Positions 1 through 64,000 of a stretch of 64,000 nucleotides of DNA are shown here, piece after piece. Position 1 is the stretch's first letter; each line of letters opens with the position of its first letter. The notes below the pieces were generated by a model that saw only the letters and a program-made list of their open reading frames with translations, was not told the DNA's origin and did not search any database. The DNA comes from Henckelia pumila (Eukaryota; Streptophyta; Magnoliopsida; Lamiales; Gesneriaceae), in NCBI RefSeq assembly GCF_033568475.1, contig NC_133123.1, positions 6,558,501 through 6,622,500 of the forward strand, given 5' to 3'. Made by a program: the position numbers and the translations under genes.

Positions 1-994
1 TTCCCATAAGCTCCAAAATCCTGGAAGGAACAGCCTTATCCACGCCAAGCTGCTCCACTGCTTGAACAAATCTTCTGTGAAGCTCTGGTGTCCAATCCAC
101 CTAAACACACATTTCAAGAAAACTCTTCATATATAATTAATTATATATGTAATCATTTCAGATTCTTTACCAAATCAAATCCACACCACTGTGTGTAAGT
201 AAGCTTTTAATTAATAAGTTGAAAAGTAGGTACATTTTTTTTTTACATAGGATCGGTTTTAATAGAAAGCACCCCAGATTCACGTGACTTTTGGCTCCCC
301 ATGATTTGTGTGACAAATCCATGAATAACAAAGAGAAAAAAAAAGACCCGAAACTGTTCCTTAATGGATAAAGGCTTATTTCACAGTAAATTGAGCTAGC
401 TAGTTAACAGTACACTGCAAACCTAGTTTTTACAGCACATGATGTAATATAAAGATCTGAATCTGGTAATTAATTAATTAATATAGATACCTTAACTTTC
501 CTCTTGCCCAGAGGATTTTTGGAATGAGCGGATGATTTTCTTCCCTTATTAATATCATGGGTTTCCTCTGGGGATGGATTCAGTAGTACTGCAGCATCAT
601 GTCCATCTCTTTTACTGATGATTTCTTCTCCTTGATTTATCAAGCTGGAGGATCTTGAGCCGGGGTCCGAAACCGAAACCGAAACCGATACTTTGTCATA
701 TTCTTTTCCCGAATCATCATCAATGGAGACGAGTGATAAAGAACTAGTGCAGTACTTCCTTTCTGATTCATCGCCTCCTCTGACGGAGAACTCGGCGAGA
801 ATCTCCGTGTCCATTTCCAAATCCGGCAACAAATCTCCGTCGTTGATTCCCATGAAAAGGTCATCAAAATCAATGCTGTCCAGCAAATTCCCGCCGGAGA
901 AATCAAGAAACCCGTTCTCTTCCACTGAAAACCCAGCTTCCATTTCACTTTCCCTATCATTCTTCGCGCTCCTTAACGGCGAAACAGCGAGCAT
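1..994 (-). CDS. GLK: GOLDEN2-LIKE (GLK) GARP transcription factor, 5' part, cut by window edge
   Basis: GLKs are nuclear GARP/MYB-related activators of chloroplast development and photosynthesis genes. Exon 1 runs 994..491 (168 codons) and exon 2 starts at 100 and leaves the window at 1. The donor after 491 and acceptor before 100 are GT/AG, and the join keeps frame: KRKVK then [19 protein letters not shown], the start of the GARP DNA-binding domain. The start at 992-994 (MLAVSPLRS) is the first ATG in the frame and matches the MLA(V/L)SP start I know from GLKs. Exon 1 has the acidic segment typical of the family ([20 protein letters not shown]) and the basic stretch before the domain. The rest of the GARP domain, the proline-rich region and the GCT box would lie to the left. 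GLK1 and GLK2 cannot be told apart here. The gene looks intact as far as it is visible. Confidence 0.93.
101..490 (-). other. GLK intron 1 with a G-box
   Basis: This is the 390-bp intron between the two visible GLK exons; it is AT-rich. A perfect palindromic G-box, CACGTG, lies at 281-286. G-boxes bind bZIP and bHLH factors such as HY5 and PIFs, which are known regulators of photosynthesis genes. A role here is inference only. Confidence 0.6.
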
Positions 995-1019
995 TAATAA
1001 TCCAGAGGTAAATTTCAAC

Positions 1020-1760
1020 TGACTGGAATACAGTTATATGTGTGTGTGTGTTTGTTATATAATTTGATGAAATACAGCTCATATAATGAACAACATGTGT
1101 GTGCCTTTGTACGACAACCAAAAAAATAAATAAAACTAGAATTTATATAAGGCGGTCTGGATTTAATTCCGATACTGTAAAAAAAAAAAAAATGTTTCTT
1201 TAATTATTTTTGGGATTGTACAGGTGTGACAAAGTTGAGAATGGAAGAATTGGATATGCACCACAATTTGACTCAAGGGGGCTACGCAGATTTGTTCTTT
1301 TGCTTCTGTTTTGGCTTGTCCTACATATATAATCATTAATAATTCAACATGGAGTTTATGATTTGTGGATGCCCTTTTTTCCAAGTTTGAAAAAAATCTG
1401 TGTAAAAAGTGTTTGCTCGTGAATATATATTTATATATTTATATTTATATGTATAAATATAATTTGCTTCTCTCATCTCATGGAGGAGAAATAGAGAGAG
1501 AGACAGAGGGGGTTGGATTCAATGCAAACGGCTTTATCAGACACAGAATTTGGTTCGAAAAGTACGTAGGCAAATAGGTATAAGCGTGGTGTGTTTATCT
1601 GTTGTACAGTAAAAAAAATATGGATATGGTATGGACTTTGACCACTTCAATGGTGAGAATACATTAAATATATATTGAATTTCTTGTATGTTGACACACA
1701 AGATTAAATCGTGGACTCGGTATCATATAATCAAGCACCACAGATTTTTTATTTTTTTTT
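1020..1760. other. GLK upstream region, no gene seen
   Basis: This stretch upstream of GLK holds short random open frames only. It contains a (TG)n run near 1040, A/T runs and a GA-rich tract at about 1489-1515. A TATATAA-like string near 1056-1062, read on the minus strand, could be the GLK TATA box, but this is weak. No repeat family member was recognised. Confidence 0.4.
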
Positions 1761-2072
1761 GGAAAATTGCAAATTTAGTCCAATATGTTTGTCACTTTGC
1801 GATTTTGGTCCTCTATGTTTTCACATTTTAGTTTTAATCCTGTATGTTCTGATTTTTGGCAATTTTGGTCTTTTTTATTCGAAAATGTTTACGTGTCACT
1901 GTGCACGTCAGCTCCACCTCAGCACTGAATTGGTGTCACATCAGCGCCACGTCGAAAAAAGGACTGAAATTGCCAAAAAATTAAAGATAGCGGACTAAAA
2001 CTGAAATATGAAAATATAAAAGATTGAAATCACAAAGTGACAAACATACAAGAACAAAAAAGCAATATTCCC
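1761..2072. mobile_element. Inverted-repeat MITE, dispersed family A, copy 1
   Basis: About 312 bp. The ends are inverted repeats: the left end reads GTTTGTCACTTTGCGATTTT, and the right end carries its complement around CACAAAGTGACAAAC. The centre holds a cluster of CACGTCAGC / CACATCAGC / GCCACGTC motifs. Six further copies occur at 16979, 22824, 36312, 42914, 46734 and 54692. No coding capacity is present, so it is presumably a non-autonomous DNA transposon. The target-site duplication is obscured by flanking T runs. Confidence 0.75.
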
Positions 2073-2202
2073 TATTTTTTATTCACTCTAGATACTTTGA
2101 TTTCTACGTAGTAGTAACATGACATCGAACATTTCGAAAATTAGGGTATTATGTCAGAATAAAAATGCAAAACATATCATATTATTGTGCTAAGACTAAG
2201 GC

Positions 2203-2630
2203 TACGTTTACTTTGAATGATGGGATTGAGCAAATATAAATTAAAATATGATTATTAATATAATTTGATAGGATAGAGAGTTATTATGGATAAATAATAA
2301 TATGTTTAGTTGGATGAATTAATTTTGGGATTGAATTATACTTAAAAACAAATTACGATTTCACCCTTTAGCTATCATAATAATCATATGTTCGGCAAAG
2401 AAGGGAAGAATGTAGAAGATAAAAAGGAAGGGCATAATTGATTTTTTTTCATTCTCTCACTCCATAATATTTATAATCCCATTAAAAATTTAGGACTAAA
2501 AATCATCTCACAATCCTATCACTAACAGGCCTAAAGATTTATACAATTTCTCAATTTTGCAAGTAAACATAGGATTGGTTGGTATTATCTATGTTATCCT
2601 TCATTTATCAAGGCAAGTAAACGCAACCCA
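2203..2630. mobile_element. MITE with GGCTACGTTTACTT terminal inverted repeats
   Basis: The left end GGCTACGTTTACTTTG and the right end AAGTAAACGCAACCC form terminal inverted repeats. Subterminal matches (GGATTG / CAATCC) lie further in. At about 428 bp, with no coding frame, it resembles a Tourist/Stowaway-sized element. The superfamily is uncertain because the target-site duplication is unclear. Confidence 0.6.
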
Positions 2631-2746
2631 AATATTGACCAATTAGAGTGCCATACATCAGTATATATAGGCCAATTTACATTATGGTCAATTTTGCCTC
2701 TCTCACTATTACCAAAGTGTTATATGATATTGCATGATTATATAAA

Positions 2747-2988
2747 CTAGCATTCAAGCACACGTTTTGCGTGTGTGATATAATATAAAAATATTATATA
2801 TTTGTTTTATTTTAAATATTTGATTTGAAAAAAACAAAGATAGTGGAAAAAGATGATGTGAGATGAAGAAAGTGGGTAAAATCGTTTGATTTGAAAAAAC
2901 AAAGATAGTGGGAGAAGATGGTGAGAGATGAAGATCGTGGGGTTAAACAGTTTTTAAAAGTTAGAAAATTATTATAATATAGTAAAGA
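2747..2988 (-). mobile_element. Short complete non-autonomous Helitron
   Basis: Read on the minus strand, the element starts TCTTTACTATATTATAA and ends with a hairpin (CACAC-loop-GTGTG) followed about 8 nt later by CTAG. The flanking bases are A on the 5' side and T on the 3' side, as expected for Helitron insertion between A and T. Length is 242 bp. It carries two ~60-bp tandem copies of a segment containing GAAAAAACAAAGATAGTGG. No coding sequence is present, so it would need a Rep/helicase supplied elsewhere. Confidence 0.75.
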
Positions 2989-2989
2989 T

Positions 2990-3835
2990 ATATATAGAGA
3001 GATAAATTAATTTGTGAAAACAATGTTTTTTTTGATAAATTTTACATCAAACTATAATTAAAGAGATTGTTATTTACTTTATACTGGATCATTTATGTTT
3101 TAGTTACTACAAAGGCAATTCTACACGCGTAAATAAAACATATATGCTGATGACTTTTTTACATGAGAAAAAAAAACGTTAAAATGTCACCATTAGGGAT
3201 TAGGCCCACCTCTTAATTAGGCATGTATCCCAAGCATGCATGGATGAACATGAACAACTTAAATATGTATATACTGGGGAGCCCTGTAAATGATTTTGCG
3301 TTTTCTCATCTGTGTGTGTATGTGTGTGTTTTGGTGCACGCGATACGTTCTTTTACAGTCTTTTTTTAAAAATAAAAAATAATGGTTAACTTAAAAAATG
3401 GAAAATAAATATAACATTTTCGTAAATAAATAAACACAAAAACACAATACATGATATCAAGTTTTGAAAAGTATATAGCATTTTCGTAAATAAAAGTACA
3501 AAAGTGCACAAAGTGAGTGTCATTTTGATAAATAAGAAAATATTTAAGGACTCAAAAAATAGAAAGTCGTATAAAATGACAAATTTATTTAATAATTTTG
3601 ATTTTATTGGAAATTTATTTAGGATATAATCTCAATGAATTGGAAAATAGTTGATTAAAATGTCTCTAGTATAATAAGATAGTAACATATAATAAACGAT
3701 TATAACTTTCAAAAATGAAAATTGTCACCTATGTGTCTAAAATAAAAAATTCAAAAATGAATTTTAGATGGAGTGACGTTCAAATAATTGAAGCATCAGG
3801 TTGATGAAAACTTAACATCTCCGGACAAGTAAATT
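2990..3835. other. AT-rich intergenic DNA, nothing recognised
   Basis: No open frame of note and no clear transposon end. It contains a near-direct repeat around CATTTTCGTAAATAAA (about 3416 and 3480) and a short (TG)n run near 3312. Confidence 0.4.
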
Positions 3836-4186
3836 AATATCGTTTGGTATCATGGATGTCGTGTACGATAGATGAGTAAAAACATGATGAGATGTGGATA
3901 AACAAGACATAATTATGAATAATATGTTGTTTTGTATGTTTTTAATTTTGTAGGATTATTTTGTTTATTCTCTTGATTACCATTGTCAATTTCACATAAT
4001 TTCACTTATATGACACTCATCCTCCACTAATACCATGAGTTGAGAGGTATTTGTCATCAAGCCTACATCTAATCTCATGTCGGACCATGAGATATCATTG
4101 GATTAACAAAAAAATGAGAGAAACATGAGATGAGTATTGTGTCTTATCCCACTTTCATCTCATATACCAAACGATAACAGTATAAT
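3836..4186. mobile_element. MITE with ATCGTTTGGTAT terminal inverted repeats
   Basis: The ends ATCGTTTGGTATCATGGATG and ATATACCAAACGAT are inverted repeats about 350 bp apart. Inner parts also pair weakly (ATGAGATG / CATCTCAT). There is no coding potential. Family assignment is uncertain. Confidence 0.6.
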
Positions 4187-4550
4187 AATTCAAGAAATTG
4201 GGGGAAAAATTTTAATAAATGAGCTTTATATAAGTTGGCATAGTTGTTATTTTTTGTCTTACAAAGTTAGATTTCGAGAACTTTGTTTCGCTTGTAATTT
4301 TAGTTCTTTATACTATGAAGCGTGGACATGGTCGATATCTCGATTCTCGACCCCACATCACCAATAATAGTCTTGAAATTAGCAAAATATGGTGTAATGG
4401 TGAAAAATTATAATTATAAAAAGCAAAATTATCTTACTAAAAGTGATATTTGATTAGTCAAATTAAATAACCAAAATCACAACTAGATTCAAGTTTTAGG
4501 ACCTATTTTGTTATCGTCCCTTAAAAATGCAATAACTTGTGACTATATAT

Positions 4551-4856
4551 CAATGTTTTAAAAAATTCGCTTAAGTTTTAATACATTAAAACTCGATTAA
4601 CGATCGCTTTTTAGAAAGTAAGATTTCATTGGTTTTTTAAAATGAAAACAGTTTCACAAATATAAATATTTATATTTTAGAACTTGAAATATATATTACA
4701 TCTTATATTTATTGTTAATATGTCATTTTATTTAATGTTTGCTTCAAAATAATTAAAATTATAGTAAAAATTGAAAACATTTTTTCACGCTTAAGATCAT
4801 TCTAAGCTCTCTTAATCTTGAAAAGCTTAAAACTTGACTTTCACGCTTCGGCGTGC
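4551..4856. mobile_element. Remnant of hAT-like repeat, left part, interrupted by a copia element
   Basis: The sequence starts CAATGTTTTAAAAAATTCGC, which resembles the terminus CATTGTTCTAAAAAACG of the better-preserved element at 39349. It contains the same words (CACGCTTAAG, AAACTTGA). It is cut at 4856 by copia insertion and continues after 9033 as CGTGCTTTTGTATTACCATG, a plausible decayed right end. Confidence 0.45.
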
Positions 4857-5013
4857 TGTAAAAACTAATGAGAGAATAATATTTTCATATATCTCAAAGA
4901 TGATTACATATGATGTTCTTATATACAACAATAAAGACTAAAGAAAGATAAAGATTACAAAAAATAAAAGATTACAAGATAAGAGGAAACAAAATATACA
5001 ATATATTCCAATA
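4857..5013 (-). repeat. 3' LTR of copia 1
   Basis: 157 bp, plus-strand ends TGTA and AATA. It matches the other LTR at 8865-9032 except for an 11-bp gap (AAATATATAAT) and scattered substitutions. Confidence 0.92.
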
Positions 5014-5021
5014 GGGCCCCC

Positions 5022-8000
5022 TCAAGATGGTGGACTCATAGAGACACCAATTTTGGAACATAGTAGACGAAGACGAGAACCAGAGAGCGGCTTTGTTAAG
5101 GCATCAGCCAGCTGGTTAGAGGACGAGACATGAGAAACACGAACTTTGTGGCTCTGAACCAGCTCACGTACAAAATGATAATCCAAAGCAATGTGTTTCA
5201 TGCGAGAATGAAACACAGATTTGCACATAAATAGGTGGCACCGATGTTGTCACAATAGATAGAAACCTGAGAGGACGCACGAACAACACCAAGTTCAGCA
5301 AGAAGAGAGCCAACCCATTGCACCTCCGCAGCAGCAGAGGCGACGACACGATACTCAGCTTCCGTAGAGGATCGAGCAACAGAGCCCTGCTTTTTAGAAC
5401 TCCATGAAATAGGATTGGGACCGAGAAACACAATATAAGCTCCAGTGGACGTGCGATCATCCACATCACAAGCCCAGTCTGCATCACAATAAGCATGAAG
5501 TGATAGAGAATTGTGACGCTGGAGAAGAAGACCATAGGAACGTGTACCATTGAGGTAGTGCAGGAGCCGCTTGACCGCCCCCCAATGCACAGAGGATGGA
5601 GAGTGCATAAATTGAGACAGCTTGTTCACAGCAAAAGCAATATCCGAGCGAGTAAACAAGAGATACTGTAAACTACCAACTGTCTGACGATACACAGTGG
5701 CATCGACAGGGGGCGAGCCATCATACTGGTGGAGCGCATGGGATGAAGCCATAGGAGACTGTGCTGGCTTTGAGTCTGCCATGTTAACTCCTGTAAGAAT
5801 ATCAAGCAGATATTTTTTCTGAGATAGACGGAGGCTCCCTGAGTAGGAATCCACTTCAACACCAAGGAAATAAGACAAGGATCCAAGATCCTTGACAGAG
5901 AACCGACGACTTAACTGATCAATGAAGTCCTGGATGGCGCCAGAATTATTTCCTGTGAGAATCAAGTCATCAACATAGACAAGAAGGTAAATAGTAACAC
6001 CCCGAGAACAGTAAATAAAAAGAGATATGTCAGCACGGGAGGAAGTAAAGCCAAGACTGACTAAAAATTGCCGAAGTGTCGTGTACCAGGCGCGGGGCGC
6101 CTACTTAAGACCATAAATGGCTTTGTTCAACTTGCAGACATAGGAGGGAACATTAGGAACAACAAACCCAGGCGGCTGCATCATATACACACAATCATCG
6201 AGTTGACCCTGCAAAAAGGCATTATTGACATCTATCTGACGAAGAGGCCACCCATAGGAAACGACAAGGGATAAGAGAATGCGAACTGTAGTGGGTTTGG
6301 CCACAGGACTAAAAGTATCAGTGTTGTCAAGTCCAGGACGCTGATGGAATCCTTTCGCAACAAGGCGAGCTTTATAACGGTCAACAGAGCATCAGGTTTC
6401 CGCTTAATCCGAAACACTCATTTGCAGCAGACCACATTCTGAGAAGAGACAGATGGAAAAAGATTCCAGGTGCCATTGCGAAGAAGAGCATCAAACTCCT
6501 CAGACATGGCGGCACGCCAACGAGGATCCTTGAGAGCTGTAGTGTGTGAGGATGGCTCAGATGAAGTGGTGTCAGTGACAGCAGTGAGGGCAAAACGAGG
6601 GTTGGGCTTGAATATATTATTTCGGGAGCGGGTAACCATAGGATGAGAGGTTGAGGGTATGGGTGGGGTGGCTGTGGCTGGGTCGAGAGGTGGCTCAAGA
6701 GGCCGAGGGGTAGTGGGGCGGGGTTCGGCGACGGGTGGAGATTGGATGGAGCTGGTGGGTGGAACGAGATACGGCGCAGGAGGACAGGAAGGTGAAGAAT
6801 CTCCAGACGGGGAATCCTCCATAGGGACATTATCAGGCATCACTTCAGGAGGAGAACCAAAACCAGCACCAGCGCCACCATTAGAAAAAGGATACTCAAA
6901 CTCAAAAAAAACAACATGACGCGAGACAAAGATTCTGTCAGAGGAAGGTTCAAGACACAGATAGGCACTCTGGGTAAGAGAGTAACCAAGGAAGACACAT
7001 GGAGAAGAGCGGTGGGAGAGTTTATGCGGGGCGTAAGGGCGAAGCCAAGGATAGCACACCCAAAGATACGTAGCTTGGAAAGATTAGGAGAAGCAGCGAA
7101 AAGGCATTCAAAAGAGGATTTGTAAGAAAGGTTGCGTTTAGGTAGCCTATTAATGAGATAAACGGCAATGGCAAAGGCATACGACCAGAATCGAGTAGGT
7201 ACCGACGCATGGTGAAGGAGGGCAAGACCTGTTTCGACAATATGACGGTGACGACATTCGGAGTAGCCATTATGCTCAGGAGTTTGAGGGGGTATAGTTA
7301 GATGAGAAATACCGTGCAAACCAAGAAATTCTTTGAGGGCCAGAAATTCACCACAATTGTCAGTGTATAAGGTGATAATAGAACGGTTTAGTTAGATGAG
7401 AAATACCGTGCAAACCAAGAAATTCTTTGAGGGCCAGAAGTGGACCCTGATGGAGAATGGCCCCGGTTTGAGGATCCTTCACCTGAAAGGCAGTAGAATA
7501 GAAAACAACAACAACATCATTAGATTTTCAAAGTTGAGAGACAGATAAAAGTTGTTTATTAATGGAGGAAACACAAAGGGCATGTGGGAACTTCAGGGAG
7601 CACGAAGTGGAGGGCGGTAAGAGACAACATGTGTGAGTGATAGGAAGTCCAACATCATCACCAACAACAACACCATCAGAGCCAACATAGGGAGCATGCA
7701 TGGAGAGATTGGCAAGATCAGACGTCACATGGTGAGTGGCACCAGAATCAAGGATCCAGTCAGATAAAGAGGATGGGGTAAGCGTGTAGGCAGCAGCATG
7801 GGAGGCGGGCGGGCCAGGGTGAGGCGCATGCATAGGTGCAGAAGCTGACAGATACTGAAAATTCGGACAGCGACGGGCAGAGTGGCCCTGACAACTGCAG
7901 AGCTGGCAGCGCCCGAGATACGGGCGAGGTGCACGCTGACCCGACGCCAAATGGTTGGGATTTGGCGGCGTAGAGGGCAAGAAGCCAGGATGGCGGCTGA

Positions 8001-8757
8001 CGACAGGGGGTTGAGGGACGGCGGCGGACGATGGACGGCGGTAGGAGCCGTTAGAGTGGGCAGAGGATAGTGTCGTGGCTGGAAGGGGGACGGTAGCATC
8101 CCGACGAACAGTAAGATGAGCTTCATGATTGATAAGTTTTTCATGTAACTCCTCAAACGAGATTGCAGTGTCCCGCGCCTGGATGGCATTGGCGAGTTCC
8201 TTGTAGTCATCATCCAGACCATGGAGAACCTTGATGGTAAGGTCCTCAATATCAAGAGGTGCATTCATGAGAGCGAGTTCATCAACTTTGGATTTGATGA
8301 ACTGCATAAATTCAGTAATGGACTGAGAGCCCTTTACCGGATTTCGAAGTTGTGTCTTGAGTTGAGTGATGCAACCACGAGAAGGTTTGCCATAGGTGAG
8401 GGCAATAGTGTTCTAGGCGGCAACAGAGGTGGTGTCAGTTGCAATAAACGGAATCAATGAAGGAGACAACGATCCAATGATGATATTCAGGATCAATTGG
8501 TCTTGGCGGATCCAGGAGGTATACTCAGGATTGAGAGAGTGAGTGGCGGAGGCAATGGCCGTGGCCGTGGCGACGGTGGTGATGGTCTTGGCCGGACAAG
8601 GATGAGAACCATCAATAAAGCCAAGGAGATCATGACCTGTGAGAAGGGTCGTGAACTGCAATCGTCAAGAGAGGTAGTTCGAAGAAGTAAGCCTAAAGGG
8701 CGCGTGGGCTGCAACATTGAAGGAAATTGGAGAAGAAACAGTGCCCGTGGCAGCCAT
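5022..8757 (-). pseudogene. Copia 1 gag-pol polyprotein relic
   Basis: The gag starts at 8757 (MAATGTVSS). Two tryptophan codons in the gag frame read as stops (YLS*R near 8675, VAA*NT near 8415). A CCHC knuckle (CQLCSCQGHSARRC) lies near 7880-7920 and the protease motif WILDSGATHHV near 7740. The integrase retains only its second half (TPPQTPEHNGYS, 7320-6840): the segment with the first catalytic Asp is missing. The reverse transcriptase retains DVNNAFLQG and YVDD (near 5960-5970), with an LK*APRAW stop near 6100. RNase H retains YCDADWA and SSTEAEYR. The C-terminus is near 5022. Several frame changes lie between 6200 and 6850. No functional product is expected. Confidence 0.93.
7295..7439. 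repeat. 51-bp direct duplication inside copia 1
   Basis: A segment starting TAGTTAGATGAGAAATACCG occurs at 7295-7345 and again at 7389-7439 without visible change, a period of 94 bp. It sits beside the deleted integrase region, so it probably arose with that rearrangement. Confidence 0.9.
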
Positions 8758-8864
8758 AGAGTCGATCGGAAAAAAAAAAAAAAAAATTCCGGAGACGGGA
8801 TAGCGGCGGCGGCTGGAGGCTAGGGTTAGCATTTATTAGCGTAGGTCGTGAGCTCTTGATACCA

Positions 8865-9032
8865 TGTAGAAAGTAATAAGAGAATAATATTTTCATATAT
8901 CTCAAAGATGATTACATATGATGTTTTTATATACAGCAATAAAGATTAAATAAAGATAAAAATTACAAAGAATAAAAGATTACAAGATAAGAGAAAACAA
9001 AATATACAATAAATATATAATATATTCCAATA
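8865..9032 (-). repeat. 5' LTR of copia 1
   Basis: 168 bp, preceded on the internal side by the primer-binding site TGGTATCAAGAGC. It carries the 11 bases missing from the other LTR. Confidence 0.92.
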
Positions 9033-9055
9033 CGTGCTTTTGTATTACCATGATG

Positions 9056-9535
9056 CTTTGTTGTACAAGTAGAGACCTAGTAATGTAATTCTATCTTGTA
9101 ATAAATAAATATGTATATTAGTTTTCATTTTTTTAAAAAAAATAATAATAAAAAGAACGGACAATGGGGCTGAATCTCGTGTTACTTTTTTCTTCCTCTT
9201 TCCATTTTTGTTGGTTTTCCGGTTTTGTGGAGACCGTGTCGTGGAAATGATGGAGACTGAAGCACAATGAATGATCGGCAAACATCAACGGTTTTCCTCG
9301 GTTTTTGATGATGTGTTCTTGCCTACAAAATTCACAATTTTGTGATAATTAATTAATTGTTGCCAAGTAAATGTATTAGTATTTTTTTAAAAAAAATTTG
9401 TTAGATAAAATATTTTTTGTTTAATTTTGTGTTCGAATTACACAGTCGAACTTTTGACCAAAATCAGAAAGACGCGAACTTGGACGATCATTTTGACACC
9501 ATTTGCTACATAATCTTGGTGGGTACGTATTAAAC
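9056..9535. other. AT-rich intergenic DNA, nothing recognised
   Basis: Only short chance frames occur here. There is a T/A-rich tract at about 9128-9155. No transposon end or gene was recognised. Confidence 0.4.
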
Positions 9536-10490
9536 AAATCATTTATAATTTCATATATTGTGTAATAACTCAGTCGATTGTTAATTAAAAACATATTGGT
9601 ATTTCAAATGCACCAAAAATTGGTACATTCACTCATTCATTGAATCTTGTCTTAATCGGATATGCGGCAGGAATGGTAGTACTTGGATTTTGATTTTGTT
9701 CAAACAAAATTATATCTCTAATTATTTTTTTTGAGTCAAATTATATCTCTAATTTGAATACTTCGTACTTTTGAATTTCTTCTACATATTTATTGCTATC
9801 GTGATTCCGTGCAAGAAATTGGAGAAGGGGCCATGCAATAATCTTTCATATAGTGACATCTGTAATTAATATATATATCCTAAGACGTAAAGTAATATTG
9901 GATCTTGGTTTTGTAAGTTGGATTTTTTTTATTATTATTGTTTTTATTTCTATTCATCTGAGTTCGAACGTTACACTAAAAATTATCGACGTAGCATAAG
10001 AAATTGCCGACGTATCTGAATCCATATTAAATTATTGACGTATTTGAATCCACATCAACACTATAAAATATGTTAATGTCGCGGGGAGGGGGTAGAATAA
10101 GAAGCAAATTTATAAGAAATTTTTGCAGTATTCTTTTTAATATTGTTGTGCATTAAATTAATTATTTATAATTATATTTCATATGGTACTGTCAATAAAA
10201 ATGTATTAGTATTTCAAATGTACCAAGAATTCGTGAACTCACACCCATTCATTGAATCCTGTTCTATAATTGCATGCGTGACATGAATTGGATTTTGAAT
10301 TAAACAAAATTATATCGCTAATTGTTTGTAGTACTCAAATTTCTGAATACTTAGTACGTACGTTTGAGCTTTCCATTTCATGTGAATGTCTCAGGGATCG
10401 TGATTCCTGAAAGAAATTGGAAAAGGAAGGGTACCAGTCATGCATATAGAAATGATTGATTGGACATAATTTATAATGACACGTATAATT
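9536..10490. repeat. Diverged direct duplication of a ~330-bp intergenic segment
   Basis: The segment 9536-9875 is repeated in the same orientation at about 10150-10490. Shared landmarks in order include GTATTTCAAATG, CATTCATTGAATC, AACAAAATTATATC, GATCGTGATTCC or its variant, and GAAATTGGA. The copies differ by many substitutions and small gaps, so the duplication is old. No coding frame is shared. Confidence 0.7.
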
Positions 10491-10506
10491 TTACAACATA
10501 TATGTA

Positions 10507-11130
10507 GGGTGGTTCTATGCTACTCATGCGAGGAGCTCCCCATGTCTATTAATTGACATCTGTCCTAATTGTCCTTTTTTTAAATTATTTTCTCTTTCCT
10601 TTGTTTTTTTAAAATAAATTTTTACTTCTTTTTTTTTTACTTTGAATTGAATTATCCATGGTTCTTCCTTCTCTTTCTTTTCTTATTTTTTGCTTTGGAA
10701 TTTTTTTAATTTTTCGTTCTTTCCAAATATTTTTTTGAATTTTTTTTATTTTCTTAGTGTTTGTTTATTATTTATTTTTTCTTTAACCACTGTTGGTAAA
10801 TTGATTTTTGTGATTCAGTTTAAAATTTAAGACTTTATATGATAAATTTTAAAAATTATAAGGTATTTATATTTTGTTCAATCATAAAATTTCTCGTAAT
10901 ATTCACACATTAGTATCTAACATGTTCTAATAAAGATGATAAAACTCAATTCTGCAATATATATATATATGAGTAATTTTCAGCTGCCCAACCATTCCTG
11001 CTCAACTCGTCCCCGACAACTAAAACTCACTACTGGGTTTTAGTTGTTTTTTTAAAAAAAATTTCGTATTACTAAAACTTACTACCGGATTTTAGTTGTC
11101 GGGGATGAATTGGACATCATTGGTTTGGCA

Positions 11131-11198
<68 letters not shown>

Positions 11199-11755
11199 TG
11201 ACTCCACAATATTATAACCAAACAATCAAATTTTACAAAAAAATAATTATTCAAATTTTTATATATTTAATATGAGTTTATAACAATCTAAAAAAAATCA
11301 AATTAACATACTCTCCTAAATGCAAACAAGCAAGATATTCTAAAAATTATTCTTGCAATCTTTCAATATTGTGTTATAGGAATCTCATTTTATTTATTAT
11401 ATTAATATTTTGTTTATCTACATAAATGAAGAGAGTAATATAGCACGAAAATAAAATCTATGTCCAAAATAATGAAACAAAAGACATTTAAAAAAACCTT
11501 CCATTAAAAATTTAAAAAATTTAAAAAAACACTACAAAAAATTTAACAGAATCTCGCCGTTCCATATTATTTTTAATTTATACATGTAATAACAAAAATC
11601 ATTTAAAAAAAACAGGAAAGAGAAAAAAAAAAAAAAAAAAAAAAAAACAAAAAAACAAAAGGCAGACAAGAGTAGGACGTGTCAATCAAAGAGCATGACA
11701 AATGTCAATTAAAGGGCATGGGGAGCTCCTTACCCGGAGTAGCATAGAAGCACCC
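10507..11755. mobile_element. Mutator-like non-autonomous element with 10-bp flanking repeats
   Basis: The ends GGGTGGTTCTATGCTACTC and the complement of GAGTAGCATAGAAGCACCC match at 18 of 19 positions. The similarity continues through GGAGCTCCCCATG and AATTGACAT to about 70 bp, then decays. The same 10 bp, CATATATGTA, flank both sides (10497-10506 and 11756-11765), fitting the 9-10 bp duplications of Mutator-like elements. The flank is nearly palindromic, so chance is not fully excluded. The 1249-bp interior is AT-rich, codes for nothing, and contains a TA-flanked hairpin element at 10957-11197. Confidence 0.75.
10957..11197. mobile_element. TA-flanked hairpin element, family 1, nested in the MULE-like element
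   Basis: A (TA)n tract at 10957-10970 and a long one at 11135-11197 flank a ~164-bp inverted repeat. Its arms include CCCCGACAACTAAAA and TTTTAGTTGTCGGGG. The right arm shares ACCGGATTTTAGT-GTCG with the hairpin at 62827-62982, so the two are related. Confidence 0.7.
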
Positions 11756-11765
11756 CATATATGTA

Positions 11766-12190
11766 TATGTCATACGCAAGTCGATTTCACGAGTCATATT
11801 CGTGATATGTATATCTTATCTATCTCACACATAAAAAAATATTATTTTTCATTATAAATACAGATCGAATCAATCAGTCTCACGAATATAAATCCAATAG
11901 ATCGTTTCACATATCATTTATTCTAATTAAATATTAGGTACCATACAATGGATATGTCAGTTCGATTTTAATAAATTTCGGTTTGGTTTTTCAAATGCCT
12001 AGTTTGAAAACCGAACCATTTTACTTTAATTTAGTTTTTTTGTATTGCAGTTTGGTTAATTCTATTCGGTTTGCACAAAAGTTCAATCAATAATTTTAAC
12101 TATTTCAATATATATATTACAATTTATTCAATATTTGGTGTTAAAACCTAAAAAACGTACGGAAAAATCAAAATTCAAAAAAATGAAACG
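11766..12190. other. Degenerate repeats, no gene
   Basis: About 11766-11930 resembles the GTGAGACGGTCTCAC MITE family (TTCACGAGTC, AGTCTCACGAATAT). About 11955-12090 is rich in TTCGGTTTGG and AAACCGAACC words, the kind found in hAT-like palindromic repeats. Neither has clean ends. Confidence 0.4.
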
Positions 12191-12193
12191 AAA

Positions 12194-12500
12194 TTATTGG
12201 GATGTAGTAAGGTATTTCCGTTGAAATGAATATAATATAGATGTAATTGGATAAGGCAGCAAGCTATCGCCTATCGCCCCAATCAAAGAAAGTGAATGAG
12301 CAATAATGTCAACTGTTCTAATATTATTAATAAAATGATATTTGAAAGAAAACTGGTTGGATGTAAAAGTGATATTATTAGTATTATAAATAAGATGATA
12401 AATAGGCTTCATAAATTCCACGGTCTATATCGACTCAAAAACTGTACCAAAGATATGTCGCTGTCCACGTCTTCGTCCTCTTGTCCTTGTCCCTAGATGC
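12194..12500 (-). pseudogene. Possible RNase H-like fragment (weak)
   Basis: A minus-strand frame of about 75 residues contains FSFKYHFIN and IIAHSLSLI. The spacing loosely recalls the C-terminal part of the RVT_3-type RNase H fold found in plant LINEs and related host genes (F-x-H-V-x-R-x-x-N-x-x-AH-x-L). Upstream in the same strand is an Arg/Gly-rich stretch. No catalytic residues are visible, so this could be chance. Confidence 0.2.
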
Positions 12501-12740
12501 CGCTTTCTCTGTACTTTCAAAAAAAAATATTTTTTATATATAAAAAAAATATTAAGTATTATTATGTTTGTTGAATTTATCCTTTTTTTGGGGGGTTTGT
12601 TGAGTATAAATTGTATAATCTTTTATGCAAAAGTAAATTTCCTTTTGTGCAATACTCATTGAACAACTCGTTTACTGTTTTTACTAAAAGGAGGTAGAAT
12701 AATGTTTTATGTAAAATTAAATTATTTTTTTTAAATAGAT

Positions 12741-12776
<36 letters not shown>

Positions 12777-15070
12777 TAAATCGAGGTTTAGGTAGTTAAT
12801 TACAATGTAGTAACTAGTAAGTAAAGTAAATATTTATTATTATTACAAGAGCACCTTATACTAGTTATATGAAGTCATAGTTTTTTTTTTTGTCAAAATC
12901 TCTTTTATCTTATTAAATTAATTTCATTTTTTTACTACATTATAATTGTTTGGTACAATCATTGCCTCTGATAAATAGAACGATCAAAATCTGGTGCTTA
13001 AAACGTGGTTTAAAATGATTTGAATTGCATTCTTATCATCGGTTATATAGTTTTTGGCAAACATAACAAGCACTTAATCCAGTGTGACTTATTAACGGAA
13101 GTTCTCCCTAAAAAATAAAAAACGGAAATAGGCTTGTGTTGGATATGATAACGAATTTTAAATTTTCAAATCGAGGTTGAACATGAAATCCTAAAAACCT
13201 TATATTTTTGTCTTTTGCAGAGGCTGGCAAGAAGATTCCATAAAGTTAGAACATATTCCGAAGCATAAAACAACTTTAAAAGAGAGAATAAAGCGGAAAT
13301 ATAGGAATAGTTAAATTTTATTTAATTTTGAATATTTAAGAACTCGTCATCGTTATCTCAATGTATATTCGGTAAACATTCAGATTATACTAACTTACAA
13401 ACTACGCTAATTAAATAAGCAACACATAATATACTCTTGTATAATTTCGAGAATTTCAACCATTTGTTTAACCAATACAAATTGTGACCCCGACTGTCAA
13501 TTCAACATTTTGAATGTTTCTAATTCAAAAGTATATTAATTGTCATCCTACGTAAGTTCAAAGATTCACCTATTTGAACTTTTTTTCTAAAAAAATAAAA
13601 ATAAATAAATATAGATCCATCAATGTCTACACCTTTATCGAAAGTTTTAATAATTTACATAGCTTCAAATATGTATAGATAAAATAAAAACTGTCCGAAC
13701 TCCGAACTGTAACTTTAGTTTTTTTTTAAAAAAACAATGGCTTCCATGGACAAAGATATATAGAAAGAGATGCAGCCAAATTTAAGAACCACATAAAAGC
13801 ATGTCTTAAAACTAAAGAAATTTCCACCATAGAATTTAGATTTTATTGATCTATTTTCTGTCTGAATCTTTATATTGACATTTCAAATTTCTTTTGGCTC
13901 GTTTTTTTCTTTGTCTTTTTTTAAAAATAAATAAATAAATTATATATCTACGCACATTATTATTTCAAAATTTCCTTTTACGTAACGCATATTTATCAAA
14001 ATTAAATGGTCTCTATCGCCACCAGAAATCGATCGTTAAATCAGTTTTGTCCTGGATTCTTCAATTGATATACCCATGTGAAGGAACACTAAAAAGATGG
14101 AGTAACCGTTACTCGTATTAGCCTGCACAGTTTATCGAAACCTAACAATAATCGAAAATTATATAAAATTAAACAACATATGATTCGACGATTTCTTCTG
14201 TATCTGGTACGTAAGTGTTTTTTTTTTTTTTTTTTTTGTCATGATAAGTAAAGAGCACGTGTGTATTCAAGAGTAATCAAGACCTTGCCACGGAGGAATC
14301 TTTGAGAAAATCCTGTAGTTCAAAATTTCAATTTAACTCCACAAAAATAGGGGAAAATATATACATCATTAGGTTACATTACCTTGTTACCCAAATATGT
14401 GGGGTTCACGTTAAGAAAAAAATTGAAATAATGGTGGTTATTAGATCTATCACGAGGATTAATGTCATCAAGAAACAAGAACTATATATACTAGCTAGTA
14501 CTTCACGTTCCTATTTTTTTCACTTTTATCGACTATATATAGATATAATTAATGTTAGAATCACATAAAATGTTATACATATGTGAAAAATGGATAATTT
14601 TATTTTAAGTTTAAAATGAAGATTTATCAATATTTGTGAGGTCCAGTGAAAAAATAGTAAATCACATGCAAATATATTGATAAATCTCTATTCGTAAATC
14701 TACAATGAGGTAATGCTTATACAAATAAGATCTAACTTATGGTGAAAACGAGGGATGGTAATGTAAGAGTGTGTGGATTGAGGTTCTTTTATTAATGAAT
14801 TTTAAAGAAAATATTTTAAATTCATTTAACTTGTCTAGCCGCATGACTTTGATCGATTGAATTTTAAGCACACCTACTCTCAATTATCATCTTATATTAG
14901 TACTTGTAATTAATTTTAAATGTGTTCAATACTGATGTCATATGAAGTTCAAATTTGAAATCAATTTTTTCCAGCAAAATTAATATTTTTCATCCATATA
15001 TGCAATCTAAAGGATTTCATGATATGAATATTTTGATAGTCCAAATATTCAACACCAGAAATAATAATTC
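12500..15070. other. AT-rich intergenic DNA without recognisable genes
   Basis: About 2.5 kb with homopolymer runs (for example T runs at 14217-14237), a (TA)n tract at 12747-12770 and only short chance frames. No transposon termini were recognised. Confidence 0.4.
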
Positions 15071-15073
15071 TGA

Positions 15074-15276
15074 GAGTAGGTTTCTTGTGAGACGGTCTCA
15101 CAGATCTTTATCCGTGAGTCAAGTCAACTTTTTCAATTTCTCATACTTACAATAAAAAAAATTCATATTTTTTTTTTACATAAATAGTAATATTTTTCAT
15201 AGGTGATCAGAATAAGATACTCGTCTAAAAAAATTGACACTTAAAACCGTTTCACGCGAGTTTTTATATACCCGTT
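15074..15276. mobile_element. MITE of the GTGAGACGGTCTCAC family
   Basis: The left end carries GAGTAGGTTTCTTGTGAGAC followed by GGTCTCAC. The right end carries ACCGTTTCACGCGAGTTTTT, a decayed inverted match. Shorter decayed relatives seem to lie near 11770, 18890, 33320, 34440 and 48270. No coding sequence is present. Confidence 0.55.
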
Positions 15277-16398
15277 GATATCATCCAAAAGAACATGCAC
15301 ATAATTAAATGGTAATTTTGGAAAATATCTTAACAGATGCATCTTTCTCATGACTGTTGAAAAACAATAAATGGTAGAGAAACTATTTCAATATATCGAA
15401 GGAATACACCAAAAGCACCCCTACAAAAAAATTCAAGAAGTTTTTATTTAAATTATTTTCAGGATGGAAAAACATTCGTATGTATTCAGATACATTATTG
15501 TAGCTTTGACGATATTTCGATCGAGAGAATTCAAATGTTCGTTCGATCGGTTAAGTTAGTTTGTCACCCTTTTTAATTAATTAATTAATTATGTTCCTCA
15601 TGAACTCAACAAAATAATTTATGGGAAATCTAGAAGAAATCTAATTGAATAATAACTTCTGATCACATATAAAATTTTAAATTCGACGCCTCGACACCTG
15701 ATTTAAAGCCATATGAGTTGTATTAATCAACCTTAAAACCTACCTAAGAATCTCCAGCAAAGTCCTACCTCCTAAGACACAACTGCCACGTGAACGATGG
15801 CAAAATTTTAAATTGCGAAAACTACATTTTTGATCGGCCATTTGCATATTTTTCATTTTTATTTGATCATCCGTACGTCAATTTACGATGTAATGATCAA
15901 CTAACTTAATTTCATATTTTTTTGGTTAATTTAAATCATTTTTAGTATTGGACGCGTCAATAATATTTGGGGTCACACAAGAAATTTCCAACGTCGTGTT
16001 ACTATTTCACGATATCATGTCAATATTTTTTCGAGATCACGTCAACACTATGATGAAAAAAACAAAAAATGAAAAAAAAAATGCAAGTTAGTGAACTAAA
16101 ACTAAAAATTTACCATAACATGATCGAAAAATGAAAAATAGACAAGTTATGGGGTTTGAAACATGACACTGTTCTCTTTTAAAATACATTATATATATCT
16201 ATTTGATTTAAAATTGAATGAAAGATTTGAAATACCTTCTATTCTAATTTGAAATCCTTGTATATCAATTCATTTGATTTAAAATTCTCAGCCAAATCCA
16301 AATCCTTCTCCCCTTTGGATCCAAAATACTTATTACCCGAACTAGTAACTTTGATGAATCTTATTTGGTTACTTTCAAAATTATTCTAAGTTAATTAG
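15277..16398. other. AT-rich intergenic DNA, nothing recognised
   Basis: No coding frame and no clear repeat ends. CACGTG occurs once near 15790, without a gene nearby. Confidence 0.35.
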
Positions 16399-16543
16399 GT
16401 AGTATTTGAGAGAGTTTTTAAAAAGCATTTCTCTAACTTTTTTTTAACAAAATTTCAAAATTTTGTTAAGAAAAAGTTGATAAGTGTTTTTTAAAAACTC
16501 TCACAAACACTATCGTAATAGCCACAAACACTATCGTAATAGC
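16399..16543. mobile_element. Foldback MITE, TTAACAAAATTTTGTTAA-centred family B, copy 1
   Basis: The arms GTAGTATTTGAGAGAGTTTT and AAAACTCTCACAAACACTA pair, and the middle holds AACAAAATTTCAAAATTTTG. The right end, CACAAACACTATCGTAATAG, is duplicated in tandem (16502-16522 and 16523-16543). Relatives lie at 23766, 23948 and 58231. Confidence 0.6.
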
Positions 16544-16679
16544 CCCATAATATGATGATTGTAAATTTTGCATTAGTTAGTTAGGAGTATATTTAAAAAA
16601 TCCAAATCTTAATTAAACATGCATCACATGCATGCTACAGTATCACTATAATAATGTTTTAAAAACATATATATTTGAG

Positions 16680-16860
16680 GACCCACCGAAATTATTTTAG
16701 TTGGTAGAGTGCTCGGCATGGTTTATGATCACTTAATTATCTAGTGGTTCCAGTTTTATTTTGTTAACTTTATTTGTAAATTGTAATCATCTGTCACTTT
16801 AAATGTCGGTGGCTTGGGACGAGCCGTTGCTCGTGTCGATTACATACAAAATAACTTAAT
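16680..16860 (+). mobile_element. Possible tRNA-derived SINE remnant
   Basis: TTAGTTGGTAGAGTGCTCGG resembles a tRNA-type A box region, and GTGGTTCCAG about 40 bp later resembles a B box (GGTTCGANTCC) with changes. The 3' part is unassigned. This is a weak call based on two short motifs. Confidence 0.3.
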
Positions 16861-16978
16861 TCAATTTAAGAATTAAGACGCATACTCTTTCTTTATCTTC
16901 TAAGTTTTGAGCATTAACTAAGCTATATATGAGTGATTTGGCCTGTGAGGTCTGGTGATCACATCAACTAATTTTTTA

Positions 16979-17304
16979 GAGAAATTGTTATTTTGATTCG
17001 GTATTTTTGTCACTTTATGATCATGGTCTTTTATGTTTTTAGATTTCTGTTTCATTCTTGTATGTTATGAGATTTTTGTAATTTTACTCATTTTTTTGTC
17101 GAAAATACTGTTGTGGCACTATACACATCAACGTTACGTCAACTCCACATCAGCGTTTCATTGATGTCACGTCAACGCCAAGTCATAAAAAGAAATAAAA
17201 TTGCCAAAAAATTAAAGAAAACAGATCGAAAATGAAATATGACAATATGAAGAACCGAAATCGTAAATAAACAAATAAACGAAACTAAAAAGATAATTTT
17301 CTCT
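16979..17304. mobile_element. Inverted-repeat MITE family A, copy 2
   Basis: Same layout as the copy at 1761: inverted ends with TTTGTCACTTTATGATCATG at the left, and a central ACATCAACGTTACGTCAACT cluster. More diverged than copies 1, 6 and 7. Confidence 0.65.
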
Positions 17305-17511
17305 ATTTTTTATATCAGGATACATCTCATGTTCGAGATATATCGAAATACTCGTGAGCTAGTTCGTATATGTCATTTTATATCGAAAAATCTTATATTT
17401 CTGTATATATAAAAAATTTTAAATTTTATACTGTTACCGTACCGTATCGTAATCTCTGGTATGCCAAAAACTCGATAAATTCGATATTTTTTATAGGGTA
17501 ACCTCGGTATA

Positions 17512-17829
17512 TGTTGGGTGCAATAATTATTCCTGCAGGGTAGAGCAATCGAACCATGACGCTTGTGCTGTTGTGCGGGTTAAAAGATTTGAGTTGCAAC
17601 AATACCAGCAGCTATTGCTTTTGGTAAAACGACAAAAGTTCGGTCTTAATTACAATTGGTATCAGAGCTAAGGTCATGAGTTCAATTCTCATTGATTGCA
17701 AGGAGTGCAATTATTGGGAGGGAGATTGTCGGTTGCACTTGGGCTGATGTGCAGATTAAAAGATTTGAGTTGCACCATTACCACCTGCAATAACTTTTGA
17801 TAAAGCGGCAAACACAAGATCCTACTGCA
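17512..17829 (+). mobile_element. TRIM (terminal-repeat retrotransposon in miniature)
   Basis: LTR1 is about 17512-17654 (starts TGTTGGGTGCAAT) and LTR2 starts at 17727 (TGTCGGTTGCACT). They share AGATTTGAGTTGCA and the following TACCA(G/C)C(A/T)GC(T/A)AT region. Between them are a primer-binding site TTGGTATCAGAGCTAAGG and a purine tract GGGAGGGAGA, with only about 72 bp in total and no coding sequence. LTR2 lacks about 35 bp present in LTR1. The flanks (CTCGGTAT and TACCAAAAATTCG) belong to a palindromic hAT-like repeat, so this is a nested insertion. Confidence 0.8.
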
Positions 17830-18109
17830 TACCAAAAATTCGATATTTTTTCCCACCCCTAGTCATATATCTTATGTTGTAGACCTATCAAAAAACTCGT
17901 GAACTTATTCCTAAATTGTTTTTCAATCATTATATTTCTATTATAGGTATAGTAGTATCACTTCGGTTTCATCGCAGTGAAGTGAACTGTTCGAGTTTGA
18001 ATCCAAAAACTCACGAATGCTAAACAAAAAGCCTGAAAAAAATCAACTGTAGCATTTACACCAGCGGCCAAATTAAATATTTTTACAATAATTCATCAAA
18101 CTGATACTA

Positions 18110-18240
18110 TCTATACTATATTATAAAGTTGTTCAAAAAAATATATATAATGTATTACAAAGAGAGAGCACGTTTTAGTAACTACTTTGATATGAGTACC
18201 TAAAAAGAAGGAGCACCTCTTAGTTGTTTGATTCAAAAAT
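18110..18240 (+). mobile_element. Helitron-like 5' terminus
   Basis: A|TCTATACTATATTATAAAG at 18110 matches the 5' end pattern of the Helitron at 2747-2988, with the expected A before TC. The motif AGCACGTTTTAGTAACTAC follows, typical of this family. No matching hairpin-CTAG 3' end was found downstream, so only the terminus is called. Confidence 0.45.
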
Positions 18241-18475
18241 AATCCAGAAACAAAATTGCTGCTAAAAATTATTATTTTTAAAAATTAATTATGACACGAA
18301 AAACCAAATAAAAACTTTTTAAAAAAATTATTATTTTTTAAAAAATAAATAAAACTGACATATTTTTCCACATGTTATAATCACACATACAACGTGTGTG
18401 CATCGTCCACTGGTACGTATAAAGTAAGACGCGACGTTGTTCGAACTCTAAGTTGAGTGAAATTGTAGCAATTTT

Positions 18476-18695
18476 TATTTTTTTGGTGACGTTGGAACCT
18501 GCAGCCGCTATCTTTGGTGTGCACTGGATAAACCACCGAAGTAACGCAATAGTCTGCAAACTACGTTAGTCAGGTAAACCACACTAGGCAAGCCCTGTGT
18601 GACAGACTAGTCCAAAAAGATGTTGGTAGGGGGAATCGAACTCCTGACCTCTTATCAAAAGTTCACCTACATCACCAACTTGAACATCCTTAGGA
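18476..18695 (-). mobile_element. tRNA-derived SINE-like element
   Basis: On the minus strand, AAGTTGGTGATGTAGGTGA (A-box position) is followed about 30 bp later by GGTCAGGAGTTCGATTCCC, a good B box (GTTCGATTCC). A unique body of about 130 bp follows and a T-rich tail lies near 18475 on the plus strand. The layout fits a pol III SINE. It is not a tRNA gene, as no cloverleaf can be formed. Confidence 0.55.
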
Positions 18696-19119
18696 GCGAA
18701 ATTGTAGCATATTATTATTAATAGGCAAAGAAAGAGGGATATCGATGCTGCGAATTTTTAGAACCACGTAAAATATATATGTGCTCACATCATACAAAAT
18801 ACCTACCATAAAATTAAATATTTTTTTTTGTTTTCTAAACATTTCATATTTTATTGAACTGTGTTCTGTATAAAGAAAAGTATATAGCGAAGTAACGTGA
18901 GACGGTTTCATTGAGTCATGGGAAGGAACAATTTAGTGAAAAAGATTTTTTATTTGGATTTTCCATGAAAATTCTTAATTTTCATATCATAAATATTATT
19001 TTTTATTGTTAAATTGGATAGAGTTGACACATCTTACGTAACTTTAGTAGCCTACATTTTAAATGTATTTTTACTTAAAGCTAGCTGAACATTGATAATT
19101 GGAATATTGGATTCATTGT

Positions 19120-19750
19120 TTTTAACACCACACTGGACCAGTCGGTTCGATCGTTTCGACAACGAAGTGGTCGCGAGTCTGGTTCGGAATACGCCTAAAA
19201 ACCGTTTGTACTATTAACTCTCTTGGAAATGGTCAAACCCGGTCAAATACTGGTTCGACCGGCCTTGAACCGGTGAACCGATTCAAAACCGGTTCGACCA
19301 TTTCACCTAATTTTTTTAAAAATTAATTTTTTAAAAGGATATAATTATTTCTTATTTTCCATAAAAATGTATTTCTTATATTTAAAATTTTAATTAATTT
19401 TGGTTATCTATAATGATTATTTTGTTTTAATTTTTTTAAAAAATTTTATTTTAGTAGAATTGGAGCTTATTTTTATTTAATTTTTGTTTATAAAATATAT
19501 AAATAATTAAATTTCATATTTTGATAATTTATATATATTTGTGTTTTAGATTTTAAACTTTGGTAAGAATTTATATTATTATTATTATTATATATATGTG
19601 CATATTTATGATTTTTCAATTTAAAATATATCAATTACTATATTATATAATATAACAATATTTCGATCCGATTATCCGATTGAACCGGTCCGACCGATTG
19701 AACTATTTTTTAAGAGTTTATTGGTTCCATTACTGACCCGATTATGAAAT
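19120..19750. repeat. ACCGGTTCGACC-rich palindromic repeat, hAT-like
   Basis: Both ends are rich in short palindromic words (GGTTCGATCG, GACCGGCCTTGAACCGGTGA on the left; AACCGGTCCGACCGATTGAA on the right) around an AT-rich core. Many plant hAT-like non-autonomous elements have such subterminal arrays. Clean termini and an 8-bp duplication were not found. Confidence 0.4.
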
Positions 19751-20323
19751 ATTGGTTGGATTGCTAAATAGATTGAATGAAATATCTTAAATATGAAATA
19801 GTTTTGGAAAACTCACGAGGTAAAAATAGTTTTGAAAATTACTGATTCTAAAATTTATGCATAAAGTCTGCGAAGACCGAGGAATTAATATGAAATTACG
19901 TAAATGGATTTTTTTTTAGGGAATTACATGGAAGTTGAAAGACTAATTGGAAAAATAAAATTACATTCAAACCATTCATGAGACAACTGAAATTGAAAAT
20001 GAACCCTACATATATAATTGGAACGGATGTATATTTATCTATTATTTTGTCAATCTACAATTAAAGATCTTAAGTCTTAACTACTTTCAACAATTTTTTA
20101 TCCTATTAAAATATTAATTAAATAAGGATAGAACTGAATTTTTTTTTTTAAATTTTAATTTCATTTTAACTTTCTTTGTCTATGTCCGTCAAACAAATTT
20201 CCTTGTATCCATATATGTGAAAATTAACACAAATATTCTAAATAAAAATGACTGATAAAGTATTTTTTATTTTAAAATTATTATTTTTAATATAATTATG
20301 GATCGAGTCAATCCGTTTCACGA

Positions 20324-20354
<31 letters not shown>

Positions 20355-21195
20355 ATCGTCGCAAAAAGAGTTATAACTAAAAAAAATATAATTACATATT
20401 AAATTGACTTAATTTTCGATAATATTAAATGACGTATGGTGCCATCTATATTGCAATAAAATTTTGTGGACATTAAATTAAATAATATAAAATATCACTG
20501 AAATCCTCCAAAAGATTAATCTAAATGCGTCATTATCTTGTATAACGTTATTAAGCCTTTTCACATTATTATAAATTTAATTAAAATATCTCGCCACACG
20601 ATCGACGTACAAACGCCAATTATAAAACTCCGGTGGGGTGGCGAGCAAGATGGGACCCAGTGGTGGTCTTTATTTCTTTCACTATTTATTTATTTATTTA
20701 TTATTTGAAATAACTCTCGCTATTAAATTTTATATATATATTGACCATATAAATTTATTATATCCCGCTTGAATATGATTCCCCGATTCGGGAAATTTCA
20801 AAAAAATTTCGACTTATTCTAAAATCCCAATAATATGGTAAATTCATTGTTCTCATATTGCAGAGTCGTTGAAAATCCAAATTCTGATTTTGCTCAAATG
20901 TAAATCCCTTATTGAAATTAAAATTCATTTTACTATAAAATTTTATATTTTTCAAAAGTATGTTACTATACATTTCGGGTGGGGGAATTTTATATTAATA
21001 TATATTAAATTTTATATTTTTCAAAAGAACGTAAAAAAAAAAGATTTCGCTTTATATTTTTTTAACAATTGCCTATACATTATGATCCTGGAAAATTTTG
21101 CTTATGAAGCTAGTTTTAGCTATGAAATTTTTCACCGACACCACTTTTTTTAACACGATTGTCACGTGTAAAGTATTTGTTCGAGGACAATTTTA
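19751..21195. other. AT-rich intergenic DNA, nothing recognised
   Basis: Contains a (TA)n tract at about 20324-20350 and a direct repeat around TTTTATATTTTTCAAAAG (20940 and 21008). No credible gene. Confidence 0.35.
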
Positions 21196-21785
21196 TAATC
21201 ATGATACAGTTAGAAAAACACTAGCAAACAATAGTTTCATAACTGGATTGGTGATTGAACCAGTTAATTTTAAAAAAAGTTTAATCGATCAAAATTTTTT
21301 AACCAGATAGTCAAATCGAAAAATCGTTTATATAATATAATGTAATGAATAATATACTTTGAATTTTAAAAACCCAAAAATGTATATAAATAGATCAAAA
21401 AATATATTTACCATGGCTTGAAAACTAAATAAATATATAAATATATTTAAAATATCAATTAGAGTTATACATTTTTTAAATAATAAATTAATTGATTTAA
21501 AAAAATCTATTATTACTAAAATAATATTTTAATGAAGTGCAAATTTCAAATAATCATGCACATATATATAACAAAAATATTAACTTTAAAGTTTTAAAAA
21601 ATAAAAAAATTAATTTTTTGAAAAAAAAATCAACCTATTTTTGATCGATTTTTTGGTTTTGATTGGTTCTGGCCGATTTGACCGTTAAAATAATTTTTCA
21701 GGTGTTCTCGACCGAACCTGTGACCGATTTCAAGTTGAACCGGCTAATCCGGCCCGATTTTAGAAACATCGGTTGAAATTTTGAT
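21196..21785. repeat. Second hAT-like palindromic repeat
   Basis: The left side has GATTGGTGATTGAACCAGTT and the right side GACCGATTTCAAGTTGAACC and GGCTAATCCGG. It is similar in word content to 19120-19750. Ends are not resolved. Confidence 0.35.
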
Positions 21786-22138
21786 ACACGTGACAATCAA
21801 TTTTGTAGAAGATTATTTCGACACCAATTCTAAAATTATATAATTGTTTAATGTATTTGAGTTTGGATATAGAGACTGAACATCCATTTATCTTTAATGT
21901 AAGTACCAGATCATATACGCTTAAAAAAAAAAAAAGTACCAGATCATATATTTATCTCTCACTCACGGGTTGAATGTTAATACAGTTTTTCAGTGATAAA
22001 GACAAGCACGTTTAATATAAAATCAATTTTTTTATTTGATATGAAAATGGCGGAGCGAAACGATTAATATACACACCTCAAAGTTTACTAAATACTTAAC
22101 GTGTCCTGAGTATAAAGAAGACACTTTTTCTCCCATCC

Positions 22139-22147
<9 letters not shown>

Positions 22148-22171
<24 letters not shown>

Positions 22172-22319
22172 GAGTTCTTTTATTGTGTCCAACACTACAT
22201 GCTCATTTTATGCCCACTTCATGCCCACTATGTACAATAGATGAGTTGACCGGTACAATAGATGAGTTGACTTGTACATGGTGGGCATGAAGTGGGCATA
22301 TAGTGTTGGGTACCATAAA

Positions 22320-22361
<42 letters not shown>
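22148..22361. mobile_element. TA-flanked hairpin element, family 2, copy 1
   Basis: (TA)n tracts at 22148-22171 and about 22325-22361 flank a 153-bp inverted repeat. The arms include TATGCCCACTTCATGCCCAC and GTGGGCATGAAGTGGGCATA. The loop segment ACAATAGATGAGTTGAC is present twice here but once in the sister copy at 35589. Confidence 0.8.
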
Positions 22362-22368
<7 letters not shown>

Positions 22369-22823
22369 TACGTATATACATATATCAAGTAACTTTCTGT
22401 TATATTTCCCAGTGGCGCACGTTTGACGTTACACACAATTGCCAGTGACAATAATAGAATATAATATTAATGTTTTTATATTTTTTTTGGGGAAAAAAAA
22501 TATAAAAAAAAAAGAGGATGAATTCCATAGCCTCAAATTAACGTGTGTAGCACACAGTCTGCAAGATGGTGTCACATTTCAAAGGAGTAACTGTCATGGG
22601 CCAACAAAGTTTATCTAATGTAATTGTGGGGACATTTTATACGATTATGGATCTTGGGACCATTTTCCCCAACATTAAATGACCCATTTGTTAGTACCTC
22701 AAAAAAGACACCAAAATATTTATTGCTGGACTGGAAATTTTTATTATTAAATGGGACCGATGGCTTCACGTTCCAAGATCCAAACTTTAGGTTTAGGATA
22801 TGTTTTTGAGTTTGAGGCTCAAT
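22362..22823. other. Intergenic, nothing recognised
   Basis: Short chance frames only. A-rich and T-rich runs lie near 22470-22515. Confidence 0.35.
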
Positions 22824-23152
22824 TGAAAATTGTTATTTTGATGTTGTTTGTTTGTCTTTTTGCAATTTTGGTCTTTTACGTTTTGATCAAATTTCATTTT
22901 TAGTTTGTTATTTTTGTTTGTTTTTTGTTTTTGTTTTTTTTCAATTTTAGTATTTTTTTTACTTGATCCTAACATGAACCAATACAATGCTGATGAGACG
23001 CTGATGTGTATAGTGTCACGTTAGTTTTTCTAACAAAAAAAGACTAAAATTATCAAAAATTAAAAAATTATAAGACTAAAAGTGAACTTTGATGACATAA
23101 TTGACCAAAATTGCAAAGTGATAATGACATGACCAAGATGCAGTTTTTCTTG
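22824..23152. mobile_element. Inverted-repeat MITE family A, copy 3
   Basis: Inverted ends (TTTTTGCAATTTTGGTC at left, complementary ACCAAAATTGCAAAGTG at right) and a central GATGAGACGCTGATGTG region. T-rich expansions have lengthened the left arm. Confidence 0.65.
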
Positions 23153-23765
23153 ATTTTTTTCATGGGCGATCGGATCAAATCAGATATCCGTTTTTCAAAA
23201 TTGACATACAAGATGGTCTTATAGGAGATTTTATGAAATTAAAATGGTTTCTAATTGTATTTAAATAAATATTATTGTACACTAATTAATATCTGCTCAT
23301 TTAAAGTCTTGAGTCCCCTTTGTGTCCAGCCTTCTTCCCCTTTAAATTTGATATTATTGAAAGAGGTCCCCCTCTTATAGGAACCCAAAAATCCAAAATG
23401 CTTGTCATCCAGTACCCCACCCTTTATCAATAATTGAAATTGAGATGGGTAAATATCAATTTACTTAGATTCCCTATTTGGTATTTGTGGAATTATGCTT
23501 AGTTTATTCTTCTTGAGCTCAAATAATTTGTTTTCTCAAAATATTATAATTTATTTGCAGAGTTTCTACGTTGAAGGATTTGATTTTTTTTCTTTGAAAA
23601 AGGAACCTTTTATAGATAAATCCATTCAATTTAATGAAATAATTTTTAATTTATTTACCACCTAAAATGTACTGCCCATCTCTAGGTTTAAGCTTTAAAT
23701 AGGACATTTAGCTCAGTGTTCCTAGCTGATTCCTCCATCATAATTGCATAGTTATACACAATTTT
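23153..23765. other. Intergenic, nothing recognised
   Basis: AT-rich sequence with no coding frame or clear transposon end. Confidence 0.35.
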
Positions 23766-24058
23766 TCGGTAGCGTTCGGGAGAGTTTCTAGGAATCATTT
23801 TTGATATTTTTCTTAACAAATTTTGTTAAGGAAAAACTGACAAGTGATTCATAAAAACTCTCCGAAACAATACCTTAATCGATTCCATCTATTTTTTGTC
23901 CCAATCTCGGAAGATATTCCATTGAAAAAAATTTGTAGACAATACTCTTTAAGGAAGTGTTTGCAACCTCTAAAAAAATGTTTATAGATTATTTCTTTAC
24001 AAATTTGTTAAAAAAGAAACCATAATTACTTATTTTTAGAGTTTGCAAACACTACTTA
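23766..24058. mobile_element. Two foldback MITEs of family B side by side
   Basis: The first (23766-23876) has arms AGCGTTCGGGAGAGTTTCT and AACTCTCCGAAACAATACC around AACAAATTTTGTTAAGG. The second (about 23948-24058) has arms AAGTGTTTGCAACCTCTAAA and TTTAGAGTTTGCAAACACTA. They are in the same class as 16399 and 58231. Confidence 0.6.
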
Positions 24059-24907
24059 CATTTTTTGTTCATTCACTACAGAGATACTTTACCCGTAGAA
24101 TGGTCGGAGCACTGAGACCGTTACCATGTTAATTTTTTTTTTTTGTTTTGGGAAAGAAACATTGTAACATAAATTATATTGGTCAGTTTTTGGACACTGC
24201 ATAGAATTAGTTATCATTTGACATCAATTAAATATTTAAATGCATTTTCAATGTAAATTGACAATTTTTTCTTAAAACAACGATGGAGTCATGGACCCGA
24301 AATTATTATCAATAAAACACGTTACAGGGACCCATCCTATAAACCCGAAGAGCGACAATGGGGGACACTGGTGTAAAGATAATGTGGGTGGGGCAATATG
24401 GAATATATTATATATCTTCAACGTTTTCAAATTTACATGTAAGTACTTATATATCAACTCATGCGATAGCTCGCGTGCATTGATTTTTTTACGTAATTAA
24501 TTATTATTATTTAATGTTTAAGTTATGGTTATGATTTTTTAAGATTTATTAAAATAGGTTCATATAATAATTTTCAATGGAATGAAAGAATTTGTATTAT
24601 TGTTCATTCATTATTAAATGATGAAGGTAATTACTCTAAAGAGTTGTCGCATTTTTTAAGAAAAATGTTACCAAAAATCGCAATAATATTTTATTGTTTT
24701 ATAGTTTTATACAACTCTATTTATTTAATTTTTATATTTTGTGGACATGCATTATAGTAGAGTTAGATTTTTCAATCTATACGGGCTAGAATTTTAAGTT
24801 CTCAAATCCTTTAATAATTTGAATCGAGTTACCCGAGCTAATATCAAATTAATTAAAAAATATTTAAAATTAATATAAATAATAAAAATAATTTGGTCCA
24901 TCTCGGA
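24059..24907. other. AT-rich intergenic DNA
   Basis: No gene recognised. Short frames near 24272-24500 have no family resemblance that I can see. Confidence 0.35.
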
Positions 24908-25057
24908 TATATATATATGAGAGTTGATATTTACACTCCATTTTGTGTTATCTACACTCCACTTTATGTGTAAAATATTTGTTCAATTTACTCATAAGTG
25001 AAGTGCAAATAACAAAAAATGGAGTGTAAATATCAACTCCCTATATATATATATATA
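24908..25057. mobile_element. TA-flanked hairpin element, family 3
   Basis: (TA)n at 24908-24918 and 25042-25057 flank a 123-bp inverted repeat. The arms are GAGTTGATATTTACACTCCA and TGGAGTGTAAATATCAACTC, perfect over 20 bp. Confidence 0.75.
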
Positions 25058-25243
25058 ATGTATGAATCCCTTAGAATAACCACATTGATCAAATTAATGG
25101 ATGTACAAAAATGTCTTTTGCTACTTATAACTACCATCTTTCAATTATATTTTTGAATTTTAATATATAAAAAAATGTTCATTATTTTTAGATATAATAT
25201 AAACTATTTATACACGTGAATTTTTGTGTACGTGGATTACTAG
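25058..25243 (+). mobile_element. Short dispersed repeat with Helitron-like 3' end, copy 1
   Basis: About 180 bp, repeated in opposite orientation at 62440-62615. Shared landmarks are TTAGAATAACCAC, CAAAAATGTC, ATTTTTAGATATAATATAA and CTATTTATACACG. Its right end has a hairpin-like CACGTGAATTTTTGTGTACGTG followed by TTACTAG and T, which suits a Helitron end. The other copy lacks CTAG, so the class remains open. Confidence 0.55.
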
Positions 25244-25387
25244 TATATATAAAGGGAGAACCCCTTTTAATAACTAATTTGGTGAAGCTTTTTATATTAT
25301 TCCAAAAACACCCTTACTTTTTCTTTATTTGAAATGTAAATATTTTTCTATTTGCGTACATGTCCTTACTTACCCAACGACTCAAAA

Positions 25388-25475
25388 AAAGAGGACAAGA
25401 GCCCTTGTACACATAAGAGTCGTTGGTAGACAAAGCAAAAGTAGCAAGAGTACGAGCCACTTGATTAGTAGTTAG
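25388..25475 (-). pseudogene. RNase H-like domain remnant, C-terminal piece
   Basis: The minus-strand reading includes NQVARTLATFALSTNDSYV, resembling the N-x-x-A-x-x-LA end of the RVT_3 RNase H fold of plant non-LTR elements and related host genes. It lies directly against the 5-bp duplication GTTAG of copia 2. Its partner piece is at 30216-30438, on the other side of the insertion. Confidence 0.5.
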
Positions 25476-25661
25476 TGTAGAAATTAAAGGAGAGAAAACT
25501 AGGTTTTTTATATCATGAAAAATTGTGTATAAAAGTTACACAACTAGATGTTTATATAGTTAGATTAAATACAAGCAAACAATAAAAAGACTACTCTATC
25601 CTTATTAGCTAATAAATAGAAAAAGCCTAATAATAATAACATAATCTAATATAATCTAACA
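25476..25661 (-). repeat. 3' LTR of copia 2
   Basis: 186 bp. It reads TGTTAGATTATATTAG at its minus-strand start and TTTCTACA at its end. It pairs with 30031-30215. Confidence 0.95.
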
Positions 25662-25689
25662 TCCCCCCTCAAACTCACGATGCTACAGC

Positions 25690-28600
25690 TAAAAGCATTG
25701 AGAGTTTGTCAGACAAAAAACGAAAGCGCGAAGCGGAATGTGCCTTGGTAAACATATCAGCAATCTGTAGAGAAGAAGGAACAAACGGCAACATGATGGT
25801 GCCAAGCTGAAGATGGTGACGAGTAATGTGACTATCAATTTCAATATGTTTCGTCCTCTAATGAAAGACTGAATTACGTGCAATTTGAATAGCACTCTGA
25901 TTATCACAAAATAACGGAGTAGGCCGAGCAAGAGAGACACCCATATCCGCAAGCAACCAACGCAACCAAACTATCTCACAAGTAGTAGAGGCCATGACAC
26001 GGTACTCAGCTTCTGTGGAAGATCTAGAAATAACATCTTGTTTCTTACTCTTCCAAGAGATTAGGGAATCACCGAGAAAAATGCAGAAGCCAGTGGTAGA
26101 TTTGCGATCCGTAGGATCACCAGCCCAATCAGCATCAGAGTACACGCAGCTCCAAAGATGAAGTAGAAGGAAATAAAAGACTTTGAAATTGAGTTCCCCG
26201 AAGATACCTGAGAATACGGAGAACAGCAGCCCAATGAAATTTAGTTGGTGCAGTGACAAACTGACTAACCACATGAACAACATGTGCAATATCTGGACGA
26301 GTCACGGTGAGATAAACCAAACTCCCAACAATAGTTCGGTAAAAACTAGGATCCGGCAAAGGTGGGCCATCACACAGTGAATACCGAGCATTAGTCTCAA
26401 GAGGAGTATCAGCAACTCTATTATCAGTGAGACGTGCACGCTCAAACAGATCAGATATATACTTTGAATGAGATAAGAGATAACCCTTTGGCGAAGAAGC
26501 GACCTCAATGCCCAGAAAGTAGCGTAGTATACCAAAATCTTTCATAGCAAAATAACAAGTCAACTCAAACTTCAAGGAAGCAATTCCATCAGAATCATCA
26601 CTAGTAATTATCATGTCATCAACATATAATGATAAGAGAATACGACCTGCACTAGTATATTTAACAAACAATGCTGAATCACGATTACTAGGCAGAAAAC
26701 CAAGCAAAGTGATAACTGTAGAGAACTTCTCAAACCAAGCATGAGGTGCTTGTTTAAGACCATAAAGTGCTTTACGAAGCCTGCAAACTTCACCAGGTTG
26801 GTGAGGAACACCAGGAGGAAGTGTCATATAAACTTCTTTATGCAGATCACCATTAAGAATTGCATTCTTGACATCCATCTGAGATATTCTCCATCGAAAA
26901 ATAGAAGCAACAACAATCAGAGTACGAACAATCGTCATTTTTGCAACAGGGGCAAATGTTTCCTCATAATCCATGCCATACTCCTGAGAATATCCTTTAG
27001 CAACAAGACGAGCTTTGTATCGTTCCATAGACCCATCAGATTTAGTTTTGATCTTATAGACCCAACGAGAACCAATTGTGTGTTTTCCTAGTGGCAGCGG
27101 TACCAAATCCCATGTATGAGTTTGATGCATAGCAGTCAATTCCTCAGCCATAGCATTCTGCCAAACAGGGTTACGAACAACTTCTCTATAGGATACAGGC
27201 TCAAATAGACAACGAACAGATGCAATAAATGAAGCAAAATAACGAGAATAGCAAGAGTAAGCAAAATCTGGTAGCTTAGAAGACTTACAAACACGAGTAG
27301 ACTGACGACAGCTAAAAGGATCATCCGCAACCTCAGGAGATGATTGGGTAGTGACAGAAGCAGGAGGAGGTGTTGCAGGTGTCTCAGTACCAGATTCGGT
27401 TGAGCTACCAGTATGGGCTGTTTGTAAAGCTTCTTCAGTATCAGTTTCGAAGGGATCAATGCAGAGAAGATCTGACTTTGTCATATTATGCGAACCAGCA
27501 GGAATAGAAAAGAATGAAATATGCTCAAGAAACATAACATGACGAGAAATATACAATTTTTGACTAACAGGATCATAGCAACGATATCTTTTTTGACCAA
27601 CACCATAACCCAAAAAAACACACAGAGCAGACCGAGGGGATAATTTATTACGCTCGGCATGTGGACGTAGGATGAAACAAGTACAATAAAAAACACGCAA
27701 AGATGAATAGTCAGGAGCATGCCCATATAATTTTTCAAAAGGTGACAAGCCTGAATTGTGTGAGGTTTGAATTCTATTAATCACGTGAGCAGCGGTAAGG
27801 ATTGCTTCCCCCCAAAAGGCACTAGGAACACTAGCAGACAATAAAAATGATCGAGCTGTTTCAACAAGATGCATATGTTTCCTTTCAGCTACACCATTTT
27901 GTTCAGGAGTATCCGTACAAGAGGTTTGATGAATAGTACCATCAGAAGCTAGTAAACGGGAAAAATCGGTCGAAGTGTATTCACCCCCCAAATCACAACG
28001 AAAGCACTTTATGACACTAGAATGTTGAGTTTTCACAAGAGCTCTAAAGTTATTAAAAATAGTAAGATAATCAGTCCTACGTTTCATAAGATAAACCCAA
28101 GAGTAACGAGTAAAATCATCAATAAATGAAACATAGTATCGTGACCCCCTTTTTTGTAAAAACAGGAGAGGGTCCCCACACATCATAATGAATAAGATCA
28201 AATGGGGCAGAAAAAAATGAAATACTTTTATTAAACGGTAAAGCAGAGAATTTAGCCAGTTTACAACCACTACAATAAGAAATATCAGAACTTTTGAAAG
28301 CTCATAAGACTCATGTAGAAGCTAAAAACTGCAAACGAGATGCTGAAACGTGACCTAAATGAGAATGCCACAAATAAAACTCAGAAGACAAACGACTAAA
28401 ACGAAAAGAAGATAAATCCACACTCGAAGCTGCAACATCTAGTACTTTGAGATAATCCAAGACATAGAGTCCTCCTTGCCTACGGCCTGTCCCAATCAGC
28501 CTCTGAGATTGCGGGTCCTGAACATAACAATTGGAGGAATAAAAGTAGACTAAGTATCCAAACTCACATAATTGACTAACAGAGAAAAGATTTAAACTGA

Positions 28601-29836
28601 GATTAGGAATATAGTAAACATTTGTAAGAGACAAACAAGAATTAACAATGGAACCAACACCTACTAATGGCATAGCAATACCATCAGCAGTTGCAACAGA
28701 TATAGATGAAATGGGAGTAAAAGAGACAAAGGAGGACAAGTGGGTGACATATGGTGGGAGGCACCAGAATCCAAGACCCACAAGGATGAGGGTATACCTG
28801 AAGGAGCAGACGACGACAAACCTATATGAGAGGAGACTGACATGGCAGATGGCTGGGCAGAGGACTGTGAAGCAAGGAATTGCTGAAACTGCTCAAACAG
28901 ATATGGATCCAAAGAGGGGGCAGCCACTGCATTACTGGACTGTGGTGGTCGATATGAAAACTGTTGTGGTTGAGTACCAGGTTTCCATGAAGCATTCTGA
29001 GGTAGCAAGGACGGCTGTTGAGGTCGTTGTTGCGGTGGTCGTTTCTGTTGCTGCGGCTGTGGTTTACCTTTGTTCAAAAATTGTGGACATTGTGACTTCC
29101 AATGTCCTTTTTCTTTGCAATAATCACACTCATCAGTAGAAATCTTCAAAGTAGACCGATTTTGGTTATGAGGCAGAGGGCGTTGTGGTGCGGCAAAAAC
29201 AGATGGCGTAGACGGGACAGGAGTCCCCTTATCAGCTTGAGACTTAAAGCGAATCTCCTCAGCAAGAAATTCATGTACCACCGAATCAACGGAAGGAAGA
29301 GGACTACGATGCAAGATTGTCCCATGCAATCCTTTAAAATCATCATGAAGAGCCATCAAAAATTGGACCACACATTTTTCTTTTCTATGAGTGACGTAAG
29401 CCGGGAATGCTTGCAATTCTGAAGATTCTGTGAGTGCCAACTGGTCCCATAGTTCGGACATGGCAGAATAAAAATCTTGGATGCCCATATCTCTCTGCCG
29501 AAGAGCGCGAATATCTGCTTCCAATTGATATTGTTTGGCAAATTTAGACTGTGTGTACAATTTTGACAGATGATCCCAAACTTGTTTGGCAGTCTCATAC
29601 TTGGCCAGCTGAGCACCAATGGAGTGTGTAACAGAATTATTGATCCACGTTATAATCTTCGCATTATCGGCCTCCCAAGTATCCAACGACTTTGCATAAT
29701 CAACAGCTTTGATGTCAGTAGGTTTAACACACACACCAGTAACATAACCCCACATAGATTTTCCCCGCAAGAAATTCTTCACAACATAGGCCCAATACGA
29801 ATAATTTTTTCCATCCAATTGGACACTACCAGCCAT
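25690..29836 (-). pseudogene. Copia 2 gag-pol polyprotein with few breaks
   Basis: The gag starts at 29836 (MAGSVQLDGKNYSYW). A CCHC knuckle (CDYCKEKGHWKSQC) lies near 29090-29130 and the protease motif WVLDSGASHHMS near 28770, where the frame shifts. The pre-integrase domain (LWHSHLGHVS) lies near 28350, followed by a stop. A further frame change lies near 28150-28170. Integrase then continues in a long open frame (FIDDFTRYSW, DTPEQNGVAERKH). Reverse transcriptase follows with QMDVKNAILNGDL and YVDD near 26615. The frame shifts near 26150 into RNase H (YSDADWAGDP, SSTEAEYRVMAS), and one stop follows NSVFH near 25858. About five lesions in total mean it is probably inactive. Confidence 0.95.
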
Positions 29837-30030
29837 GGTGACAACAAACAGTGTACACGGACAACCAAATAGGAAGCAGAAAACCAAGTTGATGTGAGAA
29901 CAAGAAAAAAAAAACTAATCAAAATACGAAGAGCGGAGAATAACTGGACCGACGGACGCACCCAGTGGACGAGATTAACAATCCTTCAATCAAACGATCG
30001 AAATCCATAGAGATGGAGGCTTTGATACCA

Positions 30031-30215
30031 TGTAGAAATTAAAGGAGAGAAAACTAGATTTTTTATATCATGAAAAATTGTTTATAAAAGTTACATAACA
30101 AGATGTTTATATAGTTAGATTAAATACAAGCAAATAATAAAAAGACTACTCTATCCTTATTAACTAATAAATAGAAAAGCCTAATAATAAATACATAATC
30201 TAATATAATCTAACA
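30031..30215 (-). repeat. 5' LTR of copia 2
   Basis: 185 bp with TG...CA ends. It is followed on the minus strand by the primer-binding site TGGTATCAAAGCC at 30030-30018. Confidence 0.95.
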
Positions 30216-30438
30216 GTTAGATCTCCTACAATGATGTACAATAAGCTCCGGATTTTTCAAGAGTGACGTGGTGAATAGATTGAACTAGATTCGTTTCTGC
30301 CGTTAATGGTGAAGAAACTTTATTGATGACAGAAACCACATTGATTGCATCTGTTTCTAAAAAAACCACGTTGTCACCCATTAAAGTCTTCCGTAATGAC
30401 CAAAAATTTTGCAAAATACAGTGAAAACATACCAACAA
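30216..30438 (-). pseudogene. RNase H-like domain remnant, N-terminal piece
   Basis: A minus-strand frame of about 70 residues contains VFLETDAINVVSVINK and LVQSIHHV. This fits the E-x-D-(A/S)-x-x-V-V-x-x-I pattern of the RVT_3 RNase H-like domain seen in plant LINE-derived and host RNase H-like proteins. With 25388-25475 it would form one domain with a frame change near the insertion point. It is a relic, and whether it came from a LINE or a host gene is unknown. Confidence 0.55.
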
Positions 30439-30826
30439 CGCAGCGAGTTGAAGAAAAAAAAAACAAGCTACCCTTGAGAATCACACACAACTACACTAAT
30501 CCCCAAAACACCCTTACTAACCATGTTAACATGCTTCAGTTTTCACCATCGACATTATTCCCACTTCTCTCCAAATATTTTTCCACTTTTCTTTGTAACC
30601 TTCATTGATTTTTAACTTCCCAATCTCCTCTCCACTATTTAAAGTCTATCCTCTACCCACCCTTGTTCATTTTTTGGAGACATTACACCAAATGATTTTT
30701 TATAATATTGTGTCATATTAGTTGTGTATCAAAATTAAATCGAATGTTATAAACAATAATTTATTACATATATCCAATAATTGATATATATGTGTATTAT
30801 ATTATGCACAAGCAATACATGTGTCC

Positions 30827-30972
30827 TACCACTAGCATATTATAAAACACGAGAGCCTTTAGATAACTACTTTTATGTCTTGATTCTTGATGTAACATTA
30901 TTTTTAAAATCTTTAAATTATTAAAAGTATTTTTTTTAATCTCTATCTATACATTTACATTTTTTAGATTAC

Positions 30973-31015
<43 letters not shown>

Positions 31016-31423
31016 GAATCCTAATAAAAATTTGTATTAAAAATTTATTAATTAAAAAAAATTATCGTATTTAAATATTTATTTTAACTGTGTGCATATA
31101 AACACCAGTATATAAGCATACACCAATTGATTTCTATGAAAAATACATCTATCAACTTAGATTAACAATATATATATTTTTATTATGCATTTTATTTTTT
31201 TAAACAAATTTACTAGTAACTTTCAAATTTTCAAACATTATCTCACTAATTAGAATATTCACAAATTATTCTACAAACTACATTTTTAATATATGTGGGT
31301 TGGATCATTGGTAACCAAATAAAATAACACACCATTTATATATACTAGTAACCGTGACATACACATTGCGTGTATAACGAAAAAAATGTGGCTAACACGT
31401 TTATGTATAATTAACTTAATACA
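30827..31423. mobile_element. Helitron-like termini and low-complexity DNA
   Basis: Near 30836 the words CTAGCATATTATAAAACACG and GAGAGCCTTTAGATAACTAC match the 5' region of the local Helitron family (plus strand). At 31345-31348 a minus-strand CTAG 3' end with hairpin ATACACGCAATGTGTAT and the expected flanking T is present. A dinucleotide (CA)n(TA)n block lies at 30974-31014. The ends may belong to different elements. Confidence 0.45.
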
Positions 31424-32740
31424 TCTAGTAGCCCGTACCCAGTTTTAGTAAGTAATTGCTAATTAATCGATAAAAAAGATTAAGAAAACTTCTAATGGAT
31501 TAACGGAGCTCGGGATTAGACCTAGAATGATCAGAAATGGTCCGAAGGGTCAGGCAAAACGAAAGCAACGTTCTAGGAACGGATGCAACGTTCGTGCCAT
31601 CAGAAATGCGTCACTGCTTGCGTACTTGATGTGACATTGACACCATCGGAAGCAACGATGGTGAACGAACGCAACGTTCGTCAGGCAGAACGGACGCAAC
31701 GATGGAGGATCGGACGCAACGATCGTTGTCTATAAATAGGGGTGCCGAGGCTCATATTTGAGCACACCTTTCACCTCTTCTCTCTCGATTCCTTAATCTT
31801 CTAGCTCAGATCTAGGGAATTCTAAGCGTCCCATTGGAAATCCGAAAGTGGCATAGCGATCCAAGCATCGTAGCGGAGCTGTGGCCTAGTTTTGAGGCAA
31901 TCGACAGCAAAGGGCTAACGACGAACGAAGGTATAGTTTTTGCTTTCTAAAAATATTTAGGAGTATGCAATAGCCTAGTTAAGGGTTTTAGAGCTCTTTA
32001 ATGATATTAGTATCATTTGACAGTGTAGTGCGGATTATAGGCGTAGACCTAGAGCCGGTAGAGCGCGCCTAGTATTTGAGGTACGAAAGTACTGTTCGAG
32101 ATATCCTGACTGAGTATGCATGTATTATGTGACTGCATGATTTATATGCCATGATTTTATGCTGTATACATTTACATCTTGAGTTATCTCTATTGAGATG
32201 TCTGTTAGTAGGGTTTACCCTATCCTGTTAGTGGATGGACTTTCATCGATTTGGGTCCTGCGTATCCACTGGTATTTTCGGTATGTGAGCCACCTCCTCA
32301 AGCGACGGCACATCGTGCTATATACCAGGGCCCGGTCTGTCTTTGTTATCTGATTCTTGACCTCCAGTCAGTAGACGGTACACTTGCATGCATGTATACT
32401 CATACTCTCGTGCTGAGTGTTTTATGCTCACGTCTCGTACTCTGTGTTTCTGGTTACCCTATTCCTTGGGGCAGATTTGCGATTGGACGAGGCGGGTGGA
32501 TCCAAGAGGGGCTAGGCAGTGGTTAGCCACCTGGAGCTTCGTCTAGGTTTTTATATTGTTGTTATTGGGTTGATACAACTTTCGATTTGGTTGTATAAAC
32601 TATTCAGATATTTACAGATTCCTTTCCTTAGGATTGTTTATTGTTTATGATTTCCGTAGTTTAATTCTGATTTTTGTTTAATTAAGTTAATTGCATGCCT
32701 AAGTTCTGTTTAGTAGATGATCCAGGTAAGGGTCACTACA
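31424..32740 (+). repeat. Solo LTR of a Ty3/gypsy (Tekay/Del-like) element
   Basis: This 1317-bp GC-richer block starts TCTAGTAGCCCGTACCCAG, a decayed TGTAGTGACCCGTACC, and ends AAGGGTCACTACA. It is flanked by the exact 5-bp repeat ATACA (31419-31423, 32741-32745). No primer site or coding region adjoins it, so it is a solo LTR formed by LTR-LTR recombination. A TATA box (CTATAAATAGGGG) lies near 31730. About 31555-31725 holds an array of GGACGCAACGTTCG-like units. The Tekay/Del label rests on remembered LTR end patterns and is tentative. Orientation follows the TATA box. Confidence 0.8.
31728..31742 (+). promoter_or_regulatory. LTR promoter TATA box
   Basis: CTATAAATAGGGGTG is a strong plant TATA box inside the solo LTR, downstream of the CAACGTT array. 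A CT-rich stretch (CACCTCTTCTCTCTCGATTC) follows 35 bp on, as in a transcription start region. This is a possible outward promoter, and activity is unknown. Confidence 0.5.
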
Positions 32741-32745
32741 ATACA

Positions 32746-33600
32746 TGTTCCCAAAATAAATTTAATTTAATACAAGATAAGTAAAATATTTAAAACACAT
32801 TTAATGCAAGATAAGTAGAATATTTAAAACACATATAGAAACACATCATGATCATGTACCTTTTAGAAAAGTGTTGAATTTTAAAAAACTAAAAATACAA
32901 TTATAATATACAAAATGTTTCATTAAATTAAAAAAATTGTTTAATTTCAAATATATTACGATAGTAGAAAGACTTTAATTAACTAAATTTCAATTAATTG
33001 GTGAAGTTTGTTATGAAATTTTGATTATATCTTAATTCAATTACCAACAAAACCAAAATTATTAAAAAAAGTAGTAATTTTATACGGTTCTTTTAGCCAT
33101 TAGATTTTATATTATTTACCAAAATGACATCTCGCTATTTTTGTTTGTATTTTTAAAATTTTAGATTATATAATTATGAATCTTAAATTTTTAAATATCT
33201 AATTCATCATGCGAATTAATTCTAAAAATAACATGAAAATCAATTAACATAAATTTTTTATGTATATGAACGTATCGCGTGCAAGAGACGCTAGTATTTA
33301 TATAAACATGTTTTTTGTAAAACAGTTTCATGAATTTATATCCTTGAGACATATCGATTAAATCTATATTTGCAATAAAAAATAATAATATGGTCAGAGA
33401 TATATCTCACAAAATTAATTCTTAAAACGATTAAATACGAGTTTTTGTGAAAAAAAATCATAGAATTACGTATTATATATATATATATATATATATCACA
33501 CGCTCCTCGAGGGAAATTTAATTTCTAATTTTATGAAACAGTAAAACTTAATTTGTATGAAGGATATGAAAGATGATAGGTGAGCGTGGTTGGAGTTCAT
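32746..33600. other. AT-rich DNA with a Helitron-like 3' end
   Basis: Contains a direct repeat TAATACAAGATAAGTAAAAT / TAATGCAAGATAAGTAGAAT (near 32768 and 32804). Near 33270-33294 is TATCGCGTGCAAGAGACGCTAG followed by T, a possible plus-strand Helitron end. A decayed GTGAGAC-type MITE is possible at about 33320-33450, and (TA)n lies at 33475-33496. Confidence 0.35.
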
Positions 33601-33607
33601 GCTACCC

Positions 33608-33707
33608 TTAAGGTAGCTACCCTCAAGGGTGATTGAATGGACCAGATCACATTTGCATTTCAAATGATTTGATCTGGTCCATTCAATGGCCCTTGGGGTA
33701 GCTACCC
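33608..33707. mobile_element. Foldback MITE with GTAGCTACC arms
   Basis: The arms AGGTAGCTACCCTCAAGGG, then ATTGAATGGACCAGATC, pair with GATCTGGTCCATTCAAT, then CCCTTGGGGTAGCTACC. About 100 bp, loop around TTTGCATTTCAAA. No coding. Confidence 0.7.
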
Positions 33708-33851
33708 CAAAGATAACATCGACACTACCGTGAGCATGATGGTGATGTACTGATATGATTTCAGGGTTTCGTTTGTACTTGTGCTCGTGTGTGACGCGGT
33801 TTCATGGAGAGCCAAAAGGCCACTCCTTTTTTGAAATGCAACAAATTCATC

Positions 33852-33897
<46 letters not shown>

Positions 33898-34937
33898 GTT
33901 ATAATTATAGTTAGGAAATAATATTACAATGCAACCGACTTAGATTCATGAATTTATAATTGTCATTATTCCATAACGATAAATTAATATCTTCTATGCT
34001 ATATTATTAAAGTCGTGAAATAACAAACTTTAGCATTTTGGGGTATTTTTTATAAGCCAAAAATATATCTATCAAACTACAAAATTATTATATTTTTATT
34101 TAATAAAATATCATAAAAACATGTTTGAGTAAATATGTATCTTATATAAAGTTATCACACTCAAATATAATATATTTTTATCTTATTCTAAATTTTTAAT
34201 TTTAGAAATAATAACTAATTGGGACGCCCAATGCGCAACCCGCGGCAAGGCAAATGAGTTCAAATTGGTGGGCCATGGTGGGACAAGGCGGGCTGGCTTG
34301 TTTAACAACTCTATGAGTAGTATATCAAAGTTACACATACACTTTTTTTGGTATATTTGGAGACGGTCGATCCTGTCCATACATGGAGCAAAACGTAATA
34401 TGTTGATATAAACAATAATATTTTTTCATATGGTTGGTCGGTTATGAGATCTGTTTCACAAATTTGATTCATGAGATTGTTTCATGAGTCAATTTTATGA
34501 AACAGATATCGTATCTAATCCATGAGAATTATTATTTTTTATAATCCTAGTGAATTGAGAAATTTAATTACCTTTATGTTAAGATTATAGACTTAACTTT
34601 AACTCCATTTCAAATGACAGCTCGAGATTGAGAACTGGCCAAGTCATATATATAATTTTTAATGACTTAATCCAACCGATATGAATAATCCGACACTATC
34701 AAGCTGCCATTTTTATATATAGGTTTACCTCGCAGATCTGATTTTCTTCCCCGAGCTTCTCAATACAAAAATATTACCATTGGATCATTTAAAAAATAAA
34801 TAAAATAAAATAATTAATAAATGTATTATATATATGAGTGTGTCTGTGATTCCTTTTTTTTTCTCTTTTCTTTGTTGATGAAGATGCATTTATTGCCCTG
34901 GATAAGACTCTCCATCGTACCATGTTCCTGTAGCAAA

Positions 34938-34974
<37 letters not shown>

Positions 34975-35248
34975 CATGAATACAATAGTGATGGAGATGT
35001 TATGATTTGAATATATTTCGTAAAAGAGACTACACTAATCGTTTTGAATGGTCCTTCTTTGTCTTTTGATAAGATTAAGTTGAAAGATGCATGCAAATCC
35101 AATCTAACCAGATCAATAATTAGATCCTTAATATTCCCCTCCGTGGCTTACATTAATCCACGAATTTTCCGTACATAAACAATGATATCTTCTGAATTGG
35201 AAACGACATTTTTTATTGTTATCTATATCCCACACAATAATTATAATA
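33708..35248. other. Intergenic DNA with minor repeats
   Basis: (TA)n at 33858-33894 and a (CA)n(TA)n block at 34938-34974. A Helitron-like 5' end is possible at 33993 (TCTTCTATGCTATATTATTA). A GC-richer patch at 34218-34300 (GCGCAACCCGCGGCAAGG, GGGACAAGGCGGGC) looks like a hAT-type subterminal array fragment. No gene. Confidence 0.35.
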
Positions 35249-35249
35249 A

Positions 35250-35300
35250 CTAGTGTATTGATACACGCGTTGCTTGTATTATATTTTTATAATTAATTTG
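35250..35300 (-). mobile_element. Helitron-like 3' terminus
   Basis: On the minus strand, hairpin ATACAAGCAACGCGTGTAT is followed by CAATACACTAG and then T, matching the Helitron 3' end rule. The 5' end to the right was not identified. Confidence 0.45.
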
Positions 35301-35569
35301 ATTTATATGCAAATAAGAGTAAAATCATATTTGTAAAAATTATCGAAAGATTAAACTACAATTTGAAATATCGAAATTTTAACAAAAAAACAAAAGAAAG
35401 CAAAAACGTGATATCTATATCACATAAAAACAATTTGGATATAAAAAAAGATGAAGATTTTTTAATTATATATATATATGAGAAGATAATAAGCTGCCAT
35501 TTCTGTATATATCACAAAAATGAAATTAGGACGTCAAAAGAGGGTTCCATTCAAGCATGATTGTAAACA

Positions 35570-35706
35570 GTATATATATATATATATAGTTCTTTTATGG
35601 TGCCTAACACTATATGCCCACTTCATGTCCACCATGTACAATAGATGAGTTGACTTGCACATGGTGGACATGAAGTGGACATATAGTGTTGGGCACCATA
35701 AAAGAA

Positions 35707-35761
<55 letters not shown>
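35570..35761. mobile_element. TA-flanked hairpin element, family 2, copy 2
   Basis: (TA)n at 35570-35588 and 35710-35761 flank a 121-bp near-perfect hairpin with arms of about 50 bp (AGTTCTTTTATGGTGCC and GGCACCATAAAAGAACT at the ends). Sister of 22148-22361 with a single central ACAATAGATGAGTTGAC. Confidence 0.85.
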
Positions 35762-35764
<3 letters not shown>

Positions 35765-35883
35765 CTTAAAACTCATTTGGAAACTCAACACAAATCGGTA
35801 GATGTTACATTGTATATATATATATATATATAATCTTAAAACTCATTTGGAAACTCAACACAAATCGGTAGATGTTACATTGT
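35761..35883. repeat. Exact 53-bp duplication separated by (TA)n
   Basis: The segment beginning TAATCTTAAAACTCATTTGG is at 35761-35813 and identically at 35831-35883, with a (TA)n tract between. It abuts the right TA tract of the preceding hairpin element. Confidence 0.95.
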
Positions 35884-36311
35884 CAAATACTATCTTCATA
35901 AATGACATATAAAACTACAACATTATGTTTGAACATAAAACTGTAAATGCCATCACATTATTATTCATTGATATAACGTGGAAATACACCAAAAAAAAAA
36001 TTAGAACCTTCGATCGTTTGCTAAAACAAAAGGTTAAGGGAAAACATGAATGTTTATGTCAGGCTTTTTTTTATTTATTATTTATTAATATTAATATTAT
36101 TATTATTATTTTAATTTTCAGAAACATAAACTTCAGTTATTTCCTTGACGCAATAAGCCCATTAAAAATGTAAATGGGCTGCTCAAACCTTGTCTTAGCA
36201 ACCCTTCACCTTTACCTCATGTAAAGGTATTTCCGGCTTCGGGCCCAAAGCCACCCAACCAACATGTACATCGATCCTCAAGAAAAAGAAAATCAACCAT
36301 AATAAATTAAA
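35884..36311. other. Intergenic, no gene recognised
   Basis: A GC-richer patch at about 36178-36262 contains TTCGGGCCCAAAGCC. No coding frame of note. Confidence 0.3.
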
Positions 36312-36573
36312 AGAGAAAATTGTATTTTTTTTTTGTTTTATATGTTTGATTTTTGCGAGTTTAGTCCATTATATATATCTAATTTAGGTTTAGTCTGTTA
36401 TTTTTTTTTTTTTTTCAGTTTTAGACATTTTATGGCTTAATTGGTTTTGATATGGAACCAATGCAATGCTGATACGAGATATATGTGTATAGTGGTCACA
36501 TCAGCGCTCACAACAAAAAAACTAAAATTATCAAAAATAAAATATTAAAAGATTAAAATTGAAATTTAATTAT
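36312..36573. mobile_element. Inverted-repeat MITE family A, copy 4 (truncated)
   Basis: The left end GAGAAAATTGTATTTT and central words GGTCACATCAGCGCTCA place it in family A. The right terminus is shortened relative to copy 1. Confidence 0.6.
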
Positions 36574-36739
36574 GTGCTTCATGCTTCCTATAATTATTCG
36601 CTTGTGGGTTTCATATTTTTTGCCTTCATATTTATCTCAATGCCATCTATATAGTTTGGTTGTCATAGACTCATCTTAATTTATAATAATAATAAAGGGA
36701 CAAAAATATCACTTATTTGTACTTTATGTATTAATTTAA

Positions 36740-36935
36740 TAGATATCAGTCCAGGGCTGATCAAATTTAATGAAAAATAGTCCAAATCTACCGAATCGAA
36801 CCGCACCACACCGCTATGTTCAATTTTTTGATCAAAACCGCGATTGAAAAAAAAAAAAACAAACCGCACCGCATAATATGGTATGATGAAAATTTTGGAA
36901 GAAAACCGCACCGACCGCACCACATAAATAAATAA
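36740..36935. repeat. ACCGCACCGC-rich repeat, probable hAT-like end
   Basis: CCAGGGCTGATCAAAT near 36750 resembles a hAT terminus (CAGGGNTG). It is followed by repeated AACCGCACC units to about 36930. The far end was not found. Confidence 0.4.
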
Positions 36936-37533
36936 ATACTTTTAAAATTATTTATGATATATTAATATGATCATGAATATCGTTTATATAATTTATTTTA
37001 AATTCAACAGATTTATTAAAATTAAACATTACTATGCCTATATCTAAATATAATACCATAATAATGATTGAAATTCGAAATTTATGTACAGAAAATAAAC
37101 TATATAATATATCATATGAATTAGAATTAATTTTATTTCATCAGATATTAATCCTTAAATTACATCATGCACATTAGGGAAGTTGTGAGCAAAAAAATCA
37201 TCCTTAATTACTTTGTAAAATCTTTCTATAGGTTTCTCACATATCCATTATAATATGCCCAATTTAATTATCGACATCAAATTTTCAATTGTAGCTCTCC
37301 ACGTTTCCAAAACAAGATTCAATAATTAAATAAATTTACACAACTTATTTTTTTGTTTTGTTTTGTTTTTTTTCTTTCTTGCCAACTATGCATCAAATTG
37401 AATTGATTGATCACCACTAAAACATTCCTTCAAATAATATACAATAAGCTTAAAAACATAATATAAAAAAACTTGGGCATGCATGCTTATAAAGAAAAGA
37501 AGGATATATAAGAAAACAAATGAGTTTATAAGG
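36936..37533. other. AT-rich DNA 3' of the DMP gene
   Basis: Includes the probable 3' untranslated region of the DMP gene at its right side. No other gene is recognised. Confidence 0.35.
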
Positions 37534-38439
37534 TTAACGGCGTGAGAGGGGGAATCCAATTCCATGTCGCTTGGAAGGGAAAAGAACGAACAAGGCGCTA
37601 CAAATCACTCCCACCGCCAACGGCAACGTCGTCAAGATTTCCTCCGCCTCCTCCGACGGCGTAGGATAGAAGCAACTCACCACATTCTTATCGAACATGG
37701 CCACCGCTCCGAACACCATAATGGACAATATGGCATGAATAAAGTCCCCGATACCCAACCGGTATTTTGCCGCCTCCTCCGGCGGAATCCCGGCTGATCC
37801 GTCCATTATCCAGAGCCCTCGGAAGGTGGCAACTCCGTACCTTACCTTTTTCAAACAAAAGAAACATATTTCATTTATCAACAGCCGTTAAAATTGCATT
37901 GCATGGATAATTGAAATTCTATGTTTCATCATTATTTTAAATTTTGTTTTATATATTAATTTTAAATAATTTTTGATTAATTTGTTATTAGCCCGGATAA
38001 GGGTAGCTCGATTCAAATTATTAAAAAAATTCATATGTGTAGATTGAAAATCCTGGCTCCGTTATTGGTCGTCGGGCCAAACAGTGTTAGATTGAAATGG
38101 GTTAATTAGTATATATATATATACCTTTCCCCTTTGATCTCTGAAACTGTCGGTAAAACAGAGAAGGAAGCAAGAGATGGCGCAGACGGCGAGAAGTGCG
38201 ACGGTGGTGGTTTGGCTGAGGAATGATTTGCATTTGCCTTCGTGGGTGAAAACAGGCGACATGACCTGGAAAGCCATGACGGAGCCGGTGGGCAGCAGAT
38301 TAGCCAGGTGGGCGGTGCCCTTGAAGGCTTTCCGGACGGCCTTTTGCGCCGGAGTTTTCTCCGGTTTCGATGGCTCCGCCGCTTGCTCCTCCAGGAGACG
38401 CGATTGAAGATCTTCTTCTGTTTTTGTTTCTTCTCCCAT
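37534..38439 (-). CDS. DUF679 / DMP family membrane protein
   Basis: DMPs are small plant endomembrane proteins with four transmembrane segments. Members act in membrane remodelling during senescence, and the pollen-expressed members in gamete fusion. Exon 1 is 38439..38125 (105 codons) and exon 2 is 37845..37534, giving 208 residues, normal for the family. The splice keeps frame (RGK then VRYGVATF) with GT/AG borders. Family signatures are FTDSFRDQRGK, YGVATFRGLW, AAKYRL, FDKNVVSCFYP and RHGIGFPL. Hydrophobic segments lie near residues 43-63, 75-97, 130-152 and 165-185. The ATG at 38437-38439 follows an untranslated leader and opens MGEETKTEEDL. The 279-bp intron is unusual, as I recall DMP genes being mostly intronless. 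Which DMP subgroup it belongs to cannot be told. Confidence 0.93.
37846..38124 (-). other. Intron of the DMP gene
   Basis: 279 bp, AT-rich. It starts GTATATATAT on the minus strand (a TA microsatellite at the donor) and ends AAAAAG. It shows no recognised transposon. Confidence 0.85.
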
Positions 38440-38549
38440 CGCTCTATTTGTAAGCCTTTTCTTTCTTTTAATGTAATGTAATTCAGAGCTTAAATTTCTA
38501 TGTAACCAAGGTTTTGATATTGTTTCTCGAGATTTTTGTATGCATGAAC

Positions 38550-38552
<3 letters not shown>

Positions 38553-38596
<44 letters not shown>
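38553..38596. repeat. (TA)n microsatellite upstream of the DMP gene
   Basis: About 22 TA units, 115 bp upstream of the DMP start codon. It could include or mimic a TATA box. Confidence 0.9.
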
Positions 38597-38603
<7 letters not shown>

Positions 38604-39340
38604 TGTAATTAAGGTTCTAAATTAGTTACAATTAAAGAGGAGTTTTGAATGGGTTTTAAAATATGTTTAATGGGGTTTATAAATGTTTGTTTGAAAGACT
38701 CTAAAATATGGAGTTTTTATTTTCTAGGGTTCTCGACTGTTTTGGTTTTCCCATGGCTTCTGGACCGTGAGTTATTAACTTCTAAATTTATCATTATTAT
38801 ATATTTATCGCTGTCAATTAAATTAAATTAAAATCTATAAATAGTGTTCGTAACAAGTGAATGAGATATTTACTATATATTTATTCACTTATATTAAATA
38901 TATTATATCGACAAAATGTTATACTTATAAAAGAAGGTTATTTTGAAATTGCAAAACTATTTTAAATGTACTTTTAAAATAGTTTTTTGAATTAAATTAT
39001 ATTCGAAATAATTTTGTAATTTTAAAAATAATGTTTAATCGTGTGTGTAAATTAACTTCAGTATGTACATATAACATAACTTTTTTTTTTTTTTTTGAGA
39101 GGAACATATAACATAACTAATAACTTTTATTGTATTTAATTGAGAGATAAAGTTGGTACAAAAATGTGGAAGAGCATAATGTGTTTGTGTGCTTGAGAAA
39201 AATCAGATTTAGGTAAAAATAAGATTTAGGTAAAAACTATCTTAAATGTACTTTTAAAAGAAACATTAATTTAGAATTATAGCTTTAAATTAATGGTACC
39301 GTTAGATTTTTCAAAAATGGCCAGCCTTCTCAATTTCACC
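38597..39340. other. Intergenic, nothing recognised
   Basis: AT-rich with short chance frames. Duplicated words TTTTAAATGTACTTTTAAAA occur near 38961 and 39245. Confidence 0.35.
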
Positions 39341-39348
39341 ATTAAAAC

Positions 39349-39921
39349 CATTGTTCTAAAAAACGAGATTAAACGGAATTAAACGTGAAACGTGTTGAAA
39401 ACGCTAAGATTTAGGTAAAAACGAGAAAAAAACGGTCAACTCTAAGTTGACCGTATTAAACAAGATTAAACGTGTTTAATCGAGATTAAACGTGATTTTT
39501 TTTAAAAAAAAAAATTTATTATTTTTAGATAAATTAATCAATTTCAAAATTTCAAAATAAAACCATTTTCTTAAAAATCAAATAAATAAATCCGGTCATA
39601 TATTTTTCAAAACTTTTTTCTTCAAAATTCTTGTTTTCTGGGTAATGTTTAAAATTTTTGATGCGGTCTAACTATAGATATTGCTAAAAAATATAGTTTT
39701 GATATTTTTTTGCTTTTAAAAATTTGAGAAATTGTGTGTTACTATTAAATTTATTATATATGTGTGTTATTTAGCCTATATATTGGTAATAGATAATTAA
39801 CATTTTAATAAAAGCTTGAAACATTTTTTCACGTTTAAACTTGTATTAAACAAGTTTAAACTTGTGAAACTTGAAACTTGATCTCGACGTTTCACCGCGT
39901 TTCGCGTTTTTTAGAACCTTG
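39349..39921. mobile_element. hAT-like non-autonomous element with exact 8-bp duplication
   Basis: The terminal inverted repeats are CATTGTTCTAAAAAACG and CAAGGTTCTAAAAAACG (15 of 17 match). The flanks carry the identical 8 bp ATTAAAAC (39341-39348 and 39922-39929), the hAT hallmark. Subterminal DNA is full of ATTAAACG and GTTTAAAC words. The 573-bp element has no coding sequence. Confidence 0.85.
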
Positions 39922-40007
39922 ATTAAAACTTTTTTAGTACTAACCAAGATATTTAGGAAAATAGTTATTTCAAAATGGTACGTTATACTTTTCGATTTCA
40001 CAATTTT

Positions 40008-40918
40008 GGGCAAAATCTCGATTCAGTCCTAAATGTTTGGACACATTTTCGGTTCATTCCTAAATGTTTGGATGTTACCGATATCGTCCTAAATCTTTCT
40101 CAAAAGTTCCCGATTCAATCCTAAATGTTAATACGTTACCGGTTTGGTCTTAAATATTTTCCAAAAGTTTTTGGTTCAGTCCTAAATATTTTTAAATTGC
40201 CGATTTCGTGCCAAATATTTCTCAAAAGGTCCCGGTTTGATCATTTCATCTACTCGTGTGTTAAAACTAACATCGCGTAGTGTTATATCATTTATAATTG
40301 AGTTTTATATTATTTATTATATATTTAACATTAAACAAGTTGTAAATAAAATACAAATTTATTAGAGTTTTTATCCAAATTTAAATCAACTTTACACAAT
40401 GTTCAAAATAAAAATATTAAATTCATGATACTACAAAATAAAAACTTAAATAAAATAAACGAAACTTGAGGAATTAAAATTTAATGATGTTATTTTATAT
40501 TTTTATTAATTTTGTTATATTCTTATTTATGATGCTTGCACATTTAAGAAAAAATTTGAAGGTTGGAAAAAGATATATATCTTTTTAAAACTTTTTTTTA
40601 TAATTTAAAAAATACTATTCGAAAAAAAATTTACTATTAAATAAAACTTAATTTCATATCATTACTTCAACGGTGGTCAAATACTTCATTATATTTTCTC
40701 AATTGTTAACCATAAGTATTCTTCTCTAGAAAAATTTGTTGAAAATTTCAAATATTTTGTGAAATAAGTAATACTAGTTATTTGCTAAAACATTTGTTTA
40801 TTTGTTTGTGATTGATAATGTTTTTAACTATAAGATTGCACGGTTCAATTATTCTTTATTCTATAATTTTATTTTGCATAATTTATATTATATTTTCATT
40901 TGAAAGAAATTCTTTCTC

Positions 40919-41010
<92 letters not shown>

Positions 41011-41465
41011 GTTTCTATTTTATTTAACTTTGTCTTTTGTTTGTAAGTTTTTTTTATCATGCTTTGTTTGTAGATGGAAGTACCAAACCGATAACTTTTG
41101 AAAAATATTTAGGACGAAATTTGGAACATAAAACATTTAGGACTGAACCGACAACATTATTAGTTTTTATTTTATTTAACTTTGTCTTTTGTTTTTAAGT
41201 TTTTTTTATCACGCTTTGTTTGTAGATGGAAGTATCAAACCGAGAACTTTTGAAAAATATTTAGGACGAAATCTGGAACGTAAAACATTTAGTACTGAAC
41301 CGGCAAATTTTTAAAACATTTGGGACCAAACCGGGAACATAAAAACATTTAGGACTGAACCGGGAATTTTTGAAAAACATTTCGAACTAAACCGGGAACA
41401 TTAAAATATTTAGGACTGAACCGGAAATATGTCAAAACATTTAGGACTGAACCAGGATTTTGCCC
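40008..41465. mobile_element. Mutator-like foldback element with long repeat-rich arms
   Basis: The ends GGGCAAAATCTCGATTCAGT and the complement of CTGAACCAGGATTTTGCCC pair. Each arm of about 250 bp or more is built of imperfect ~30-40-bp units around CAGTCCTAAATGTTT (left) or AAACATTTAGGACTGAACCG (right). The flanks CACAATTTT and CACAAAAAT are a possible decayed 9-bp duplication. The right arm has a further ~136-bp tandem duplication (about 41020-41156 and 41157-41290). The core contains a long (ATT)n tract. There is no transposase. Confidence 0.65.
40920..41009. repeat. (ATT)n microsatellite
   Basis: About 30 uninterrupted ATT/TTA units inside the foldback element. The long frame through it is an artefact. 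Confidence 0.97.
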
Positions 41466-42459
41466 CACAAAAATTTTTGAAAAATGTATATAAGTTATTA
41501 ATGCCATTATGCTAGCTCTTTGATGCTATAATTTGGCTATAGATAATTTTTTATATATAGAATAATAGAGAAATGAGAGAAGAAATTGAACTAATATCTC
41601 ATCTTTTAAAGCTACAAACTGTATAATTTCTACCAAGTGTATACAGTATACACCTATTTAGAAATGTAAAGTACTTATTCAAAAATAAAATAAAATTGTA
41701 AAGTACTAATGCATATACGTGCAATTACCAATAACGTAACGTACGAAACAGAATAAAAATTTATTTATTTGTTGACAGGAACAAAAAACTAAAACCAAAT
41801 AAATTTTTATTTTTTGAGGATTAAAACCAAAGAAATTAAATGCAAGATTGATATTATATTAATGGGAAAAAAACGAATAATCAAGAATTAATTAAGTCCC
41901 ACATTCACTTTGATGTTATTTTTCATATACATTATTTGATAAAAGTAATTAATTTTGTGATATTTTATTTTATAAAAACTCTTAATTCCAATTACCGTAT
42001 GCTCACTAATTATTAATTACAATAAAAACTAAGTCATTAACTAAAAACGAGAAACCTGGCAAGTAATCGTCTCTTCGAATTCTTAAACACATTTAATATT
42101 TACACTCTTAATATTAATACACCATTTATTTAATAAAAGTCATTAGTCAGTTAATTTTTCATCACTCTCTTAAATTATATCGATGAAACCGATAAATCAC
42201 TTTAGCATTCCTAGAAACAATAACGTCATATATAAATTTTATTCCATGTTTGATCAACAAATTTTACTCCCCCCATCTCATATATATTGTCCTCTTTGTA
42301 TTTTCACACAGTTTAAGAAAAATGTATTTGGAAAGCAAATTTTATATAAACTTCCTATTTTATCTCTATTCAATGTATTAAAAAATGATTGCATAATTTT
42401 CAAGGTGTAGTTAATAGGGATATATTAGTAAAAAAATGTAAAATAATATTACTAAATAT
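41466..42459. other. AT-rich intergenic DNA
   Basis: No gene or transposon terminus recognised. Confidence 0.35.
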
Positions 42460-42905
42460 GGTTAGGGTTGGGTACGGTACGGTATACCGTACCAAACCAT
42501 GGTACCGTATATCGTATCGTACCGGTATGAAGAATTTCATACTGATGCCATACCAAAAATTTCGGCATATCGAATTTTTGATATGGAGAATTTTTATACC
42601 GGATACCGTACCGGCAATAAAAAAAAATTCGGTATACCGAAATTTGTCGGTATACCGAAAAAAAACTCGGTATACCGAAAATTTTTTCGGTATACCGAGT
42701 TTTTTTCTGGTATACCGTGAAAATTTTTTTTTTAAAAAAATAATTCGGTATATCCGGTATACCGAGAAAAAAATTTTATATACCGATACCTATACCTGAT
42801 ACCGTACCGAAATTTTCGGTATACCGATTTTTCGGTATATTCGGTAAATTTTTCGGTACGATATGACGGTATTTTCGGCATTTTTGTTTTTTTTTCCATC
42901 CCTGT
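42460..42905. mobile_element. hAT-like MITE built of CGGTATACCG palindromes
   Basis: About a dozen copies of GGTATACC or its variants, many as TTTCGGTATACCGAAA, fill 42475-42860. The ends TTAGGGTTGGGTACGG and CCATCCCTG form short hAT-type termini. The flanks AATATGGT and TATATGAT agree at 6 of 8 bases. The open frame running through it is a by-product of the repeats. A decayed relative hosts the TRIM at 17.5 kb. Confidence 0.55.
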
Positions 42906-42913
42906 ATATGATT

Positions 42914-43180
42914 ATATATTTGAGACAAAAAATGTCATTTTGTTTTTTATATTTATCTTTTCGTGATTTTGATTCTGTATGGTATTAAACTCTAGTCTAA
43001 TTTGTTTTCCTAATTATGTTTGTAATTTTAGACCATTTTTCAACGTGATGTTGACGAGACACTGAAACAACAACGCTCATGTAGATAGCTAGATCCATCG
43101 ATTTTAATTTGATAAATAAATTTGACAACCTAGAAAAACAAAATTGCAAAGAAACAATTAGACATGCATGAGTATACATG
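42914..43180. mobile_element. Inverted-repeat MITE family A, copy 5 (degenerate)
   Basis: TTTTCGTGATTTTGATTC, TTAGACCATTTTTCAACGTG and GATGTTGACGAGACACTGA follow the family order, but the right arm is strongly diverged. Confidence 0.45.
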
Positions 43181-43711
43181 ACCAGGTTTTATTTTTTCCA
43201 ACTATTAAATATAGTAACAAAACATTGAGGGGAACGAATTTTCAAACCTGATTTATTTTCATTTTTCCACGGTTATTTCTGTTGTTTTTAAAACAAAGAG
43301 TAAAATAAAACACTGTAATAAATTAATAAAATCATGATAAAAAGTTATAGAACGTTTATGAATTTACAAATAACTGAGTGTTTTTATTTTCTCTTAACAT
43401 GAGAGCTAAGTTAGAGCATGTACAAGGATGTGAGGAAGTTGGTGTGGTCAAGTTGGTAACTTGATCGCATGATGATGTCAGCGTTGATAACTTCATTGCA
43501 TGTTTCTACAGTGGTGTGGTGATGTTGTAGTGGTGCTGTTGAAATATTATTTTTTAATCTATTAAACAATGTTTTTAAAACATAATAAAAATACAATTAA
43601 CAAATTAAAAATATACATAATTAAATTTAATAATTACATAATAAAAATGCACATAAATATAACAAATTAAAAAACATTTTTAAAAATACCGAAAAAAAAA
43701 ATTTAAAATCA

Positions 43712-43890
43712 CAAAATATTCCAAACTAAAAAGCACACAAGAAAAAAAGTACATCAATTAAAATTAAGCACAAAATATTCCAAACTAAAAAGCGCACAAG
43801 AAAAAAAGATACATCAATTAAAATTAAGCACAAAATATTCCAAACTAAAAAGCACATAAGAAAAAAAGATACATCAATTAAAATTAACAC
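43712..43890. repeat. Three tandem ~60-bp repeats
   Basis: Units beginning CAAAATATTCCAAACTAAAA start at 43712, 43771 and 43831 with few differences. They are located 3' of the transposase frame inside the Harbinger element. Confidence 0.95.
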
Positions 43891-43916
43891 AAGTAAATAA
43901 AAGTGGACAAGTTCCA

Positions 43917-45229
43917 CTATGCATCCCCATGTAAATTCCAAATATGTTCGATCAGGTTTTTTTGAAGATTGTGGTGCAATTCTCGGTTTCGAATACTGAC
44001 ATATCGTTCTAAAAAGGCGTTGAACTCTACAGTAGGATCTCTTGAAGGGACAACGTTTGGTGGCACATGTTCATCATCTCTAGTTGAAAAATCCTGATCT
44101 TCGAGTATATCCTCCCTTTCGTCCTCCACAATCATGTTATGTAGAATGATATATGTTTTCATTATATAATCTAGATCAATTGGATCCCACAAGCGAGATG
44201 AACCTCTCACTATATGCCAGCGTGCTTAGAGTACACCAAAAGCTCGCTCAACATCTTTTCTCCCCCCCTCTTGATATCGTGCAAAAATCCTATGTTTTTG
44301 CGAGAGGGGTCGAAGGATAGTTTTGACAAAGGCAGCCCAAGATGGATAAATACCGTCGGCGAGATAATATCCCATATTGTATTCATTCCCGTTCACCTCA
44401 AATTGAACTAGAGGGGCTTCTCCCTTTGCAAAATTTAAGAACAAGTTGGACCTCTCCAGTACGTTGATGTCGTTGTTGCATCCTGATACGCCGAAAAATG
44501 CATGCCATATCCATAAATCTTTTGATGCAACCGCTTGTAGTATGATTGAAGGTTTTTTTTGGTGTCCACTTTGATATTTTCCTGCCCAAGCTGCCGGACA
44601 ATTTTTCCAAACCCAATGCATGCAATCAATGCTTCCAAGCATCCCGGGAAATCCTCTTCTAGCATTTTCAGCATTTAGCTGAGCAACGTCCTCAGATGTT
44701 GGTTGCCTCAAATATTTTTCAGAAAATATCTCATGCATCCCCCTCAAAATGTTTTCAAACACTCCAGCGCTGTCGATGCACCTATCCTCAAATATTCATC
44801 AACAACATCGCCTTCAACATCATATGCAAGCATCCGAACAACAGCCGTAACCTTTTGTAGTTATGACAACCCGAGTTTATCGGTTGCGTCCCTCCGTTGG
44901 ACAAAGTAAGGCACATTGGTATGTAGAGCTTCCATAATTCTAAAAAACAAAGGTCTTCTAATACGAAATCGCCTTCGAAAATCATGCTCGCTGTAGACGG
45001 GACTGTCACCGAAGTAATCTTTAAATAATCTTCGAGCCCCGGCAACACGTTCTCGATTTTTTGATTTTCGTTTGTAGCCACGTACGCGACTTGACTCCCC
45101 CGATTGAAGCGTACAAACGTTCATTATTAATTTCTGGGTTATTGAACGCGGTGGAGAGATAAAGTCGTCCATCATCGGATCATGTGACATAATTTCATCA
45201 TCCGATGATGAAGAACTCATGTATGCCAT
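43917..45229 (-). pseudogene. PIF/Harbinger (HARBI1-like) DDE transposase with three lesions
   Basis: The transposase nicks and joins the element ends in the nucleus. The frame starts at 45229 (MAYMSSSSSDDE) and ends near 43917. Conserved blocks in order are RRRFRIRRPLFFRI, GSIDCMHWVWKNCP (first Asp), GCNNDINVL, YYLADGIYPSW (second Asp) and QEGGRKDVERAFGVL (Glu). All three DDE residues are visible. Lesions are a stop after KLGLS (44861-44863), a 1-base loss near 44750-44765 after ECLKTF, and a stop after FGVL (44225-44227). The first and third could each be a single base change. So few lesions suggest recent activity. It is related to the Plant_tran/DDE_Tnp_4 families. Confidence 0.92.
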
Positions 45230-45796
45230 GAAAAATATTGAAGATTTAGTGTGTGAATATGTTTAAACAAAGTGGAGAATGTGTAAAATGAAATGAAAAT
45301 GAGTATATTTATAAAAAATTTCATGGATTTTGAAAATTATGTCCGTTTGTACTTTTTCAAAATATTTTTAAAAAAATTCGATATTTTTAAAATTTTTTTT
45401 TGAATTATTAATAATTTTTATGAAAAAAATCATGCTGGAATTGATTTGGCCGTTGATCTTCAATGGCCAAATCATCCCAGTCCTTCTTTTTTTTTGTTTC
45501 ATTTTTCTTTTTTTTTTTAATAAAAGGGCCAGATTTTTCTGGCCCTTTAATTTTTTTTTATAATTGGTGGGCCCCACGTTAAAAAAAGTTTTTTTTTTTT
45601 AAAAAAAAAACAATAATGGTGGGGCCCACATGAAAAAAAATTAAAATAAATAAAAATGGGAGGGCTTGACCGCGCGGAGCCTCTTCGCGCGGGGCCCATC
45701 ACTTGATCGTATCCGCGTGCAATTTCCTCGCCTCTTGGAGGGGCGAGTGATGAGGGGGGCGACCCCAACTTGATCTCTCCCTTGGATATGCTCTTA

Positions 45797-46733
45797 AGCC
45801 GGCCGGTTACTACTTACTTAGATGAGAAGTATTTTTGAATAATATAAACATAAAAAAAAAATTAGAGTCAATAAATGATATATTGTGAAAACACACACAG
45901 TCGCCCACACAAACCTTTTTAAAAAACACAAAAATTCACTTGAGACCACGAGTAAATTTTATGTAATAGATCTTTGACTTAACTAAAATAATTTAAATTT
46001 ATATTATTTTTATTTCAAAATTATTGCTTTATATTATATGCATGAACGAGGTCGATACATACATATGTATCTCTTAAGAGACCTATGCTTTGAAAAATTA
46101 GCTCTAAATCTAATTTCGTATATGATATATGTATGTATGTATGTATCATGTATGAAATGTATATGTTGAACACGTAGTATATAAACGATTTATGATCTCA
46201 CATAATATATAGATCCCACTTATAAAATATAATATGCATTACAGTTCCAATAAATTGATCATTAGATGATCAGATCAGTCAATAATTTATTCAGATAATA
46301 ATATTTTGTCAGTCAATTTTGGTCCTCCATTTTCATTTTTTTTTTTTAAAAAAAAAAAATCGCCGACGAGAAGTATTGCCAGTTGTAAAACGAAAAAACT
46401 CTAAGATAGATATTAAGTGGTCGTTGACTGCGACTCTGATACACAACTAACGCACTCCCCTCTATCATTACTTACTTTGAGTCGTTTTTGTCAAATGATT
46501 TAAATTTAGCTTTTCCTTTTCAAATTTAATAAATCAAATATTCACAAGGACAATTTTAATTGCATTCGACATGGAAGTCTTGGTTAAAATGAGACAAGTT
46601 AAAATTGATCGGATTATTTTTTGAGTTTTAATATCCAAACTCACAATTTAATTGATATTGTAACTATGGATTTTCTTGATGTAGAGGAATTTAATCTTTT
46701 TTGTTGTGTCCAAAATTCAAGAATTAAAAAAAA
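45797..46733. other. Intergenic, nothing recognised
   Basis: AT-rich with a (TATG)n-like stretch near 46128-46145. No gene. Confidence 0.35.
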
Positions 46734-47039
46734 TGATAAATTACAATTTTGATCATGTAAGTTTGTCATTTTACGATTTTGGTCATCTATGTTTTTAGAT
46801 TTTAGTTTTAGTCCTATGTTTCGATTTTTGGTAATTTTAGTTCTTTTTGTTAGAAAACATTTACTTGACATCATACACGTCAGCTCCACATCAGCACCAC
46901 ATTGGTATCATATCAGCGCCACATCGGAAAAATTAATAAAATTGCCAAAACAAAATAGCTTACTAAAACTGAAATCTGAAAACATAGAGGGCTGAAATCG
47001 CAAAGTGACAAACATATATGATAAAAAAACAATTTTCCA
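46734..47039. mobile_element. Inverted-repeat MITE family A, copy 6
   Basis: Well preserved. TTTGTCATTTTACGATTTTG is at the left, the complement CGCAAAGTGACAAAC is at the right, and CACGTCAGCTCCACATCAGC lies in the centre. Confidence 0.75.
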
Positions 47040-48579
47040 AAAAATTGAAACCATTAGTTGATAAATTAAAATTAATTAACCGAACTGGGAGGAGGATTTT
47101 ATACGAGTCTCACACAAAGATTATGCTTCATTTTTTCATTCCCAAAAAATTGATAAAAAATATTCAATAAATAAATTGTTGACATAAGATACGTGCATAA
47201 AACAACACTATAAGCTATGATCCTAATCCATTCACTCTCGCTAGTTAGTCCTAGATAGACTCTGCAAAGAAAATTAATTGTAATTTTATGTATATTGGGG
47301 GGCCAAAAAACCAAAGCATGCAGGAAGAGTTAATGCGCTTAATGATTTTTAAATATTATTTTCTTCTTGATCCTTCTCTTTTCATTTTGCTTTGACACAA
47401 CGAAAAAAGTAATATCAAATCCCGCGCAATTTTTTGAAGTCAGTTTGGATATAAAAATTATAATTTTTTTAAAAAATACACTTAAATAAGTTCATATTTT
47501 AATGAAATATTATTATTATTAATTTTAAAATAAAACTAAAAGTAGTAGCCCAAAAACTAGAAATTATTGTTTTAAAACACTTTAAGTGCTTTTTTTTATA
47601 AAAAAAAATGTAAACAAAAAATACACATAACACATTTAAAAATATTTTTTTTTAAAAAAAATAAATTTTTGTAGTCTGTTGGCTTCTCCAACCGAACAAA
47701 CTCTACTTTAAAATGTGCTTCCATGAAAAGAGAAAAGTTATACATGCTACACAACAAGTTACACAACAGACGCTAGTTAATCAGTGAAAAATAGTAAAAA
47801 AAAATTCCAATAAATATAGAAAAATTTGAACTATATAAATATATATATTTTTTGTACAATCAAAAAAGAAAAGAAATCTGAATAATTGAAATTTAAATAG
47901 AGAATCCTACTTATATAAACATGGTTCCAAAAAAGTTATACAGTGGTATTCCAAAAATCCAAGAGTCCAGATGAGAATGACCCATAAAGCCACCCAATCA
48001 AACACAAAAAGACCCCACACTTTTGAAAATCTTCACTCACATTTAACAACCCGCCAGCCGTTCGACTCCTTTTTTTTCCTTATTCCCCAGAAGAATTTTC
48101 ACACTTCTTTTCCCGATATCTTCCCATTAAACTACAAAAAAAACCTCACGCTTTTCTTTCAGTTTTCTTCTTTTTTACTCCAGTCCAAACAACCCACTGA
48201 TCCCCCCAACTCTCTACATCACCACACATTTATCCCGTTTCCTTACACTAGAAAATAAAAAGTAAGTCTCTTATAACACGATGATTTATATTCATGATTT
48301 ATATTCGTGAAACAAATTGATCTGATTCATTCAAATAAAAGATCCGTTTCATAGAATTGAGAACAATTTTACTGAAAAATACATAAGTAATATTTTTTTT
48401 TTATAGTTGTGTTTCATACTTCCATCCAAAAGAATGACACTTGTTACCATCTCTTTCACCTTCAAATCTCCCATAAATTGAAGCCCACTAATCACTCCCC
48501 AATTCCCACTCACATCTTTCTTGATTCCCTTCTCTTTGCATGAGTATATTTTTTCTATCATCACACAAGTATAGTAGCC
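47040..48579. other. Upstream region of the receptor kinase gene
   Basis: AT-rich until about 47960, then pyrimidine- and C-rich (for example CCACTCACATCTTTCTTGATT near 48507) as expected for a plant promoter and 5' leader. A decayed GTGAGAC-family MITE may sit at about 48268-48390. No TATA box could be fixed. Confidence 0.4.
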
Positions 48580-51500
48580 ATGCAAGTGAAATTCTCAGTT
48601 CCCTTCCTCTTCTTCCATGCTCTAACTCTACTCCTCAATCTTTATGCCTTGAATCAAGAAGGATCACACCTCCTGCAGGCCAAGCTTTCCATCTCCGACC
48701 CGGCCGGATCCCTCTCCGCCTGGTCCGACCGGGATTCCACCCCGTGTAACTGGACCGGAGTCAAGTGCAACCACCACAACTCCGTCGTGTCGGTCGATCT
48801 CTCCGGTGCTTCTCTCTACGGTTCTTTCCCCGTATCCCTCTGCAACCTGCCTTCTCTCTCGTTTCTCTATCTCTCCAACAATTCCATCGGCTCTTCGCTT
48901 CCCCTCTCCATTTCCTCTTGCCTGAGTCTCACTTACCTCGACCTCTCCGAGAATATTCTTGTCGGTACCATTCCTTATACTCTATCTGACCTCCGGTTTC
49001 TCAGGTAAGTACACTATTTTTTGTTCATTGATTATCTTGCTAGTAGAAATTAACAGAAACTTCAATCAAGATTACTTTTTAAACATTCATTTTCAAACTT
49101 TAGTTGTATTGTAAAAAGGGTCAAGTTTTCTGCAGTTGGCTCTTTCCGTGGGCGGCGTGCGGCCTTCGGAATGGTCAAAATCAAGAAAGAGATTTCTGAA
49201 TTGATTTGAATAATTTAGGAATTTGTTTGGTTAACTTTTTGAATGGGCATTCAGGACGGACTTCTGTTTTGTGGGGCAGCCATGTTTCTTTAAGGAGTTG
49301 TCGATCATTAAGTGTTCTTAACTACTGCTGGACCAACTTTTGCCGTCATCATTAATGAGGAAATCGAACTTTGATTTTTTTTTTTCAAACTTTTAGAAAA
49401 ATTACGCATAGGATTTGGATTAATGGTTTTGGTCTTGAAATATCAGAGTTTTTCTAATTTTTTATTTTTTGTTACAGGTATCTAAATTTAGCGGCAAACA
49501 ATTTTTCCGGCACGCTACCGGCCAACTTTGGGCACTTCAGGCAGCTTGAGACACTTATACTCTCTGAGAATCTGCTAAATGACACCATATCTGCTGCTCT
49601 TGGTAATATAACTAGCCTAAAAGTTCTCGTGCTGGCATATAATCCCTTTTCACCTGGTCTACTTCCTGGAGAATTAGGCAACTTGACGGATCTTGAGGAG
49701 CTTTGGCTCTCTGATTGTCACTTGGTTGGCTCGATTCCGGAGAGTTTCAGCAAGCTGCGTCGACTCAGGAATATTGACTTGTCCAATAATGCACTCGCGG
49801 GATCGCTACCAAGTTTTATTTTTGAGCTCAAGAGCCTTGTACAAATGGAGCTTTATAGCAACCTTTTTTATGGGAATCTGCCGGTGGGGTGGTCTAATTT
49901 GACTGACTTAAAAAGATTGGATGCTTCAATGAATAATTTTACTGGGATGATTCCTGCTGATCTGTGTGACTTACCTCTGGAGTCTTTGAACTTGTTCGAG
50001 AACAATCTCGAGGGTCTGATCCCTGTTAGCATTGCTAAGTCTCCAAATCTATATGAACTCAAATTGTTTGGAAACCGGATAACTGGTTCCTTGCCGAGTG
50101 AACTTGGCAAGAACACGGCTTTGCAAACTTTTGACGTGTCAAATAACAACCTGTCGGGCCCCATTCCGGAGTTTTTATGCAGTGGTGGTGCTTTAGAGCA
50201 GTTAGTTTTGATCAACAATGCATTCTCAGGGAATATTCCAGAGAGTCTTGGGAAATGCAAGAGTTTAAGCCGGATTCGAATGCGAAACAACCAGCTTTAT
50301 GGTGAAATTCCGGCCGAGTTCTGGGGATTGCCTCGCGTGTATTTGCTAGAACTCTACGGCAATGCTTTTTCGGGAAGTATTTCACAAACTATATATGGTG
50401 CAAAAAATTTATCAACCCTTTCGATATCCAAGAACAGATTTTCTGGGAGCATACCTAACGAAGTTGGGTTGTTGGAGAATTTGGTCGAGTTTTCAGCAAG
50501 TGATAATCATTTTACTGGGGAAATCCCTGGTTCCATAGTGAACTTAGGGCAACTTTGGAGGCTTGATCTCAGTAACAATGAACTGACTGGTGGAATTCCA
50601 AAGGGAATTGAATCCATGAAAGGACTGAATGAGCTTAATTTGGCTAGCAATCGATTATCTGGTTATATCCCTGATGAACTTGGGAACCTGCTATCGCTTA
50701 ATTATCTTGATCTTTCACAGAATAACTTTATTGGGCCGGTTCCAATGTCACTCCAGAATCTGAAGGTCAACATGCTAAATTTATCATACAATCAGCTCTC
50801 AGGTGATATACCTCCTCTTTTCGATAAGGCGATGTACAGGGACAGCTTTCTTGGTAATCCAGGTCTGTGTATAGATAATGCCAGTTATTGCAAACCCACA
50901 AACGGGAACAGAAACCAAGTATATTCGTGGATGCTAAGGTTTATTTATGCAACTGCTGTAGTTGTTTTCCTTTTTGGGGTCGTTTGGTTTGGGCTGAAGT
51001 ACAAGAGCATCAAGGAAATGCAAAGAGGGGCCACCATAACAAAATGGACATCTTTCCATAAGCTATGCTTCAGTGAATTCGAAATAAACGATTGTCTTAA
51101 AGAGGACAACGTGATTGGATTGGGTGCCTCTGGAAAAGTGTACAAAGTTATTCTTCGAAACGGAGAGACGGTCGCCGTTAAGAAGCTGTGGGGTCGACAA
51201 AACAAGGATGGATCTGGTTTTGGTTTTGTCAGTTCTGATAAAGGAGAATTCGAAGCTGAAGTTGAGACGCTTGGGCAAATCAGGCACAAGAATATAGTCA
51301 GACTATGGTGTTGTTGCAACGCTGCTAATTGCAAGCTTCTTGTCTATGAATATCTCCCTAATGGGAGCTTAGGAGATTTGCTGCATGGTAATAATAAGCA
51401 TAGATTGTTGGATTGGCCAACGAGGTTCAAGATTGCCTTGGATTCTGCTGAAGGGCTTTCGTATTTGCACCATGATTGTGTTCCTCCAATCGTTCACAGG

Positions 51501-52119
51501 GACGTAAAATCCAACAATATACTGCTGGGTGAAGATTTCGGAGCAAAGATTTCGGATTTTGGAGTTGCCAAGTTTGTTAAAGCTGTTAACAGGGGAGTCC
51601 AGTCCATGTCCGTCATTGCCGGTTCCTGTGGCTATATTGCACCAGGTATTGACATCATTTACGGTCTTTCATTAAGCTTTCATCTTAGGGCCATTGTTCT
51701 GTCCTAGCTAACATATAATACCCGTTGCAGAATATGCTTACACTCTTCATGTGAATGAAAAGAGTGACATATACAGCTTTGGTATAGTCATACTTGAGCT
51801 GGTTACAGGAAGACGTCCCGTTGATCGAGAATTCGGGGAGAAAGATTTACCAACATGGATTTGTGCTCTATTGGAACAGAAAGGAGTCGAACACGTGCTC
51901 GATCCAAATCTTGATTCAATATTCAAAGAACACATTTGTAAGGTACTTGACATCGGGCTACTCTGTATCAGTTCCCTCCCGAATAACCGACCTTCTATGC
52001 GCAGAGTGGTGAATATGCTGCAAGAATCGGGCGTTTGTATGCCCAACATTGCAGAAAGAGATACTAAGATGTCCCCTTCGTTTCGTGAAGAGGAATCTGA
52101 GGAAGGAAGTTTGATGTGA
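48580..52119 (+). CDS. HSL1: HAESA-LIKE 1 type LRR receptor-like kinase, complete
   Basis: HAESA-family kinases sit in the plasma membrane. They perceive IDA/IDL and, for HSL1, CLE-type peptides with SERK co-receptors, acting in organ shedding and development. Exons are 48580..49004, 49478..51645 and 51731..52119, all with GT-AG borders and in frame, giving 993 residues (the Arabidopsis HSL1 is of similar length). Order: signal peptide (about 1-24), N-cap with CNWTGVKC, about 20 LRRs, membrane span (about 626-650, FIYATAVVVFLFGVVWFGL), kinase with GLGASGKVYK (about 689), VAVKKLW, HRDVKSNN (about 815), DFGVAK and APEYAYT. It is an RD kinase with all core residues. The C-tail KMSPSFREEESEEGSLM and the SVIAGSCGYIAPEYAYTL segment fit HSL1 better than HAESA or HSL2. 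HSL1 needs a tree to confirm. Confidence 0.95.
49005..49477 (+). other. Intron 1 of the HSL1-like gene
   Basis: 473 bp, donor CAG|GTAAGT and acceptor TTACAG, T-rich before the acceptor. It falls within the LRR region. No repeat recognised. Confidence 0.9.
51646..51730 (+). other. Intron 2 of the HSL1-like gene
   Basis: 85 bp, donor CCAG|GTATTG and acceptor TTGCAG, located between GYIAP and EYAY of the kinase activation segment. If it were retained the frame would stay open for about 20 codons and then stop, losing the kinase C-lobe. Confidence 0.9.
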
Positions 52120-53378
52120 ATATATTAATGTACTCTTTCCAATTAGGAATCTGATTTCTTTCAGAAGTGGTTGTAGTAAATCTGATTAACGTTACATTCA
52201 CATAGATCGGAAGAATCGACCACTGTATGCAGGGCATGGTAATTTAGTCGAGTATATATGGAAGATTAGATATTTTTGCACATGTTTGAACATATATTTT
52301 GATCGGAACCGTGGATATCACATCTGTTTCCATTTTATGACTTGAAAATTAAAAAATTGCAGGCAAAGTGTAAAGTCACAAGCTTGGTAGCCTATGACTT
52401 GGTGTTTTTAGGGGTCAATTTTAACAACCACCGACCCTCATTGCCCATTGGTGAAATGGGGGCCTCATCTTTTCCAATATTTAATGAATGTAGGTGTTCC
52501 AATGTCACACGGGAGTCTATGCCCTAAAGTATGCTTTACAACTACAGGTCGTCGGGTGCAAGTAGAAAGTGACTCATCTAAATTTCGTGGCTTTAATCAG
52601 AACATATATACAAGATTTATCTCAAATTTCATACATTATAATTTTAGATTAGCAAGGCTCTCGTCTTACAATTACTGGGTTTCCAATGTTACAAGAAATC
52701 TTCACTCAATTTACACAGAATTTTGTCTTATGGAGGATATAACACAACCATCACCCTCGTGGGTGCTCCTAACTTATTACTCACTGCATTTTTACTTCTG
52801 GAACTTTATTCAGGAATTTCCTCAGCTTAGTAGTCATCAATATGTATCTATACAGCTATCGATTTCGTACCATAACATACCATTTCAGAATTAAATCTTA
52901 AAAATACACTACAGGAAGCTGCAGCGGGGATTGAGTCTACAACATATGACAAAAACTACATGATCAAGTCACCCAGATATACAGATACCAAGTTAGATAT
53001 CACTCAGATCAGATGCGTGAAACCATGACACGAAAACCTTAGAATTGGCCCTTTTAAATGGTAGGAAACTTTTCCAGTCAGTTTCCCCTACAATGAACAA
53101 TAAAGACAATACAGAAAAAAGAACAAAATTCCCAATCTGTTGTAGGAAACAGCTAAAGACTTCGGCTTTACACATATTTTGATAAGTAACAAGGATCATC
53201 GATACAAAGGCAATTTTATATCAAGATGAAGTGATTTCTATCTGATTTGTTTATATGTATGAAGTATATAATTCACTAGCTTTTCATCATCGATTTCAAA
53301 CCAAACATTTCAATCCTAAGAAGGTGAGAATTTGTGCATTAATAAATAACAATATCTCACTGAATTTCGAGAATCAGA
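52120..53378. other. Region between the HSL1-like and METTL21-like genes
   Basis: Holds the 3' flanks of two convergent genes (plus strand ends 52119, minus strand ends 53379). Two overlapping frames at 52342-52894 show no family resemblance. No transposon is recognised. Confidence 0.4.
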
Positions 53379-54077
53379 TCAAGAATCCAACTCCTCCATT
53401 TTCTTCTTTTTCTTCTTCCTGAAAACATAAACGTCAGTCTCCTCGTACGCGTACTCTGGATGCAAATGCTCGTGAGGAATTTTCTCCACCTCAAACACCT
53501 CCGCACACATTTCCCAGAACAGCTTATGCGCTTCGGGAGACCTCAACTGATACCCCAGCAATACAACGCCGTTTTCCGACAGCAAACCCTCCATAGCCTG
53601 GATCAACGGACCCACGGTCTTCTCGATGTAAACCACATCCGTCGCGATCACGAAATCAAACGGCGGCTTCAACATCTTCATCTGCTCCTCGTTCTCCCAA
53701 TATAGCTGCGCTGTCTTCAGGTTTTTCTTCAGCACCGGCTTGTTGCGCTTCAGGTTGTGCTTCAACGCCGGCATGACCGGAGCGATGTCAGTCAGAACAA
53801 TGTCGTGCAGGCCGAGCAAGTACAGGCCCATGGCTGCGACGCCGCATCCAGTGCCTAGCTCGACCCCGCGCTTGCCCGTGAAGTTTAAAAGGGAAGCGTA
53901 AGGGTTAGGATTGGCGTCGCCGGCGGGACACGACAACCAGCGCTCTGCAAATTTGACGAGGACCAAAGAGCAGGGCCAGACGGAGGTGCCGACGTGCATC
54001 GATCCGTTGTCTTGCTGGAAAGAGAGGCGCGTGTCATTCACGGACAGCTCGATCTCCGGCGAGTCGGTAAATTTCAT
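53379..54077 (-). CDS. METTL21-like protein N-lysine methyltransferase
   Basis: Predicted S-adenosylmethionine-dependent methyltransferase of the Methyltransf_16 (METTL21/FAM86) family, whose members methylate lysines of chaperones and translation factors. Its substrate here is unknown. The frame is 232 residues and has no intron. The start at 54075-54077 is the first ATG in the open frame and gives MKFTDSPEIEL. Motifs: SMHVGTSVWPCSLVL near 26-40, the SAM-binding GVELGTGCGVAAMG near 71-84, acidic IVLTDI near 93-98, and the post-motif ATDVVY near 145-150, equivalent to the family's DxxY/F catalytic motif. The C-terminus is unusually lysine-rich (KKKKKKMEELDS). It is transcribed toward the HSL1-like gene. 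Confidence 0.88.
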   Translation of the reverse strand: MKFTDSPEIELSVNDTRLSFQQDNGSMHVGTSVWPCSLVLVKFAERWLSCPAGDANPNPYASLLNFTGKRGVELGTGCGVAAMGLYLLGLHDIVLTDIAPVMPALKHNLKRNKPVLKKNLKTAQLYWENEEQMKMLKPPFDFVIATDVVYIEKTVGPLIQAMEGLLSENGVVLLGYQLRSPEAHKLFWEMCAEVFEVEKIPHEHLHPEYAYEETDVYVFRKKKKKKMEELDS

Positions 54078-54160
54078 TCTGTGCAGTGTCTCCCGGGAGT
54101 TACAGCCGACACTAGGATTTCTACGGGGAGGGATTTCTATTGGGCTTATGACGCGCCGAT

Positions 54161-54411
54161 GAACTTTCAATTGGAAATATTAGGATCCGGTCCAAGCCCA
54201 TCACATAATTTTGAAACTAGTTAACTTTACCATTGGAATATATTTTGGATCCGGTCCAAGCCCATCACTAAATTTTGAAACTAGTGAACTTTCCCATTGG
54301 AATATATTTTGGATCCGGTCCAAGCCCATCACATAATTTTGAAACTAATGAACTTTCAATTGGAATATTTGGATCCGGTCCAAGCCCATCACATAAATTT
54401 AAAACTAATGA
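54161..54411. repeat. Four-unit minisatellite in the METTL21-like promoter
   Basis: About four units of ~62-67 bp, each containing GGATCCGGTCCAAGCCCATC and TTGAAACTA or a variant. The array starts about 85 bp upstream of the ATG, so it probably overlaps the promoter or leader. Each unit carries AGCCCA (TGGGCT on the gene strand), matching the site II motif TGGGCY bound by TCP factors in plant housekeeping promoters. Confidence 0.85.
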
Positions 54412-54691
54412 CTGGCATTTCTTTATTCATCAAAGTTTAAATTATGTGTCTATATATATATATATAATTTTGATTCCCTGCAAGAAACGTCTAGTCAATT
54501 TTTTTAACAAGTACTCCTGAAGTTTTTTTAAAAATTTAAATTTCTCATTTTCAATAAATTTTAGATTTTTTTTACATAAATTGAATTATCGAGAAAATCA
54601 AAGAGATAGGGGGTTAAAATAAGGGTATGTTGGGGATTCTAAAATTACACAATACATTGTTTGTCTTTATTATGACTTAAGTAATATACAA

Positions 54692-55005
54692 GGGAAAACT
54701 GCAAATTTGGTCTAATATGTTTGTCACTTTGCGATTTTGGTCTTCTTTGTTTTCATATTTCAGTTTTAGTCCTGCATGTTTCGATTTTTGGCAATTTCGG
54801 TCATTTTTATTCAAAAATGCTTACGTGGCACTGTACACGTCAGCTCCACATCAGCACTGAATTGGCGCTACGTCAGCGGCACGTCGGAAAAATGACTAAA
54901 ATTGCCAAAAAAATAAAGATAGTGGTTTAAAACTAAAATCTGAAAATATAAAGGACTGAAATCGAAAAGTGACAAACATACAGGACCAAAAAAACAATTT
55001 TCTCT
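54692..55005. mobile_element. Inverted-repeat MITE family A, copy 7
   Basis: Very similar to copy 1 throughout. GTTTGTCACTTTGCGATTTT is at the left, AGTGACAAACATACAGGAC is at the right, and CACGTCAGCTCCACATCAGC and TACGTCAGCGGCACGTC are in the middle. Confidence 0.78.
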
Positions 55006-55910
55006 ATATATAATATAGATCCCAAAGGTAACAAAATTAAATAGAAAAAGGGGGAAAACATTGTCAAAACAGAAGTTTGGACATGTATTTTAAAAACGTT
55101 TTTAGTGTTTTATAAGTGAAAAAAATTTAAAGTATGCGTTTGGATAAAATTTTTGTAAAATATTATTGAAAAATATTTTTTAAAAAGTGTTTTTCAAGTA
55201 TTGTTTTGAAAGAACACTTGAGAAGTGTTTTTAGATGCTTTTAGAATGGAACTATGGAAGGCGAAGAACAACATTACTTTCGAAATGTTAAAATGTTTTT
55301 TTAGAATAATTTTTCAAACACATATTTATTCTTAAAACAAATTTTAAAATATTAATTTATAAAATTGTTTTAAAAAACACTTTCATAAAAACAATATGTC
55401 TAAAGAGAACCTTATTCTATATTTTCCGTTGAATATTACATTAAACAAATTTCACTTACCAAGAACCACATGTAGGAAGTTTGAAAATAAATGAAGAAAT
55501 TAGCTGAAATTTGAGTAAATATCTGTCGTCTCGATCTAATATTTGGCCAAGAACTCAATCTCCTTTAAAGGGATATTACTAATTGTTATAGTAACCTCAA
55601 TTAATTGTTCTTGTATTTGAACTCACTCTCAAAGAAGACATATATTCAAGTATTCAATACCAACCAAGTTAAATATCGAGAATTCTTAAATTAATACAAG
55701 CAGCACAACATTTATATGTAACTTGGCTTCTTCGATATTGTTGTCTGTGTGGGCAATGCTTTGAACCATTCACCTGCTGCCTGCCACGTACGTAGGTTTA
55801 ATGTTTTTCTTTTTCCAAGCAAAATCTAGTGACCTAGCACATAAATGACATCAGGTGTGAATGATTAAGGGTATTGCATGCCCACACAATTAGCAGCATC
55901 TACAAAACGG
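55006..55910. other. Intergenic, possible decayed MITE
   Basis: 55125-55400 contains TGCGTTTGGATAAAATT and pairs of AAGTGTTTTT and AAAAACACTT words, suggesting an old foldback repeat without clear ends. No gene. Confidence 0.35.
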
Positions 55911-56003
55911 TTCAATCTATGCTGGCAGACGGCATCAACGGCCCGGATGATCCGGGCCATTGCTACCCCACTCGGGCACTGCTCGGGTGGGTAGCATAGA
56001 TTG
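55911..56003. mobile_element. GC-rich double-hairpin foldback element
   Basis: The outer arms TTCAATCTATGCT and AGCATAGATTGC pair. Inside lie two separate palindromes, GGCCCGGATGATCCGGGCC and ACCCCACTCGGGCACTGCTC with its complement GGGTGGGT. About 93 bp, strikingly GC-rich against its surroundings. Confidence 0.6.
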
Positions 56004-56608
56004 CTTCCTACAAAACCATGTTACTCTTGCAAAATTTATTATTAAAAAAACAAGGAAATGGGACAACACCTGATATGAAGATGTAGAATGATCAAAATAT
56101 GCATGAATTAAGCAAGCCCTAGCTAGACCAGAATTAGGCTTTGCTAGCTACTTGAGTTTGAGATCAGATAACAACATTGCAATAATGGAGTCCAAAAGGC
56201 CTCCTTCCTTTTCCCCCACTATAGATGCCCACTTTTAACCAAAAATAAAATAGAGTGACCATTCTCAAAGGGAACATCCTTCATGGGTTCAATAGAATAT
56301 GCATGGATCTACTCTTGCTCAACCACCTTTACAACTTTTTTTTTTATTTTTTCAATTTCTATTAATTCTTTTGGCATCTTTTAATAGCTTTCATTCACCA
56401 CTCAATGCCACCTTTTCCTCTGCAAAGTTTGCAAATACTAAATTCCTCCCCTTTTCTTTAATCCAACACATTCTCTCTCAGCATCAAAAGTAGTACGTTA
56501 CTTTATTTTTCCATCTCTGATCAATATCTCAACCTTCAAGTTGTTTGTGGTCGAAATTCGGTCCCCCGCCCTGATGCCGTCCTGTCATTAATCGCACTGT
56601 CTCAAGAA
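56004..56608. other. 3' flank of the IDD gene
   Basis: Probably includes the IDD 3' untranslated region on the minus strand. The C-rich, T-rich frame at 56299-56493 has no family resemblance. Confidence 0.4.
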
Positions 56609-58519
56609 TCATGTCCATCCGTTGATCGATGGTGGTTGACAGAGAGATTGCATCCCAACTCCAAGAAAATCCCTTGTTTCTCCCACTGAAATCTCCTCAT
56701 TCGTCGCGCGGTGGCGCTTCGAGGGGTACATTTGCGGCTGTTTCAAGGCAGAAAGGCCATTCTCCTCAGCACTCACAAGCTCACTACTTACTGAACTTGC
56801 GCCACACACTTGACCGAAGCTGTTTTCTTGAAGTGTAATAATACTGTCATTGGATTTGAACCCAAATTTTCCTAGGATGGAAGGATCCGTTGTAGTGGCC
56901 CCTATTTGAGCAGCTTTCTGCAGTAAAGCTGTAGCAGACATGGTCGCAGATGATGGCTGGTGACTTATAATTTGGTGTTGAGTACTAAACAAAGATTGAA
57001 CACTAACATCTTTAATGCCGGCGCTTGTACTTAAAGGGAGGGAGTGATCATTAATATTGGTTAAGTCTTGAGTTCCATTAATATTTGATGAAGTAACCTT
57101 GCTCCCGAAATCCCAATTCAAATGGTTAAAACTAGATATATGTGGAGGATTCGAGCACGGAATATTGGTGATGAGTGAATCATGGGTGCTGAAATTGTTG
57201 ATGGTTCCTAAACTCACATGGTTGATCATTCCCAAAGGATGCATATTTTCTTCAAGAATTTTGGGTGTGTAAGGTTGAGATTGGCCTGGATTTTGAGCCA
57301 TGTTGTTCCAAAGAGACAAGCCTCGTGATCTTATAATCGGGGTATTGGTATCGTTGCTCGAGATTGGCTTGAAAATTGGAGGGAAATTCTGTCCCATGCA
57401 TGGCGTTGGACCTAGCGATGAAGCGCCGATAAATTGGTAGTTCATATTTGGAGGTGCATGGGTCATGTTCATGTGAGAGGAGGCTGTAATTCTTGCTGTT
57501 TCTTCTGCTAAGGCATCACAAAATGCCCTATGAGTTATGAAGCTATCTCTCCTACACAAAACACAAAAATTAGACAAGAATTAATTAACTCTATGTTACG
57601 TTAGCTAGTAATATATATATATATATATGTATAATCAACTCGACGTAACAAACAATAAACTTAGATGTAAAAATGTGATTAATTAATGTAACCAATGAAA
57701 ATATATATGAAGCATGATACATGCAGCAAACAAAAAGAAATTAAAATCAAGAAGCTGTGCATGAAATGCATATATATACCTAGAAAAAATAGCCCCACAA
57801 TCACATTTGTATTCCCTAGTGCCACAAGTTTTGGAGTGAGCCTTCCAATCGGACTGAACGGCGTAACGTTTTTCGCACTTTTCGCACTTCCATTTCTTCT
57901 CACCATGCTTCCTGCAGAAGTGCTTCTTGATGCCTGTCAAATCTCCAAGAGCCCTCGAGGGATGATGGTGGACGCACGTCTTTTCGGGGCAAACGTACAC
58001 TCGCTTTCTCACACCTTCTTTGCTGCTCCTTTGCTTCAGCTTCCATGGAAGATTATGCCCTCTTCTGTGAAGTTGCAGATTTTGATCCCTCTGAAATCCT
58101 TTCCCACATATTTCACACAAGAATCTGTTGGTGGCCATCAGTGTCTTTGGTGATAAAGCTATCACTTCAGCTTCAGGATCTGTAAATAATTCAAACATAT
58201 CATTCATTCTTGAATATATATATATATATGGTAGTATTTGGAAGAGCTTGTAGGAAGCACTTATCAGCAGCTTCTTGTTAACAAAATTTCACAAAACTAT
58301 GAAAAACTGAGAAATGTTTCCTAAAAGCTTTCTCAAATACTCTCTGTATATGTCTATATAGTTGAGGAAGATGCATGATGATTATCAAGAAAACAAGCTG
58401 ATGAATATATAAATGGAAATATAACCTGGAGTTCCTGGAAGACTTCTCTTCTTCTTAGCTGAAGGAGGATTAGTGGATCCATGGATTTGATTTTGAGTGA
58501 AAATTTCATCATCTGCCAT
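56609..58519 (-). CDS. IDD: INDETERMINATE DOMAIN (IDD) C2H2 zinc-finger transcription factor, complete
   Basis: IDD proteins are plant nuclear regulators that bind TTTGTC-like sites and work with DELLA and GRAS factors in patterning, flowering, metabolism and gravitropism. Exons are 58519..58426, 58179..57780 and 57551..56609, with GT-AG borders and intact frame, giving 478 residues. The nuclear signal KKKRSLPGTP precedes the ID domain. The fingers are C53-x2-C56 ... H69/H73, C95/C100 ... H118/H123, C130/C133 ... H146/C150, and C157/C159 ... H172/C176. The last intron splits the codon for R165 inside finger four. The C-terminal region has the conserved MSATALLQKAAQIGA (about 369) and TRDFLG (about 457) motifs, which bind partners in known IDDs. 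The member within the family is not resolved. Confidence 0.95.
57552..57779 (-). other. Intron 2 of the IDD gene
   Basis: 228 bp, donor AG|GTATATATA and acceptor TGTGTAG. It holds a (TA)n tract near 57610-57628. Confidence 0.88.
58180..58425 (-). other. Intron 1 of the IDD gene, carrying a MITE
   Basis: 246 bp, donor CAG|GTTATA and acceptor TTTACAG. About 58231-58346 is a foldback MITE of family B. Confidence 0.85.
58231..58346. mobile_element. Foldback MITE family B, copy in IDD intron 1
   Basis: The arms GTAGTATTTGGAAGAGCTT and AAGCTTTCTCAAATACTC pair. The middle has TTGTTAACAAAATTTCAC. About 116 bp of the 246-bp intron is made of it. Confidence 0.65.
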
Positions 58520-61500
58520 CTTGTTTTTGAGGAGTGATCCAATCTTAATGATGAGTTTTTTTTTTTTTTTTTCCTTTCCCTTGAGAAAAGAGATAAAAGA
58601 TAGCTTTATAGTTGACTACTGATGCAGCTAGCTAGCGGAATTTGGAATAAGTTTCTCTCCTCTTAATTTCTCTGTCGATCTTTTGAGGATTTTCTTATGT
58701 TTAGGAGGTAAGCTAGAGTACAACCTTGGGGATATATGCAATTAGCGACTTATCATTAAGATTCAATTATTATTAATTACGTTTATTTATGCATCTCTTT
58801 CTCTCTCCCTCGTGTGTTACAGTGTTTTTAACTGCTTCTTGTCGGAATAGAATAACTTAAAATTATTTCCCCTATATATATATATATGTTGATGTAGGGT
58901 TATATAGGCTATGACTTAGGTTGTAATTTGAAATATATATATATTATATATAGTATGCTAGTTAAACTTTAAAAATTTTTATCGGTAAATCAAAAAATTG
59001 AATTAATATGGTAAACGTTGGATTTTTATTATTTATTTATTTTAGAAAAAAAAAAAAGGAACAAAAAGATGGTCCGATGGATTGATTAGTAGGAGATAGA
59101 GGCAGAAACTCAAAGTTCTAGAGAAAGTAAGACTCAAAATGCTTTCGTGCGAGATTGGAATGATTACCACATAATTGTTTTCCTTTTTCTTCACTTTGTC
59201 ATATTATTAATTATTATTAATGTACTATAACTTTTATCCCAATTAATTACCAATATATATAGAGAGAGAGAGAGAGACCGGCCCCACAACTTGTTTTTGC
59301 TCCATGAAGAGTGAAGACGACATTTGATAGAGAGAGAGAGATGAAATTCATTTTCTTTTTTACTTTTGACTGTGAATTCATATTCTTGAATTTGAAGTAG
59401 TTACCACTAATTTATTTTAGCTTGCGATACGATAAAGTTTTTAACTTTAAATTAAAGTTGATCAACTAGTTGGATTATCAAAAGGTAATGGATTAGGGTG
59501 CATGGATTTAATTAATTAATTTTTCACGAGTTTTTTAAGTACAATATTGTAATTCTTGATCACGACTTCACAAATAAATTTCAGAATTTTTAATTAAACC
59601 CCTATAAAAATATTCAGATCCAGTGGATTGAGGGGATCAATCTAATCGATTCACCTCTATTTTAATGAAACGTCACAATTTCAAAATATTCTTTAAAAAA
59701 ATCGAAATTTCAAATAAATAAATAATATTTATACGAAAAGGTAATTTCACCACATTCAGGTAGTACATCATCTTCGTAATTAATTAATTTCCCAGCTGTA
59801 AGTCTCGGTTACGCATTTATTCCATGAATTTATATATAATCGTCCGATCATCTAGAAATATTCGAGTTGATGAAGTAAGTGGCGCTTGACATGTGATCAG
59901 AAGTTTGTTTTTACTTACCAACATCTTATCGAATGAGCAGCTTTTCACATAGCTAGTTTGTAGATTATTGCATGCTCGTTGCCACTTTTTTATTAAAAAA
60001 TAAAAAATCTTGCTAACCATATTATTTAATTAGTAAAAATTGCGTGCATGTGGAGAGATATTATTCATATCCATGCACGTGCCACACTGTGAAACAAACA
60101 AGTAAATCCAAAGGAAACGACAACAAAATTAGCATTAAAAGGGAATAATCGTCCTAATCTCATAAGATGTTTACTTCAATTTCGATCATTTTTTTTTACT
60201 GAAAACTTTAAATTAAATTATAAAAGTTAACTCGAATTACGTACTATTTCTTTAAATCAATTATATATTCTAAAGGGACATTAATAAGAACTATCTTCAA
60301 GGCAAGTGTAAAATAGAAAAGAATTCCAAATAGTCTAAAATTTCGAAACCACGATTATTTAAAAATCATAAATGAAATTGAAATATTTTTATTTAAAAAA
60401 AATATTAGGCCTATATATAATATACACAGTCTAATATTGCATATGTGTGATGCACCAATAGGTCGATCGTTCAATGTTGGATTGGGAAATATCTGTAAAA
60501 TTTATATCAGATATGTGTAAAATGTGTGTAATTTTAACAATTGAGTTTATATATATAAAAGAAATCCCAGTCGGTAGATGATAGGATATATGAAATTGAT
60601 GGGTTGATTGATTTTTGGTTGATTCTTTTATGCTTTTCAAAAAGTCATTTTAAAGCAATCTTTTTCTTTAGGGAAATGTATTGGAATTCAACTTCTGACT
60701 TTTCTTCTTCCACATGCATATACACATCTTGTGGATCTAATGGAACTCAAGTGCTTCCAAGTTTTTAATCACATTAGCTTGACAATGAAATGTTCATCAA
60801 TTAGCTCAAAAAAATCCAAATATAATCATAGTTAACAAATTATATTCTACAAAAACAATATATACTTTGTTTATCCCAAATATATAGACAACACAAATTA
60901 AAAAAATTATAGGAAAAAACAAATGTTACAAACAAACTTCAATTTTTTTTTTATCTCTAATTAATTCATTTTAAAAATAGTAGTATGTTTTCCAAAACTT
61001 AGTTAATATGAATATACTAATAAGAAAAACAAGTAGAAAAAAGTTATCATAAATATAAAAAAATGAATTATATATTTGGTCCGACCCGAAATATTTAATT
61101 TCCTCGAATTTTTTACGCGAACTTTTATTTTTGGGCCCTATTCAAAAAATTTTGAATCGACAATCTGATGAAAGATGGTCGTGCATGGTGTTACCTAGTT
61201 GTCATTTACAATTTTTTAATACTAAAACGACACAATTAATTAGGTTACAGAAATTAATTAGTTAATTAATATAAGCAACTGGGAAATGCAGTGAATTTTT
61301 TGAAGTGGGAGTGGTCGTCTCCTTGTGGGCTGACCTTTCTTGATGACAATTAATCATAATCTAATGATGTTTGTGCTTTTTGTGTTTATTTATAATTTAA
61401 GCTTTGGAGTTTAGTTGTTGAACTTTGGTGACCCAAGAATATTCTTGCTCCCAAAGGCTTCAACTTTCAAGGTCCAGCTCTTCTTTCCCATGTATTAATA

Positions 61501-62216
61501 TTCTTGAATCACGGTGATCTACAAGATCTCTCCCTTATAATATTCTTTATAATAATGTTATAATTTTTGCTAAAGTTTGTGTGCTTATATATATTTATTA
61601 TTATGATCAATATTTGTGCATGTTAGGAGTACTTACCTTAGAAATATATATGTTCATGACAATGAAACAAAACCTAGTTTATCGATCACTTATATTTCAT
61701 TTGACATGAATATATCAAGTTTGAGACGAAATTTCGAGTATGAAACCTACTTTCAAAATATCTGAACATAATCATAGACGAATTTGATAAGAGTTAAATA
61801 ATAACAAAAATAATAAAAAGAAAGGGTTCATATATCAAGACCCATGCACCCACCAATATGGGTAATCATAAAATATAGTATAGTAATTAGGAGTTGTGAA
61901 AATATTCAAATGAGTGTATTTTTAGGGAAAAGTAAATAGTTGTCACTTAGGGTATGTTTGTTTTCTTTGGTTGTCTTTTGCCCAGCTGATCCCATGTAAT
62001 AGGAAATATTTTTTTCCCCCTAATTTCAAAAACTGATCAACTTTTGTCTTCAGCCTTGTATTCAACTGTTTTGGACCCTTTTGTTTCATATTTCAATTTT
62101 TTTTTTTTTTTTGAGCAAATCATATTTCATTTCACTTTTTAATTTTTTTTAATATACGGCCTATTTACTGGATATGCTTATCATCATGCTTCCCGAGAAT
62201 TTGGAACGGAAACAAT
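58520..62216. other. Upstream and intergenic DNA right of the IDD gene, no gene seen
   Basis: About 3.7 kb, AT-rich. It has a CT-run near 58550-58580 and 58797-58812, (GA)n at 59260-59276 and 59330-59341, and short (TA)n tracts near 58875 and 58935. Short frames show no family resemblance. The first few hundred bases presumably hold the IDD leader and promoter. Confidence 0.4.
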
Positions 62217-62426
62217 TTATATATATATATATAGTCATGATCCACTGCACACCAATGTTGTGCAGGGATTTTGTGTGCACCGCAGGATGTTCGCGCGAAC
62301 ATCTAAAAAAAAAATCAGATGTTCGCGAGAACATCTCAGATGTTCACGCGAACATCACAGGGTGCACACAAAATCCCTGCACACTGGTGTGCAGGGGAAC
62401 AAGATTATATATATATATATATATAA
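62217..62426. mobile_element. TA-flanked hairpin element, family 4, with triple palindrome core
   Basis: (TA)n at 62217-62233 and 62404-62426 flank ~170 bp. The outer arms include GCAGGGATTTTGTGTGCACC and GGTGCACACAAAATCCCTGC. The core holds three copies of the palindrome GATGTTCGCGCGAACATC or close variants. Confidence 0.8.
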
Positions 62427-62439
62427 ATTATGATTCACG

Positions 62440-62615
62440 CACGCAAAAATTCGCGTGTATAAATAGTTTATATTATATTATATCTAAAAATAATGAAAAT
62501 ATTTTATATTTTTAAATTGAAAAATAAAATTAAAATATGACAGTTATAAGTTGTAAGAGACATTTTTGTCAATCCACTAATTTGACCAAGGTGGTTATTC
62601 TAAAGGGTTCATCCA
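62440..62615 (-). mobile_element. Short dispersed repeat, copy 2 (inverse of 25058-25243)
   Basis: On the minus strand it reads TTTAGAATAACCACCTTGG, CAAAAATGTCTC, ATTTTTAGATATAATATAA, CTATTTATACACGCGAA and GCGTGCGTG in the same order as the copy at 25 kb. Similarity is about 80% by eye. Confidence 0.6.
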
Positions 62616-62773
62616 TTATTATATTGTAAAAATGTGTGTGTATGTGTATATGTGTGTATGTATGTCTGTCGGTGTATGTATGTATGTTTTTTTTGGAATA
62701 AATTAAAGTATATATGTTTTTATTACGTATTTTGGGTAAATACAACATGCATTGATGAATGATGATGATGTGC

Positions 62774-62776
<3 letters not shown>

Positions 62777-62831
<55 letters not shown>

Positions 62832-62998
62832 GATCATCTGTATTCTAGTGGTACAGGGTTTTTCGTGTGCGACCACTAAAATCCGATTTAGTGTTTTTTT
62901 TTTTTACATTAAAACATGGTACCGGATTTTAGTAGTCGCACACGAAAAAACCTACACCCTAGGACGCAGATGATCAAAATTTATATATATATATATAT
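62777..62998. mobile_element. TA-flanked hairpin element, family 1, copy 2
   Basis: (TA)n at 62777-62826 and 62982-62998 flank ~156 bp. The arms are TTTTGATCATCTG and CAGATGATCAAAA, and inner arms are TTTTTCGTGTGCGACCACTA and the TAGTAGTCGCACACGAAAAA complement. It shares ACCGGATTTTAGT-GTCG with the nested element at 10957. Confidence 0.8.
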
Positions 62999-63010
62999 CG
63001 ATCGACTTAT

Positions 63011-63180
63011 GATATCAATTCATTTGAAGATTTTTTTAAATTCAGCTGACAATATAAGGGATCCACGATCATCAATTGATTGATCTATATATAAAATCAT
63101 TTTTTGATATCAATTCATTCGAAAAGTACTATTCAAATATTTCAGTTGATAATATAAAGGATCGACGATCATCAATTGAT
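63011..63180. repeat. Tandem ~73-bp duplication
   Basis: Units start GATATCAATTCATT(T/C)GAA and end ACGATCATCAATTGAT at 63011-63080 and 63106-63180, a period of 95 bp, with minor differences. Confidence 0.85.
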
Positions 63181-63187
63181 CATTATC

Positions 63188-63345
63188 ATATATATATATA
63201 TAGAGTTTTGATCACATGGGCAACCACCATGAGCAACCACGTGAGCAACAACTTACGTGACAATCACTCATTGAATGTCCAAGATGCCACGTTAGTTGTT
63301 GCTCACGTAATTGCTCATGGTGGTTCACATGTATATATTTATAGA
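63188..63345. mobile_element. TA-flanked hairpin element, family 5
   Basis: (TA)n at 63188-63202 and a weaker GTATATATTTATA on the right flank ~129 bp. The arms are CCACCATGAGCAACCACGTG, then AGCAACAACT, and the complementary AGTTGTTGCTCACGT, then TTGCTCATGGTGG. Confidence 0.7.
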
Positions 63346-64000
63346 GAGAGCAATATGTACGTTGCGTACACTTATAAAGGATCCAAATCCACTTTTTTAC
63401 GGATAAATTTATATGGATAATGCTATGTATACATAAAGTTTTATATATAGAGGGTTACACACCATATAAATTAGGAAAGTATATCAAAATTCTTTTAAAA
63501 TAACTTTATTTTCAATTGTTTGTCTTGCTCAAAAATACTCTTAACGAAAATATTATTATTTTTTATTTTATTATTTATTGTGCAGTTTTAGAGATGTCAA
63601 AATTGAACCCGACCCGAGTTGACCAAAAAATTATCGGATTAATGTTGAGGTTTTGGGGTTCGGGTTGGACCCGAAATATTTGATTTTTTTTATTTTTAAC
63701 AAAATAATTAAATACACATAATAATAATCAATATATTTTTATTTAAATACATAATAACAAAATTTCACTTATATAGTTTTATATAATTTAAATTTGAATG
63801 TTTAATTGTATGGAATTTAAAATATACTTACTTTACAAAATAAAAATTATTTTTAAAAATCAATGTACAAAATAATTATTACATGTTGAAAATCTATGAT
63901 ACAATATACAATAATTTTTTTTTTCAATCATACAATATATAAAATATAGTAAATATTTCTTAATTAATCTATAAATAAGTACAAAAACTTTTATTAAAAA
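63346..64000. other. Window end: AT-rich DNA with a hAT-like terminus
   Basis: Near 63588, TAGAGATGTCAAAATTGAAC followed by CCGACCCGAGTTGACC and GGGTTCGGGTTGGACCCGA matches the common hAT end TAGGGGTGTCAA with subterminal CCCGACCC words. The element continues beyond the window. The rest is AT-rich with nothing recognised. Confidence 0.4.

What the first reader, a model, noticed from the sequence alone, without database searches (positions are those of the whole stretch)
22148..63345. Several unrelated hairpin elements each sit between two (TA)n tracts
Seven hairpins (10957, 22148, 24908, 35570, 62217, 62777, 63188) fall into about five sequence families, and each has (TA)n on both sides. Micron elements of rice are known to insert in TA microsatellites. 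Here families with different arms share the same target rule, which suggests one mobilising machinery that recognises TA repeats more than arm sequence. Alternatively TA tracts could be part of the element ends and expand after insertion.
Basis: partly seen in the sequence, partly recalled or inferred. Interest (0 to 1): 0.72.

Follow-up and report, generated by a model that had tools for sequence, protein, structure and literature searches.

The report
Plant mini-transposons sitting in TA repeats
Seven small hairpin-shaped jumping-gene remnants in this plant DNA sit in runs of TATATA because they look like an already described kind of mini-transposon (Mutator-like) that prefers such runs, and most of the families here share the same end sequence.

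Summary
Seven hairpins lie in TA tracts as reported, but one has a degenerate right tract, and they form six families. In sampled genomic copies (20 of about 40 scored per family; 43 end pairs for A), families A-E usually sit in (TA)n. Family F usually does not: 13 of 20 copies have no TA flank, and exact 9-bp target duplications are common.

Copies of C, D and F outside TA carry 9-10 bp duplications, so TA is the target, not part of the element. These are short non-autonomous Mutator-like elements of the published microsatellite-inserting kind (Micron, MuTAnT, SaTar, MiM, Ac-mMITE).

'Unrelated' is wrong: A-E and two neighbouring families share a ~22-bp end. A matrix built without a family still ranks that family's best end 1st to 7th of ~128,000 positions for A, B, D, E; 107th for C.

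Parity inside TA tracts fits 10-bp insertion in B-E (50 of 55 even) and 9 bp in F (3 of 3 odd, two independent sites); A is mixed, and inherited flanks are not excluded. Tracts change length after insertion.

No autonomous partner and no complete empty site were found. New member of a known kind.

The parts
10957..11196 (.). TA tract 10957-10970, hairpin of family E 10971-11134 (right end lacks about 10 bp of its terminal repeat), TA tract 11135-11196
   Evidence: 20 other genomic copies: 16 TA on both sides, 3 on one, 1 none
22148..22361 (.). TA tract 22148-22171, hairpin of family A (copy A1) 22172-22324, TA tract 22325-22361
   Evidence: genome search; flanks
24907..25057 (.). TA tract 24907-24918, hairpin of family F 24919-25041, TA tract 25042-25057
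   Evidence: 20 other copies, 13 without TA, many with 9-bp duplications
35571..35762 (.). TA tract 35571-35588, hairpin of family A (copy A2) 35589-35709, TA tract 35710-35762
62218..62425 (.). TA tract, hairpin of family B 62234-62405 (element ends by comparison at 62232 and 62407), TA tract
62777..62998 (.). TA tract, hairpin of family C 62827-62981, TA tract
63188..63343 (.). TA tract 63188-63202, hairpin of family D 63203-63331 (right end shortened compared with other D copies), degenerate tract TATATATTTATA 63332-63343
63086..63093 (.). (TA)4 at the equivalent point of a tandem unit that has no D insertion (half of a related empty site)
   Evidence: 80% alignment of 63007-63093 with 63102-63196
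25049..25251 (.). unit T, joined to F by a TA tract; inverted copy at 62420-62624 joined to B by a TA tract
   Evidence: 83% over 208 bp

Best explanation
The hairpins are short non-autonomous Mutator-like (MULE) elements of the microsatellite-inserting kind. Shown: A-E sit mostly in (TA)n; copies of C and D outside TA have 10-bp duplications and F 9-bp ones; A, B, C, D, E and two neighbour families (G, H) share a ~22-bp end, consensus close to GAGTTTTGATCACCTGCCCACC. Inferred: a MULE transposase lineage in the genome binds that shared end, whatever arms lie behind it. It cuts target DNA with a 10-bp stagger (sometimes 9 in A), preferring TATATATATA in one register, and inserts the element. 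Repeated insertion into the flanking TA tracts builds arrays joined by TA, and slippage then lengthens or shortens the tracts. F is probably moved by a related but distinct MULE with a 9-bp stagger and a general AT-rich target.
For: Window enrichment. Flanks, TA on both / one / neither side: A 37/4/2 of 43 end pairs (looser criterion; loci L049 and L050 gave no readable pair); B 17/3/0 of 20; C 9/5/3 of 20 with 3 unreadable; D 13/5/2 of 20; E 16/3/1 of 20; F 3/4/13 of 20. Duplications outside TA: C, 3 of 3 such copies have exact 10 bp (L071, L074, L086); D, 1 of 2 has 10 bp with one mismatch (L146); F, exact 9 bp in 8 of 17 copies not TA on both sides; A, L047 has 9 bp (my reading). Parity inside TA tracts: even in 17/17 B, 8/9 C, 11/13 D, 14/16 E; odd in 3/3 F. 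Shared ends: 13.9 of 22 identical on average versus 5.6 for shuffles; leave-one-out matrix ranks the best end of E 1st, A 5th, B 6th, D 7th, C 107th in the window. TA-joined arrays. Tract length change between paralogues. MULE transposase domains are abundant: 1188 candidates, 150 scored, all 150 over the cut-off.
Against: No autonomous element with these ends was found: 8.0-8.5 kb around 3 of the 150 scored MULE domains shows no TA-flanked pair of matching ends. Family A has mixed parity (7 even, 5 odd of 12 readable), and one non-TA copy (L055) shows no duplication by my reading. The only non-TA E copy (L169) and one of two non-TA D copies (L145) show none. One-sided B copies match poorly: L090 and L103 over 8 bp with one mismatch, L094 not at all. 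The single register (46 of 50 even cases) could come from flanks carried along with the element. Many E and A ends have lost terminal bases, so their parity rests on fixed spacing. Control: 0 of 10 TA-tract sides in 50 kb of arbitrary genome stretches carry the end motif, so most TA tracts have no such element. No complete empty site was read.
Confidence: 0.85

Rival explanations
1. Circles of the element with TA filler between the ends integrate into TA tracts by homologous recombination (the model proposed for SaTars in PMC5907723). TA flanks and register are then inherited from the circle.
For: One register dominates (46 of 50 even cases counted); one-sided copies often lack a good duplication; family A has mixed parity; the paper reports flanks that do not fit simple duplication.
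Against: Non-TA copies of C, D and F have ordinary 10- or 9-bp duplications. Parity in TA tracts agrees with the duplication size of the family (B-E even 50 of 55, F odd 3 of 3), which the circle model does not predict. Both registers occur in B (L106), C (L078) and E (L155, L159). L073 has an exact 10-bp duplication that includes non-alternating bases.
Confidence: 0.15
2. The TA tracts are part of the element ends and move with it.
For: TA on both sides in most copies of A, B, D and E; inverted symmetry of most junctions.
Against: Copies without any TA have duplications directly at the ends (L071, L074, L086, L146; many F copies). Tract lengths differ between the two sides and between paralogues.
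Confidence: 0.04
3. Chance or assembly effect: hairpins near common TA microsatellites.
For: TA tracts are common in this genome (249,654 overlapping 16-mer hits per strand).
Against: 0.0016 expected for both sides against 6 of 17, while 10 other hairpins have none; replicated in 100 sampled copies of families B-F with a strong difference between families.
Confidence: 0.01
4. Stowaway-like (Tc1/mariner) MITEs with TA target duplications whose TA expanded later.
For: A TA dinucleotide at both ends would fit a 2-bp TA duplication.
Against: 9-10 bp duplications in C, D and F copies outside TA tracts; the ends do not look like the Stowaway terminal repeat (recalled, not searched).
Confidence: 0.03

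Closest known systems
SaTar elements of guayule, rice, sorghum, citrus (PMC5907723)
   Same: Several short families with different bodies, flanked by (TA)n, joined in non-nested arrays, minority copies with 9-10 bp duplications, assigned to MULEs.
   Different: Elements here are smaller (121-172 bp between the tracts, nearly all hairpin, against 233-1900 bp there). A shared 22-bp end across seven families is shown here; in the paper some family ends match autonomous MULEs. No autonomous partner found here.
MuTAnT of Medicago (PMC4486113)
   Same: Foldback structure, TA targeting, variable loss of terminal G bases, 9-bp duplications in non-TA copies; tracts longer in occupied than in empty sites there.
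   Different: One family with an autonomous partner; terminal sequence only marginally similar to these (best 9 of 16, P 0.05).
Ac-mMITEs of pineapple (PMC8449440)
   Same: TA-flanked and 9/10-bp-duplication copies within one family; two families share terminal sequence; GA...TC ends; clusters; no autonomous partner found there either.
   Different: Two families, 210-570 bp.
MiMs of carrot (PMC8227079, citing Chen et al.)
   Same: 15 families in TA stretches; three have related putative autonomous Mutator elements; how they reach TA repeats is stated to be unclear.
   Different: Poorly conserved terminal repeats reported there; strong near-palindromes here.
Micron of rice (Akagi et al. 2001; not read, described in PMC5907723)
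   Same: Targets (TA)n; later assigned to MULEs as rSaTar2.
   Different: About 380 bp; sequence not compared here.

Membership tests
Microsatellite-inserting non-autonomous MULEs (SaTar / MiM / MuTAnT kind) | Short repeated non-coding elements with terminal inverted repeats | tested here: met
   155-943 first-look candidates per family, 40 scored each
Microsatellite-inserting non-autonomous MULEs (SaTar / MiM / MuTAnT kind) | Most copies inside (TA)n tracts | tested here: met
   Met for A, B, D, E; C has both sides in 9 and one side in 5 of 17 readable copies; F not met
Microsatellite-inserting non-autonomous MULEs (SaTar / MiM / MuTAnT kind) | 8-11 bp target duplications in copies outside microsatellites | tested here: met
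   C 3 of 3, D 1 of 2 (one mismatch), F 8 of 17 exact 9 bp; A one of two by my reading; E 0 of 1; B has no non-TA copy in the sample
Microsatellite-inserting non-autonomous MULEs (SaTar / MiM / MuTAnT kind) | Arrays of different families joined by TA | tested here: met
   L067 (A-TA-C-TA-E), L072, L082, L096, L142 and others. Absence of nesting was not surveyed
Microsatellite-inserting non-autonomous MULEs (SaTar / MiM / MuTAnT kind) | Terminal similarity to an autonomous MULE in the same genome | tested here: inconclusive
   MULE domains abundant, but only 3 of 150 scored loci were read, 8.0-8.5 kb each, and none had matching TA-flanked ends
Microsatellite-inserting non-autonomous MULEs (SaTar / MiM / MuTAnT kind) | Empty sites show one uninterrupted TA tract | tested here: inconclusive
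   Half-site only at 63086-63093; the joined-flank search for E did not complete
MuTAnT family proper | Terminal sequence as printed in PMC4486113 | tested here: inconclusive
   best 9 of 16, P 0.05 against shuffles
Stowaway / Tc1-mariner MITEs | 2-bp TA target duplication | tested here: not met
   9-10 bp duplications in C, D and F
Micron (rice) | Sequence similarity to Micron | not tested
   The Micron sequence was not at hand

The most novel reading that the evidence does not exclude
One MULE transposase lineage moves at least seven families that share only a ~22-bp end. It has an intrinsic, register-specific preference for the 10-bp target TATATATATA, so TA-tract insertion is ordinary 10-bp staggered integration and not recombination of circles. 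The parity of TA tracts can then be used as a read-out of duplication size in any genome.
Probability: 0.45. Interest if true: 0.5.

Novelty: new member of a known kind. Interest (0 to 1): 0.3.

Why it matters
How these elements reach TA repeats is stated to be unclear in PMC8227079, and PMC5907723 proposes recombination of circles. If parity and register hold up on a full genome count, the simple answer is a MULE transposase with a sequence-specific target, and the many 'unrelated' families are one end-sharing lineage. Insertions of this kind are polymorphic in Medicago and pineapple (PMC4486113, PMC8449440), so they could also serve as markers.

Tried and rejected
Viral contigs: an 18-base motif of family A matched 8 IMG/VR contigs, but only 18-19 bases of A align there; treated as chance. 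Three MULE loci were read for matching ends: L175 and L176 have none; L177 has a family-G-like half element beside a TA tract and a motif hit away from TA, not a pair of ends. Tandem neighbours were fetched in the hope of empty sites: both outer units next to the B array are also occupied; the predicted neighbours of the A and F pairs gave no match to the references used, which did not include the flanks of the F pair at C2:182.9 Mb. F was tested for the shared end: weak (P 0.014 over shifts). Comparison with the MuTAnT end is marginal. A GAG count at tract edges (5 of 14 against 1 of 30) was superseded. Control stretches: 0 of 10 tract sides in 50 kb and 0 of 22 (overlapping) in three further loci carry the motif, against 4 of 60 in the window by that narrow pattern. 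A paper search for three strings from family C ends found nothing.
Full report
OBSERVATION. The window (64 kb, mostly AT-rich) lies at C4:6558501-6622500 of an unnamed 884.7-Mb genome in 133 contigs. Its genes (BIRD-IDD zinc finger, DUF679 protein, LRR kinase, copia-type polyprotein, Plant_tran transposase) point to a plant. Among 61 TA tracts of 8 bp or more, six pairs enclose strong inverted repeats; the seventh hairpin, D, has a broken right tract. Of 17 hairpins that I selected, 6 have tracts on both sides, 1 on one side and 10 on neither; random placement gives 0.0016 for both sides.

FAMILIES. There are six: A (22148, 35570), B (62217), C (62777), D (63188), E (10957), F (24908). Apart from A1/A2, the bodies show no alignment to each other beyond a 29-bp match of C and E (86%); other hits of E there are A/T-rich stretches elsewhere.

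GENOME-WIDE FLANKS. Each family was searched in the whole genome. Only the best 40 candidates are scored, so samples favour close copies (candidates: A 770, B 195, C 155, D 288, E 943, F 343). For B-F I fetched 20 of about 40 scored places each, mostly from the top, skipping a few adjacent or duplicate ones. TA tracts (four units within 16 bp) on both / one / neither side, window copies not counted: B 17/3/0, C 9/5/3 with 3 unreadable, D 13/5/2, E 16/3/1, F 3/4/13. For A, with a looser criterion (three units within 40 bp outside the inner core), 37/4/2 of 43 end pairs; a few lie in one locus, one is from the window, repeated places were merged, and L049 and L050 gave no pair. So five families follow the TA rule and F does not, although its window copy does. 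Some sampled copies are the same insertion in duplicated DNA (L095/L101, L117/L122, L020/L023).

TARGET DUPLICATIONS. C copies outside TA: ATGGTCGAAT (L086), TTACATAGAT (L074) and TTTCTCCCCA (L071), all exact 10 bp; L073 shows TATATATAAA at a tract edge. D: L146, 10 bp with one mismatch; L145 none. F: exact 9-bp duplications in 8 of 17 copies that are not TA on both sides; two more are exact over 8 bp, five have one mismatch over 8-10 bp, two have none. A: L047 reads as 9 bp (GTTATCTTT), one L051 element as 10 bp, L055 none (my reading). E: the one non-TA copy has none. These sizes are those of MULEs, and they show that the elements do not carry TA as part of their ends.

PARITY TEST. In a pure TA tract the duplication cannot be read, but its parity can. 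An even duplication leaves different bases on the two sides (A and T); an odd one leaves the same base. Copies with TA on both sides: even in 17/17 B, 8/9 C, 11/13 D, 14/16 E (50 of 55); odd in 3/3 F. From these counts the chance that all three F cases are odd is 56/30856 (0.002). L117 and L122 are one insertion, so F has two independent sites and the figure is about 0.013; B likewise loses one (L095/L101). This matches 10-bp duplications in C and D and 9-bp in F. Family A is mixed (7 even, 5 odd of 12 with both ends readable). Terminal bases are often lost in A and E, so parity there rests on fixed spacing from inner sequence. Of the 50 even cases, 46 have the register TATATATATA and 4 ATATATATAT (counted). 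This is either a target preference or inheritance of flanks; the latter is not excluded.

SHARED ENDS. The terminal 22 bases of A, B, C, D, E and two neighbour families are 13.9 of 22 identical on average, against 5.6 for shuffles. The neighbours were seen joined by TA in fetched loci: G and H. With a matrix from all seven, the seven best hits in the window on both strands are all TA-adjacent ends of these elements, which is partly circular because the window copies helped to build it. With each family left out in turn, its best end ranks E 1, A 5 (other A ends 10 and 16), B 6, D 7, C 107 (other C end 673) of about 128,000 positions. The shortened right ends of D and E were not ranked. F is only weakly similar (P 0.014). 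In 50 kb of arbitrary stretches, 0 of 10 tract sides carry the motif, so most TA tracts are ordinary.

ARRAYS AND TRACT DYNAMICS. Neighbouring families are joined end to end by TA (A-C-E in L067, E-D in L142, B beside H in L096 and beside a G-like end in L102). In the window, F and B are each joined to copies of a unit T. Paralogous copies of a single insertion have different tract lengths: 31/16 against 23/22 in the B array (L147, L106), and on one side of A about 12 by eye (L020) against 28 (L023). So tracts change after insertion. A tandem unit lacking D has (TA)4 where the unit with D has a 15-bp tract, which fits insertion into a short tract followed by growth.

AUTONOMOUS PARTNER. MULE domains are abundant (1188 candidates, 150 scored, all 150 over the cut-off). 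I read 8.0-8.5 kb around three of them; none has a pair of matching TA-flanked ends, but longer elements would have ends outside. The partner remains unidentified.

PRIOR ART. The phenomenon is in print. I read parts 1-2 of 4 of PMC4486113 (MuTAnT, main text up to the reference list), parts 1-4 of 6 of PMC5907723 (SaTar: 15 guayule and 5 rice families, unoccupied TA sites in indica for 20 of 51 chromosome-1 rSaTar2 sites, Micron assigned to MULEs, circle model), parts 1-3 of 6 of PMC8449440 (pineapple) and passages of PMC8227079 (carrot). Akagi et al. 2001 (Micron) and the maize TAFT paper were not read.

VERDICT. New families of a known kind. What may be new is the parity and register evidence and the leave-one-out demonstration that different families share one end. 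I did not see either in what I read (searches), but supplements and most subscription papers were not available. Shared terminal sequence between two families is already reported in pineapple.

Noticed in passing
window 35743-35883: Perfect 70-bp tandem duplication that includes a TA tract, directly beside A2; part of the right flank is also repeated beside B in L147 and L148.
   Followed up: partly
G000:C2:128.00-128.05 Mb (L106, L147, L148): Five family B copies at about 13.3-kb spacing; flanks match in the three that were read, so probably a tandem array.
   Followed up: partly
window 1761-2071, 54682-55015, 46738-47038, 17002-17292, 22825-23124: A dispersed ~310-bp repeat family (68-87% identity); the three copies tested (1761, 46738, 54682) have no TA flanks.
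   Followed up: no
window 44226-45262, minus strand: Plant_tran (PIF/Harbinger-like, recalled) transposase domain at 44226-44795; neighbouring open frames up to 45262 gave no Pfam match or were not tested.
   Followed up: no
L029, L127, L130, L131: GA/CT repeats between element ends and TA tracts, as reported in pineapple, probably slippage from the GAG...CTC ends.
   Followed up: no
L041, L058 (C2:74908461-74908679): Two family A elements fused without a TA tract between them.
   Followed up: no
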